Assembly (NCBI GenBank): GCA_017506865.1
Contig: JAFCMP010000068.1
Coordinates: 620,001 to 684,000 of the forward strand
DNA length: 64,000 nt
Source of the DNA: Tribonema minus
Taxonomy: Eukaryota; Sar; Xanthophyceae; Tribonematales; Tribonemataceae
Direction: 5' to 3'
The number at the start of each line of letters is the position of its first letter. Position 1 is the first letter of the stretch. Positions 1 through 64,000 of the stretch are shown piece after piece. The position numbers were made by a program, and so were the translations under genes. The notes beneath the pieces are model-generated. The model saw only the letters and a program-made list of their open reading frames with translations, searched no databases and was not told the origin of the DNA.

Positions 1-116
1 ACAGACATGGCAGGGCGTATATGCATACACAGGGGTTTTTTTACTCTGAAAAAAATTGCAAACATTTTCAGACCCCCCTGAAACTTCGATGAATGGGTAC
101 ACAGAGGAAAAAATGA

Positions 117-186
117 GGACCCACCGAGAATCGAACTCGGGCCTGTTCCTTGCGAAGGAACTGTTCTGCCACTATACTACGGGCCC
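117..186 (-). tRNA. tRNA-Ala(CGC)
   Basis: Reverse-strand 70-nt cloverleaf. The acceptor stem GGGCCCG pairs with TGGGTCC, including the G3-U70 wobble that is the alanine identity element. The anticodon arm is GTTCC-TTCGCAA-GGAAC with anticodon CGC, which reads GCG codons. The T arm is CCGAG-TTCGATT-CTCGG. There is no intron, and CCA is not encoded. A run of six A on the plus strand (108-113) gives a pol III T-run terminator. The gene is identical in all 70 nt to the copy at 1257-1326. Confidence 0.95.
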
Positions 187-1256
187 GCGATGATACTTAT
201 CTTGCGATGGCAAACATAGAGTGCAAATCACCACACACTGGGCTGCCTACAACCCGTCACCGCTGGCCCCGTGTGCGGGGGTGCCGTCGTGCTGCTTTAA
301 GCTTTTAGCGGCCCTGGAAAGTGGCACCACCGAGAGCTGCGGGTTTGACCGGTTGGCGCGAGCGAACAACCTCGCGGCGATGATGCCGTGCGTTGGCAAG
401 TCTGCGTGAGACGAAAAGGCTCTGAGTCGGCAGCAACATCGTCTGTGACGCCAGCACCATTCTGCGACGAGAGCGATGACCCGTTCAACGTTGTGGCACC
501 TGCTGCTGTATGCATGCATGCATGTACAGTATTCCACAGTTGGTTGACGCCAGCCAATTTGGTGCTTTGCTGAGTATAGTATTCATCGTTGAACAGCAGC
601 CCGTTGGATCGTGTGGTGAACACGCGGCAATCGGGCAAACAGCAGCCGTTAGATCGTGTGGATCAGGTAAGCATATGATTCGCGCAACACACTGTGGCAC
701 CTCAGCACTCAGTCTGGCAGCTACGTCTGGGCTAGCCCCCGCACTCGGTGTGCAATCCAGAGTTGCGGAGCACAAGCCAGGCGCTTTTGCGCAGCCGCGT
801 GCGAGTAAGCTGCCACGCTGCGCATTGCAGGGGCAGCCATGAGGCGCCATAGGACCGGCCGGCAAAGACAGCAAATGTGCCATTGCTAAACGCCGCAGCA
901 TGCTGACGGTATCGAGATGCCTGGGCGCTGCTATCTGCCAATGCGGCAAAGTTAATTCATCGAACTCACAGAAGGGCACGGCGTGATTGACAGTGTGCGC
1001 TGTTGCTTCTGCTACAGTGCGCTGCAACTGAAAGCGCTTCCGTTGTGTGTCAACTGGCCTGAGCGCTCTAACCGCCATGACAGGCTTTCGCTTCGCCTTC
1101 TCGCCTTCGCCTTTCTTGGTGGTGCGGTGCGGGATCTGGTGCTTCCGCTCAGGGGCTTGTCTGCAGAGATGGAGCTCCGCGTCGCATGTAGATGAACAAG
1201 GGGGGAAGGCAGCGTTATGTTTTGGATGTTCTGCCGATCCACACCGTCAGCCATCT
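187..1256. other. spacer between divergent tRNA-Ala genes
   Basis: No convincing gene. Open frames here have no recognisable protein signature and no splice-linked partners. A short imperfect direct repeat (about 25 nt, AACAGCAGCC...GATCGTGTGG) occurs at roughly 591-617 and 639-662. Confidence 0.5.
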
Positions 1257-1326
1257 GGGCCCGTAGTATAGTGGCAGAACAGTTCCTTCGCAAGGAACAG
1301 GCCCGAGTTCGATTCTCGGTGGGTCC
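1257..1326 (+). tRNA. tRNA-Ala(CGC)
   Basis: Second, sequence-identical copy of the tRNA-Ala(CGC) at 117-186, in the opposite orientation. It has the same G3-U70 pair, the same anticodon loop TTCGCAA and the same T arm. A TTTT run at 1332-1335 is a plausible pol III terminator. The flanks of the two copies are not similar, so the detectable duplication is confined to the tRNA itself. Confidence 0.95.
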
Positions 1327-2983
1327 TGATCTTTTGCTTTTGAAAGTTGAGGAGAGGCGATATTGTTTTCTTTGAAATGGAGGAGATGATCTTGTGCATA
1401 CATTTTTTTTTTTCACCGTGTGAGTGCAAAACAGCATTTTTTGTGACTGAACTAGTAGGTTTGCATACTTTTCTCGGCGTTGCCTTGTGCGAGCTTGAGG
1501 ATCCGTCATCCTTAGGTTTTCATAATCTGATGCATTAAAGTAGTATGTATGGTGTCATGATGCAAAATGTGTGCATCCAGCAGGCTCGTCACGTCACCGC
1601 ACAGACAAAAACGGACATGACAGGGGCGGCACGTGCCACTGGTGATGCTTGCAGATTAGTCCATCGCCCTCCCCTCATCTCATGCTCGTTGTGTCATCAG
1701 GCGAACAACAGCAGACTAGCAGGGTGGCACGTGGCATGTGTGAGGTGTGTGCACAATCTTTGCATGCCTCGCACAAGCGATGGTCATGAACATTCAGCAG
1801 GCGGCTTCGTGTTAGTCGAGGGCTTTGACAGAATGTCCGCATTCTGTGCTGTATGTAGATGTTGTCTTGGCCAGGTCACAAGCTGCTGACCAGAACAGCA
1901 CTGTGCCAAAACGTGATGCCACATTCAACTACGCTCACAGTGCAGCCAATTCGCAATGCAGAATTTTAGACGGAAGACTGCAGCGCTTGAACAAGGGAAC
2001 GTGTACAAACATTTCTCATTCATTATGCACAGGAGCACATCGTGAAGCATGTCGCATGCTTTGACGGTTGCGATTGTCAAGGATTGCCTGCTCAAGTCAA
2101 TACATGCGGTGTTTGTCTCCTGCAGGCGGCGCTGGTGATGCTGATTATGAGGGACCACACTAGCCCATCAGCCGCTTGTTACGTGTCGTGCACTGCACAA
2201 CTGCTCTCAGGACCCCCTACTTCAGATGCAACTGAGTGGCTGCAGTATCATTGCCTGCAGCGCGCATACAGAGGCAACAAACACGCATTGAGCCGTGAGC
2301 GTTCGATGTCATTGATATGCGCTTCGTGGCGAGACTTGCACCATAGTTCCAATGGCGTGAAGCAGCTCCTGACATGCCATGTATTTGAAGGTACGTATTA
2401 GACACTGCTGAAATGCTCTGCCACATTCGATGGTGATGCCACTTTAGCATGGGCACATGGCTGCTACACAAATGGCATGGCTGCAACATATTTCTCCAAT
2501 GAGATGTGGCCCGTCTGCATGGCCTGCGAGAGGCAGAACACAAAGTGTCAAATGACAGTCCCCACACATACTTACGTGCACATACGCGTACACACATTCT
2601 ACGTCTATGTGAAACAGAATGTGACAAACAAGGCTAGGATGGCATCGCTGGGTTCTTGAACCATGACCACGGGTGCTCAGAGATATCACGCGCACCTGGT
2701 GCCAGTCAGTACAGCAGACTGCTGCTGGCGTTGTGTGTTGTGTGCCAAGGCACAGCAGCAAATGCCTGACCTGCAACATCGTCACTGACTACCAGGCGCC
2801 GGCCAGACGCTTTGAGCTCAACTGCAAAAATGACAACACCCTGCTCACGCGCAGCCCGACAACGCATTTCCACCCCGTAGAGGGAAAAGCAGTGAGGCTC
2901 GCGCCTTCCGCTCCAGCAACAGCGGTACGCGTGAGAAAACCGGGAAAGAATGTGAGAAGGCTGGAGAAGGAGCTGCGGCGCAC
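1327..2983. other. intergenic region, nothing recognised
   Basis: About 1.65 kb between the tRNA and the 3' end of SKP1. It is less GC-rich than the exons. The open frames do not resemble a known family and lack paired splice sites. I see no RNA gene or clear repeat. Confidence 0.5.
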
Positions 2984-5670
2984 TCACGCTTGTGGGGCGG
3001 CGGGCGGCGGAGGCGCCTGGTTTGACCGCACGGGCGGCTCCGTCGACCATCTGATCTCATCGCGCAGCTGCCGCTCAACCTCGGGCGCAAAGGGCTGCTC
3101 TATGCCCAGCGTCGCGCGAATCTCGTCCGGCGTCTTGTTCATGAGCATGAGCCCCGCCACCGCGCTCGTGAGGTCCAGCAGCGGTTTCACGTCCTGAAAC
3201 CGCCGGATGCGAAACCGCCGGAAGGGGTGCGGCGGGGCAAGTCATGAGCCTCACCCAATAAGCTCTTGCATTATGCAACGTGTGTCTGCCTGATGAAAAC
3301 ATCAGGCCTATGGCCCTGCTATTATTGCCATCTGTGTTGTTCGGCACGTTTGGCCACCGTCCACGAAGCACGACATGTCCTGACTAATACGTTCTTGACA
3401 GAGTGGCGAAGGGTTCCAGCACAAATCAGACAGGTCTCATGCGTGCAGGTCAAGGCAGCAGCAGTCAGCAGCGGGCTGCTGAGGCAATGCCACAAACTCT
3501 AGACCAACGGTCACATTGAAGTGCCCTAAGTACATTGGATGCAATCAAGAGCGTTACAAGTTGTAACCAATGCCAGGAAGTGACAATCGATGTCATGTAC
3601 AGAGACAGCTTTGTGCTCACCATGCATAGCAATCTCACAACTCGTATGCCTTGTAAACGTCGAATAAAACTTGAGGTCATTGAGCGCACAGTGAGTCAGT
3701 GACGCTACACTGACATCCGTCATGTGCTTCAAGAGTGCGTCCATGATCTGGTGGCTCGTCGCAGTTGCTGGCACTACTGACAGGGATGAGATATGCCAGT
3801 TGTCAACTTCTGGCGAGGCATGAAGTTGGCGCCCACTCAGAGTTCAAAAATTCAGTTAATGGCGGTTAGGTGATTCAATCACAGCGCGCCATGATAACCC
3901 CACCGCACAGCATCTACATAGCAGGACTGACCATCAGCGACTCATGAGCGGGTGAAATGAGCACAGAGATCAGTGGAATGGCACCGATGTGAAAAACGGC
4001 TGTGCGATGCCTCACTCACCAAGTAGTTGCACGACAGGATGAGCTCAAACAGCGTCTCCTTGTCCAGGGCATCCACAAACTCTGCATACCAGGGCTGTAC
4101 ATGGTCCGCGACTGTCCGCCCATACTTGATTGGCTGCGCGCACAGATGGACGAGGGTGCATGCAAGAGGCTGACGGTGAGCGCAAACAATACAACGCTCA
4201 ATCTGCAAGCCACGGCTGATCCGATAAGCCAGGGCTAATGGCAACTCCAGCCTTGCCCGTGCTTCAGTACACAACAGGCGCTTGGCAGCCGTGGCGCAAG
4301 TTGTTCACTACAGAAAAACGTCGCGCGCCCGTCTGCACCTTCAACTGAAACCTGCATCAAGCTCAATGTGAGCAGGGGACCAGCGGTTGCATGGCATTCT
4401 AGATCAGGGTTAGGGTTAGGGTTAACCTGATTATCACTGCACGAGCGCGCGTGCCACGTAGCACGGCATGAAGAGAACGCAACGATCACTTCCATTGCAG
4501 TATGTGAAAAGATGGCAAGTGCCCTCACAGTCATGCCAGATATGCAGCAGAAGTTCCGAGCGTGCGTGCTCGTGGACACCAGCTTCAATCTCAGCTGAGC
4601 CCTGCCTTTGCAGTGACCGGTCATGACCACACGCGCTGCGCAGGCGTGATTGCCTCATGAACAGCGGGGCACGCTCGTGCCACATCATCTCCGGTGCTGC
4701 GCTCACCCGTGGAATCTCGGTCATGGGCTCTGTCTGGTAGTGCACGCAGTAGTCCACGACCTTTGCCAGCACCGGCCCTCTCACGGTGGGCAGCGGGATT
4801 TCCGTGGCGCTGCCTGGCGCGTTGACAGATATCGCGTGCAGCGGACAGTGCAAGCGCGATCAGCATGGTCGCCCCACGTGCCATGTGTACACCACAACTT
4901 ATGAGTGCTCATCGCATGTCGTAGCACGCACGCATGCGGGCATGTGCAGCAGTGCGGCTGGCCGAGGAGCATGTGTTTCAGGACCTGAACTGTGCAAATT
5001 CAGTACTGCTGAGCTCCGTAAGCTTGCAGCTTGTGTGTTGTGCTACAGACACGAGTGACCAACCACACCAAGCTGCCAAACATTGCAGGCTCTCCGGCGA
5101 ACTGCAACTGTCGGCATCTTGAAGCTGAGCTTGATTGCCACTGGAGTTTTCCTGAATGAGAGTAGACGTGGCACTTGTGGTGATGTGCCTAGGATGCGAC
5201 GTTGGCGAGTTTTCAACTCATCAACAGCAGGGCTCAACTGAATTATGTGCTGCAACTTTGCATCAAACCACCACCGCTGTGCACAGCCTGGCTCTCAGAT
5301 CAGGCAATTGCTTGACCCTGCTGCTGCACCGCAGCGCCCTCTGGCAACACGCCGTGACAGCCCCGGATTGCCACTCCCCCCCCCTCCCCCCTTCCCCACC
5401 GCTCACCCTCGCATCTGTGCTGAGCACTGTAATACTATTCTAAAGACTTGTGTGTCGTTTGCATCATGCGGACGCTGTCATTGTGATGGTACAGACCCAC
5501 TTGCCATATAAGAGGCAGACCAACACGCACTCACCATCGTCCTCAAGCATCACCCGTATCACCTGCGAGAGGGATATCACATTCCGATCCACCGTGAAAG
5601 TGTCACCCCCCATAGCCACCAGTGTCACGGTTCCCGCTCCATCCGCCCTCTTCGCGTCGTCCGAGGCCAT
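2984..5670 (-). CDS. SKP1: SKP1-like SCF ubiquitin-ligase adaptor
   Basis: Four exons (5535-5670, 4707-4813, 4020-4133, 2984-3193) join in phase to 188 aa. SKP1 bridges F-box proteins to cullin-1 in SCF ubiquitin ligases (nucleus and cytosol). The POZ fold is visible at about residues 13-80 (VTLVAMGGDTFTV, then QVIRVMLED, EIPLPTV and LAKVVDYCVH). The C-terminal F-box-binding domain follows (ETLFELILSCNYLDVKPLLDL..., then NKTPDEIRATLGI). Donors are GTGAGT/GTGAGC; acceptors are CAG. The family normally ends just after an Asn/Arg-x-Trp-Cys-Glu-Glu-Lys motif; here EIRW is followed by a Pro-rich tail of about 20 residues (STEPPVRSNQAPPPPAAPQA), so the protein is longer than the usual ~160 aa. A donor-like GTGAGT overlaps the stop codon, so an alternative last exon cannot be excluded. 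It is divergent from the transporter gene. Confidence 0.9.
4406..4424. repeat. interstitial TTAGGG tract (SKP1 intron 2)
   Basis: About three TTAGGG units on the plus strand, ending in GGTTAACC, inside SKP1 intron 2. It is too short for a telomere. Confidence 0.85.
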
Positions 5671-6478
5671 GGCTGCTGTGCGCTACCTTGGAATGGGCAT
5701 GCGCAGTGCTGCCTGTCAGAAAAATACAAATACCGCCAACTGTCAATAGGATTTGCAAGGGACCACGTGTTCAGGTCAGACCAGTCTTCATTTACAAGAG
5801 GTGAGGAGCACTGAGTGCCGTGCTCGCCCCGGATTGTGTGGAGTGCGGCAGTCAACGTTGTCGTTTGTTTGCAGCAGCGTCGTGACTTTTGTGGCAGCCT
5901 CTACTACGCCAGTGCCTTTTTTTCCTATCATTGACCGTCAAAGATAGTAGCGCTGAGGCCGATGCCTAGCTGGCGTTCTTGACTCGGCAAACGGCAGCGC
6001 AGATTTAACTGCTGCAACTGAGATCTCATTGGGTGCTGATGCTAAAAAAATTCTTGAAAGAGAGCGTTTGGCTTAGCTTATGTGAACTCAGGCTTTCGCA
6101 GAAAGCGATCTTCAAGCCCGACAAAAACTTCCTTGAATCCACTGAGGCATGGCCATTTGCGCGTGCAAGTACATTAAACGGATGTAGGGTCTCACCTATG
6201 GAGTTCGTGCCCTCAGTCCTAGGCAGGTAGCACTGGCAGATGTAAAAAACTTTTGTCTCTCAACTCAACTGTAAGTTGCACTTGAAGTGATATTTTGATG
6301 TACCTTTCGCTTGTCAGGCCGTGCCGCCAACGTTCTTGTGTAGACGAGTTGCGCTTGGGGATAAGAGTGGCGATCGTCTTGATGACGATGACTCCGTGTA
6401 ATGGCTTTGGCAAAGCCTTGACCCTCTGGCCGCCGCCACTCCTGAGAATAATCGATTAACTGTCAATTGCAGCCAAGG
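5671..6478. promoter_or_regulatory. divergent upstream region SKP1 / transporter
   Basis: An 808-bp gap between two oppositely transcribed start codons, so it must hold both promoters or one shared promoter. I could not identify a convincing TATA box or other element. Confidence 0.4.
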
Positions 6479-9400
6479 ATGGGCAACGACGGCGGTGCAT
6501 ATCAGGCGGCAGGGGCTTCACAGGCAGCAGTACACAACGGCTCGGACAATGTGTTCTTGCCTCTGTCGGCGGACCCGTCGGATCATTCAAGCGCCAGCAA
6601 AGCGCACACGGGTCACGGCCCGGCCTGGGATGAGCAGGAAGGCTACCAAGGGCAGCAAACCCACGTGCACCATGAGCTCACGCCCCAGGTATGTGGTGCG
6701 CAGAGCACGAGCGGCTGTTGCTAGTAGCCGTTGTTTGCTATGAGTCGCACTTGCTTGGACTGCTTCACTGGCTTAAGGCAGAAGAGTTGATACGAGTTGT
6801 AGGCATTGGCAGTCAGCAGCCGCCACTAGCAGTATCTGCTCAACTGCTGACTGCAATGCACTTTATGCTTGGCAGGCCCGGCGATTCGCGGTCAAAGCTG
6901 CCCTCGTGGCGAGCATAGGCGGCCTGCTGATGGGTTTTGACCTTGGGTGAGTCACTGCCACACCTTGCGAGCCAACTAGCAACATGCAGTTTAAAGGATG
7001 CTGCTTTGCTGCAGCAATGCGTTCAATGAAGAGATACATTGGTGCTCAGCATGTATCAGCGTGAAGCAATTGACACAGCCATGCAGCAGCTGGCTGCCGC
7101 AATACAAGCGGCAGCTTTCCACTCCAGCAGTCGACAGCATCGTACTTCCATACGCAATGGTCCTGAGCGAGAAAGGGCGAGCTGGGGCTTGCAATGCATA
7201 CGCAACATGTGTGTACGTGGCAATGCAGACTGACCATTGCATGACTGCTGCGCAAGACCTTTTGGGGGGGGGGGGAGGGCAGAGCCTGCTCTGCATCTCG
7301 ACGCTTGCACTTGGTCCGTGCCCCAATCCATTGCGGGACAACTCCTCGATTACGACACACTGATGGCAGCGGACTGCTGCTCACGGGTGTGCAGGGTAGT
7401 GGCCGGAGCGCTGCCGCAGCTGCGCGACGAGATGGGACTGGACGCAAATCAGCAGGATCTAGTGGTGGGTTGTGACGGGATGCGTCAGTACCTCTTTGTG
7501 CGCATGTTGTTGGCCTCCAGTTTCGTGTAAACACCCTTGGAAGGCACGTTGCGCCCGGGCACGGGGGGTGCTGATACATTGCGAGAGCATATTTTGCCTA
7601 AAAAGGATGCTTTTCGTGCTTGGTATGCGTCGCGTCATTCGGATGTGCGACTTGTGCGCAGAGCTCTGCCACCAGCAGCAGTCGTCGCATGCACTGCGCC
7701 CTACACCACCCATCACTGCCACACCGCCGCCATCTTCGATTGCGATCCACCATTTCCACTCCCTGTTGTTCATTGGCACCCTGGCCCCTGCTAGCACGTT
7801 GATCGCGGAGTCCACCCTTGCACTGGTGTTGAGTCTTTTGAGGTAGCACCAGTTGAATACACATTATTTTAGACTCTTGGACTCTTACATTGCGCATCAT
7901 GTGCACACTTAAGAAGCGTAACGCTGTGCTGAGCCGTGCAGGTTAGCTTGATGGTGGTGGGGTCCCTCCTGGGCTCCGCGACAGGCGGTTTCATCTGCGA
8001 CACCATAGGGCGCTGGCGCACCATCATGCTGACCAGCGCCGTGTTTGTGCTGGGCGGAGCGCTGCTGTGCACGGCATCAGGGCCTGGGCAGCTCTACGTG
8101 GGCAGGATAGTGGTGAGTCACCGCGTGCGGTGGTGGCAGAACTTCAATGGTGCATCATTCGGTGTGCTACTACTTGGCTGTTTTTGCTGTCAGCATCACT
8201 CAGGGGGCATGCGTGTGCACGTGCCACACACGCGCCTCTTTTGCTAGCATGCCAGGCGTATTAGGATGGCCGTCACGCAACCTGCTGTGTGCTGTGAACG
8301 TGACATCATCCTTTGAGGTTCAATTCTAATAAAACCCACGACAGTGGCTTATGGATCGCACGCGGCCTGCATCACCTTCGGACTGCAGCATGACATCCTC
8401 TTCAACACTGCGACCCTCTTTGTGGCGGTCAGCAAGTAGAGCCAACACCACTGTTGTCGGGCACTGATTCCAGCATGGCATGGCCCATGACTTGCAAAAA
8501 ATCTACATTGAGCGCATGAAATAATCTGCTTGTCTGCCTCTGCTGTGACCTCTCTCTGTCTCGCGCTCGCATGCTCTCCTTGCGCGCCAGATCGGTTTTG
8601 GCATTGCCATCAGCAGCATTGCGGACATCAGCTACCTGGCGGAGGTGGCTCCTGCGCAGGTATGCATGTACATGATGCAGAGGCAAATGCGCGCAAGATG
8701 GGGGCGCTCGACGCGCCATTTTCATGCATCGACGCTGTGCGGCATGCAGCACTGCGAAGCGCGACGGTCGGTGACCTACAGTGTACCAAGTAGTAGCTCA
8801 TAGTGACTACACAAGTCACATCCTGGGGGCGTGTACTGGACGTCCACCATTTACTCCCTCTGGTGCAGCCTCATGTGACCAGTGCTCGGACTTGCATCTC
8901 ACATCCCTTGACTATTATGTCTAAGGCGACATGTTGCACGTGGTTGCAAGTGCATCGAAGAGTTGGGTGTCAAATCGCACTTAACTCAGGGTTAGGTCTA
9001 ACCCTAACCTTAAGCCCCCTGTGATGCCTCAGTGGTATGCTGATGCGCTGCTCGTCACCCTGTCCGCAGCGAATACAACACGATCTGCGTGTCTGCTTGT
9101 ATGGTCATGCCTGATGCTACCTTCATCCGAGCGCCTCCGTGCAACGATTGTGACCTGCACCCACGGACGAGCCTGCTCCAATGTCGACTGCAGTGCGCAG
9201 CGCGTGACGCGCCGCCGCCGCTGCCGCCACCCCTCAGATCAGGGGCGCCATGACCAGCACCAACGAGCTCATGATCGCGTTCGGCGTGCTGCTGGCATTC
9301 TTCACGGACTTCATGCTGCGCGACACCGTCGGTGAGCCGCGCGCGCGCAACGCTCTGACTTTGAACGAGAGGCAGAGAGGCACGCCGGCATGTGTGTTGA

Positions 9401-12400
9401 AACAGGTTTCAGCAGACTGACTATCGCATAAGTGGTGCAGCATGACGCTGGTAGCCTGCGCGGTGCGTTACGCAGCGCGCCGTGTGTGCGCAGGCATGGG
9501 CAGCGGCGCGTCGGAGGGGCCTCATGCGCTGAGCATTGCTGGCGCGTCGGTTACACCTGTGACTGTGGCTCAGTGGCCAACGCCACCGAGTACATGCATC
9601 CAGACTGCATAGTGCGAACCTTGCGGTTCTGTGCTCTCTGTGCCCGTCACTGACATGCACATATGTACAAATACCTGACCCTGACCATGAGCTGTTGTCG
9701 CTGACCTGCCAGGGGGGTGGCGCCTCATGTTTGGCATGGCGGTGGTGCTGGCGCTCGTCCAGGCGCTGGCGATGGCGCGCATGCCGGAGAGCCCCAAGTG
9801 GCTGGCCGCGCAGGGGCGCGACGCCGAGGCCATGGCAGTGCTCGCCGTGTCAGCAGGCGGAGACGAGCAGGTGAGATGGGACTTTGCGGGTGCATCACAA
9901 CTGTAGGCCCTCCTGCGCCTGTGCGCGCTTTCTCGCACGTGTCATGGTGACTGAGTGGACTGTCTTTGAGCAGCGGGTCTTCTGGCTGATGGGGCATTTC
10001 AAGCAGGCCCATCGGGCAGTGATGTACATTCTGAAGCAGACACCGGCTCCTGCGAGCTAGCTGCATTGGGGGTGCGTGTGCGTCACCATCAAGCCGTCAA
10101 ACAGCATACATACGTTTACACTGGAAAAGTATATGGCCGGACCGTACCCATGCCATGATGGTCAGCCTTGGTGAAGCGCGCAAGTGCTCGTGGTGTGACG
10201 AGAGACTTCTCGGCTACGCTCGCAACGCTCACAACAAGCAACGCTGAACGTCGCGAGGGCGCCCGCCGCAGAGGCAATAATCACGCTGGCTCGTACATGG
10301 CACCCAGTGATCATATCATCATCTCCACGATAGGAGGCAGCGTTGCTCACATGGGTACCGTATGCTTTTGTGGTCATGAGCAGGCGGACGAGGCTCTGGT
10401 GCAGATCAAGGAAGAGCTGGCGGCAGCGGGCCAGATGAGCACGTCCATGTTGTTCCACCAGTGGAGGTGCGTGCGGCCCCACATCAGGACATCACGCTGC
10501 ATGAAATCACAAGTCTGAGCATCATCACCTAGGTGCACTTCTGCCTACATACCTATATCACAGTGCCAGTGTCTAAGCTCTCAAAGCAGACTAGGCTACT
10601 GCCCAGAAGCAAACTTCACGATTGCATATGACACCCAGCCTCCCTGGAGCCTGTATAAGTACAACTCCACAAGTATCGAGGGAGTCTAGACTCTACAGTG
10701 TCCCTGGTGTGTAGGATTGTGTCAGGGCAGCATGTGATGGCTTTGCGTGTGTGGGCTGTGCATGCGCGCTGCGTCATTTCATTGTGCGCTATGCTGACTT
10801 GAAGGTGCGCACGCGCCAGAGCTTACACACAATGTGCCATTGGCAATGGTCATGTCCGGCTGCTGCTAGTGTGCCACGTTATCGTGCCCAGTGAAAGTTA
10901 GGGTTAGGGTTAGGGTTAGACTTCAAGCACTCAAAGGTGCCCACAACAGCGCGGAGGACAACAGGTGCACACCGGTAGATCACTACGTGACATATTCTTT
11001 CCCTCATACGCTCAAAAATTTGGGGAATATAACCTGACAGTAAAGGCCACGATCATGCCAGAGATGGGCGAAACGAGGGTCTTCACTATTCTGGTGGCTA
11101 CTTCATGAAGCGTTGGCAGTGGTCTTTGAGAGCCAGCACGTGGAACCCTCATGAAACATGCACTTCAGTGCTCAGCAAATTAGCGTCTCGAGCAGCCACA
11201 GACAGCGCTTGTGGCTAATTCATCCAGGTTCATTGAGAGCCAGCTGAGCAATGCTCTACAGTCGATGCGGATTAGCTCACTTGTGCAATTGGCCGGCCGC
11301 TAATGAATTTATCTACAAGTTGTCAAGTTGTCTCAGGCGCACTGCGCTGCCCGCACATTGTGCATCCAATTCCATGTGGTGAACCAAGCTGTGGCTGCAT
11401 TGAAGCTGCACACCTGCATGCCGCGCATACCAGGTATCGGTGCAGAAGTGCCAGAGAAGTGGCATCGTGGCCTGACGCCACGTCCAATCATCAGAAGCGT
11501 CTCTAAAGCTTCTGCCTGTGTGGTCAGCACAAGACCGTGCTTTAGCAGCGGCAGGACACTACATGGCAACGCAAAGTGATTGATACGCCACTAAAAGCCT
11601 GAACTGCATTTAATTCCACACGCTGTCAGCAGGGGTCGTACATCTCCTATTGCCTAACCCTAACCCTAATTTCACCCCCCGCCATCAAACATCCAACATC
11701 GCACCTCAAGCCATGAGCATCCGTGCAGAGCACGCACACATTGGTGACAATTCCCCTTTTTACTGAGCGGTGTTGGGGCCTCCGCTCAGCCGTCTCGTCA
11801 TTGAAGTACACACTGTAGAACCAACTTCAAGCCTGCGGGCGCTGCAGCATGCTCAACCTGTATTTGTGTGTGCCGCATGCGCTTTCTCCATCGCCTTCAG
11901 GCCTCAGCTGCACCTGTCCATGGCGCTCATGGCGCTGCAGCAGCTCACCGGCAACTCCGCCATACTCTCATGTGAGAACGCAAGTCAAAAAAATGAGTCA
12001 ATGAGTAAAGTGAGTAAGTGATTCAAGCAAGTGAGTGCTGTGTGCACCATGGTACACGAGTGAAGTGCGTGGTGTGAAGGGGGTGGGCGAATTGGGTGAA
12101 TGGCTCTGCCCTCCCTTTGTTATAACGCACTCTTGCCAAGCTAATGCTCTTTCAAGCATGCAGCATATTGCAGCAGAAATACTGTTGAAGCCATAATCTG
12201 TGAGGCATGAAATGAAAGCCATGGCCTAGCTGACTGGAAATCGTAAGTCAAGGTGAACATCATGGCAAGAATGCATCAGGCGTGCTACTGCACTTCACAG
12301 TGTGCAGTGGGCGTTTTCTGATTGACAGACCATCCAGGTGGTCACCACTGCGCCTCCATTTTCACATCTCACACTGCGGTAGATGGGCACGCTGCTTACG

Positions 12401-14132
12401 CTAATGAAAGCAGACCATGTGCAGTAGCTGTGCCATATGCGCCCGCGTGACCCTCATACATCTCCATGTGTCACTTCAGCAGCTGTGAGCATCACATCAA
12501 CAGGCAGCAGTGCTCAAGCCCCTCCACCCTCAGCCTCATGCACACCCGCGCGTCGCCACGTGCGCCCCCCAAAACCACACCACGACGACAACTACCGCAC
12601 CCTCACCACGCTCTTGCACTTTTGCGCTCGCCCCCAGACGTGCACCAAAACCACCCCGCTAACCACACAGCCCCCCCCTTCACCACACTCTCTCACTCCC
12701 CCTCCCCCCCCCCCCCCAGACTCCCCCGAGATCATGGCCGCCGTCACCGGCATCCCCCCGGAGGGCGGCGGCGCGCGCCCCCCCCCCCTCGAGCGCCTCC
12801 TCCACTACGGCGCGACAGTGCTCCTAGGCGTCGTCAAGGCCGCCTTCACGGCGCTCGCCGTGTGGAAGGTCGACGCCCTAGGGCGCCGCGCGCTGCTGCT
12901 GGGCGGCGCGCTGGCTGCGGCGGCGAGCCTGAGCGTTGTGGCGGGCGCGTTCGCGTGCGGCGGCGGCGGCGGCGCGGCGCAGGCGGCGGTACTCGTCGGC
13001 GCGTGCGGCGTGGTGAGCGCGGTTGCGCAGTCATCGCAGTTGTTCGATGCGTGTGCGGCGCGGCCTGGAGTAGAGGCGTGCTTGTTGAAGTGCGCGTGGC
13101 GATGCCGACGTGCCGGTATGGGCCTGTGTGATGGGTGGTAGTGTAAGGGCGGGCGGCGGGGCGCGGTGCATTGATCGGATTGCGTTTGTGCATGCGGCAT
13201 GGTAGCTTTGCCGCCCCTGAGGTGCGTCACTTTGCGGACGCATGACGAGGTCACCCACATTGGCACCAGCTTTGGAGGGGCGATGGGGAGATCGCCACCT
13301 GCAGCAGCAAGCCTTGTGGCTGCACTGGCGTGAACAAGAGGGCACGGCGGCGCAGGTGCGCGACCCCGATGGATGCTTGCGGCGCAGCGTGTGGCATTTT
13401 GTTGCGTGCTTGACACTGCCAAAGAGGCGTGAACCCGCAATCCGGGAGGACCCCATCGTCAGTGCTCTCCACGTGCTGCTTGTCTGACAGTAGGACAACG
13501 ACAGGACAACAGAACAACGACAGCGACACTTACGCCCCCCCCCCCTCTCCCCTCTCCCCCCCCCCCTGCTTGCCCCCCCCCCCCCGTCTCAGGTGGCGGC
13601 GTACTCCGTGTCCTTCGGGCCCATCACGTGGCTCGTGACGGCGGAGCTCTTCCCCGACGCGCTGCGCGGCCGCGCGCTCGGCGCCTCGCAGCTCGTCACG
13701 CACGCCGGCAGCTTCGCCGTCACGGCCGCGTTCCTGCGCGTGCTGGCGACGGCGGGCGGCGCGCTCACGTTCGGCGCTCTCGCCGCGGCGACGCTGGGCG
13801 GCGCCGGCTTCGTCTTTGCGCGCGTTCCCGAGACGCGCGACCGCTCACCGGAGGAGCTTGCCGAGGCGCTGTGGCGGCGGCGCGCGCGGACGCAGCGGCG
13901 GCGCTGCTGCGGCGGCTGCTGCGAGGCGGTCGCGGAGGGGGCGGCGGCGCTGTGCGGTCTGGCGCGCTTTCGGCCGCTGCGCGACGACGAAGGCGGCGGA
14001 GGCGCTGCTGCTGTGCGCGATGAGTGGGCCGACGATGATGACAGCGCTCACGGCGGGGGGGGGGGCGGTGTGGGGGTGGGGGCCGTTGTGGTGTCGGCGT
14101 GCGCGGAGCCGGGCATGTTGCAGTACGTCTGA
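6479..14132 (+). CDS. MFS sugar-porter family transporter
   Basis: Eleven exons: 6479-6688, 6876-6946, 7395-7464, 7942-8112, 8591-8659, 9238-9331, 9713-9870, 10384-10466, 11901-11971, 12720-13012, 13593-14132. They join in phase to 609 aa. This is a 12-TM major facilitator of the sugar/inositol porter type (GLUT/HMIT-like). Landmarks: cytosolic N-terminus of about 70 aa; GGLLMGFDLGVVAGALPQL in TM1; GGFICDTIGRW after TM2 (family G-x3-D/R-x2-GRR); AEVAPAQIRGAM after TM4; PESPKWL at 253-259; QQLTGNSAILSY in TM7; DALGRR between TM8 and TM9; PETRDRSPEE at 509-518 after TM12. The substrate is a hexose or polyol by family; which one cannot be told. The C-terminus is unusually long, Arg- then Gly-rich. 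Acceptors of exons 10 and 11 carry long homopolymeric C tracts. The first in-frame ATG of the exon was chosen as start. Confidence 0.9.
8988..9012. repeat. inverted TTAGGG/CCCTAA junction (transporter intron 5)
   Basis: A GGGTTAGG stretch runs directly into CTAACCCTAACC, giving head-to-head telomere-like units within an intron. Confidence 0.75.
10897..10919. repeat. interstitial TTAGGG tract (transporter intron 8)
   Basis: Three to four TTAGGG units on the plus strand in the 1.4-kb intron 8. A second short tract in the opposite orientation (CCTAACCCTAACCCTAA) lies at 11653-11669 in the same intron. Confidence 0.85.
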
Positions 14133-15506
14133 TGCGATGATTTTGGTCGCGTGCGATGTGGGGTTTTACAAGCGCAGACGCACTCGCCTCTTGAGCAACT
14201 GAAATGTGGAAGCAGCAGTTGAGGGGGGAAGGGGGGGGGGGGGTAATGCGACAAGCAAGCAGCTGTGGTCAAGACCACACGATGGCATTAGTGCCGGGCA
14301 TGGCTTGGCGTCTGAGGCTGGTTTAAAGATTGTGGTGCGTCCCCTCATTGGTGACATATGCTGCATGAGGTGCGCAGGTTTACCGTGGCAAGCACGAGCT
14401 GCCAGACACGGATATGTAGACTGACCGGTGCCAAGCGGCATGCAGCGCTGTGCCGTATGAGTTTTCTTCCGCGAACAGGACTTGTGTGCTTGACTGGCAT
14501 GCCCTACTGGCATGCCGGCAATGATTCTCTACTCCCATCCATGCACACGCACTGTCAAGTATCTGGTCTGATCTGCCTATCCCAATCTGACGTGTACCTA
14601 GGTGTCACTGTGGTCAATATAGACGATAATTCACTTCCCATGCTAAACTGGTTTGCCTTTGCCTCTGTGCTGTTTTGCTTGCGCCTGCACCCCGCGCACG
14701 AGCCTGATGGCCATACTCATGATCGCTTGATTTGCGCTACACAGCTTCTGTGCAGTGTGGTTGTCATAGACGACAGTATGGCTCTGTGTGACATGGCTGC
14801 GCACACATGCAATGCTGTGGCATTTGATGTCGCTGGCAGCGCACCTCTCATGTGTACATCATGGACATGGGGACATTCCACTGAGTTTCAGTGCATGCGC
14901 CAACGTTGTGGGGACTGCCTGCCCAAGTTCACAGCAGCGGGTGGGGGGCAAGACGCACACGGCATCAATCACGCATGCAATAGCTGGAATGCGTCGCAGC
15001 GCATGTTAAAACACGTGTGTTCACACCCCACCAGGCAGGCACTATGCACATGCAAGGCGGCAAGCAAGCGGGGCCCCAAGATGGGCAGGTGCGGCGCAAA
15101 TTTTCATTTGTGATGAGACCTCGCTGCTGTAAAGTGAATTCAAGGGGACGGCAGCGTCTCTAGGACAGGGGCGCAACTGGAGGGAGGAGGGGGGGGACTA
15201 CTACCCCCTACCACCCCGCACACCCTCACTGCAGCCGTCGAAATAACGGCGTCGTGTGTGTCACAGGCGCCGCAACGCGCGCAGCCCTGCTGCGGAAAGC
15301 AGCAGAGCGGGGGACACCCGCTGCGCGCGCGTGTGATCTGTGCGCGGATCACACAACGCTCAGCAAGCGTGCGCCGGTGCGGACATGGAGAATGGTGGTG
15401 TGTGTTCTGAGTTGGCTGTTGAGTGCAGAGAGAGTGGCCGCTGCCCCCCCCCCTCTACCCCCGAGGGTAGGAGACAGGGCCCTGGGTCAGGCAGAGCGGC
15501 CCAGTT
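14133..15506. other. convergent intergenic region
   Basis: This is the 3' flank of both the transporter (plus) and CHLD (minus). A long open frame on the plus strand (14358-15113) has no family resemblance, no splice partners and a composition unlike the real exons, so I do not call it a gene. G-homopolymer runs occur near 14226-14243. Confidence 0.5.
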
Positions 15507-18500
15507 TTACATGCTCTTCATGCTGGCAATGGCGTCGTTGGCAACCTTGGCCATGGCCTTGTCAGTCGCCTTGGGGATGTACTGCAGGGGGGTGCGAGCA
15601 ACAAAGGTGGGGGGGGGGGGGGGGAGTGAGTGCATGCGTTACATCAATGCATCGCGCAAACAGCCTGTAGGTTTGAGCTGACAACTCCTGTTGGTTGCAA
15701 AAATGACGCAGGTGGTGCTCTCAACATCACAGCCGTGAGGTAATCACCTCAGGCGCATGTGTTGATGAATCACAGGCAAGCTAGTGATTTGCATATGATG
15801 CCAATTCCCGCACTGAAGTGAAAGCACTACTGCTCTGAGCACTCCTTTTGACGGCAGCCACTTGACGGATGGCTGGGGACGGTCACAAGTGGCAATGGAT
15901 TTTCAAATTCCGGATCTTCCTTTGTCTTTTGAGCAGTGGTGGCACATACACTGCCGCAATCAGCCCGAATGCAAACTCGTCTCCAAACTCGTCTCGTGAC
16001 AAGGACTTCAGGACTCCCTCAGTGACTCCCTCAATGACTCGCAATCACACTCACGTGGTAATTGCCGCCCGCTGCGGCCGCAATCTGCTTGGCGAGGCCC
16101 GCCAACAACAAAACGTCCTTGTAACACGGACTTGACGACTCACTCACTCACTCAATGACTCACTCAACGACTCTACGCACTTATGTGGTACTTGCCGCCC
16201 GCCGCGGCCGCAATCTCCTTGGCAAGGCCCGTCGACATCAACCTGTCCTTGTGACAAGGACTTGAGTACCCACTCACTCACTCACGCACTCAACGACTCT
16301 CGCACTCACGTGGTACTTGCCGCCCGCCGCGGCCGCAATCTCCTTGGCGAGGCCCGTGGACACAAACTTGTTCTCCGTGTCGAGGACGACGAGGTTGAAG
16401 CCCTTGAGCGCGCGCAGGCCCTTGGCCGTGTTGAGCACCTCCTCCTTCAGCTCGTCGCGCGTGGGCTTCGGGTCGTCCGGCGACGCGCTGCCGTTGGAGA
16501 CGGAGAGCGGGACGTTCGCGCGCCCGTCGCTGACCATCACCACGATCACCTGTTTGTGGGGGTTGGGGTGGGGGTGGTGGGGGGTGGGCGAGTACAGGGG
16601 GGCAGTGCACTAGGTACCATGACCGCCGGACAGTGTTCGTGTGTGAAAATGTGTGAGTGTTTGGGGGGGGGGGGGGGGGGGCTGCTGGGCAAGCACAGGG
16701 GGGTAGTCCGGGGCCCTGAAGTTGATGGAAAACTGTCCAATGGCCGAAGAGAACACACATGCGCTCCTCTTGCAGTCTCAGCAGCAGCAGCGCTCTTGCC
16801 CACGTCCCCGCTCTTGCACTCGTTGAGCCCTGTGCGCACGGCCATGCTGATGTTACACTAAAATGCTTCTATGTTGATGTTTGAAAACACATTGAGTGCA
16901 TGATAGCGCTCCTGCGAGACGCTCTCAGCAGCAGCAGCAGCAGCAGCAGCGCTCACCTTGCCCACGTCTCCACTCTTCTGCTCATCAAGCCCTGTGTCTA
17001 CGGCCATGTTGGTGAAGTATATACTTGCGTTGGATATGCATCGAGTTCACAGATAGCGCTGCTGTGCGACGCAGTCTGAGCAGCAGCAGCGCTCACCTTG
17101 CCCACGTCCCCGCTCTTCTGCACGCTGAGCCCCGTGTCTACGGCCATGTTGATGTTATACTACTATAATGCTAGAGCTCTGCGATTTCTTTATTCGTGTC
17201 CAAAATGCTTCGTTAAGACCGCATTGAGTTCACAAATAGCGCCCCTGAGCGACACAGTCCAAGCAGCAGCGCTCACCTTGCCCACGTCCCCGCTCTTCTG
17301 CTCGTTGAGCCCCGTGCGCACGGCCATGTTGATGGCGTGCGCGAGCGGCGAGCCGCCGCCGCACGGCATGGTCTCCAGCCGGCTCTTGGCCATGGCGATG
17401 GACTTGGTGGGCGGCAGCAGGACCTCTGCGCGCTCCCCCTGGGCGTACAGGCGCGAGCACGAGATAGAAGTTGCGAATAAGAGAGAGCCGCATGCTAGAA
17501 TCGCACACGGAGGGCGCATGCACTAGCATTTGCAATGGGCGGTGGGGCGCAACAGAGAGGGGATCTGGCCTCCGCCGGTGCAAACAGCGTCCATGGCAGT
17601 GGTGAGCAAGGGCGCGCGAAGCGCATCCGTAAGGGTTGGGGGGCTACCCCACATGAACATATACCTGGAAGGAGATGAGCATTTGTCAGATTGCGCACGG
17701 CATGAATGTGTCTGCATGCGAGGGGAAGGGAGCGGGGGGCAACTACGCCGCACATACATGCAGTACGCAACAGGTACAGGCGCGCACCTGGAAGGGAATG
17801 AGGCAGATCTTGTCGCGGCTCTGGTACGCCTCCTGCAGCAGCGACATGGCGGCGCCCTTGGCGGCGTTCATGCGGTTCAGCGCCATGGACCCGCTCGCGT
17901 CGACGCAGAAGATGATGAGCGACCCCGCCTTGCGCGCCATGCGCTTGGTGCGCACGTCGCCCGTCTCAATGAACACCTTGCGCTTCATCTGGCGCTCGTC
18001 GCCGCTCGCGAGCGCGCGCTCGCGCCGCGGGCGCTGGTACGGCGCCGCCGCGCGCATCGTCGCGTCCACCGCCAGCCGCATGACCTGCGCGTGAAGTACG
18101 GGGGCGAGCAGGGGGGGGCGGGGGGGGGATGAGGAGTGGCGCTCGCTCGTTGCGCTGAGGCGTGCCACAATGCTTGCGGGCGGCGCGAATGTCAATGCGA
18201 GAGCCTCGCGCGCATTGTCACGTCCACCGCCAGTCGCATCACCTGCGCGCTAAGGACGGGGGGGAGGGGATGAGGGGTTATGGTTGCGCGTTTGCGCCGA
18301 GGCGTGCCGCAGCAGGCAACCACAGGCTCTGTCCTTCAATCAAGGGCGCGCACGCTCGCGCCTCTACGTCACAGTTGCCCTCACTTGACACATGGCGCCA
18401 CTCGCGCACCACTGCTGCGGGTGGGTACTGCATCGCCGCAGCGTACCAACTGCAAAGCATAGCATCGGTTTGACCTTGACCGCCACTGCTGCCTCTGCCC

Positions 18501-21500
18501 GCGCAGTACAACAACCATACGCTCAAGGGCATCGGCGCCGAAGCAGCAGAGAAAGACACACAGGACAGCGCCCAACGTCCCCCCCATACGCAGCAGCAGC
18601 GCTCACCTTGCCGCGCGGCAGCATGGGCTTGATGTAGCGCCCGCGCTCCTGGCTGAAGATGAGGCCGCGGCCGCCCGACTTGCCGCCGCCGCTCTTGCCG
18701 CTGAAGTCCAGCAGCTCGGGGTCGAGGGGGGTGGAGTCGATGCCAAACATGAACTCCTGCGGCACCGAGGGGGCCTCGTCCTCATCGGGCTGGTCCTCCG
18801 GCTCGGGGGGCTCCTGGTCTTCCTTGTCCTCCTGTTCCTGATGGGGGCGGGGAGGGGGGGGGGAGGGGGGGGGGCAGAGGGGTTGGTGATGGTCAGGGTA
18901 ATGCATCATCACACGATGTGCCACGATGTGCCATGCTCTGTAGGATAGTTGTTGTTCGTGTTGACAGATGCTGAGGCTTGAGACACGCGTGAGCTTGCGG
19001 GCCTCCTTGTTGTTTGCAGCTGTGACGCAGGTGCATCGCTGCTCAGCGATGGATGCGACGTCCTAGGCGCAGTGCATGCTACCTCCAAATGCAGACTCAA
19101 GTATGTTGGGGCACCAACATTGGGCGGCTCCTGCTTCCAACTGCCCCCCCCCCATCATTGAGTAGAGGCAGCAGCAAAACTATAACCATGTTCTTCACAC
19201 TCATTCCAAGTGCTTTCGTTTGTGATTGCACATACACAAGAGCATCCCAAGCATTTGATGGACTCTTTGACGTTTTTGTGTAATCTGTCTTCGCCCTGAC
19301 CCTAGCCCTGATGTGTGCATGTGTGCGCCATCTAGGGTTGAAGTTACACTCCGTCTTTTCTGTCTCACCTCAGCATCCTCGTCCTGAGCATCCTCCATCT
19401 CAGGCTCCTGATTGTCGGGGTTGTTCTGCGGCTGAGGAAAACAGCAGTCGCGAGCGTGCAGTGGCAAACAGTTGAAGAGTTGGCAACGACTTGAAGTTTC
19501 ACAGAGGTCTACTGCAGGCTGCGTGGAGACTGTCGTATTGGTGACACTGCCAGCAGTCTGTGCTCAACAAGTGCAACCTCAACAAGCAAACTGCGCAAGC
19601 GTAAAATCAGTATTCTACAGCAGGTGACATGTTGACCCTAGTACATTTGGCTGCCAAACGAGCAACAGAACAGCGAGGTGCGCAACAATGTGGCCTAGGT
19701 TGCCTGTTTCGACGACCTCATGCAGACAACAACATAGATGCGGCAAACAAGAAAATGAGAGGGATGAAACCAAAGCACTGTGAACAGCCCCTTACAACTT
19801 CATCACTCATCAGCACACTGGTACTCCCGCAACTCCAGGCTGCAGCTACGAATCGGCTCAAGGGCTAGACTGCGCCGTGGTGCTCATGACAGCAGCAGCA
19901 CACTACACACAGACCCTGCGCCCGCGAAGGCATGCTGCAGCAATGCAGCAATGCACATTGTCATACATACATACGAAGTACGCTTTGACCGTTGCAGCTG
20001 TGATTCTTCACCGATTTCATACTTGACGGCACGTACTTGACGTGTGCGCTGCGATTCATACATTTGAAAACGAATCAAAAGACCGTAGAGCTCTAGGTGA
20101 CACCGGATGGTTGGCCGCAAGTGCCTTCCACCAATAACCGTGGTCGCCGCTGCTGCAGCAATTGGCCACGAGTCAAACAGTACCACCGTATCCATATATT
20201 CCATGGTATGATGCAAGTGCATGTATACATACCTGTGGCGGGGGAGGGGGCGGCGGGGGGGGCGCCATCATCTCCTCCTCCATCTGCGACGGCAGCGTGC
20301 GAGGGGCGACGCTACGATAGTTACAGATACAGACAGCAGCGTTGGTGGCGCAGCTGACGCGCAGTTGTTGGAGACGCACGGCAAGCGCTCAGCGGCGGGC
20401 AAAACCAAAGCGCCATCGACCATCAACTTCAACTGTCCATCCACTACCTCAACTGCTGCTCCACAACCTCAACGCTTCAGTCTGGACATGCGTTGCTTCA
20501 CGCTGAGGCCAGGCAGCAGAGTGGCGCGCAGGTGCTGGCTGGGGCAATGGACAAATGCGCGCCGACTGCACGCAATGAGAGGGAACCGTGCGGTGGAGGA
20601 GCACGCGTGTTGCCGGCATGGTATGTATACAGCGCTTGCACATACGTACCTGCTGGAAGAACGTCCCACGCGGCGCGATCGCCAGCTTCACTGCCAGCCT
20701 GCAAACGCGCAAATTGAGCAGGCGTGCGTGATGAGTATTCTCGCGGTGGATTGGCCCTCTGAGTCTTGCGGCAATGCAATGGTGAATCGCCCAAATGCAT
20801 TCGCTTATATGCGGTGTCTATGGTAGCACTTTTCTGTTGATGGTGTGGCAATTGCAGCTGGCAGTTACACTGGCAAAGGGCAGAGCTTTTGGCCCAGCAA
20901 TCATAAAGCTCTCCCAAGGACCAGAGTGACGCCATCACCTCTAAATAATTGCCTGCACTCAAACACCGTTGGTTTGTGCAATGAGCATACCTCACTTGAG
21001 ATGGTGATTTCACGACAGTGACATTTGATCACCAGAAGCCCGCAGCCCAGCTACCATTGTGATGAGCATTCATGCCTGCCTTCAGGCACGACTAATAAAT
21101 CGCCTTCAATGTACCTTATGGCAATCAGCGGAAGCCTTTGCGCAGCATGCACTGCCACAGGGCAATCACTAGCAGTCACAGTGCCTGCATCACAGGTCAA
21201 TGATAAATATGGCAAGGTCCTAGCACACATTAAAGACACCTATGCGGGTCCGCCTGCTTGGCTGTTTGTCGTAGCAGACACAATGGCGCCGTTACGGTGC
21301 AGAATGTTGTCCTATGTTTGGACCATGCCATCTTGCCCGCAGGCACACGGCGGGGTGGTGACAGCACTCACCTCACCCTAACCCCAACCCTAAGGTGCAC
21401 ACTGCAGCAGCGCAATGCTGCACAGGCCACCATAATTCAAAAAGCTGGTTGATGGAAGTGCACGTGCTGACAGTCAGTCCAGGTGCCAAGTAAATCAAGT

Positions 21501-24500
21501 GTACCTTGTGATGCACCGCAAGTAAAGTCTGAACATGCTGAATTAAGCAACTTCAACCACAGGTACCACGCTTTGCTTTACGTGATCTACTGTCTTGAGG
21601 TTGTTGGACGGCATCTGACCATCGCACAGATGCTGCACAGGTCAATCAAAGTGGATTTCATCAATGCTTGCTTTAGAACAGACGATTGATGTCAGGCTTG
21701 CTACCAGAGGCTGCAAGTACCCTTGTGAGAAAGATGTCCCAGTGCTAATTTAATTGACTATTACTCCTTTGAAATGACATGTCGAAAACAGAGTACTAGC
21801 ACCGTCACTTCAGGCATGGTGCTCCGCACCCAATACCTTCAGTATACACCTGACCTCTCCACATGTACACACTGATGTGCATACATGCAGACACAAGCAC
21901 AGACACGATCAAACAAAAACCACCGCTCCCGCGCTTACTTGAGGTCGTTGGAAGTTGCGCGGCGGTCCTCCAGCAGCGCGACGCTGGCGCGCGCCACCCT
22001 CTCTAATAGAGTCTCTATACATACTCATGTGCATACATGAGACACATGAGACACACACACACACATATACACCATCGAACAACAACCAATGCACCCACTC
22101 ACTTGAGGTCGTTGGAAGTCACGCAGCGGTCCTCCAGCGCGGCGCTGGCGCGCGCCACCCCCTCTCTATACATATGTGCATACATGTAGCAAAAGAACAT
22201 ACTTTGAAGTACACAATCGAACAACAACCACCGCTCCCGCGCTCACTTGAGGTCATTGGAAGTCACGCGGCGGTCCTCCAGCGCGGCGCTGGCGCGCGCC
22301 ACCTCCGCCGCAAAGATCTCCGCCCTGTGCCCCTGGCACCCCGCGCGCGACGCCTCCTCGCACAGGTACTTGAGCTGGTCGCGCGACAGCTTCACCTCCT
22401 CCTGAGAGGGGGGGGGGGAGGGGGGGCACAGGCAGCACGGCGGCGATGGCAGCGTCAGCGCGCTGCGCGCGTGCGCAGTGCTCCTGCAGTGCTCAGCGAC
22501 GACCGGCAGTCAATTCACGAGTCGATCGCGCGGGTCCACAGGCCTCTGGTGTAGGTGCTGGAGCAGCAAAAACATCATCGGCCGTCGTCAGCGCGTTTCA
22601 GCACTTGCGCAGCGGTCAACAGCCTGTGCCTGCAGGATTGCGATTCGCGCAGCTCAGGTCTGCCCCTACCGAAGGCAAGCTGCACGCCATGGCGGCGGCA
22701 CCAGACTGCGGCCCGAGCGCTGCCCGCGTCACTGTACTGCCCCGGTCAGACGCGACGCAGCTGCGGCAGCGACCGCGCGGCAGCTCACGTTGCGTCCAGG
22801 CGCGCCTGGCTTGAGGTGATGTCCATGTACATGATGTATGCGGTTCCAGTATCAACGGCCATCGATGAGTTGATGCTGCAAGCGGAATCAGAGCTCGCCC
22901 CGCACATGCGCTGATACATATCGTGTCTCGTGGGCATCTTTTTGAAGCGCGAACAGCGCATCAGCATCCGACTCAGGTCGATTGAACGCGCGCGCATGCC
23001 GCTGCAGTGCCGGTGCCTTGTCTACCTGCTCTAAGAAACTGCCACTGAGAGGGCATTGGCTGCAGTAACACCGAGGTTGCGCCGGTCATTGCCGGTGGGC
23101 TTGGTGCACATCTGCAAGTCAGTTTGACTTCAACTTGAAGTGTTGACAGTCACACACTTTCAACAGCAATTGCGCCTCCCTCACCTTCAGGTACTGTCGC
23201 GCAAAGATGATGCGCGTCTTGACGTTGTCCTCCTGCTCCTCAAGCGCCTTGAGCGTCTCCGGCGAGATGCTGGCCCAGTCCAGCACGCCGTTGACGGCCT
23301 CCAGGCGCTGCCCCATGTCCAGCGGCGACGCGTCAGCGCTCAGGCTGCACTCGCGAGTCGCTCGCGAGTCGGGAGTCACGAGTCGGGCAGTCGCGTCAGG
23401 GCAATGATCCACAGAAGATGAGCATGATGGGAGGCAGAATTTGGTGACGAGCCACAGGAGCAGTGGCATGGGAGGCAGTCAGTCTGTCACAGCGGGAGCA
23501 TGCATGCGTGGCGCCAACGCAGGCAGCCGCACGCATCAGCCAATTTCATCAGGTCGACTTCAATGAGCCGTACAGGGGGTTGCGCTGCTGCCAGGTGTGC
23601 AGCACGCGCCCTCGAGAACCAACATATGTTGAGACAAGCAGATGAGGGTAGGCACAAGCTCAAGCCGCAGTCATGATGAGCGTTGTGCCAGAAGATGGCG
23701 GGGTAAAGACGACGCTGTCATGCGGGTCATCATTCTTGTCCAGACCACATAAATCTTCAATTTACGATGCTCTCGCATGGCGATCTGCCATGCGCTCGAT
23801 TGAATGCACACGTCGAGGGTCGATTGAGCGCATTCAGCAGGATCAACCAGGATCAGCGGTCACTGTGACGCATTCTGAGAATTGATGTGGTAGTAGGGTA
23901 AATCAAATCCAGAGGGTGTTGCTTTGTGCCTGCCTCGCGCCTACCTGTCGGCGATGCGGGCACGCAGGCAACTGCTCTTCCGGATGAGGTTGGCTGTCAC
24001 TTCAACACAAGAGTTGAAAGAGCCTACCTGACGGCAATTGGCCAGCCTCCTCCAAGTTCAAGATTGGGAGTTGAATTCGACACTACCACCAACATAGTAG
24101 CTTGCATGACGTCAATGTGATCGACCAGGCGGTCGGGCGGTTCAGCCTTCTCCAGGTGAATACTGGGTCTCACTAAGCCTACTTGAAGATTGCAACTTCG
24201 CTTTTGGCTTCTTGCATTGCTTTACCATGTACTTGGCGAAAAGAGGTATCGACACAGCATTCGTTCGTGGCCACCTGACGGCAATGCGGTCGAGCAGGTA
24301 GCTGCGCAGGTCGGCCTCTTCCGAGTTGAAGTTAAGATACTCCAACACCTCACGACAAAGTAGCCATCTAATTGACTGAGAATTCCCTTCAAAACTTGAA
24401 CTACAAAAAGCACCCAACTGACGGCGTGCGGTCGAGCAGGTGGTCACGCAGGTCGGCCTCCTCTGAGGTGACGGTGAGATACGTACTTCAACATCACAAC

Positions 24501-27500
24501 TAAGGTAGCAACCTGACACTGAGAAGTTCACGTGAGAACTTGAACTACGAATAGCACCTGACGGCGATGCGGTCGAGCAGGTGGTCGCGCAGGTTGGCCG
24601 TCTCAGAGTTGAAGTTCAGGTAATTACTTCAACATCTCAACAACAAAAAACCCACTTAACTGACTAAGAACGCACTTCAGAACTTTAACTAGAAGTACAA
24701 GTAAACTAGTCAACACCTGACGGCGATGCGGTCGAGCAGGTGGTCGCGCAGGTCAGCCTCCTCCGTGTTCAGGTGACATGCTTACTGCAATACACAGTGG
24801 CCGCTTCAAAACTTCAACTACAAGTAGCCCACCTGACGGCGATGCGGTCGAGCAGGTGGTCGCGCAGGTCGGCCTCCTCCGGGTTGAAGGTGGCGATGAG
24901 CAGCGGGCGGCAGGGGAAGCGCACGCTCATGCCCTCGCGCTGCACGTTGACCCAGCCGTCGCTTACGACGCCCAGCAGGATGTTGGCCAGCTCCGTGTCC
25001 AGCAGATTGATGTCGTCGACGTACAGGATGCCTGCGGAGGGGGCAGGGGGGGGGCGTGTGTGAGGGGGCACGCACGATCGGGGTACATTACTTGTTTGAG
25101 CAAGTTCGTAACCTGCAGCACCGATTGGTTGGGTAAGGTGCTGGCGGCGTGCGAGCGCGCAGGCGGGCCCCGTGAGGACAACTGTGCTGCGGCCAAGTCT
25201 TGCAATTCAAATAGCAGAAGGGTTGAGCAGCAGAACAGCGTTTTCAGTGACCAATGACGGCGGGCTGTCGGCGCGCGAGTCGCGCTGGTCCGCGCAAGTA
25301 CACGCGTGCACACACGCACACATCAACAAGAGTACACATCATGTCTCGCCTTTTGTAGGCAAGGCGACGGGGAGGGATGGTGCAAGTTGTGCTGGTCACA
25401 CCGTCCGTCAGGCAGGAACCTTGAGCTATGAGTGATGTGACTGGTTGGCACAATGTAAAGTGTGTCAAGTATGACTCCAGCAGTCCCTGCTGCCACATGC
25501 ACACACCCCTGTAAATCAGCATTGAACTTGAAGTTCAGCATTTGAGGATCTTAGGGTCGCCGCCAACAGCGCAATGAGGTTCGCTGAATGGTTTGACCAT
25601 GACGTCCTATGCACACATTCAGTACATAGCAGCACGCTGAGCACTGCTGCTCATCGCTGCAACACCTGGTCCGCTGTACTTTTTATTAATTCTCGCTCAG
25701 GGCGCTGTACTTCTGCAAAAGGCTGCCAGCAATGCGCTTGTAGCGCCGCGTTGCGGCTACCCAAGTGAGTGGAGCAAAGTGAAGTGAGGAGCAGTGCCCT
25801 GATGAGGCAGTCATGGTTCGATGTGAAGTGGTGGATTCCGCATTGCGCACATGACCCCCCCACGTATCACCGCCTATGCAGACACAAAGGCTTCACATCT
25901 AAAAATGTTCAGGTGTTGTACATGTTGGTTCAAGCCAGTACGCACTTTTGCATGTCCTGGCGCAGACTGAGTGGCGCAGAGGTTATTGCTATTGCTGCCA
26001 CTACTGCCCGCGTCTGCATCATTGGTGACGCGTGCTGTATGCCAAAACGTCTGATCAGCACGATGGCTGCGCCACATATGCGCTGACGACGTCATTCAAT
26101 GACAGCGAGCCACAGCATCAACAGCCCGCCTCCCTCCCCCTTCCCCCCCTCCCCTTCCACGAGTGCCACAATAGACAAAGACTGGTATGACCGGAAACAA
26201 ATGCCTCAGTGCATGACCTGCAAATGCCACGCCCCTGCCACCAACGGTGGCAGGGGCGTGGCCTAGAGATGCACGCAGCACACATCGCAGCGAGCGCCGG
26301 CAACAACGCCGCCACGACGCTGACGCTTCGCCTGTGCCATGAGGATACTCCACCCGTTACAGCAGTTACAGCATTTACACAGGCTCACCGCGATGTGCCT
26401 TGGCCAGGAGCCCGGGCATGAACACCGTCTTCCCCATCCGCACCGACTCCTCCACGTCGACGGAGCCCAGCAGGCGGTCCTCCATCACGTTCAGCGGCAC
26501 CTGCGTGGGCGGGAGGTGGGTATGTGTAGGCGGCGGCGGCGCGCACGTTACGAGCAGCGCGATTCGGACAGCGGTGCTCACGCTGCAGACATGCGTCTTG
26601 CGCTGTGGGTGATGCCGAGGGAACTCTAGCTTGGTACCGCGTCGCCGCACACGGCGAATGCGTGCGGCAGCGGATGATAGCGCGTGTCGCAGGGGTTCCA
26701 CTACTCGAGCGCTCGCGCTTTGTTCCTCTGTTGATGGGGTTATAGATAGAACGCTTACGCGTGCTGCATTGGCATGCCTGTTACTGGCCGACAAGATAGT
26801 CGGCCTGAGCCCTTTCGCAGAGACGACAAAAACTTGCAGCAACATGCCGTGTTTCACGCACTTGAGTTCGCTGTGCCTGCAGACCTAATGCCCTAGCATA
26901 GCATGTGCCAATGCATCCACTGAGCAGTTCCAACTATGTGCCAAGTGTTGCTTCTTCAAGTACCACAGACAACACATCATTGCAGTGCAGAGCACAGATC
27001 CAACTCTGCTGGCGGTGGTGCCTGTCACTGTACCTGAACGAAGGGCGCCTCTACAATTTCCCTTTCCAACTCCCCCAGCTCCTTGCCCTCAGCCGCCAGC
27101 ATTTCAGCCGTGAAGCTGTCCACCTGGTCCGGAATCTCAGGGTCCAGATTATAGTTGCTGCCCTTGACCCTCTCGATCGGGGGCAGGAGTCTGTGCAAGG
27201 CTCGTGCCAGCACCGACTTGGCAGTTCCGCGCCGGCCGCTGATGACTACGCCGCCCATCGCGGGGTTCACTGCTGCCAGCAGCAGGGCTGTCTTGATGTT
27301 GTCGTTGCCGATGATCATAGACATTGGGAACGGCCGCCCCACGTCCTTGATATTGGCCATGAGAGCCCGTGGGCGAGGCTCCTCCGATGCCTGCAGCAAC
27401 GCCTCATACTCCATGGCTGCCTTGACTCTGTCATCCACACCAGAGCTCATAGACAATCTGCTGCTGCTTCTCCGTGCCCCCATGGTGGCAAGCTTAGGCT

Positions 27501-27786
27501 TCGCCGCCCCTAGCGATGCTGCTGGGACCTGGCATGATTTGCACAACGGGGTTTGCATGCGACAAGTTCAGCTGCAGACTGACACCCAGCTTTGCAGTAA
27601 AGTCAATAAACCTGAGAGCAGCACAAAATACGTTGCATGCAATAAGCTGTGCAAGATGGCCTTGCGCACAGCTGCTGCCAAGCATGTAATACTCACAGAT
27701 GTGAAGGCATCTGCGGACCGCAGCACTGCCAATGCCGCGGCCAGCAGACAGAGGCCGCCCGCCCCTCGACGCCGGCTCGACGGCAT
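15507..27786 (-). CDS. CHLD: magnesium-chelatase subunit ChlD, plastid precursor
   Basis: Fourteen exons: 27697-27786, 27034-27528, 26389-26500, 24833-25031, 23185-23344, 22247-22401, 20650-20698, 20233-20283, 19369-19431, 18607-18837, 17788-18084, 17277-17438, 16310-16549, 15507-15581. All phases agree, giving 792 aa. With ChlI and ChlH it inserts Mg2+ into protoporphyrin IX in the plastid. Residues 1-27 form a signal-peptide core ending SADAF-T, the heterokont plastid-entry pattern. The AAA+ half has the ChlD-type Walker A GRRGTAKS (128-135) and Walker B-like ILYVDDIN (234-241). A Pro run and an acidic linker lie at about 421-505. The VWA half has the MIDAS motif DASGS (597-601) and SDGRANVPL. 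Exons 7 and 8 are only 49 and 51 nt. Introns 4, 6, 10, 12 and 13 contain junction-echo arrays, listed separately. The ATG at 27786 was chosen because it opens the signal peptide. Confidence 0.95.
16051..16267 (-). repeat. junction-echo array, CHLD exon 13 donor
   Basis: Two degenerate copies of the 3' edge of CHLD exon 13 plus its donor and following intron. The anchor TTGCCGCCCGC is at 16062 and 16192; the true one is at 16317 (spacing 130 and 125). The outer copy keeps a GTGAGT donor; the inner copy has ATAAGT in its place. Remnants of the intronic part (CTCACTCACTCA-type) continue to about 15990. Confidence 0.85.
16784..17150 (-). repeat. junction-echo array, CHLD exon 12 donor
   Basis: Three copies of the last ~60 nt of exon 12 with its donor. 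The anchor TTGCCCACGTC is at 16796, 16958 and 17098; the true one is at 17278 (spacing 162, 140, 180). The copies at 16958 and 17098 retain an intact GTGAGC donor; the one at 16796 has lost it. Each is preceded on the plus strand by CAG triplets (up to about 8 units near 16927-16950). Confidence 0.88.
18205..18290 (-). repeat. junction echo, CHLD exon 11 acceptor
   Basis: One copy of the 5' edge of exon 11 with its acceptor, 158 bp from the true junction (ACCTGCGCG at 18241, true at 18083). The acceptor AG is intact and the copied exon edge still reads VMRLAVD in the same frame. The G-rich intron flank is also copied. Confidence 0.8.
20066..20135. repeat. dispersed ~70-bp repeat, copy 1
   Basis: Lies in CHLD intron 8. 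It is very similar to 45448-45519, in the same strand orientation, sharing GAGCTCTAGGTGAC and GCCGCAAGTGCCTTCCACCA. The family is not recognised. Confidence 0.8.
21374..21393. repeat. interstitial CCCTAA tract (CHLD intron 6)
   Basis: About three imperfect CCCTAA units (one is CCCCAA) on the plus strand. Confidence 0.7.
21930..22170 (-). repeat. junction-echo array, CHLD exon 6 donor
   Basis: Two copies of the 3' end of exon 6 with donor. The anchor TTGAGGTC is at 21939 and 22102; the true one is at 22247 (spacing 163 and 145). Donors remain usable (GTAAGC and GTGAGT). The copied intron part includes the ATCGAACAACAACCA motif and a CA-rich microsatellite near 22050-22070. Confidence 0.87.
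23935..24775 (-). repeat. junction-echo array, CHLD exon 4 donor (seven copies)
   Basis: The largest array. Copies of the last ~55 nt of exon 4 (plus-strand core CTGACGGCGATGCGGTCGAG) start at about 23945, 24028, 24106, 24275, 24418, 24558 and 24717; the true junction is at 24833. Intervals are about 83, 78, 169, 143, 140, 159 and 116 bp. Similarity generally falls with distance from the true exon. The copied flank contains repeated ACTTCAACTAC-type words. Confidence 0.9.
26226..26262. repeat. perfect 17-bp hairpin in CHLD intron 3
   Basis: The arms GCCACGCCCCTGCCACC and GGTGGCAGGGGCGTGGC are perfect reverse complements separated by AAC. No exon or known RNA is associated with it. Confidence 0.9.
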
Positions 27787-29781
27787 CCTGCTGTGAGCTG
27801 CTGATAGCAGCTGGCCGGTGGTAGCTCCCACGCCGCCAGAATCTCACTGCCTAGCTTTCTCAGCTCAAAAGCATGAGTGTATGAGCTTCAAGTGGGCTTA
27901 ACAGCAATGTTTTGGCTTCAACAAACAGGAAGTACATCTTCAAGGTGGGACTCGCCAATCTCGAGAACAGGCCAAGAACCCGCCAAAGGCGACGGAGACC
28001 AAGCAAGAACACCCACCTACCACTCCCTATGGTGTTTGGGTCAAGGGTAGGGGGAGGAGAGTAGCGAGAGAGCAGGGGTCTTTTGAGGGCCTTTGAAATG
28101 GCGGGCCAAACCTCCAGGGTTAAATCCACATCAAGGGTTGTTAGGAACAGGTCTTCCCCTCTTCACAAAAAATGGCATTACACCTTGGACCATCTTCAAA
28201 AAGTCAGCGTGTCACGTGTCGTTAGTTGTGTGTTGTATGGAGCCATCATGATGCAATCATGCTGGTGATAACTATGTAAGGCAGAAGAGTTAACCTTGTT
28301 ACATACAGGAGTGTATGCTGCAAGTATGATGCATGTCTTGAGACCTTGCTACCAAGGACACAAAAAAAAGCGCACGAATACGTACGTACGCATTCGACTT
28401 TAGTCGTTTGACCCAAGGATGCACATAAAAGGACTTTGACAGTCCCACCGCTTGGTTCGTCTCCCATTAGTCAATGCATACCACAATATGTGTAACAGCA
28501 CGCCTGAACTTGTGATCTGGTATCCAGTATCCTCACCTGTCTAGGACTGTCTGCACAGATACGAGGCGCACAGCTCTGTCAAGGCCCAGAGCTGCAGGCT
28601 GCCACAAGACAGGGGGACAGTCGCAGCGGCAGATTGTGTCTGCTCTGTGTTTGAGGGCCGAGGAAATGCCTGTACCATAACGGGATGCGCATCAACATTC
28701 ACACAAACCCAAGAGCTCAAGCCGCCGTTTAGAGCTTAAAATTGCCTGGGTCGAACTCACATACAACAGGACATTTCTACACCTCTTCCAGCCATGTGTA
28801 AGAGCGCCACCGCCGCAGAAAGTCGAGTCTGCTCATCGAGTCAAAACGTGCATGCGCAGGGAACGGAATACTCACCATCCTAATCAGTGCAGCTTTGTGG
28901 CAGGAATCGCATCGCAAGTGCATCGCAAGTGAGATGCAATCCATTTTCAATGTTGCTGCACAAATTCAATGCATGCAAAGCACGGACCGCAATCCACGTC
29001 AAAGACACCGTAGCAAAAGAAGATGGCCAGCGTAATGAGAGCGTCAAGCAGCACTGTTGGGCAGCGAACTATTGCAACCACTCAATGCTCAAGAGGGGCC
29101 AACCCCGCAATCTCTGCTGGCACCAAAACAGGCACGGTGCACCGCGCGCATGCGAGTCGATGCATAGCAATGTGGGCAACAGCAGTCGCGCAAGAGCCTT
29201 GACAGAGCCGCTCACCTCATGTTCATTATCCGTGTGCTGCAATGGGACAGGTACCACCCACGCACACATATTTACACGGGGTCTACGCACCGCACTCACA
29301 GGCACCGCGCGCGATTCCACCCTCGCCCCCACTACATCGCTCTACACTGAAGTTTCCGATCAGTGCTGCCACCAGGGTAGGCGTGTAGCGGAGTGTAAAA
29401 CAAGAAAAAAACCGAGGCGTCTAGCCCTAGCAGCAGCGCGCAGCGCACCACCAGCGATGTACGCATTGCCGCGTGTGCGGGTGGTAAACCCACTTCGGAC
29501 CGTGAGCGTCCCACAGCGCATGCTGATGCTCTGCTGACGAGTATTGGAACATGTGTGATGAATGGATGGTATGAAACTCGGGCGTGTAGAGTAGCACTAC
29601 ACTGCGACCCCGGAAACAAACGCACTTCAGCAGGTTGACTCTCCACCGGGTGAGGTGCGTGGGGTCGCGTGTGCTGTGTCAGCCACACCTCAAAAGCGGT
29701 GCCCATTGAGCCCGCAGTGGCCTAAGGTAGGTGCACTTTAACTCGCAACGGTGGCGGCCGTTGCAGGGGGACCCCAGTACG
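27787..29781. other. intergenic region upstream of CHLD
   Basis: A 2-kb gap between CHLD (start) and the AT-hook gene (end). About 27860-28150 on the minus strand holds an open frame of ~95 codons without an ATG (contains SPPPTLDPNTIGSGRW) that could be a gene or element fragment; its family is unknown. An imperfect 22-bp palindrome (ACGTACGTACG core) lies near 28377-28398. The rest shows nothing I recognise. Confidence 0.45.
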
Positions 29782-31416
29782 TCAGGTCAGCATCTCAAAG
29801 TCGCCAGGGCGAAGCCGCACAGACAAAGGCAGCTCGCCCTCCGTCGTCAGCACGTGCCTGGCACAGCGAGAAGAGAGCAGCACGAAAGCAGTCAGCGTCG
29901 ATGCCAGCACATTGTCATAGAAACGCGAGCGCACTGTACCACACGCGAACATGTGCGCATGACACGCTAGCAAATCGCTGACAGATGAACACCAGGCTTG
30001 GCCTCCATGAACAGTGGTGCTGATGAAGCTCACAAAGCAGAAGTGTGCACCCTCACCGGTGCCCTTACCACTACTTTAAGCAGTGGCATATGCAAATTGC
30101 GCTGTCACGAGCACGCTCAAACCCCCATTCACACTTCTACGTCAAACCATAGATGAATGGCGACACACGCAAACGCCAACTGCATCCCATCCATGGCGCC
30201 TGCCAAGCCAGCGGCGCTGCGCACCGCCATGATGCGCACCGCCATGATCTGCCCATGATGCGGCAGCGCTCACCAGCCGTATCCCTTGGCGCCCTTCGCA
30301 TCCGGCACGGACTTGACGACCGCCGTGAGCCCCGCCACGTGCGGGCAGATGCGCGCCACCCACGTCGTCTCCAGTATCTTCACGCGGTCCCCGACGTGCA
30401 CGCCGCCTGACGCCAGCGCGTCCGCCTTCCGCTTGGGCGAGCCTCCGCCCCCGCCCCCCGCCCCCCCCGCGCCGCCGCCGCGCCCGCCGCTGCCGCCGAC
30501 GTCCGCGCCGTGCGCGCTGCTGCCGGTCGGAGTCGCGCCGGGCGCGCCACCGCCACCGCTCTTGCCGTCGCCGTCCGCGGGCTTGAGGTGGCGGCTGCCG
30601 CGCGGCGGCTGCGTGCGTGTCCCCTCCACACGCGGTTTCAGAGCACCAGGACTGTCGCCGCTGCCGCGCGAACCGCCGGTCGCGTCCGCGGCGGCGCGCG
30701 GCGGCCGCCCTGGGCGCCGCTTCTGCTCGCCGCTGCCGCCGCCGTCGCTGCCGCCGGCAGCAGTGCCGCCAGGTGCCGCCACTGCTGCAGCCTCCGTCGG
30801 CGCGTCCGTCGGAGTGGGCAGTGCTGGCGGGGTGTCAGAGCTGCGCAATGCACGGGACATGCTGGGTTTACTGGCACCGGCAGTTGGAGTGGTGGGGGTG
30901 CCATCAACTTCGTCTGTGCCACCGCCGCTGCCACCGCCGCTGCCGCCGCCGCCGCTGCCGCCGCCGCCGCTGCCGCCGCCGCCGCTGCCGCCTGCGGTGC
31001 CATCAACTTTGTCTGTGCCGCCGCCGCCGTCGCCGCTGCCACCGCCGCCGCCGCTGCCACCGGTGCCATCAACTTTGCCTGTGCCGCCGCCGCCGCCGTC
31101 GCCGCTGCCGCCGCCGCCGCTGCCGCCGCCGGTGCCATCAACATTGTCTGTGCCACCGCCGCCATCGCCGCTGCCGCCCCCGCCGCTGCCGTCGCCGCCG
31201 CCGCTGCCACCGCTGTCATCAGCACCAGCACCAGCACCACCTCCACCATCAGCACCACTGGCCCCGCTGCTGCTGCTGCCGCTGCTGCCGGCGCCTCCAC
31301 CGCTGCCATCAACGCCATTGATGGCACCGCCAGTGTCATCGACAGCACCGCCGCTGCCGTCGCCGCCACCGCCGCTGCCGCTGCCACCGCCATCGCCGCC
31401 GCCGCCGCCGCCGCCG

Positions 31417-31453
<37 letters not shown>

Positions 31454-31633
31454 CAGCGTCATCGGCCGCCTGAGAGCGCCGCACATACGGGCGGATGCGC
31501 GCGCAGCTGAAATCATACACAATGTACTCGACAGGCTCCCTGGGCTCGATGGGCACATCGTCCGTGTCAGTGACGTCGCCGCTCGCGGAGCTGGCTGCCG
31601 CGCCGTGCGAGCGCCGCTGCGCGCTGTCTTGCG

Positions 31634-31664
<31 letters not shown>

Positions 31665-34600
31665 CCCCGTGTGTCTGCTGCCGGCAGACGACGCGCCATG
31701 CCGCCCCTCGAGCGGCCGCGCGCGTTTGCTGTTGGCCGCGCTGCCGCCGCCGCCACCGCCGCCGCCGCTGCCGCCAGTCGTCAGCAGCATGTGCGACAGC
31801 TTGAGCTTGCCGTGGGTGCTGCTGCCGCTGTCCTTGCGCTTCTTGCCCCATGCCCCGGGCTTCGGTGCCGCCGCCGCTGCGCCCGCAGCCAGCGAGTCGG
31901 CGGCGGAGCTACGCCGCCGCTTTTGCCGCTTCTCCGCCGCCGCGGGCGACGCCTGCGGCGGGTGCTGGTGGTGGCCGCGCACCTGCGACACGATCGCGAG
32001 CGCCTTGTTGCAGTGCTGCAGCGAGCGCGTGCTGCGCGGCGCGGCGGCGGCGACCTCCGCGGCGTCGCGCTCGATCGCCGTCAGCACGTGCTCGTCCGCC
32101 ACGACGCAGAGCGCTGCAAAGGGAGCAGCAGGACGCGATTGTGTGTGACTTTTTGTCTGTACTTGGTTGGGCGGCATGCGCTGCTGCCGCCGTATATATG
32201 CATGTATGTAACTTGTTGATTGCACTTGGTCGGGCGGCCTGCGCCGCTGCCACTGTTTGACAGAGACTGTCCGGCTGACAGCATGGCAGGTCCAGGTCTA
32301 ATTTCACCGTAAGCATTGCATTGGGACATGCAGCGTAGCCCCTCGTGCTGACGGGCTGAGCACGGCAGTTTTGCAACGGCGGCTGTGGACTACACAGGCT
32401 CTATCGCTCCGCGCAATGCAGGCGCACAAACACCCGAGCGCTGCAACAAACCAGCGCCTCGCTCTGCTGAACGTGCCACATGGCGCTTTGTGGACGCATA
32501 AAATTGGCACACGGTCCCGTGCAGAGACGAGCACGGACGCTCTGAGCGCGTGCGGGCAGGCATGGGTGGCGACACGGAGCGCGCTTACTAGAGCACTGAT
32601 GCACAGCGGCGGGCGGCGGCGCGCGCGCAGCGCAGCGGACTGACCTGAAGGCTGCGCGTAGTGCACGCCATGCGCCGTCTGCACCGTCAGCCACACGCCG
32701 CCCTTGGTGCGCGGCGCCGCCGTGTCGATAACGACGCCGCGCGCGCCGCTGGCGTGGCCGTTCTGCACTTGCACCACCTGCATAGCGCGCGCCGGCGCCG
32801 CGGTGCAAGCAAGCGACGCGCAGGGGGCATAGCCGCCGTTAGTGGCGCCTGTGCTGTGAGGCTGCAGGCTGAGTAGCAGCGGGAGGCAGCGACGGCTTGC
32901 GCCGCGCTTGTGGTCTCGAGCTCAAGAATCGTGTGCTGTTGGTGAGCGCTGCCCCCTCAATGGCCTATACTCTAAGTACGCCAATGAGCTCGCGTGACGC
33001 GCGTGACTCGTCGACGTCGTAGCTGCTGGTGCGGGCCACCGCGCCAACAGGTCCCAACTAGTATGAGCGCTGCGAGCCGCTTTTCTGATCAGTACAGGCC
33101 GCGCAGAAGTGCCTGTGCACAGAACCCAGAGTACTTGACCACCTGCCGCACAATGGTGGGGAGTGGGGACGTGTGATGGAGCCGCTGTCTCGGCAGAAAG
33201 TTCAACGATTATATAACAATCACAAGCACAGTTCACGGTTCCGACAGCAGTCATCCGCGCTCACCTGGTTGAGCCACTCCCGCGGCGGCAGCAGCGACAG
33301 CGGGACCAGCGGCCCGTCGTCCCCCTCCCCCCCGCCCCCCTCGTCGCTCTCGCCCCCCCCCTCCCCATCGCTGCCGCGCTCCTCAATCACAATGTCGTCC
33401 GCGTCGTCCATCGCGCCGCCGCCACCGCCGCCGTCGCCGCCGCTGCCGCGCCGCCCCTTGCCGCCCCCCGCGTGAGCGCTGCCGCCGCCGCCGCCGCCGC
33501 CTGGCTGAGCGCTGTGACTGCGCTGCGCGCCTGTGGGCACGCGCCTGGGGCCGCCGCGACGCTTGCCGGTGAGCGGCGGCGCAACGGTGCCCGCGAACGG
33601 CGAGCGCGTGCCGCCGCCGCTGCCGCGCGGCGTGTAGTCTGTGCACGCAGGAAGAGCGCAGCGCAGCGCGCCGTGATGCGGCTGCGCGTCAGCGGCCTGC
33701 CGCGCTGCCTCACAGCGCCACTGCTTGATGGTACTGGTGAGTCAAATTGCTACTTTGCCATCGACGAGCGTGCTGCAGTTGTCGCGATGACAGCTGCTGC
33801 GGAGCGCTGCCTTGCTACTGGCCACCGCCAGCAGGCAGAATGACGGCGCTGGTACATGGTTTAGCGCAAGCCATCGTACTCGGGTCCGTGCATCGCCGCA
33901 AGTGTCGGCGGCGGCAACTGCCACTGCTATTTGAAAGAGCACAGCGCACGGGCATTGCTGCGCATGAGAAGATACACAGTTTCAGAAATTTGAAAACCAG
34001 ACGTGTTCGCTGATGAGCACTGACTAAGCTCGGAGGCGACACTCCATTTGGCGATTGAATTTGACAAAACGGGGACTTTGTTTGATGACCTAGATTAAGC
34101 ACATTGCCCCAAAAGTTGTCTTTGTTTCAACATCATGAGCGTTACCTCCACGCCACCGCCGGTCGCCGCGCCCGCCCCCCTCTCCCTCCGAAGACGAAGT
34201 GCCGGTGGTCAGCGATGACTCGGAGAAGTCGCGCTTCGGCGATGCGGGCCGCTGTGGATGCTCCGCAAGCCATTCCGCCAAGCCCTGCGGCGGCCTCCAG
34301 TCGGATGCACTGGACGCCGGATGTCGCCTGACAACTCGGCAGTGCAGACCCCCCCTCGCCTTGTTTTGGCAGGCCGGGCAGGGCAGCAGCCTGGGGAGCA
34401 TCGAAGCAGGCGGCTTGGGGCGGCGCCTGCTGCTGCTCCCTCCGCCATGGCGCCTGCTGCCGCCACTGCCGCCGCCGGTGCCTGCGCCAGTCCATGGCTG
34501 CGGCGGCGTTGGCACGTGGGTGATGGGCGCCTTGTGTTTTAATTGCCCGCTGCCTTTGTTGTCTGGGACCACCAGAGTCGGCCACTTGCGAGTGGCGTAG

Positions 34601-34971
34601 AAGATAGGTACGATGCGGTTGTCACGTGAGGAGCTGCTGGAGCAACTGGAGGACTCGCTGCTGCTCTCGACGTGCTGGCGGCGGGAGGCGGCGGCCTTTC
34701 GAAGTGGGCGCCGCTCCGCTGGCGCCGCCGTTGCCGCTGCTGCTGCTGGAGAGCCCGGCTCCTCATCGTGACTTGCTGGTCTAGAAACATTGCTTGGCGC
34801 GACAAGCCGCTCATCAGCTCTGCGTTGCTGCTGCTGCTGTTGCTGCCTCGCCACCTCTTGGTTGTGGATTTTGAGCTTCGCAGAGGCGATTGCAGCTGTC
34901 ACGGCGGGTGCAGTTTGCAACCCCAGTCGCTGGAGATCTACCGCAGCAGCGGCTGCGGCTGTCTCCACCAT
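29782..34971 (-). CDS. Gly/Ser-rich AT-hook protein, putative nuclear, unknown function
   Basis: Five exons (34146-34971, 33265-33638, 32645-32777, 30274-32113, 29782-29857) join in phase to about 1082 aa. I do not recognise a family. Visible parts: a Q-run near residue 43; a Ser-rich segment; a CPAC-x8-HC-x5-H cluster at 198-217 that could bind zinc; an acidic Gly-rich segment in exon 2; two KOW/SH3-like basic stretches (VVQVQNGHASGARGVVID and HVGDRVKILETTWVARICPH); a very long Gly/Ser tract with four (N/K/E)VDGT repeats; and an AT-hook-like KRRPGRPPR. The last exon adds HVLTTEGELPLSVRL and a stop. The composition and basic clusters suggest a chromatin or nucleic-acid protein, but that is inference. 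The plus-strand frames across 30.3-32.2 kb are shadows of the GGC/GCC triplet tract. The ATG at 34971 was taken as start; an in-frame GTG precedes it. Confidence 0.7.
30900..31460 (-). repeat. GGC/GCC triplet tract coding Gly/Ser repeats
   Basis: About 560 bp of in-frame trinucleotide repeat in exon 4 of the AT-hook gene. It is interrupted by a recurrent element CCATCAACTTTGTCTGTGCC and variants at about 30901, 31000, 31064 and 31135, encoding the (N/K/E)VDGT units. This is coding minisatellite structure likely to vary in length between strains. Confidence 0.85.
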
Positions 34972-36071
34972 TGGCACAATGAGGTAATTTTCGAAACTCG
35001 GTTGAACTTCAAGTCCAACTTCAAAGACTAGGACTCGAACATTGTAATCTGAGTCATGGGAAACAATATATCATACATATCATGAGCGCCTCGCCCTCAA
35101 AAAAGTGCATGGACTTCTGCATCAGATACCTGTATTGCATTCCTGTCAATGCAATTTGGGTCGACGATACAGAGGACGCTGCCCTGTCGATGGTGTGCGA
35201 CCAGTAATTGAGCTGCTGCTCCAGGCAAGCTCGAGCCACACTCTCACAACAGCTGGGTTGGTGGTACAAGGCATGACACAAGCAGTGACACACACATGGC
35301 ACGTGTACGCTAACTAATTGCATATTTATCCACATGCGCCATTCCCACAACGCAGTGCAACGCAGAGGCAGCCGGCGGCACCGATGGCTGCGCTCGTGCA
35401 CTGCAGCACGCTCTCGACACCCATGAAAAACGTCTTGCCCTCAGGCGGTGCCCCTCATGCGGTCGCCTGCACGTGCGCTCCCCACAGTGACAACGTGTCA
35501 GTGTACAGCTCCTGTAACTAGCGTCACCCACGATGATATTTGTACCCCGCACTCGGGTTTCGCGCGCGCTTACGCACAGGAAGCGAAGACCATTTGGGTC
35601 CGTATCTACACTTCTAGCCCCCCCGCGCTGAGTGAAGACACAGGGGGGGGGAGGGGTACCCCAAGGGGGGGGGGGGGGGGTATCCGGCACAGTCACTCGG
35701 CGAATAGTGCAAGCTTGTCAAAACTGGTGACCCTGCTGCCCATGTACACGGTGCCAACGCGATGGCACAGCGCAGCGCATAGCGCGTTGCTGTCCGCAGG
35801 TGTTCAGGTCATGTGGCGAATTGAGTACCATGGTAGAAGGGGGACGGGAGGGGAGGGGCGGGGTAAACCTGCTCGAACGACTTTGATGCAGCACCGCGCT
35901 GCTGGCCTGCTCAGTAATCACGGTGGCAGCAGCTGCGCACACATTGCAGCAGCTGCGTGTTGCATCCCTGCGCACCTACGCGAGCGGCGGCAGCGGCAGG
36001 CGCGCCGCCCGCCCAACGAAGCCCCCCCCCCCCCCCCCCCCCCCCCCCCCCAGCAAAACAGACCTCAAGGG
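34972..36071. other. intergenic region, AT-hook gene start to CDPK stop
   Basis: 1.1 kb. It contains G- and C-homopolymer runs near 35643-35680 and 36023-36052. No gene is supported. Confidence 0.45.
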
Positions 36072-39000
36072 CTACGCTGAGACATGCTGCACTGGCGGCA
36101 CCGGCGGAAGCTCCTCCTTCGTCTCCGCCTCGCTGTGCGAGTGCCTCGAGCTGATGCTGTTGTCCAGTGACTCTTCCGCCACCTCTTTGTGCGGCGGAAG
36201 CGGAGGGCTCGCCTGTAGTACAGTTGCAACATGGGGGGGAGGAGGGAGGTGGGGTCAGCACTGCTCAGTACAGCGAGGCAGAGTCAATACAAGGCTTGAC
36301 GCGCACTGCGCCTTTCCCTCTGCTGCACGCTTGTGCAGCTGCGCCTTTGAGCGTGCCTGCAGTGCACCTCGAAGTTTTGTGTTACGGTCTTCACGGGCGA
36401 ATGAGGGTACAGGGGGTTGGCACACATCAGCAAGACCTTCACGGCACACACTGCGCACACGCGGCGGCGTCGCCCTTGATTCTCAGCAGCGCCCACCGGA
36501 CTCACGTCGCAACCGACATGCGCGACGCACTGCTAGCACAGCATGCGCGCCGCCAGCGCACGCGGCGCCACTCACGCATCTGCTCGCCGCCTGCTCTGCG
36601 GACGTGCGCGGCGTCCTGTCGAACAACGGCTTCTCGTGTCATCGCCCGCAGGACTCACACTGCAACCCGCATGCGCGACGCACGTCTACCCATACCGCAG
36701 CACCGCATGCGCGCGCCGCCACTCACGTATCTGCTCGCCGCCTGCTTGGCGCCGCTACTACTACCGTACCACCCGCAGCACAGCATGCGCGCCGCCAGCG
36801 CACGCTTGCCACTCACGTATCTGCTCGCCGCCTGCTCGGCGGACATGCGTGGCGTCCTGTCAAACGACGGCTTCTTGTGTCACCGCTCGCAGGACTCACG
36901 CCGCAACCCGCATGCGCGACACACTTCTACCATACAACAGCACAGCATGCGCGCCGCCAGCGCAGCGCGCGGCGCCACTCACGTATCTGCTCGCGGCCTG
37001 CTCGGCGGACGTGCGCGGCGTCCTGGCAAAGGACGGCATCTTGTGTCATCGCCCGCAGGACTCACGCCGCAACCCGCATGTGCGACGCACTTCTGCCATG
37101 CGGAAGCACCGCATGCGCGCCGCCGTCACTCACGTATCTGCTCGCCGCCTGCTCGGCGGACGTGCGCGGCGTCCTGTCGAAGGAGGGCTTCTTGTGGACG
37201 CCCCGGGGCGCGACCGCGGGGGACCCCAGCACGACTTCCTCGCGCATCTCCAGGTGGCTCATCTCCGTCTCCACGAACGTCTTGGAGCCCGCCTGCATGA
37301 GCTCCACGAACTGATCGTACGTGACGCCGCGCGCGCCGGGCTCGAGGTTCGCCTCCTTCATCATCTGCTGGACGATCTCGGGCTGCGCGGGGGGGCAGGG
37401 GGGGGGGGGGAAGGGGGGGGGGTGTTTGCGTTTGAGCGATGATGCGCTGACGGGAGGCTACGGTCGATTCACGCTGGTATGCTGTGGAAGTAGAAGAGTC
37501 ACGTGCGCTGGCTCGCTCGCCGCACTCATGCTGAGTGCAAAGGTAGCAGGGGCGGGAAAACCGGAGGTGCACAGACCCTGTGTCGAACACAAAGCATGAC
37601 AACCTGGACTGACAGAGCCAGCTCTGAGTCAGCATCGCAGAGTCATCAAGTACCAAGATCTAGATCACCTAGCCACTGACCCTTGGTCAGGGTGCTGCAA
37701 TGTGCACGACAGACCGTGATGAATGCGTCGAAATACCGTCAGCACAAGGCTGCATGCCTATCGAGCTGATGCAAGCAAGTGCGGTCACAACGGGGCCGCA
37801 CATGCACGTGACTACATGAGATGAGATGTGCCGTCATCTGTCTGCCTGGCGATGAGGGCAATTTGCAGAACATTCACCAGCACTTCAGGGCCTCAACAGG
37901 GGTCCAGGGGGGCCCGACTTTCTCTAGCCCTAGCTAAGGTCAAGCCCTAGCCCCCATTCACCTTGATCAAGTCAAGCCCTAGCCATCGTTGCCGCAAGTA
38001 GTATGTACAATCGCGGAGGTGACTTCATCACGCAACGAAGGTACCTGCCCCCACAAGCTGCCGTTCACAACGCCGACGCTGATGCTGCACGAGCTCATGC
38101 TGCAGGCGCGGAGGTGTTGTTTACAAGCGAAATTGCTGGGGCCAAACATCCTATCGTTCTTAGGGGGGCACAGCAGGGTGCTCAAGACGCTACGGTGCGG
38201 GGCGCGCACAGTCAGGCTTTGTATCCGAGCCTGCTCAAAGTGCAAGCACTTGAAGCGGCAGAGCCGGGGTCTTTCTTGGTTGAATAACGCGGCTGCGGGC
38301 ACAGCGAGCGCGGTCGAGGTACATGGCGGTAACGACATCATCGCAGGCTGCGGTGTCGATGTGGCACGGCTCAGCCGCCGTCCCCTGTACTCACCTTGTA
38401 CTCGCGGCCCAGCAGCGACTTGAGGTCGGCGTAGACGATGAAACCGCTGCCATCGACGTCCATGTGCTGAGAGCGCGCAGCGGCGGACAACACCAGGGTG
38501 GCGCAGGCACGTGCTGCGGTTAGCGGTTGCCATGAATTTGGTGGGGCTGCGACTATGCGTCTGACCGGACCAGTTAGCGGTTGCCATGAATTTGGTGGGG
38601 TTGCAACTATGCGTCTGACCGGACCATTTGGCAACTGACAATACCCCTACAAGGAGGCATGTGCGCGTTTCTTAGCAGGGAAGCGCATGAGGCTTGTGCC
38701 GCTTCAAGAGGGGGGGCGCGCTTGACCAAGCTGAGGCGTGTCGCGTGCTGCATCGGCCGCGCGCATCAAAGTGCGCTGAGAGAGCTACCGCCGTGCGGTG
38801 CGCTGGTTGCGGCGTCATCGAGCACGCGCATCGCCGCTGACCACTGCCACTGCGTAGGTGCAGCTCGAATGCATGCTGTGCCTGAGCATACCGACGCGTC
38901 TTGAAGGGCCCGCGCAACATGACGCCCGGTGCAGGTGTGGACACCCGGTTGAAGGTGGCGTCGGGGTGCCAAACCCTACGTGTCGACGACGCTAAACCTA

Positions 39001-42000
39001 ATTCAACTCCTACGCCGACGATGACCCTGTGGGATGCGCTTTGACGGTCTGGCGGCGCCGTGCAGTCCTATAGTTCTGCTCGCAAAGCCATCGCCACTTC
39101 CCCTGGTTTGCCGATACATTTAAACATGCATGCATACATACATGGAGAACGACAGACACGAGCAAGCCTGCCCACGCGACCGCACCTGAAACGCGTCTCG
39201 GAGTCGTGTTTCGCTGAGCCATGCTTCGTCCATCGCGCCGAGCGCTGCTGCCAGAAACTCCAGATACCTGCCAAGCGTGGTTGATTTGAGTGCCAGGGTA
39301 CGGAGAGGTTGAAGTTACCCACTCGCATGGCGTGAATGACTTCAAACTCTTAAACCGGTTCAGCCGGTTGAAGCGCTCAAACTGGTTCAGCCGTTTGAAG
39401 GGCGTTGGTCTGTCGACTGTTGCCAGAGGTGCCTCAAGGCTGCCCAGCGCACCTGTGACGCACCGGCTGAACAGCGCCGAAGATCACACACTGCAGACAG
39501 CATGCATTACATTGGACTATGCACCATGATGCTGCAGTTGCGCATGTGCGGTCAATGCGTCCTGAAACTGGCACTTTCGAAGTTCACATGCAATACGAAC
39601 CTCGCTCACCAGCGCTACACACACAGCGCGAGCGTCCGGGCACACCACAGCAAATGAAGCTTGTTTGAAATGCACGATCGCGTCTGCGTCTTGCGGGCAA
39701 TATACCCGATCTTTCCTAACTCAACGTCTGTAGACTCGAAAGCGCGTCTACCTCCGCGGACCCGTGCCGCATCACACCCTACCCACAGTTTCAAGTACTT
39801 CGAAGTACCTGATTTTCCCGGACTGGTCGACGTCCATCGACTCAAACAGTGCGTCGACCTCCGCGGGCTGCACGCCCTGCCCCTCCAGCGCCGCGCGCAG
39901 CTCGTCCTTGTTGATGGCGCCAGTGTCGTCCGCGTCAAACTTGGCAAACTCGTCGCGTATGTGGCTCATTTGCTGCGCCGCAGGGGGGGGGGGGGGGGGC
40001 CGGAAGCGGGGGGGAAGGGGGGGGGGGCACAGCGGCACGGTAAATTTGACTATTAAGCACTGGGGCTGCTGTGACTGACTTCAGACGCTGTGAGCAAACG
40101 GCGAGTCCGCGGCGGGATGATGCGGACAGTGGGTGGGTGAGTGCGACATGCTCCGGGGGGGGGGGGGGGGAACGGCTCGGTGAGTGCTGCGGCTGATGAC
40201 GCGCTGTCAGAGCACTGAGGCAGGTGACATTGGACTGGACAAGCTGTGAGCGACCAGCGACGCCGCGACGGGATGATGCGGATGGGGCACGCGGGTGTGT
40301 GCACGCTGCAAGATGCGTTCACTCTTCGGCAGCGAGCGATGCGTCTTCCGCAAGAGTGCTAGCGGAGACTGCCGCTGCGTCTGCGACCGCAGCGCACACT
40401 GCGCCTGGCGCATGAAGGTATTCGCCGCGCGAGCGCAGGCTCATGGCCGGCGCCGGTGCCGCTGCCGGCAGTGGAGAAGAGCAGGCAGCAGCAGGCGCGC
40501 ATGCCAAAGTTGAGTGTGGGGCCAGTGGCACGGGGCTGTTCAGAACCCTAACCCTAACCCTAACCCTAACTCACAGTAGCCGCCATAACCCTACCACTGG
40601 CGGCAGCCGCCAGTGTAACAGGAACGCTCGTGGCCACTGATACCTCTGATCCTGGTGGCGTGGGCCGGGTGCGACTCACGACATGTGCCGCGCCCTTCGT
40701 TGAATCGAATCACCGACACGAGTGGCCCGAGCTGCGAGGGTCGCGTACCCTGCGCTGCCGCCTGGCAGCACCCACTTAAAACATCATCAATCAGTGACTG
40801 CTAACGATGCCGATGGCCCTGGAACAAAGCTTGTTGGAGCCAGACGGAATACACACATGCATGCTTGCGGCCATACGCTCGCAAAGCTGAGCACGCGCCA
40901 TACCAGCGCCAACTGCAGGTTTGGCTTGAGGTTAGGGTTTGGGATTAGGGCAGCAAAGCATTGGCGGCTCGAAGAAACGGCGAAGGCGCAGCGTCATGCG
41001 CCACTGGCAGCAGGTCCCTGCCAGCGGTTCACATGACACTCGTGCCGCCATACACCGGTGGCGCCTCAGCATCAATTCACGCCGTGCGTACAAGAGAGTG
41101 CAGTGCACGCCTCACACTTCACCGCTGACGCTGAGTGTGTGCCGCAACAGTACCAGCATTAATGCGCGCGCAGAGCGCACCGCACCTGCGGCCGCAGATG
41201 GTACTATACTTCCGACCCTACTTTCTTTTAACTGCAATGTACAAGACAGCATGCAACGTGGGTTGCCCTCCCATACGACTGCAGTACGCCTCCCAACGCA
41301 CGTGATTTTTGGAGGACAACAGGTACATGTATACACATGTAAGGTATCATGCATCGCACCTGTGGTCGCAAGTGGTACGCCAGAACCATGAGCGCGCGCC
41401 GCTTGAACGGCCCGTACGTGCGGTACTCGCGTATGCTGTTGAGCGTCTTGGCCAGCATGCTGCTGTCGCGCCCGGGTGACCCCACCTTGCTGCCGCTGCA
41501 GTGCTTGCGCAGCCACGGGCTGGCCAGCGCTTCCTGCGCAGCGGCGGGGAGAGTCGCAGCGTGCATGAGTCGAGTTGAAGTTGTGAATATCACCTTGTTT
41601 CTCTTACGTACTTGGCATACTAGTATATAAAACCACTGACACGAATATAGCAGTGGCGGGCCTGCGCCTCCTGCGCGGCGACGGGGGAGAGTCACGGGCG
41701 TCTATGAGTCGGGTTGAAGTTGTGCGTGCTTTTGGCTATCGTTGCTTAAAGTTTGTTTGCATTCACGTTGTACACTTCTATAAGAACTAACATGTATGAA
41801 GCGTGCGCTGGCCAGCGCCTCCTGCGCGGCAACGGGGGAGAGTCAACGGCGTCTATAAGTCGGATTGCAGTTGTGCATGATATCACCTCGCTATCATTAC
41901 CTACTTGAAGTTGCTTCGCCTGCTTGTATAGATACAGCCACTGACACAAACGAAAGTAGCGGTGGCCTCCTGCACGGCGGCGGGGACAGACGTGACGGCT

Positions 42001-45000
42001 GCGCGAGGGCTTGGGGTTAGGGCTAACCCTAACCCTAGGAGGCATGCAATATCGGCTACAATCATCTGCTTGTACTTCAACTGCTTAACATAAAGCAGCT
42101 GGTTGGCGCCTCATGCGCGAAGGCCAAGAGAGCCCTGGACTCTGCCAGCGGCCCGCAAGCCCCAATTTCCCACATAGCACAAACAATCTTCTCGCCAATT
42201 CAGACAGGTACTTCCCCCGCGCATCACACACCGGCACAGGCTGTCAAACTTCAAGACATCGCGTCACCGCGCAAAGTGACGCACCTGCGCCGTCATCCGC
42301 ATGGTCGGATCAAATTTCAGCAGCTTGTACACAAACTCCTTGGCCTCGCTGGAGACCGCCATGCCGCGCGGCCACGAGTACGTCACCGTTTGAAGTTTGA
42401 CCATGGTGTCGGCCTCCGTCTCGCACTCGAACGCGGGCTCCCCCGCGATGAGCTGGAAGGCCATGCAGCCGATGCTCCACACGTCGGCCTGCTCTGTGTA
42501 CTCGCCCCTCAGCACCTGACGAGGGGGGGGGGCCGGGGGGGGGGGGGGGGGGGGGGATGTAGGGTAAGGGTAGGGCAAGGGGTGAATAAGCATGGGTCAC
42601 TTGGTGCACCCCCAAGATCAGCTCAACTGCTATGCAGCCGCTGCTCCACACGTCGGCCTGCTCCGTGTACTCGCCGCTCAGCACCTGACGGGGGGGAGGG
42701 AGGGGGGGGGGGGCAGTTTCAATTGCACCTGCTGTTACGATCTCGTGGACCTGCAAGTCATTGATGATTGCTGAGCTTGCAACAACAACATTGGGTGTGC
42801 ATGCGGAATGACGTCAGGGCACATCGGAGGGGGGGCGGGGGTTAAGGGGTTAGGGGTAGGGTTACCGAAAGGTGAAATGTAGCATCGGCCGCCCGGCGCA
42901 CCCCTGTGATCAGAAAAGGCGCTCCATGCGTCAACTTCGTAAGGGTCAGGACAGCATCGGCTGTTGGCGCACCGCTGTGACCAGCTGGAAAGCTACGCAC
43001 CAGCACTCTATACGTCAACTGCACGCTATCAGACCCCTCGGCGCGCGCCGGGCCAGAGGCTTGTCAGCGGCGCAGCGCAGGAAAGGCGCGATATCACGGC
43101 GTGCGATGAGCACTGCTGTGGTCGTCACGGGCTGCGCTGAGAGCTGCCGCCCTGCACTGCGCACGTTGCCGCTGCCGCCCTGGCGCGCAATATTGCAGCG
43201 GGTAGGTGCCCTGACATGCTCTTGTTCAAGACGAGGAGTGGCGTGATGTCCGCAAGAGGCAACGGAGAGCGTGTGCGCGTGCAAACGCAGTTGGCGCCGG
43301 CGCCTGCTTAGGGTTAAGGGCGTGCGCCGAACCTGCGCGCTCACCACACTTCCTGAAGGCCATGAGAGATTCGCTTGTGCAGTGGCCGACATCCACGGCG
43401 TGCTGACAACATAAGTTCGATGTGTGAGGTCGGTGGTAGTGCACACGATTTGCCGCCGCTCGCACTCAGCTGCCTCGCGCGCAAGACCTGCGGGGGCACG
43501 CCTGACCGCAACCCTAGATGCTGACCCTAAACCCCATGGCGACGTGCCCTTATTTTTTGTTTTTTGGTTCGCGAGCTGTTCGAGACCAGCTCCAGATCAG
43601 TGGTTTAGGTGACGCAGCAATCCTGAGCTGGCACGCGCAGGTTTGCTGTTGATGATAATATCACTTCCTTCAGCTTCCTTCACCACGAGTGTGTGTGTGT
43701 CACCTTGTGGCTGCCTCCGTCTGCCTCTGCGCTATGCATCGGTGCGGTGTGGCGTGCTAGCTTGCACGCGTCCCTACCGCGGCATCGTGCGCGGCACGAG
43801 ATGCACCACCGCAAGCCTAACCCTAACCCTAACCCTAACCCTGCAAGCGTCTCGGGTACACGCATGCATACGCACGTCTGGGGCCATGGTGCAGAGTAGC
43901 ATTGCAGGCTGCCTCAGTTGCACGCGTATGGTGGCACTGTTTAACTCGCGGCCGACAGCTGCAGCAGCGGCGACCGCAGTTACTTGAGGAAGGCACTTGT
44001 GGCTTGTCACCTACGGTAGAGCTCTACGGACTTACGGTTTGCAAACATACATACCTCCGGGGCCATGGTGTACACGGTTCCGACGCGCTCGCGCATGTAC
44101 GCGCCGCGCGCAAACTTGCGGCTCATGCCAAAGTCGATGAGCTTGGGCTCGCCGTCGGCGCCGCGGCCCGGCGCCTCCCAGAGCACGTTCTCGAACTTGA
44201 GGTCGCGGTGGCACACGCCGTGGCGGTGGCAGTACACGATGGCGCGCAGGACCTTGCAGATGATGACCGCGGCCTGCGCCTCCGTGTACGGCTCGCGCCG
44301 CGTGAGGTCGCCGCCCTCGCACAGCTCCTGCGCGGGGTGGGAAGCGCAGCACAGCGCGCGCGTTAAGTCCTGTACACGGTCTGGGGTCAGTTTGCGGCGA
44401 CCGCCTGCTGACAACTTATTCAGCAGTGTACCCGACCAAGTGCAAGTGGTGCATGCAGTGAGCATGTAAGCGTGAGGTCGCCGTCCTCGCATAGCTCCTG
44501 CACGGAGTCAGCACAGCATGGCACACGTAATCGTTCAGTCCCAGAGGCTTCCCGTAGAATGAACGAGGATGCGGTCGCGGCGGCGCTTGCAGCAGTGCTA
44601 TTGATTCAGCGGGGCTTGTACGGCTTGCGCCGCGCAAGGTCGCCGCCAGCCCCTGCACGTACGCAGCGTTGCGCGAGAAGTTCAGCGGGGGTTGCTGTGA
44701 TGCGGATTGCAATGCGGGTCTGGCGACGGTCTGCTGGATGCTTGTTGTTCAGCAGTCCACAAGACTTGAGTATTGGTAGTGCGGTGCTATGATCTTATCG
44801 GTGTGATCGCATACGCAACTCCTGTACGGGTTCAGCGCGGCACGGCACGCGCGGCAGTCATCCACAGAGGCTTCCTGTGCGCATCAGGGTGCACTTTGCG
44901 GCGACCATCTGCTGAGAACCTGATCATCAGTTTACACGACTGAGTGCAAGTAGTGCATGCTTTGGACATGTGAGCGTGAGGTCGCCGCCCTCGGACAGCT

Positions 45001-48000
45001 CCTGCGGAGCGGAGCGCGACGCGTCACGCGCGGTGCTGTGACCAAGTTCTGCCAAGGGCGCAGCGTAGCACATGCGGCGATGCCATTCAGTTCAGGCCGT
45101 CCCCTGGAACGGAAGACAATGCGGCAATTGGCCAACTACTAGGGGCTTCCGCCTTCGAAACAGCTACCCTTTAAACCACAACATGTCCAAGTATGTGTCG
45201 GGTGAGTGGGGCTAGCACAGGCAAGAGCGGGGCAAGATTGAGCACCACCACCAGCGCTCAGCGGCGAGGACTGCGTGCAACAGCGCCATGCCGGTCGCTG
45301 GCAGCACGTGCACTGGACAGATGTTTCATATATATATATATATACATATATATATGTATATGTTTCATATATATATGTTTCATGTATATATGTTTCATAT
45401 ATATTATATACATATATATGTACTTCGAAGTATATATTTATATATATGAAAAACGAATCAAAAAGATCGTTGAGCTCTAGGTGACAAGGGATGGTTCGCC
45501 GCAAGTGCCTTCCACCAATGAATATACATATACGCATCCCGCACCACAAGCTGCTTGCCAGTCTTGGATTCTGCGCACACCCCGCAGATAATCTTTTTGC
45601 CATGGGCATGGCGTGGCACGCGGTCCAACAACAGGCGGCACTCCTGCCGCATACTACGTCCTCATGACATGGCACGCTCCGGGTCCCGGTCATCAGAGAC
45701 ATCATTGAGCATTGATTGTGCAAGTTGAGCATTCATCGTGCAACGGCACCCTCTTCTGACTGAGCCAACATAGCCCATGACGTCCTCGCCGCAGGCGTCA
45801 TATTTTCTGCCCACCAGACCCTCAAAGACTCCAGGGCTGAAGTTCAACATAAAGTTTGGCCCGCAGCGGGGGCGGGCATGCGCGCGCCGACGACGCCCCT
45901 TACCATGATGAGATGTATGCAGCCGATTGCGTTCTGTCAGAGTGAGCCAACCATTTGTCAGCACAATTCCTGGGGGACCCGTCAGCAGTAACTTCAACGC
46001 GGCGACGCTCCTCACCATGATGAGGTGTATGCAGCCGCCGGACTCGATGCGCTCGTACGCGCGCACGACGTTGGGGTGGTCCAGGCTGCGCAGAAGCTCA
46101 ATCTCGTTGCGCAGCATGTTGCGTATCTGCAGCGCGCGCGTGTATTGACGGCGCGTAACGGCGGAACAAGCGGCAACACAGTCAGTTTTGCAATGATGAG
46201 ACTAGGTGAAGTTGAGGGTGGGGCGTCACAGCTTGTGCGACGGGCGCCGTGACGCGGCTACGGAGCGACCAGCGGACCGTTCAACATCAGGCCGTGTACG
46301 CGTACTTGGACCGCACAAGCGACCGATGAGTGGGGGTGTCAGCATCGCAGCGGCCGTGACAGCGCCGCCGCGCCAACGACGGGGATGCACTTTTGCCATG
46401 GGGATGGCGGAAACCCTGAACGGCAGAAACGGTGTGCCCGTAGTGGTATCATCAGTGGCTTTCCATGCAGCACATAAAGGCGGTCATGAGCAGTACGAAT
46501 GCGCAGGGCAGAAGGGTGCATTCGAATGACAGCATGTCACTTGCGGGCGCGTCTGCTGGCAGCGCGGCGCACGACGTCAAGTGCAACGTTCACAAGGACA
46601 GTGCACACTGACAGGATGCACTTCAGGAATGCTGCGTTGTCAGGCACGATGAAAAACTGCATCCTGGGGGACGGGGGGGGGGGGCTGGTGGAAATCGATT
46701 GAGTACAGTACCTGCATCCATGCAGGGCAGTGCTCGGCGCCAGGAGGTATGCCTCAATCTAATTCCCTACTTGCACCAACTCTGAAGTACCATCGTACTT
46801 CTAATTTGGGACACTATTGAAGAATATCGTGACGTGTATACAACACTGAACACGATCCACGACTGTCGCCTGCGCCTCTGGCACTCGATACCTCGTACTG
46901 AACTGCTCAGCATTGCTGGTGTTGAACGCTGTCAGCTACCGAACTGCTGAGCATTTTTTGCTGCTGTTGAGCGCTGCTGTTGAGCGCAGTCGGCGCGCAG
47001 CCACCTCCGCTCAACACACACACCCAGCACACCACAACTAGGTAGGGAAACCCTCCCCTAACCCTAACCCTAACCCTAACCCTATCCCTAACCCTAGCAA
47101 GGGGCTCACCTTGACTTGCACCTTCTTGTCGGGGACAGACTGCATGTTGAAGGACTTGCAGGCGAACATCTCGCCGGTGGCCTTCTTCCTGACCGTCCTC
47201 ACGATGCAGCCCATGCCCGCAGAGCCCAGCTCCTCTTCCGTCACCTGGATCAGCAGCAGCAGGCGGAAACAAGCACGGTCACGTGGATTGCACTCGAAGT
47301 TGGAGCGCACACAGAGACCACACTTAATTTTAGGAGGGCAGCTGGAGGGCCCTCTTAACTTCACGCAAAGGTCGGTTGAACACGCGCGCGGCGATTGCGC
47401 AAGATCATCCCGCAACGGTGGCGTGCTGCCACCGCAGCGACCCCCCCCCCCCCCCCCCCCCGCGCGGTGCCGTAGCACAGCGCCGCGCCCGCTGGGATCA
47501 CAAGCGGTCGCCGCATGTTGCCGCGCTGCGCGCAGACGCTTGGCTGCATCGGTTCGCCAGCGCAATGAAAACTGGATCGCAATGGCATCGATGCTGAAGG
47601 CGCCGCTTCGTGCTGTCGCGCTGACGCTCGGAGTGTCAGCTGCCGAGCGCTGACATGCCCTCTGCGATGCAAAACGAATTGCTACTGTCGTTGACAGGTA
47701 TGGCGCTGCCCGTCGACATGGCAGCCAATTGTCGCATGTTTCCACGCTACGTGCGCCTCCGTAGCTGCACCGGTTTGCCACCGCAAGGACCCCGAATGGT
47801 ACTAGCTGGCGCTCGGCGCTGTCAGCTGCGGAGCGCTGACATGCCCTCTGCATCGGGCCATGCGCGGTAGTGTCGAGAGTGCCGGACGTTGAAGTGGGCG
47901 CCGGTCAAAAAGCGCAGCACAGCGCTGCGCTTTTGCGTCATGACACCATAAGGTCGCGCCTCCCATTGTGATGCGTGTACATACAATATGTCAAGTCACC

Positions 48001-49573
48001 CACAGTAGCACCCGGAGGCAGAGAGACAGACCTTTCAAGGAGTGTCAGGCTCACGGTTGACATATGGGTACTGCTGGCCGAAGTGCGCTACCTGCTGCCA
48101 TGGCACTGTCCTGATGTGCTAGGTGCTGCTGGCTAGGCAGGTGCGCTCTGACGCGTTTAAAGACACCATACTGACTTCTGTGCTCAGTGACCTTGTGCTA
48201 AACATGTGTTGGCTCACAACAAACATGACGATGCCAGGTTTCTGGCACAACTTGTGGCAGCATTCCCTGCAGTGTGGTTGTATGCATCACATTGAGATAG
48301 TGACGCTCGCATCCGCTGTACAGGCATATGCGCTACAATGGAATCTCACGCAAATGAAGTTGAAGTTGTGAGCTAGAAGCTGCAGATGGCGCACGCCATT
48401 CTATACTGCCAACGCTACCACTATCAGCCTGACGCTTTAGGTGGGCTTTCCTGCAGTGTGGTTGTATACATCACATTGAAACAGTTACGCTCGCGTCCGC
48501 TGTACAGACATTTTGCGCTACAATGGGACTTCAAGCATATGAAGTTGAAGTTGTAAGCTAGAAGCTGCAAATCCTAGCGCAAGCCAATCTATACTGCCAA
48601 TGCTACCGCTTTCAGCCTGATGCTACACATGCTACTGTTGCTGCCGGCAGCCATCAGGTGACAGCAGCGCCCACAATCTGTCGCTGAAATTGTCTGGAAG
48701 GAGTGCAACAACAGTGTGCCTGCTGCTGAATCGTTTCAAAGTTGTACAATCCCTCAACGTTGAAGTGGCAAGGCCAGGAGCGATCTCAAACCGATTGCAC
48801 TTCAACATCGGTTGCACTTCAAAGGCGCGCAGACCCGACTCCAGAGCTGCAAAGGCGATACGAAGTGATCTCAGATTGATGGTCACTTCTCAGACCCTGC
48901 TTACCTCTGTCCTCAGCAGTGCACAGTTGCCCTACCAACGTGCGTTCAACGCATTGCGCATGCATGCCTTGTTTGTACAAAATTAGGTTTCTTGCATTGG
49001 CGCTATCTTGCACTACCATCAACAGCTTGTGTGATCAGCCAGAAGGTGAGTACGATGCTATAACTAACCTCGACATCGTTTAGAAAACCCAGCTAAGGTC
49101 TTCCGTGATTTGACGTCATTCAGAGATCTGGAGCAGCTTACTTGCAACTTGCACTTCATTGCGTACATGCGACCATGTGCAATGTCGAGCACCACTTGAG
49201 GGACCAATGCTTAGCCAAACGCCCCTTTTCGAGGCCCTTCTCCGCACCTGTTTGGGACTCGTATCCCACCTTGAATTAGAGTTGCCACTTGAAGTGTACA
49301 TTGCGGCAACACAGAGCTGCTGCGTGCAGCGCAGGCGAGCCTATCTCAGAACGTACGCTGCACGACACCAGCACTCACCGTGTACAGATCCTCCAAGTTT
49401 ACGTCCTTGAGCTTCACCATGTTATATCGCAGTCCCTCTATGAGGGTGCTGTGGTGAGAGCTAGGCCGATCATTGACACTTGTCACAAACCCAGTATTGG
49501 CGCCGCCTTTGCCGCTCCGTGCAGGCGTGTTGTGCCGTGAGCCGCCCGCCGCTTTGCTGCTACTACACCCCAT
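36072..49573 (-). CDS. CDPK: calcium-dependent protein kinase (CDPK)
   Basis: Eleven exons: 49379-49573, 47110-47244, 46016-46126, 44055-44327, 42285-42515, 41360-41533, 39809-39972, 39186-39267, 38395-38466, 37134-37382, 36072-36212. All phases agree, giving 608 aa. It is a Ser/Thr kinase switched on by Ca2+. The start MGCSSSK is an N-myristoylation plus palmitoylation signal, so membrane association is likely. Kinase landmarks: Gly loop LGSAGMGCIV (71-80, second Gly replaced by Ala), FACKS with Lys95, Glu118, HRD 187-189, DFG 212-214, APE 236-238. A junction segment precedes the EF-hands. EF loops 1-3 are canonical or nearly so (386-397, 420-431, 458-469; the third ends in Asp). The fourth (from about 491) lacks the acidic ligands. 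A C-terminal tail of about 100 aa follows. Introns 3, 4, 5 and 10 carry junction echoes; intron 1 carries 180-bp-class tandem repeats. Confidence 0.93.
36570..37040 (-). repeat. junction-echo array, CDPK exon 10 donor (four copies)
   Basis: Copies of the 3' edge of exon 10 (plus-strand core GTATCTGCTCGCCGCCTGCT) at about 36576, 36727, 36817 and 36983; the true junction is at 37134 (spacing 151, 90, 166, 151). All four keep an intact GTGAGT donor. The intronic part, with CGCAACCCGCATGCGCGAC, is copied too. Two long plus-strand frames over this region are by-products of the repeat. Confidence 0.9.
38519..38626. repeat. 54-bp tandem duplication (CDPK intron 8)
   Basis: Two adjacent copies (38519-38572, 38573-38626) differing at only a few positions, beginning GTTAGCGGTTGCCATG. 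They do not include an exon edge. Confidence 0.92.
40544..40570. repeat. interstitial CCCTAA tract (CDPK intron 6)
   Basis: Four perfect CCCTAA units on the plus strand. Confidence 0.9.
41659..42000 (-). repeat. junction-echo array, CDPK exon 6 acceptor (three copies)
   Basis: Copies of the 5' edge of exon 6 plus the preceding intron end. The anchor TCCTGCG is at 41669, 41820 and 41968 (third weaker); the true one is at 41532 (spacing 137, 151, 148). The intronic flank is copied with it (GAGAGTC..., then GAGTCG.GTTGAAGTTGTG). Confidence 0.85.
42012..42039. repeat. inverted TTAGGG/CCCTAA junction (CDPK intron 5)
   Basis: GGGGTTAGGG is followed at once by CTAACCCTAACCCTAGG, so telomere-like units of opposite orientation abut. 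Confidence 0.85.
42605..42720 (-). repeat. junction echo, CDPK exon 5 acceptor, coding-competent
   Basis: One copy, 169 bp upstream in the transcript of the true exon 5 start (GCACCTGACG at 42681, true at 42512). About 80 nt of exon is copied with an intact acceptor AG and C-rich tract, and still reads VLSGEYTEQADVWSSGCIA, nearly the true VLRGEYTEQADVWSIGCMA. It has no obvious matching donor. Confidence 0.88.
43816..43842. repeat. interstitial CCCTAA tract (CDPK intron 4)
   Basis: Four perfect CCCTAA units on the plus strand. A degenerate GGGGTTAGGGGTAGGGTT tract lies at about 42845-42863 in the same intron. Confidence 0.88.
44470..45040 (-). repeat. junction-echo array, CDPK exon 4 acceptor (four copies)
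   Basis: Copies of the 5' edge of exon 4 and its intron flank. The anchor AGCTCCTG (variants AGCCCCTG, AACTCCTG) is at about 44493, 44648, 44817 and 44997; the true one is at 44323 (spacing 170, 155, 169, 180). The exon-edge words CGTGAGGTCGCCG and CCTCG and the flank GTGCAAGTAGTGCATGC recur. Confidence 0.82.
45328..45446. repeat. AT-rich microsatellite (CDPK intron 3)
   Basis: About 120 bp of TATATA with recurring TGTTTCATATATATATG units, standing out from the GC-rich surroundings. Confidence 0.95.
45448..45519. repeat. dispersed ~70-bp repeat, copy 2
   Basis: Lies in CDPK intron 3, directly abutting the AT microsatellite. It matches 20066-20135 in the same strand orientation. Confidence 0.8.
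45897..45935 (-). repeat. junction echo, CDPK exon 3 donor
   Basis: A short copy of the end of exon 3 with its donor (CCATGATGAGATGTATGCAG), 112 bp from the true junction at 46016. The copied donor is GTAAGG, still usable. Confidence 0.75.
47056..47097. repeat. interstitial CCCTAA tract next to CDPK exon 2 donor
   Basis: Six to seven CCCTAA units (one is CCCTAT) on the plus strand. On the transcript these are GGG runs starting about 12 nt after the exon 2 donor. Confidence 0.9.
47528..47870. repeat. tandem duplication, ~186 bp (CDPK intron 1)
   Basis: Two diverged copies. GAGCGCTGACATGCCCTCTG occurs at 47645 and 47831, and the GCATCGGTTCGCCAGCGCAA region recurs as GCACCGGTTTGCCACCGCAA. No exon edge is recognisable. 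Confidence 0.8.
48261..48640. repeat. tandem duplication, ~184 bp (CDPK intron 1)
   Basis: Two copies starting near TTCCTGCAGTGTGGTTGTAT (about 48263 and 48447), including ATGAAGTTGAAGTTGT and CTATACTGCCAA. Its unit is close to that of 47528-47870 but the sequence is different. Confidence 0.88.
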
Positions 49574-50438
49574 ATGATCGTGGCTGATGCTGCTGCACGC
49601 CCGCCTTCTCCAACACCTTTATCTCCGTGTGTATCGCCAACTCACTCTGTTTCATCGGACGTTTGAAGTTTCGCAAAAGGAACTTGAAGTGCCTGGTTCG
49701 GGAGTTCGAGCTAGCGATGCTCTTGGCGCGGGTGCAGAGGTTTTCGCCAGCTGCTCGTCTGACCACTTGGACGGCGCACGCTCGCCTTGTACGAGGTTTC
49801 AGCTCGGGCGGTGCTAAGGGGGGCGGTGGAAGCGTGGGTGATGCCGATGTAGACGAGATCAATAGACACATCGCAGGTGAGGATTCCGCTGATCAATTGA
49901 CGCAGACGGTTCTTTGCCTGACGCGCGTATGTTTTGTGCATAACCTGCGTCCCCCGATCAGCCAGTGAACAGGTCGCCACGACACATCTTTGCAAAGTCA
50001 TGATCGACCTTGTCGAGCGCGGTGTACTAGCAGCACTCGGGGCACATATAATATGCGAGGCCTTCCTGCAGCATGACACATAGACTTGTGGTTTGTCTCT
50101 GGCACCCGGGGGAGTGATGGCGAGCAGAGTATCTGGCAGTACAGTCCTTTCAGCATCCTGGGCTGGGCAGCGCTTCCGTCTGCACCTGTGTGTTGGCTCC
50201 TGTTGGAGTTGTTAAGCCTGTTAACCCAGGAACATGCCTCGCGCGTGTGGTTGAGTGTGCAGCAAGCCATCGGCCGGGAACTCTGCAGTCACAGCAGTTG
50301 CAGTTACCACTTGCTGAGTTTGATGAGGCACTGACAAAAAGTGCATCAAAGCAACAGGTGGGGAACTCTGCAATGTCGGCGGTTGGATGTATATGCCACT
50401 TGCTGAGATTGATGAGGCACTGACAAAAAGCACTTTAC
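49574..50438. promoter_or_regulatory. divergent upstream region CDPK / polyQ gene
   Basis: An 865-bp gap between opposite start codons. It holds an 85-bp tandem duplication (from about 50276 and 50361) ending at the polyQ gene's start. I recognise no core promoter elements. Confidence 0.4.
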
Positions 50439-50447
50439 ATGACAGGT
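50276..50447 (+). repeat. 85-bp tandem duplication at the polyQ gene start
   Basis: Two copies share GGGAACTCTGC and TTGATGAGGCACTGACAAAA and end in ACAGGT. The second copy contains the ATG at 50439. Because each ends in CAG-GT, these may be acceptor-side junction echoes of an unrecognised upstream intron. Confidence 0.8.
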
Positions 50448-51350
50448 TATCTCGGACCACTAGGAGAGGTGGACGATTTCGATGATGTGCCGCAGCAGCA
50501 GCGGCCCAGCCGATTGACATCGGCAGACATGCCCAGCCATTTGCTGTCGCCTCAAGGTGGCTGGCAGGGCCCTTCCGTCATCTCGCACCAGCACCAGCAA
50601 CAAGGCGCATACGTGCAGCAAGACGCACCCTTTCAGCTACAGCAGCACCCATTCCTACAGCAGCACCAGTCGCTGCAGCACCAGCACCGCCCCCTCTTGC
50701 CAGCGCAGCAGCAGGAAGCTTCACACATGCCTCCGCAGCACCGCCGGCTGCAGCCGCACGAGCAGCAGCAGCAGCAGGCGCTGGCTTCAGATCCGCACTA
50801 TAACCACTATCAGCAGCAGCCTCAGCAGCAGCAGCAGCAGCAGCAGCGGACGCAGGCGCCGCACACGCAGGCGGCCCCCGTCCTGGTGCTGCACGGGCCC
50901 GCGTGCTTCCTGCACGGGCGCCTGGCGGGCGTGCCGCCGGCGCGCGCCGCGGCCGCGCCCTCGCAGGCCGCGCTGCTGCAGGCGCTGAGCGCTGATGCCG
51001 GGATGCTCGGGCTGCAGCTGCGGCACGTCGCGTCCAACGCCGAGGGCGCGCTGGTGGACGCGCTGTCGGGCGGCAGCGACGCGACAAGTGCGTACTCCGC
51101 CGTGCTGGTGAACCCCGGCGCATGCAGCGCCGACGGCCCGCTGCTGTACGCGCTGCGGAAGCTGGCGTGTCCCGTGGTCATGGTAGTGGTGGATGCGGAC
51201 CTGGCGGCGGCGTACAGGCTGAGCGCTGCGCAGCGCGCGTCGGGGGCGCCGGAGTTGAACATGCTGGTGGGGGACTGGCGCTGGTCTTACGACATGGCCC
51301 TGCAGTCGCTGTCCAGGGCGGTGACGTCATGCGTCGGGGAAAATGAATAG
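50439..51350 (+). CDS. polyQ protein with degenerate type II dehydroquinase-like domain
   Basis: Single-exon frame of 303 aa. Residues 1-145 are Gln/His-rich with several Q runs. Residues 147-255 follow the order of type II 3-dehydroquinases (AroQ): VLVLHGPACFLHG (family NGPNLNLLG), a helix, VASNAEGALVDAL (family SNHEGELID), AVLVNPGACSADG (family INPGAYTHTS), then CPVVMVVV (family IPVVEVHLSN). Key catalytic positions are changed: Asn of NGPN is His, the first-loop Arg/Tyr are not evident, His of SNHEG is Ala, and the HLSN His is absent. It is therefore probably a non-enzymatic relative that may bind a ligand or self-assemble; that is inference. The ATG at 50439 starts inside a duplicated segment with a possible acceptor, so a 5' exon may be missing. 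Confidence 0.72.
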   Translation: MTGYLGPLGEVDDFDDVPQQQRPSRLTSADMPSHLLSPQGGWQGPSVISHQHQQQGAYVQQDAPFQLQQHPFLQQHQSLQHQHRPLLPAQQQEASHMPPQHRRLQPHEQQQQQALASDPHYNHYQQQPQQQQQQQQRTQAPHTQAAPVLVLHGPACFLHGRLAGVPPARAAAAPSQAALLQALSADAGMLGLQLRHVASNAEGALVDALSGGSDATSAYSAVLVNPGACSADGPLLYALRKLACPVVMVVVDADLAAAYRLSAAQRASGAPELNMLVGDWRWSYDMALQSLSRAVTSCVGENE

Positions 51351-51370
51351 CGCTGGTGTTGTTCGACCAC

Positions 51371-51376
51371 AATAAA
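51371..51376 (+). terminator. AATAAA poly(A) signal
   Basis: An AATAAA followed by a long A run, 21 bp after the stop of the polyQ/AroQ-like gene and about 117 bp before the HCF101 start. Confidence 0.5.
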
Positions 51377-51492
51377 AAAAAAAAGCTTTGGTTGAACTAC
51401 TTCAAAAGTTGGTTGAAGTTGCCCGTGCGTAGTTCAACTGTGTGTTGATTTGATGTTTTCGCTCATACAGTTGTTTGTGTAAGCAAACCGCC

Positions 51493-54400
51493 ATGCAGCC
51501 GCTTCTGTTACCCGCTCTGGTCGCAGCTGCATCGCTGGGCTCATTGCAGGCTTTCTTGCAAGCACCCTTGGCGGCAGCACCAGCACACAAGTCCGTGGTG
51601 GCATCACATGCTCGCCCATTGCGAGATCATGTTTCCCAACGACATCACCACAAGGCACTACGCAGAGCTGCGAGATGGTCACAGCTGCGAGCCTCAGAAT
51701 CAAGCGGCAGCGAAGGCGCGAAGCTGCGACGGGAGCAAGTTTTGGACGCCTTGAAGGTGATCATTGACCCGGATCTGGGCCAGGATATAGTCACCCTGGG
51801 CTTCATCAAAGAGCTCGCTATAGACGCCGCTGGGGCGGTGTCCTTCTGCGTGGAGCTGACCACCCCTGCTTGCCCGGTGAAAGAGCTGTTCAAGACGCAG
51901 TGTCAGACGGCAGTGGAGGCGCTCCCCTGGGTCGCGAGCACGGCAGTGACCATGACCGCCCAGCCTGTCAGCGAGAACAAGCAGCTGCCCACGGGCCTCA
52001 GCCGCGTGCAGAACATCATCGCCGTCAGCAGCTGCAAGGGAGGAGTCGGCAAGAGCACGACCGCGGTCAACCTCGCCTTTGCTCTGCAGTCCTCGGGGGC
52101 ACGAGTGGGCATCCTTGACGCGGATATCTACGGCCCCAGCCTCCCCACCATGGTCAGGCCCGACAAAGACGTCGTCGAGTTCGTGGGCAACGAGATCAAG
52201 CCGCTGGAGGCGCGCGGCGTCAAGCTCATGAGCTACGGCTACGTGAACGAGGGTGCGGCGATCATGCGCGGCCCCATGGTCGTGCAGCTGCTGCAGCAGT
52301 TCGTGACGCTCACGTCGTGGGGCGACCTCGACTACCTGCTCATCGACATGCCGCCCGGCACGGGCGACATCCAGCTCACGCTGTGCCAGAACCTCAACAT
52401 CACCGCCGCGGTGATCGTGACGACGCCGCAGCGGCTCAGCTTTGCGGACGTCGTCAAGGGCATCGACATGTTTGACGCCGTCAACATCCCGTCCATCGCC
52501 GTCGTGGAGAACATGGCGTACTACAACGAGGTGGACGTGGACGCGCTCGCGGACGCCGCCGCGCGGCTCGTGGGATCCTCAGGTGAGCGCTGCTGCGAGT
52601 ACGGCGTGTCTCTGGTGCACTGCGCCACCACGAGATGCAGAAACCGCCAGCATTTGCGCTCGTCTGTTGCTAGTAATGTACAGTGCATCATGAGACAGGT
52701 AGATGTCGACCTGTGCACGTATGAGAAGGCAGGGGCCATACACTTCTCAGAGAAGCATGTGTGAAAGCTGTGCTTCTTGCCTTCGCGTGCGTGATGCCCA
52801 TAGGCAGTGGCGTAGCTGGCGGCGCTCACGAGACCACACCTGTCTGAGTGCGGCCGCAGCAACACTCACGCTCGTGTGCACGATTCGCGTTAGTGTACAC
52901 CTCCACACCCACCCCCGCACCGCTCGGCCGATCACGGCATGCGCGCGCCGCTCCACAGGCGCGATGCCCGCCGACGCGGAGCAGCTGCAGGCGCTCGTGC
53001 GGAGCGCCGCCGCGGCGGCGACGACGCAGCGCCAGGTGTTCGGGCGCGGCCACAGCAAGCGGCTGGCGGACATGTGGGGCATGACGAACGTGGTGCGCAT
53101 GCCGCTGCACGCGGACGTGGCGGCGGCAGGCGACGCGGGGGTGCCGTTTGTGGTGGCGCATGCGGACGGGGAGCACGCGGCGCTGTATCGGGAGCTGGCG
53201 GAGAGCGTCGTGAGGTGAGACCGCGAGTGGCATTGCCGACGCAGCAAGAAAACTCGCTGAAGAGCGCGTTGAAGTATGGTTTTTGCAGAGTAAATGCGGG
53301 GGGGGAGGGGGGAGGGAGGGGGGCTGCGGAGGCGGCGCGCTTGGAGTGCAAGAGCACGTGGCGCTGCTTCAGGGGCTGGCAAACTGCGCAGCCCGGCCCA
53401 GTAGCGGATCTCTGCGCCACGGCGCATGGAGCGACGCCGTGCATTTGCCATCAAAAGTCTTGAAGCCAAATGTGCCAATGGATGACAGCGCAACCTTTAG
53501 TGAGAGGGAGCAGCAGGTATGCAAGAGGAGCATGATGCCTGCATTTCCCCCAATGTGCTTTAAATATAAGCTTCTGTCAGTTTTAGTGTGAGGCCCAGTG
53601 CCAACTGGCTTGAAGATGCAATTGACGATTGGCATGGATGTGCAACATGCTCTGTCACCAACGATGGAGGTTGCGGCTCATCGGCAGAGAGTTTCAGCTA
53701 TGAGGGTACTATGCCCGTGCAGCTGTCAATAGATGTGCAAACTTCAACTGCCCCTGACATTCCAAACACTTGGGACACATTGCGCCAGCAGTGCACCCCT
53801 TAGGCGTAAGGTACAGCAATGATCAATATGTAGACGGGTTCCGCAGGATATGTTGACGTAACGTCTCTCGACTTCATGACGTTGAACCACGTGGCAAGGT
53901 CGCAATGATGGTGCTCTGGCCAAGTCTAGTGACCTGAAGCATGAGCTGCAGTGCATTGGGAATTGTTGGTCCAGTGCACAGGCATGGGCGTACATGCAAA
54001 AGTTGCTGTGCTCAGCGTTGCTCAAGAATTTTACCACGCAAGCTTACCCCCTGTACACAGCACGTTGAATTTGGTGGCAGCGCACACCGCTGGTGGTATT
54101 GTGAGCACATGTTAGTCAATTCTCATATACGTCCGGCCAACACTCATTGATAGTTCAAGGTGCTGCAGGTGCGCAGCAATGACGAGCTTCCTAGATAAAT
54201 TACATTGTCCGTATGCATGACTCGCCCTTCTACATACATGTTGTAGATACCGTGCTGCCAGATACAAGCACTTCAAAGTACCATTATGACACTTCTGTCA
54301 TACTTGGAGTATAAATCGCCAACGGTAAAAAGTTTATGCTTTCTGAAACAGGTGCTCGCACCACATCACTTGCATTAAAACCGCTTGATTCACTGCAAGC

Positions 54401-55258
54401 TTGAAGCAGACTGAGTGCTTCAGGCACGATGTTGGGGTGTCCATGGCCTCATTCAACGACTCGGCAAGTCGTGCTGGAGCACATGGACAATAGCACACCT
54501 TCTATGTGTTTTTCCAGCAGCTGCACGGTTGTGGCAGTCTCAAAGGTTGCAACTGATGATGTGCGTCAAAGCTTACCGCCACATTCACTCGCTGTACGCA
54601 ACAGCCGCCTCAGTGCGCGATCGCGTGTTAGTGCCTCTGTCTATTGGCCCAGTAGCAATGCAGACGTCAGACAGGCATTCAGTGCAGCACTCGTCACCGC
54701 ACTGCATCTCATGTGCTGCTTTCACTGTGTAACCCCGCTGCCATCAATCACCGCAGCCTACAAAGTAAACCGCTCTGGTCCAACAGTCCAAAATCGTACC
54801 GCTGCTGATCGACATAACAACGCCACAACGCCTCAGCACAGAGTCCCACGCTAGCATCACTCCCGCACGTGTGCACACGCAGAGAGGTCGCCAAGATCCG
54901 CTACGGCCGCGCCGCGCGGCCGCACGTCGCGTACGACGAGGCGCGCCACCTCATCACCATCGACGCCGGCGCCGCCGCTGCTGCCGCCGCAACCGTCGAG
55001 CCCGCGGCGCTGCGGCGCGCGTGCCGCTGCGCGGCGTGCGTGGAGGAGCTCACGGGGCGGCCGCTGCTGGACCCGGCGTCGGTGCCGGCGGGCGTGCGGC
55101 CGCTGGGCTTTGCGCCGATAGGCAACTACGCCGTGAGCGTGGACTGGTCCGACGGGCACAAGAGCCTGTACCCATACGCGTCGTTTGTGGAGGGGTACCA
55201 GGGGCGGCGGCGGCGGCTGGCGGAGGCGACGGCGGAGCTGGAGGTGGCGGCGGCGTGA
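51493..55258 (+). CDS. HCF101: HCF101-type Fe-S scaffold/carrier, plastid precursor
   Basis: Three exons (51493-52582, 52959-53214, 54883-55258) join in phase to 573 aa. HCF101 is an Mrp/NBP35-family P-loop NTPase that carries 4Fe-4S clusters to photosystem I and ferredoxin-thioredoxin reductase in the chloroplast. The N-terminus is a hydrophobic signal segment ending SLQAF-LQAP, an ASAFAP-like motif. Then come a DUF59/MIP18 domain (about 78-155, [10 protein letters not shown] with the conserved Cys), a deviant Walker [10 protein letters not shown] (181-189), [24 protein letters not shown], and [15 protein letters not shown] typical of the family. The C-terminal DUF971 domain keeps the [14 protein letters not shown] Cys cluster near residue 500. 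The C-terminal Cys pair CPYC of ordinary Mrp proteins is not seen, as expected for HCF101. It sits 142 bp downstream of the polyQ gene, same strand. Confidence 0.95.
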
Positions 55259-56105
55259 GTGCGGCAGGGAGGTGGTGTCGGTTTTCCTGGTGTGTGTGTT
55301 TTGGCGGGCGCGCGCATTGCGAGGTTAATCGTTACAGTCTGTTTTTGTCTGCTGGCCGGCGCATGAGGACCGCGTGATGCTGTGCTGAAGTTGAGCGTGT
55401 TGCCATGTGCACGGGCCGTGTGGGCTGTCGTCGATTGTGTGCTTTGATCATTACCTGTGATGCAAGCAGATGCTTCTGGCAATGCCACAGCTCCATGATG
55501 CTGGGACTGTATTGTAGCAGCTGCAATGGTGCTCGATCATACATCAGTACGACTTGTGACCGTTGAGATCGACCAGACCCCATGGCACTGCCCTGACAGG
55601 TACTAAGTGGTTTGACAGACATTTTGTTGCATAAAGGCTGGCTGTGCCTTGTCCCTCCCACAGAAGACTCTTGTATGCATTCATCACTTTAGTACGCCAT
55701 CAGTTCAGCTGCAGGCGACTGTGTGTCCAACATGCTTTGATGCTAGGTCAACATGCCCTAGATATAATAGCCTTGCTGACAGTCAAGAAGGCAGCATAAA
55801 CTCAGAGCAGTCGGGTTGGCGGAATCCACATGGGGTGTTGTTTTCCTGGAGTGCATTACCCTTGCCGCTCGACAGGCAAGTAAAGTGTGCTTGTGCAAAA
55901 CTCACGACACAAGATGTAACCGTTGATGCAACACTGAAAAGGTGCACAAGAACATGGCAAAAGAGCGCACTAATCCGCCACCCACCGACCTAAACCCTCT
56001 CCTAGGTCCATGAGGGTACCATGGCGAATTGGTGCGCAATCTAGCGTACTTGATGACAGCGCTCAGCACTTGGTAACTGAGCGCTGGCGCTGCAGCATAC
56101 AACTG
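55259..56105. other. convergent intergenic region HCF101 / DHHC gene
   Basis: 847 bp between two facing stop codons. Nothing recognisable was seen. Confidence 0.5.
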
Positions 56106-57672
56106 CTAGCAGCAGGACCAGTACTCATTCTCCCACAGCGTGCTCAGCCATGCGGGCAGTCGCTGCGCACGCTGCTGCTGCCACTGCACCGGGCGCCATG
56201 CAGCATTGTCTGCTGCGCTGCCGCCTCCGCCGCTGCAGCAGCGGCCGATGACTCTGCAGGTGTGCCGGGCCGACGTGCAGAGCGCGTCGCGTACGCAGCA
56301 GAAGCCGCGGAGGTTGTGCAGCGGGGCGCTGGCGTACGGGCACTCGCAGTCGCCGCCGGTGTCGTGTTGAAGTTCGTGCGATGTGGCGTTGCAGAGCGCT
56401 GACGCCGTGTGTGAGATGAGCAGCGGCACCACCACGAACGTGCAGCTGCGGGCGGGGGGAAAACGGGGATGGCAAGTGCACCCTTGTCCAGTCAGGTGAC
56501 ATGGGCTGCAGGGATGCCAGTGTCGGCGGTGTGTATCAGGTTGTGCAGTTGTGAGCAAGCGACAAGCCCTGTGAACAGTACCTGCTTGCTGTGTTGCCAG
56601 TGTGAAAGCTGAAGTGCACAGAGCTGTTGTTTTGATCATTGCAATCCATACCACTGGGTCCACAGCAACAACACACTCACTGACAATCTCAGATGTCAGA
56701 AGCACTTCGGAGCAGAGCAAGCAGCAATGAGCAGAGGCTCAGCTCACACTGACCTGTACATGATGGCAAGTGCAACACCGGCAGCACTTTTTTGGCGTGT
56801 TGTCCACTTCAACGCTGCCTGGTCTCGAAGAGCGCTGTGCCCCCACATGAGGCCAATCAGCAGTCCCGCCCCTTGGGCACAGAGATACCACCAAAAGCGG
56901 CAGTGATTGCGCTCGCCAATGCACGTGCCCAGCACTGTGTGTGCAAGAGCAGGGCAGTGGCATCAGGGTAAATCTGTATCGATGATGAATGAAGGTCCAG
57001 GCATATGACAGTGTGGCATCAGGTCATTCTGGCATACGTACCATGGCAATGGTGGTCAAAAGTAGCCACGCAACGGCCGCACACACGGCAATGGTGAGAT
57101 CTCAGTGGCCTCCGCATGCGACAGCGGGGACAGTAGCAGGGATCGGGCTGCTCCGGGCGTTGGAGCTCAGCGCTGTCTACTGGTACGTCTCCATCGGCGC
57201 CACCGATGCCGTCATCATGGGTAGGTACGCGGTGCCTGGCAACAGCTCGGGCCATCAATGATGCCTTTACATCACCAAGCTGTGCGTCACCAATGTCATC
57301 AGCAGCTTTCAGGACACCATCCGTCGCCGCTGCTGCTGCTCCTGATTCCAATAACAAGATCGTTGTATCATCATTTATGCTATCAGAGGCTACCACGTAG
57401 CCAGGATCGCTTCCCTGGAGCATGAAGTAGAAGCACATGGGCACCAACACCGCCACCAGCACCCGCTTGCAAAGCAGCAGTTTGACGGCTGCATAAATAG
57501 TGTCTTCTCCTGCTGTCACCAACAGAACTACGACGAGGGTGTTGAGGCCCACATAACCCAACCTGCACCACTTCTGCTGCCTGGCGACCTGCACAGGAAT
57601 CTTGGGTCGTGAGGTGCCATGAGTGCCAGCGCTCCTGCTTGCAATGCCAGCGCTCTTGCTGGCGAGGTCCAT
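56106..57672 (-). CDS. DHHC-type protein S-acyltransferase
   Basis: Three exons (57042-57672, 56754-56934, 56106-56445) join in phase to 383 aa. The enzyme palmitoylates cysteines of membrane-associated proteins. The Cys-rich domain is complete: CYCPRCRMRRPLRSHHC, CGRCVATF, DHHC at 206-209, then TCIGERNHCRFWW. Two TM segments precede it (about 45-95) and two follow, one in exon 2 (YLCAQGAGLLIGLMWG) and one in exon 3 (TFVVVPLLISHTASAL). The residues after DHHC are HV instead of the common PW. The usual TTxE motif appears as ATSHE, and the C-terminal Asn-rich PaCCT-like motif is weak. The ATG at 57672 was chosen; an in-frame GTG upstream is unlikely in a eukaryote. The start is divergent from NAGS. 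Confidence 0.88.
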
Positions 57673-58076
57673 GGTTTGATCTTTCTGGCGGTCTGTGGTG
57701 CATTCCCCTCTGCAGCAGGCTCGCGCGCAGGCCCTGCGAAGCGTTCCGTTTTTCACGAACTAACTTCAAGCAACACTTGAATTTGACTCAAATTACCGGC
57801 CTTCTGGTTCCGCTCCGGCCCCCGTCCGCCCGCCAACACTAAAGAGGGAAGTGACTTGGGCATCGGCGCATCGTGGGTGAGCAATCACTTTCAGCCTCGC
57901 ACGGTCGTGTTAGAAAGTGCACAGCAGGCCTGCAGGCGCATCTCACACACCACGAAGAAAGGGGCTTGCAGTGAGAGCCTTGCAGAGTTGGTCTCGTGCT
58001 GCACGGTCGGCGTACCGCGCTGCGTACCGGCTGTTCTGCTGCTCTCATAGCACGGGCAGCAGCAGCAACAGCAGCC
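57673..58076. promoter_or_regulatory. 404-bp divergent promoter region DHHC / NAGS
   Basis: A short gap between two divergent ATGs, a candidate bidirectional promoter. No motif is assigned. Confidence 0.4.
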
Positions 58077-60968
58077 ATGGTGGTAAAATCAAGCGGGCGT
58101 TGCCTGGGAAGGCGAGCATTGTCGATACGACCTTCAGCTGCGCTTGTGGCGCTGCTGTTGTTGCTACACCGACAGCATACTATGGTTCAAAGTTTCGTGC
58201 ACTCGCCAAGTAGCAGCTCAGTCAGCGCGTCAGTTTCGAGAACGTCAGCAGCAGTACAAGCACTGCCGATCGCATCATGCAGGAGCCGGTGCCTCCGCAC
58301 GGCCGTGCACTGCGCCGTAAGCGGCGACGACTCCCCACTCGACGACTTTGAGCACTCATGGTGCACACCCGCAGTCGGAGAGGCCGCCAACTCCGTCACC
58401 ATCATAGACAGGGACACAGAGCTCCCGACAGCAGTCAACTTCGGAGGGCCTAAGCCCGATAGCGTGAGGGTGGCACCGCCGCCTCCTGAGCTACTTCAAG
58501 ACCTTTCCTGCCAAACAGCTGATGATGTGACGACTGGCACCTTTGTGCAACTGTTTCGGGGGAGCGCGCCGTATCTGCGCATGCACAGGGGGGCCACCTT
58601 TGTGATACACATCCCAGGGGAGGTGCTAGAGGTAATCTTGACGCTCAATCGTGCACCAGCAGCTCCAACAACTGCTTTCATCTTAGTGCTTGCACTAAGC
58701 TAAGGCAGTCACATATGCATCTGAAGTGTACGGCAGATCTTCGCAAAGCTACAGTGCACGAGCAGTAGCCTGCAGCGCTGTTCTCCATTTGCCTGCTTAA
58801 GCGGAACCGTCGTCAATGCCATGTGACGCACTCGGATTCGTACACCATCTTGTGAATAAGGGAGGCAGTCTAAAGTGCCTGCTTTACGATGTATATGGTC
58901 ACCAATTAAAGCTATATGCTGGTCATGTTCTGTCCATGGAGCATCTACATGTACCGCCCATGCGTTGCTCTCTCAGTTCAAGTGCAGCAACGGCCTACCC
59001 CCCGCATTATGGCACGGGGTTTCCATGGATCTCTGAGCATGGACATGACACGACAGTATCGCATTCAGCGCCCGTCTGTCGTCTGCTTGCGCAAAGGCCA
59101 TGCTTTCACGACATAACCCCCATCACTGATCCCCTCGCATCATGCGTACCCCCACTCATCAGCATCGTCACCGCCTCGTGCATCCGCTGCGCGCAGGGCC
59201 CGTGCTTCCAAGGCCTGATGGACGACATCGGACTGCTGGCGCTGCTCGGCGTGCACCTGGTGCTGGTGGTGGGCTCGCGGCCGCAGACCAACTCGCTCAT
59301 GGCGCGCCTCAAGCTGCAGCCGCGCTTCGTGAGCAACGTGCGCATCACGGACGCGGAGGGCATCAAGGTGAGCGCTGCTGCTGGCTGGGGGGGGGGAGGG
59401 GGGTTGTGCGGTGTTGCCACGCTGGCGGTGCGCTCCGTTGGGCAGCGCCCAGTGTTGCGTGCAAGGGCTAGTTGTTGATGGCTCAATGTTGCTTGCAAGA
59501 GCTTGTCTTTTCTGGTTGGCATCAGCAGCCACAACGTGTGACCCTTCAGGCTGGTGGTGGACTGCGCGGCGAGCTTTGATGCAATCCAGAATGGCATTTG
59601 CGTGGTAACCACAACATTTGCGCCTCCGAGAGCAGACGTGGCCTGCATCTGACGGTAGGCTTTGTATGAACCGTCAGACCACATGCAGTTTCGCAGCTGC
59701 GTTTAGGCCACCTTACGAGTCTACTTAAGCGCATCAAGGTGTGCAACAATGGAGTGTGTCCTGTGTGCTGCAGCGCTGTTGAATGAGGCAGTCACAACTG
59801 TTCGATGCTAGGGTCAGGGTGAGGGTGAGGGTTAAGCATGGTCTCTGCTCATGTGTATGCAGAGCGCACCAGGCCAAGGCTCATCATACCGCTTTCTTAC
59901 TCGTAGGGGCATCGCGGTCGTGCCAAACTTGCTCATGCGCCATTGTGCACCGGGGTGCACGCCTCTGCTCGCAAACTTCGCCGTGTTGATGTTGAAGTCT
60001 GAGTGTGCCTGCTGAAGTTTGCTGAGACGGCCGCCCGCGTCCGCGCAGGTCTGCAAGGAGGCGGCGGGCTACGTGCGCTTCGAGGTGGAGCGCTCGCTGA
60101 TGCGCGGGCAGCGCGGCGGCGCGAGCAGCATCAGCGTCTCCGGCGGCAACTTCTTCTCGGCGCAGCCCATCGGCGTGCGGTGAGTGCGACGCGTGATAGA
60201 TAATGCTCGCATCACCCGCCCGGCTTGCTGCTCCGCCCGGCTTGCTGCTGCCGGTGCGCTGAGGTCGCGGCAGCGGCGCCGAGCGCTGTGCCTGCTTTGA
60301 CGCAGGTTGGTGGCCTGGATGAAGTTGAACTTGCCTCCAGAACTGTGAAGTTTGACCTGCAACGCTGAACTGTTGTGCGTTTACAGTAGCTGATCTGATA
60401 AAGTGAGGTTGGTGGTGCACTGTGGGCAACGTCAACACGACCATCACCTTCGGCTTCAACAGCGCGGCGCGGCGCACCGCGCAGACACGGCGTGCACAAC
60501 ACGTGCATCTGCGCGGCCACCGCTGGAGACACCGTCCGCCTGCCGCGCGCCGCCCGCCTGCACGGTTTCATCTCCGCACTTCAACTTAAACTTCACCCCC
60601 CCCCCCCCCCCCTCACCCACCCCGCAGGAACGGCGTCGACTACGGCTTCACGGGCGAGGTGCGGCGCGTCGAGGCGGACAAGATCCGCGCGCGCCTCGGC
60701 GCCGGCGACGTCGTGCAGCTCACCTCCATCGGCTTCTCCTCCAGCGGCGAGGTCTTCCACGTCGACACGGAGGCGCTCGCGGCTGAAACCGCCGTGCAGA
60801 TCGGCGCCGCCAAGGTCATCTACTTCACCGAGGGGCAGCGCATGGTCGTCGGCGCGCGCGCCGCGCCGCTGCACACGCTGCGCCTGCGCGAGGCGCGCGC
60901 GCTGCTGCGCCACTTCGGCGAGGACCCCGAGCCGGAGGTGCGCGCGGTGCCGGAGGCGGAGCAGCGCC

Positions 60969-61019
<51 letters not shown>

Positions 61020-63475
61020 GCAGCAGCGCGCAGCAGCGCGGCGCACAGGGCGTGAGCGCGTGGCCCACATCGCACCCGAACGGCGAGCGCAACTACACGG
61101 CCGCCATGATGGAGGTGAGCACGCGCGATGTGCCGCAGCGTGTCGTTGTCGGCTCTGCGCGATGGCAGTTTTATGAGGGTTCGTGGCCTCGCGTGCTTGC
61201 TGGATGCTGGTACTGTCGGCGTGGCACCGGGCGCAGTATGTAGGTATGCTTACTGGCGTGCAACGTGTACGCGGTGGCGCCATCAGCTGGTGGCATGTAT
61301 GGCTGCGTGCGGCTGGAGTTGCCTGTGCACAGGCAGTCGTCGTGGCTGACATCCCTGTCACGAAGAGCGCCACTGTTCGCATTCTTGCGCACACGAAACG
61401 CATTGACAGTCAGAAAACCTTTGAAGTACAGTCGATCAATAATGAACGCAGACAACCGCAGGACACCCACACATTTGCGCGGCACCTTGACCCCTACCAT
61501 GTCGATCTCCACCAAACCACGCAGCCAAGACGCAAGTGCAACGCTGCACGCCCCGCCGTGCCCCATGACATCTCCAAGCCACACCTGCCATGTACGAGGC
61601 AGCTCATCACTCGCACTCATGGTCTGTCACACACCATATGAGGCAGCATCTCACCACTCGCTCGCGCCCACGGTCTGTGTGTCATGCCTCTTACGTGCAG
61701 CTGCTCAGCCAGAGCGTGCGCGCGCTGGCGCGCGGCGTGGCGCGCGCGCACATAGTGAGCCCCAGCGACGGCTCCCTGCTGCAGGAGCTCTTCACGCGCG
61801 ACGGCAGCGGCCTGCTGGTCTCGCGCGACATCTACGACGGGATACGCCCCGCGTGCGCCAGGTGAGCGTGGAGCGTCATCATTTGAACTTTTTGAGAACT
61901 TTAAGTTTTGAAGTTTGCGTGCTGCCTTCAAGTCGCAAACTGTGGCACCGGAGAAGGTGAAATCTCAGTGCGAATGTGTTGGGGGGATATGCATCCATAT
62001 ACTCTTTATGCCACATTGTTGAGGTCCCATATGCCCCAGAACTGACTATAAAAGCAACCCTTGAAGTTATCTTGACAACGCAGTGCTCTCACAAGCCCCA
62101 CGAACACTGCGCGCTAATCTCAACCACCCCTCCCCCCCCCCCCCTTCCCCCCCCGCGCACAGCGACATCCCCGGCATCTTCGAGATCATCCACCCCCTCG
62201 AGCGCGCCGGCATCCTCGTGGAGCGCTCCCAGGCGCAGCTCGAGCAGGAGCTGCCCAACTTCTTTGTCTTCACGCGCGACGGCGCGACCGTCGCGTGCGC
62301 GTACCTCAAGCGCTACTCCGCGGACGCGGCCGAGATAGGCGCGCTCGCCGTTCACCCCGCGTACCGGCGCGGCGGCCGCGGCGAGGCGATGCTGGGGTAC
62401 CTCGAGCGCGTGGCAGTGCTCAGCGGGATCACGCGCGTCTTCGTGCTCTCCACGCGCACCATGGAGTGGTTCGTCGAGCACGGCTTCGCGGAGTGCGGCG
62501 TGGACGACCTGCCGGAGTCGCGCCGCGAGCAGTACAACTGGGCGCGCAGGTGCGTGCGCGGCGCAGCGGTCGCGGCGGCTCGTGTTAACTTTAACTGGCG
62601 TGTTGGAGAAGGCCCTCATCGCATCACTTGACGTTTCTGTGGTGCGATCGGTATGTAGACTAGTGAAGCATATATGTAGTTGCAAGGACTCCGCATCGCT
62701 GACGTGCCGTTGGCGCGGCGAGGGGTTTGCACGGAGGTTCTTGGTGGTACTTGATGTTGCACGGCGCGTGCGCTGCCCTGTGCCCCATTAGTGCGGTAGT
62801 GCGCGCTAGAAGTGGTGGTGCGCTCGGCAGTACTAGACGGGGCTTAGCTGGTGCGCGCCGTAGCAGCATCGTGGAGCACGACGTCGACCCGTGCAGTGCT
62901 GTGACGTGGTGGGATGTTCAACTGTGACGCTGCTCTGATTGAAGTTGCTGCTGGCGCGGCGTCCGCATTCTTGCTGGTGTTGGCGGATTGCGATGGTCCC
63001 TGTCCCGCATGCAGCGCAGAATGGCACTGCCGTGCCTCGTTGTAGCAGCGAATTTGTACGTACATGTCATCGCCGGCGCAGCTCGCCACGCAATGAGCGC
63101 ATGAGCGTGCTCTGCAGGCACCGTTGACAGAGTTGTTGCGCACTTTGTGCCGACTGCTTTGCGTGCGCGCCAATTAACCGTCCCGATGCTGCGAGCGGCC
63201 GAATGCTGTCAACACAGCCCACATACTGGCGTTGGCCTCATGACGGGCCTTGCACACGACGTTCGCAATGCGCCATGGCCAGCGATCGATTCGTCCGCAC
63301 GTCCGCAGCCACACACTGCGCGCTCGGAAACCCCCCTAAACCTTCCAGCTGTTGCAAGCACCGCTCACGCGCCGCCGCTGCCGTCGCTGCGCGCAGGTCC
63401 AAGGTGTACCTCAAGCGCCTGGCGGGGACGCGCGCGATAGACGCGGAGGAGCTGTTCTGGGACATACAGGCGTGA
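58077..63475 (+). CDS. NAGS: N-acetylglutamate synthase, plastid precursor
   Basis: Seven exons (58077-58631, 59197-59367, 60049-60179, 60628-61114, 61701-61861, 62163-62549, 63397-63475) join in phase to 656 aa. It makes N-acetylglutamate from glutamate and acetyl-CoA, the first step of ornithine/arginine synthesis. The N-terminus has a hydrophobic core (ALVALLLLLH) and then VQSF-VHSP, like a heterokont plastid presequence. The amino-acid-kinase-like half follows: FVQLFRGSAPYLRMHRG, FVIHIPGE, LLALLGVHLVLVVGSRPQ and GFTGEVRRVEADKI. A Gly run of variable length (about residues 402-420) lies between the halves. The GNAT half has IGALAVHPAYRRGGRGEAML (acetyl-CoA loop) and ends with YNWARRSKVYLKRL, as in bacterial/plant ArgA. 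The kinase half is probably regulatory by family, binding arginine. Acceptors of exons 4 and 6 have long C homopolymers. Confidence 0.92.
59808..59834. repeat. degenerate TTAGGG-like tract (NAGS intron 2)
   Basis: AGGGTC, AGGGTG, AGGGTG, AGGGTTA units: a decayed telomere-like array on the plus strand. Confidence 0.6.
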
Positions 63476-64000
63476 AGACCGGATGATACCTACGTGCCCC
63501 TGGAACACAGGGTACTTGCCTGCTCGCGTGCACGCGCGCGCGGCGCAACGGCAACAGGACTGCCAGCCGCTCTCCGTTGCTGTGCCGCGGGCCGCACGTC
63601 GCCGCTGTCCACAGCGTCATGTGCCACTCAGCGCGACTGTTTGCCAATTTTGAAGCCACGCAAAGGGAGGCCGGCTGGCCGGCCACAGAATTTGCAGCCC
63701 TCGCTGCAACCAGATGGCGCTCAGGGACTTGAGCGCTGCTGTACTCTCACGCGCTGCATGTCCTCTAGGGCCTGATAAGGCGGCCGCAATTAGGGTTTGA
63801 AGAGCTGCGTGTGGTCACAGAGCTGAGCATCAACATGTCTGCAGCATCACACGGTGCCTTGGCGTGGCACACTGACATGCAATACGCATGAGACCAGGTT
63901 TACACAAGGGTTCAAGCCGGGGGGGGGGGGCGGGATGGGTAAGGGGTGGGAGGGCTTTACGTGTACAGCCCTGTACATTTCAGTATATCATAGCTCCGGG
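63476..64000. other. 3' flank of NAGS, nothing recognised
   Basis: No gene supported to the window edge. A G homopolymer is present at about 63920-63931. Confidence 0.5.

Follow-up and report, generated by a model that had tools for sequence, protein, structure and literature searches.

Tandem copies of exon-intron junctions in the introns of Tribonema minus genes

In genes of Tribonema minus, segments of mostly 90 to 230 nt that hold a splice donor or acceptor have undergone tandem duplication, with the copies lying on the intron side of the junction, and in modelled introns nearly every long-unit array includes or reaches a splice site, well above the expectation for uniform placement. We refer to the intronic copies as echoes. 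The reading we favor, at a probability of roughly 0.6, is that segments of ~150 nt lying across splice sites are repeatedly duplicated in tandem, with a preference for those positions, and then decay neutrally. The window considered here is a 64,000-nt stretch (contig JAFCMP010000068.1, positions 620,001 to 684,000).

Two minus-strand genes of the window were modelled. The gene for magnesium chelatase subunit D (ChlD; 15507..27330) was established from TIGR02031 matches, tblastn of four cyanobacterial ChlD proteins, a reading of the stop and an intron table; the model of its coding part has 12 exons and 11 introns, exons 6 and 7 resting on weak matches. The other, a kinase plus EF-hand (CDPK-like) gene modelled in part (37133..46171), was recognized by tblastn and by Pfam matches to Pkinase and then EF-hand_7 in succession, and its model covers introns 1 to 6 and the donor of intron 7. 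The initial annotation had described echoes at 10 or more junctions of these genes; we detected them at 11 of the 35 window junctions tested, with approximate (two-base block) shuffles as the control, and two of the 11 are weaker cases. All lie on the minus strand. Donor echoes were found in ChlD introns 3, 5, 10, and 11 and in kinase introns 1, 5, and 7, and acceptor echoes in ChlD intron 8 and kinase introns 1, 2, and 3. The donor array of ChlD intron 3 (23939..24891; true donor, 24832) has six copies and an edge z of 27.7, the most distant copy scoring only 20. Two copies follow the donor of intron 5 (21861..22305; true donor, 22246; z=32.0), three that of intron 10 (16748..17333; true donor, 17276; z=29.5), and two that of intron 11 (15976..16386; true donor, 16309; z=28.1), while the acceptor of intron 8 (18048..18310) is preceded by one copy at 18137-18266 (z=7.4). 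In the kinase gene, four copies follow the donor of intron 7 (36513..37196; true donor, 37133; z=22.0), and the acceptor of intron 2 (42436..42713; z=22.0) has a single copy, whose exon part is 79 nt long. Three copies are listed for the acceptor of intron 1 (44284..45051; z=8.3), and the donor of that intron has a weak echo (45887..46036) with 22 nt of exon (z=5.5, or 5.0 with dinucleotide-preserving shuffles). The two weaker cases are the acceptor array of intron 3 (41517..41997), for which two copies are listed with an exon part of only 15 to 16 nt and an exon edge that is not significant by itself (z=1.2), and a probable donor echo of intron 5 (approximately 39700..39808), which had an edge z of 9.7 and was also seen by eye but gave no copy in the copy-by-copy step and no array in the array pipeline. 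The range of one to seven copies per junction originally given for these genes holds as one to six in the window, with up to seven only elsewhere, and the exon edge of ~35 to 90 nt given for each copy became 15 to 93 nt when window copies were measured.

Echoes are not peculiar to the ChlD and kinase genes, and the observation extends past the window: an exon edge was copied into its own intron in 44 of 97 introns from 21 genes. The edge test exceeded a z of 5 in 38 of 69 introns of a first set, with dinucleotide-preserving shuffles, and in 6 of 28 introns of an HSP70 set. True edges reached a score of at least 26 in 36/138 cases (first set) and 6/56 cases (HSP70), compared to 0/138 and 0/56 for reverse-complement edges. 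Shuffling, proposed at the outset as a possible refutation, did not reproduce the exon-edge matches in either the 69 or the 28 introns. We had predicted that at least 35% of HSP70 introns would bear echoes; this prediction failed, since only 21% (6/28) did so. The first set drew on 71 introns solved in 14 of 15 genes, with 10 exon pairs lacking a solution and 23 passed over because of gaps in the profile. A score of 10 was passed by 56 introns, the 14 window introns raised the number to 70, and 69 of these reached the minimum length of 200 nt. For the HSP70 set, 47 of 80 matches were used, from seven genes chosen for many exon matches; solutions were obtained for 34 introns and were lacking for 6 pairs, and 28 introns passed both cuts. 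The gene models exclude 11 matches taken for echoes, one that belongs to another gene (C134), and one beyond the stretch analyzed (C51:31584). The chaperonin genes CCT_C51, C235b, and C511 contribute no intron to the counts, and some modelled junctions may lie a few codons off.

The placement of the arrays was strongly skewed toward splice sites. At an E value of ≤1e-3, 62 long-unit arrays (median unit, ~150 nt) were found in 100 introns, a count from which the kinase intron 7 array was left out because its downstream acceptor is not in the model. At least 15 nt of exon was included in 52 of the 62, compared to 25.6 expected after correction for intron length (p=5e-14), and 61 of the 62 touched a splice site or came within 25 nt of one (33.8 expected), nine of them having less than 15 nt of exon and merely hugging a junction. 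The sole interior array, in kinase intron 4 (40055..40302, minus strand; unit, 155 to 158 nt), stops 83 nt short of the acceptor and counts against a strict splice-site rule; relaxing the threshold to E≤1e-2 added two further weak interior arrays (2/65 arrays, 97 introns). Among young arrays (identity of ≥88, first set), the count was 14 of 16, versus 7.0 expected (p=8e-5). Repeats of 10 to 59 nt in the same introns were interior in 30 cases, near a junction in 13, across a junction in 0, and exonic in 5. Interior duplications planted at matched age were recovered in 98 of 120 trials by the array pipeline in its first version; self-BLAST misses periods at or under ~55 nt, a limit we infer because a 54-nt repeat was missed. 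An ordinary intronic minisatellite, positioned independently of splice sites, was rejected on the strength of the 61 arrays that touch or hug a site.

Introns with arrays were longer than those without (median, 793 versus 531 nt), and among echoes alignable at the site, GT was kept in 52 of 62 donors and AG in 32 of 35 acceptors. Both results agree with the earlier proposal that introns were lengthened by recurrent tandem duplication across splice sites, with decoy sites left behind. To describe the introns as built from copies of their own boundaries was too strong: arrays make up 23.7 of 77.2 kb of intron sequence, the median remainder outside arrays is 395 nt, and arrays fill nearly the whole length of just a few introns, CPS_C509 intron 8 among them. 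The ChlH paralogs have the same intron positions (profile coordinates) whether or not arrays are present, certain arrays occurring in one copy only; in this one gene pair, the arrays are not intron gain by AGGT duplication. The introns of the paralogs are mostly unalignable and, therefore, turn over fast. An apparent intron-birth signature in ChlH_C357 (a match at model positions 1092-1201 overlapping the preceding exon) was spurious read-through.

The copy-by-copy search yielded 105 echo copies at 48 junctions, which lie next to the junction on the same strand and comprise exon edge, splice site, and intron; the search ran without a dedicated shuffle control, so its weakest copies may be chance matches. 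The exon part had a median of 58.5 nt. In the nearest echoes, the unit aligned with no more than 20 nt unaccounted for in 19 of 48 cases and had more than 20 nt unalignable in 29 of 48; events other than simple tandem duplication may therefore be among them. Echoes decay like noncoding, neutral DNA, while the true exon sequence is kept: divergence was 0.112, 0.095, and 0.182 at codon positions 1, 2, and 3, respectively, and 0.193 on the intron side. Echo splice dinucleotides were changed in 14/194 cases and codon positions 1 and 2 in 408/3949, which is no difference (p=0.18). The splice-adjacent half of the exon copy diverged less than the other half (0.102 versus 0.153; p=2.7e-4), a result to which alignment end effects may contribute. 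An in-frame stop lies ahead of 48 of the 52 GT-retaining donor echoes. The weakening of copies with distance that had been described is real but modest: the similarity of the nearest copy equaled or exceeded that of the farthest one at 19 of 25 junctions (permutation p=0.0012). Breakpoints recur within arrays, making in-register growth visible, and no motif was apparent by eye in the listed breakpoint contexts. The short exon part, the in-frame stops, and the absence of coding constraint rule out tandem alternative exons, and the exon-to-echo spectrum looks ordinary, which speaks against repeat-induced or directed mutation. Exons and copies diverge by 2 to 35% and arrays occur on more than 10 contigs; assembly error is therefore unlikely.

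We hypothesize that new duplications favor units including a splice site, by at least ~10-fold and best near 30-fold in hand-fitted simulations, and that arrays would afterwards grow in register. The duplications may be tolerated because truncated exon copies would escape exon definition and not be recognized as exons and because transcripts using echo sites would mostly bear stops. Speculatively, DNA broken or nicked at offset positions where transcription pauses, or at R-loops over splice sites, could be filled in and joined to give such duplications. With a bias of ~30-fold, simulation came close to the observed values of junction share, remainder, and length; the simulations carry free parameters, and the biased one yielded ~1.0 array per intron versus the 0.62 observed. 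Uniform-duplication simulations failed to fit placement and intron remainder together. The broader proposition, that splice sites are linked, probably via transcription or cotranscriptional splicing, to a process that repeatedly copies the ~150 nt surrounding donors and acceptors and lengthens introns genome-wide with neutral products, seems to us evenly poised.

Placement at junctions could also arise by uniform duplication if the starting introns had been very short (~150 nt), such that any unit would include a splice site, with in-register growth later on. Unbiased simulations that started from 150 nt and ran only briefly gave 83 to 93% junction arrays and 93 to 100% touching or hugging, and the repeated breakpoints within arrays do reveal in-register growth. 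However, short runs in two simulation sets left just 60 to 76 nt outside arrays, far from the observed median; the uniform model gave 40% and 49% when the remainder reached ~340 nt; and young arrays occur in long introns, so we consider this origin unlikely. Less likely still is a ratchet of survivorship, in which duplication is uniform and interior arrays collapse or vanish while the constrained exon protects those at junctions. It predicts the similarity gradient and the fresher splice-proximal half, and the fast turnover seen in the unalignable ChlH introns also speaks for it, but forward simulations failed to lift the junction share: with exchange, it was 22 to 48% from 400- to 600-nt starts (70% from a 300-nt start; one high-exchange run ended with 1 array, too few for judgment), and simulated deletion and insertion turnover gave 25 to 35%. 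Uniform placement, short ancestral introns, an exchange ratchet, and turnover were thus each simulated and were insufficient.

Retention of GT and AG and the lower divergence of the splice-proximal half, subject to the alignment caveat above, might instead suggest that selection retains echoes for a role in splicing or regulation, whether they serve as decoys, as recursive splice sites, or as enhancers. We find this very improbable given that the dinucleotides change no less than codon positions 1 and 2, that the codon pattern fits constraint on the exon alone, and that use of nearly all GT-retaining echo donors would cross a stop. The unit size of 90 to 230 nt resembles that of nucleosome-sized introners, yet the units bear local exon sequence, and the ChlD intron 3 array, the one array searched for dispersed copies (by a search that skips very common words), matches only itself and its own exon edge genome-wide, which rules out a dispersed element for that array. 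Introner-like mobile elements or, in view of the divergence and the number of contigs, assembly artefacts have almost no claim as explanations.

Several known systems resemble the echo arrays in part. One potato case has been published; in the published single-event case, as here, an intron-exon boundary lies within the tandemly duplicated segment and the copies carry splicing signals, but that event made a new intron, whereas here existing introns were lengthened, often by several copies, in 44/97 introns. The AGGT model of intron birth by exonic tandem duplication, described in PMC3443670 (its reference list includes Hellsten 2011), likewise involves a small tandem duplication with exon sequence and a splice-like site; in it, both sites of the new intron come from exon, while the unit here spans an existing junction. 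According to PMC8355091, fill-in of breaks with 3' overhangs makes tandem duplications, a possible route to the tandem copies seen here, although that work concerns human and mouse cells and has no tie to splice sites. Short direct repeats also occur at exon-intron borders but, in PMC11782384, measure 4 to 30 bp and are read as insertion scars, unlike the one-sided arrays of ~150-nt units. Introner elements similarly represent large-scale intron change in a genome, as mobile families inserting into many genes, whereas the ChlD intron 3 array has no dispersed copies; PMC9860276 deals with such elements. In the literature searched by topic, we found no genome-wide account of splice-junction echo arrays.

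Intron lengthening is an old open question for which many accounts call on mobile elements. A large share of the introns here documents a different route, through copies of exon sequence that lend themselves to dating and counting. Should duplications truly prefer splice sites, an RNA-processing landmark would also be a mutational landmark in DNA, and transcription or splicing would be linked to a class of mutation. The arrays are, moreover, a natural test case for the way in which near-perfect decoys are passed over by the spliceosome and for exon definition in a lineage whose introns are long.

The Tribonema minus genome spans 158.18 Mb in 554 contigs, in which the window occupies C68:620001-684000. 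Both window genes, ChlD (15507..27330) and the kinase gene with EF-hands (37133..46171), are on the minus strand, and self-comparison revealed tandem repeats in both, with periods of mostly 130 to 185 nt. The initial annotation had described copies of the splice boundaries at exon-intron junctions of ChlD and CDPK, and this was borne out: using exact junctions, we found echoes (degenerate copies of the exon edge, splice site and adjacent intron, on the intron side of the junction) at 11 of 35 tested window junctions, 2 of the 11 being weaker than the others. ChlD intron 3 carries six donor copies, and kinase intron 1 carries three acceptor copies.

The window also contains TTAGGG-type, telomere-like interstitial repeats at 40544-40570, 43816-43842 (both within kinase-gene introns) and 47056-47096. 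Repeats with periods near 185 nt lie outside the modelled genes at 47620-47851 and 48263-48624; each copy of the latter has an acceptor-like end, and it may be the echo of an unmodelled exon. A long region at 30297-32100 consists of GC-rich low-complexity repeats and contains large open frames in both orientations; two tRNA-Ala genes (anticodon CGC; 115-186, minus strand, and 1257-1327, plus strand) are in inverted orientation, ~1.1 kb apart.

Further genes for intron models were picked by conserved family, not by repeats. Exon-by-exon matches identified three loci for the ChlH profile and two for the large carbamoyl-phosphate synthase (CPS) profile; in CPS and chaperonin genes, echoes were already visible as repeated partial exon matches among the profile hits. 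In the resulting 69 introns, which include those of the window, matches of an exon edge to its own intron at z>5 involved 25 donors and 18 acceptors; at least one edge matched in 38 introns. With a score of at least 26, 24 donors and 12 acceptors among the 138 edges matched; none of the 138 did so when reverse complemented, and none did against eight other introns each (which, for the window genes, may include introns of the same gene). With the 14 introns of the window set aside, as they come from the two genes in which echoes were first noticed, echoes were present in 31 of 55. Replication in seven HSP70 genes gave echoes in 6 of 28 introns, below the value of at least 35% predicted beforehand; compared with 38/69 in the first set, this indicates that echo frequency varies among genes. 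Neither HSP70 gene on contig C522 had echoes in the seven introns tested for the pair; high expression or late duplication may play a part there. This pair is inverted and has short introns. Pooling both sets without the window, 37 of 83 introns had echoes. Junction echoes, first described for ChlD and CDPK, are genome-wide.

Among 100 introns (77.2 kb), we found 62 long-unit tandem arrays (E<=1e-3). At least 15 nt of exon was included in 52 of them (28 donor, 22 acceptor, 2 both), and 61 touched a junction or lay within 25 nt of one ("hugging"), the sole interior array being in kinase intron 4. At a looser E<=1e-2 in 97 introns (kinase introns 4 to 6 left out), 63 of 65 arrays touched or hugged a junction, and the two interior arrays were weak. 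Uniform placement, with intron length first reduced by the array's own growth, predicts 25.6 exon-containing arrays (p=5e-14) and 33.8 touching or hugging arrays (p=2e-18). Of arrays with identity >=88 in the first set (57 arrays), 14/16 were strict junction arrays, versus 7.0 expected. The first pipeline version recovered interior duplications planted at a matched age in 98 of 120 trials; detection bias is thus not the cause of junction placement. Because self-BLAST had missed a repeat with a 54-nt period that TRF lists (38519-38626; two copies, 96% alike, ~52 nt upstream of the acceptor of kinase intron 5), TRF was run on the same introns. Its repeats with periods of 10 to 59 nt (30 interior, 13 near a junction, 0 across a junction, 5 exonic) act as an internal control for placement, though many are just two short copies. 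The 18 long-period TRF rows comprised 9 across a junction, 2 hugging and 7 interior, the last being fragments of arrays that reach a junction.

Could uniform duplication, with events that damage exons rejected, produce this distribution? We simulated intron evolution under this process and compared it with the observed 84% junction arrays and 98% touching or hugging. Uniform placement fitted the junction share only with ~150-nt introns and short runs, which left 60 to 76 nt of intron outside arrays versus 395 nt observed. At a remainder of ~340 nt, it gave 40% and 49%, and adding copy exchange or fast turnover still did not yield a match. A 10-fold preference for duplication units containing a splice site gave 76% and 84%, one of 40-fold gave 87% and 94%, and one of 30-fold, at the two longer run times, gave 87 to 90% and 93 to 96% with remainders of 357 to 440 nt; the 30-fold model yields ~1.0 array per intron versus 0.62 observed. 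This preference was fitted by hand rather than measured as a rate, and says nothing about its cause. The targeting of duplications to splice sites that these hand-fitted simulations suggest would be the surprising part of the finding.

For the nearest copy at 48 junctions, the median period was 151.5 nt; the exon part had a median of 58.5 nt, and the alignable intron part one of 46 nt. The whole unit aligned within 20 nt in 19 of these copies; the longer unaligned part in the other 29 reflects decay, deletion or something else. Copies of one array often have a common breakpoint, which suggests a single founding duplication followed by in-register growth.

Exon and echo diverged by 0.112 at codon position 1, 0.095 at position 2 and 0.182 at position 3, and the intron side of the copies by 0.193 (105 copies; codon-position counts leave out copies without a known frame). 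This is the pattern expected for neutral copies of a constrained exon: positions 1 and 2 are less diverged because one lineage evolves there, and intron sequence and position 3 have two evolving lineages. Echo splice dinucleotides were not less changed than positions 1 and 2 (14/194 versus 408/3949; p=0.18). Identity dropped with distance from the exon at 19 of 25 junctions (permutation p=0.0012), in agreement with the earlier observation that copies weaken with distance. The half of the exon copy near the splice site was less diverged (0.102 versus 0.153; p=2.7e-4; 79 copies), a comparison biased by the position of the far half at the alignment end. Among donor echoes with GT, 48 of 52 are preceded by an in-frame stop; among acceptor echoes with AG, 23 of 32 would introduce one, and the other 9 leave the frame open. 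Judged by these stops, use of echo sites would in most cases be harmful. The copy-by-copy search ran without a separate shuffle control, and its weakest copies may be chance matches.

The echoes described in the initial annotation are confirmed and reach beyond its two genes. They are reinterpreted, as the best reading, as products of neutral tandem duplication, anchored at junctions, by which existing introns grow longer. The closest published case that we found, as far as the accessible text goes, comes from one gene of potato, where a tandem duplication likewise spans an intron-exon boundary but gave rise to a new intron (PMC4974935). Other papers cover intron birth via tandem duplication of AGGT-containing exon sequence (review; PMC3443670), a single Drosophila event reminiscent of tandem duplication (PMC2809761), borders with 4- to 30-bp repeats (PMC11782384) and a repair route yielding small tandem duplications (PMC8355091); the accessible text on an intron-rich alga describes no such arrays (PMC12730881). 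Among the titles and abstracts listed, we found no account of serial junction arrays across a genome, which, in a search covering mostly non-subscription papers, is weak evidence of absence.

Arrays cover 23.7 of the 77.2 kb of intron, and introns with arrays are longer than those without (median, 793 versus 531 nt; p=1e-4). Echo identities span 0.65 to 0.98, so the echoes did not all form at one time. The ChlH paralogs on C528 and C357 (L031 to L034) have exon blocks that are mostly 82 to 94% identical and introns that are largely unalignable, with some arrays at the same junctions and others in one copy only. This paralog pair lends itself naturally to testing how introns turn over.
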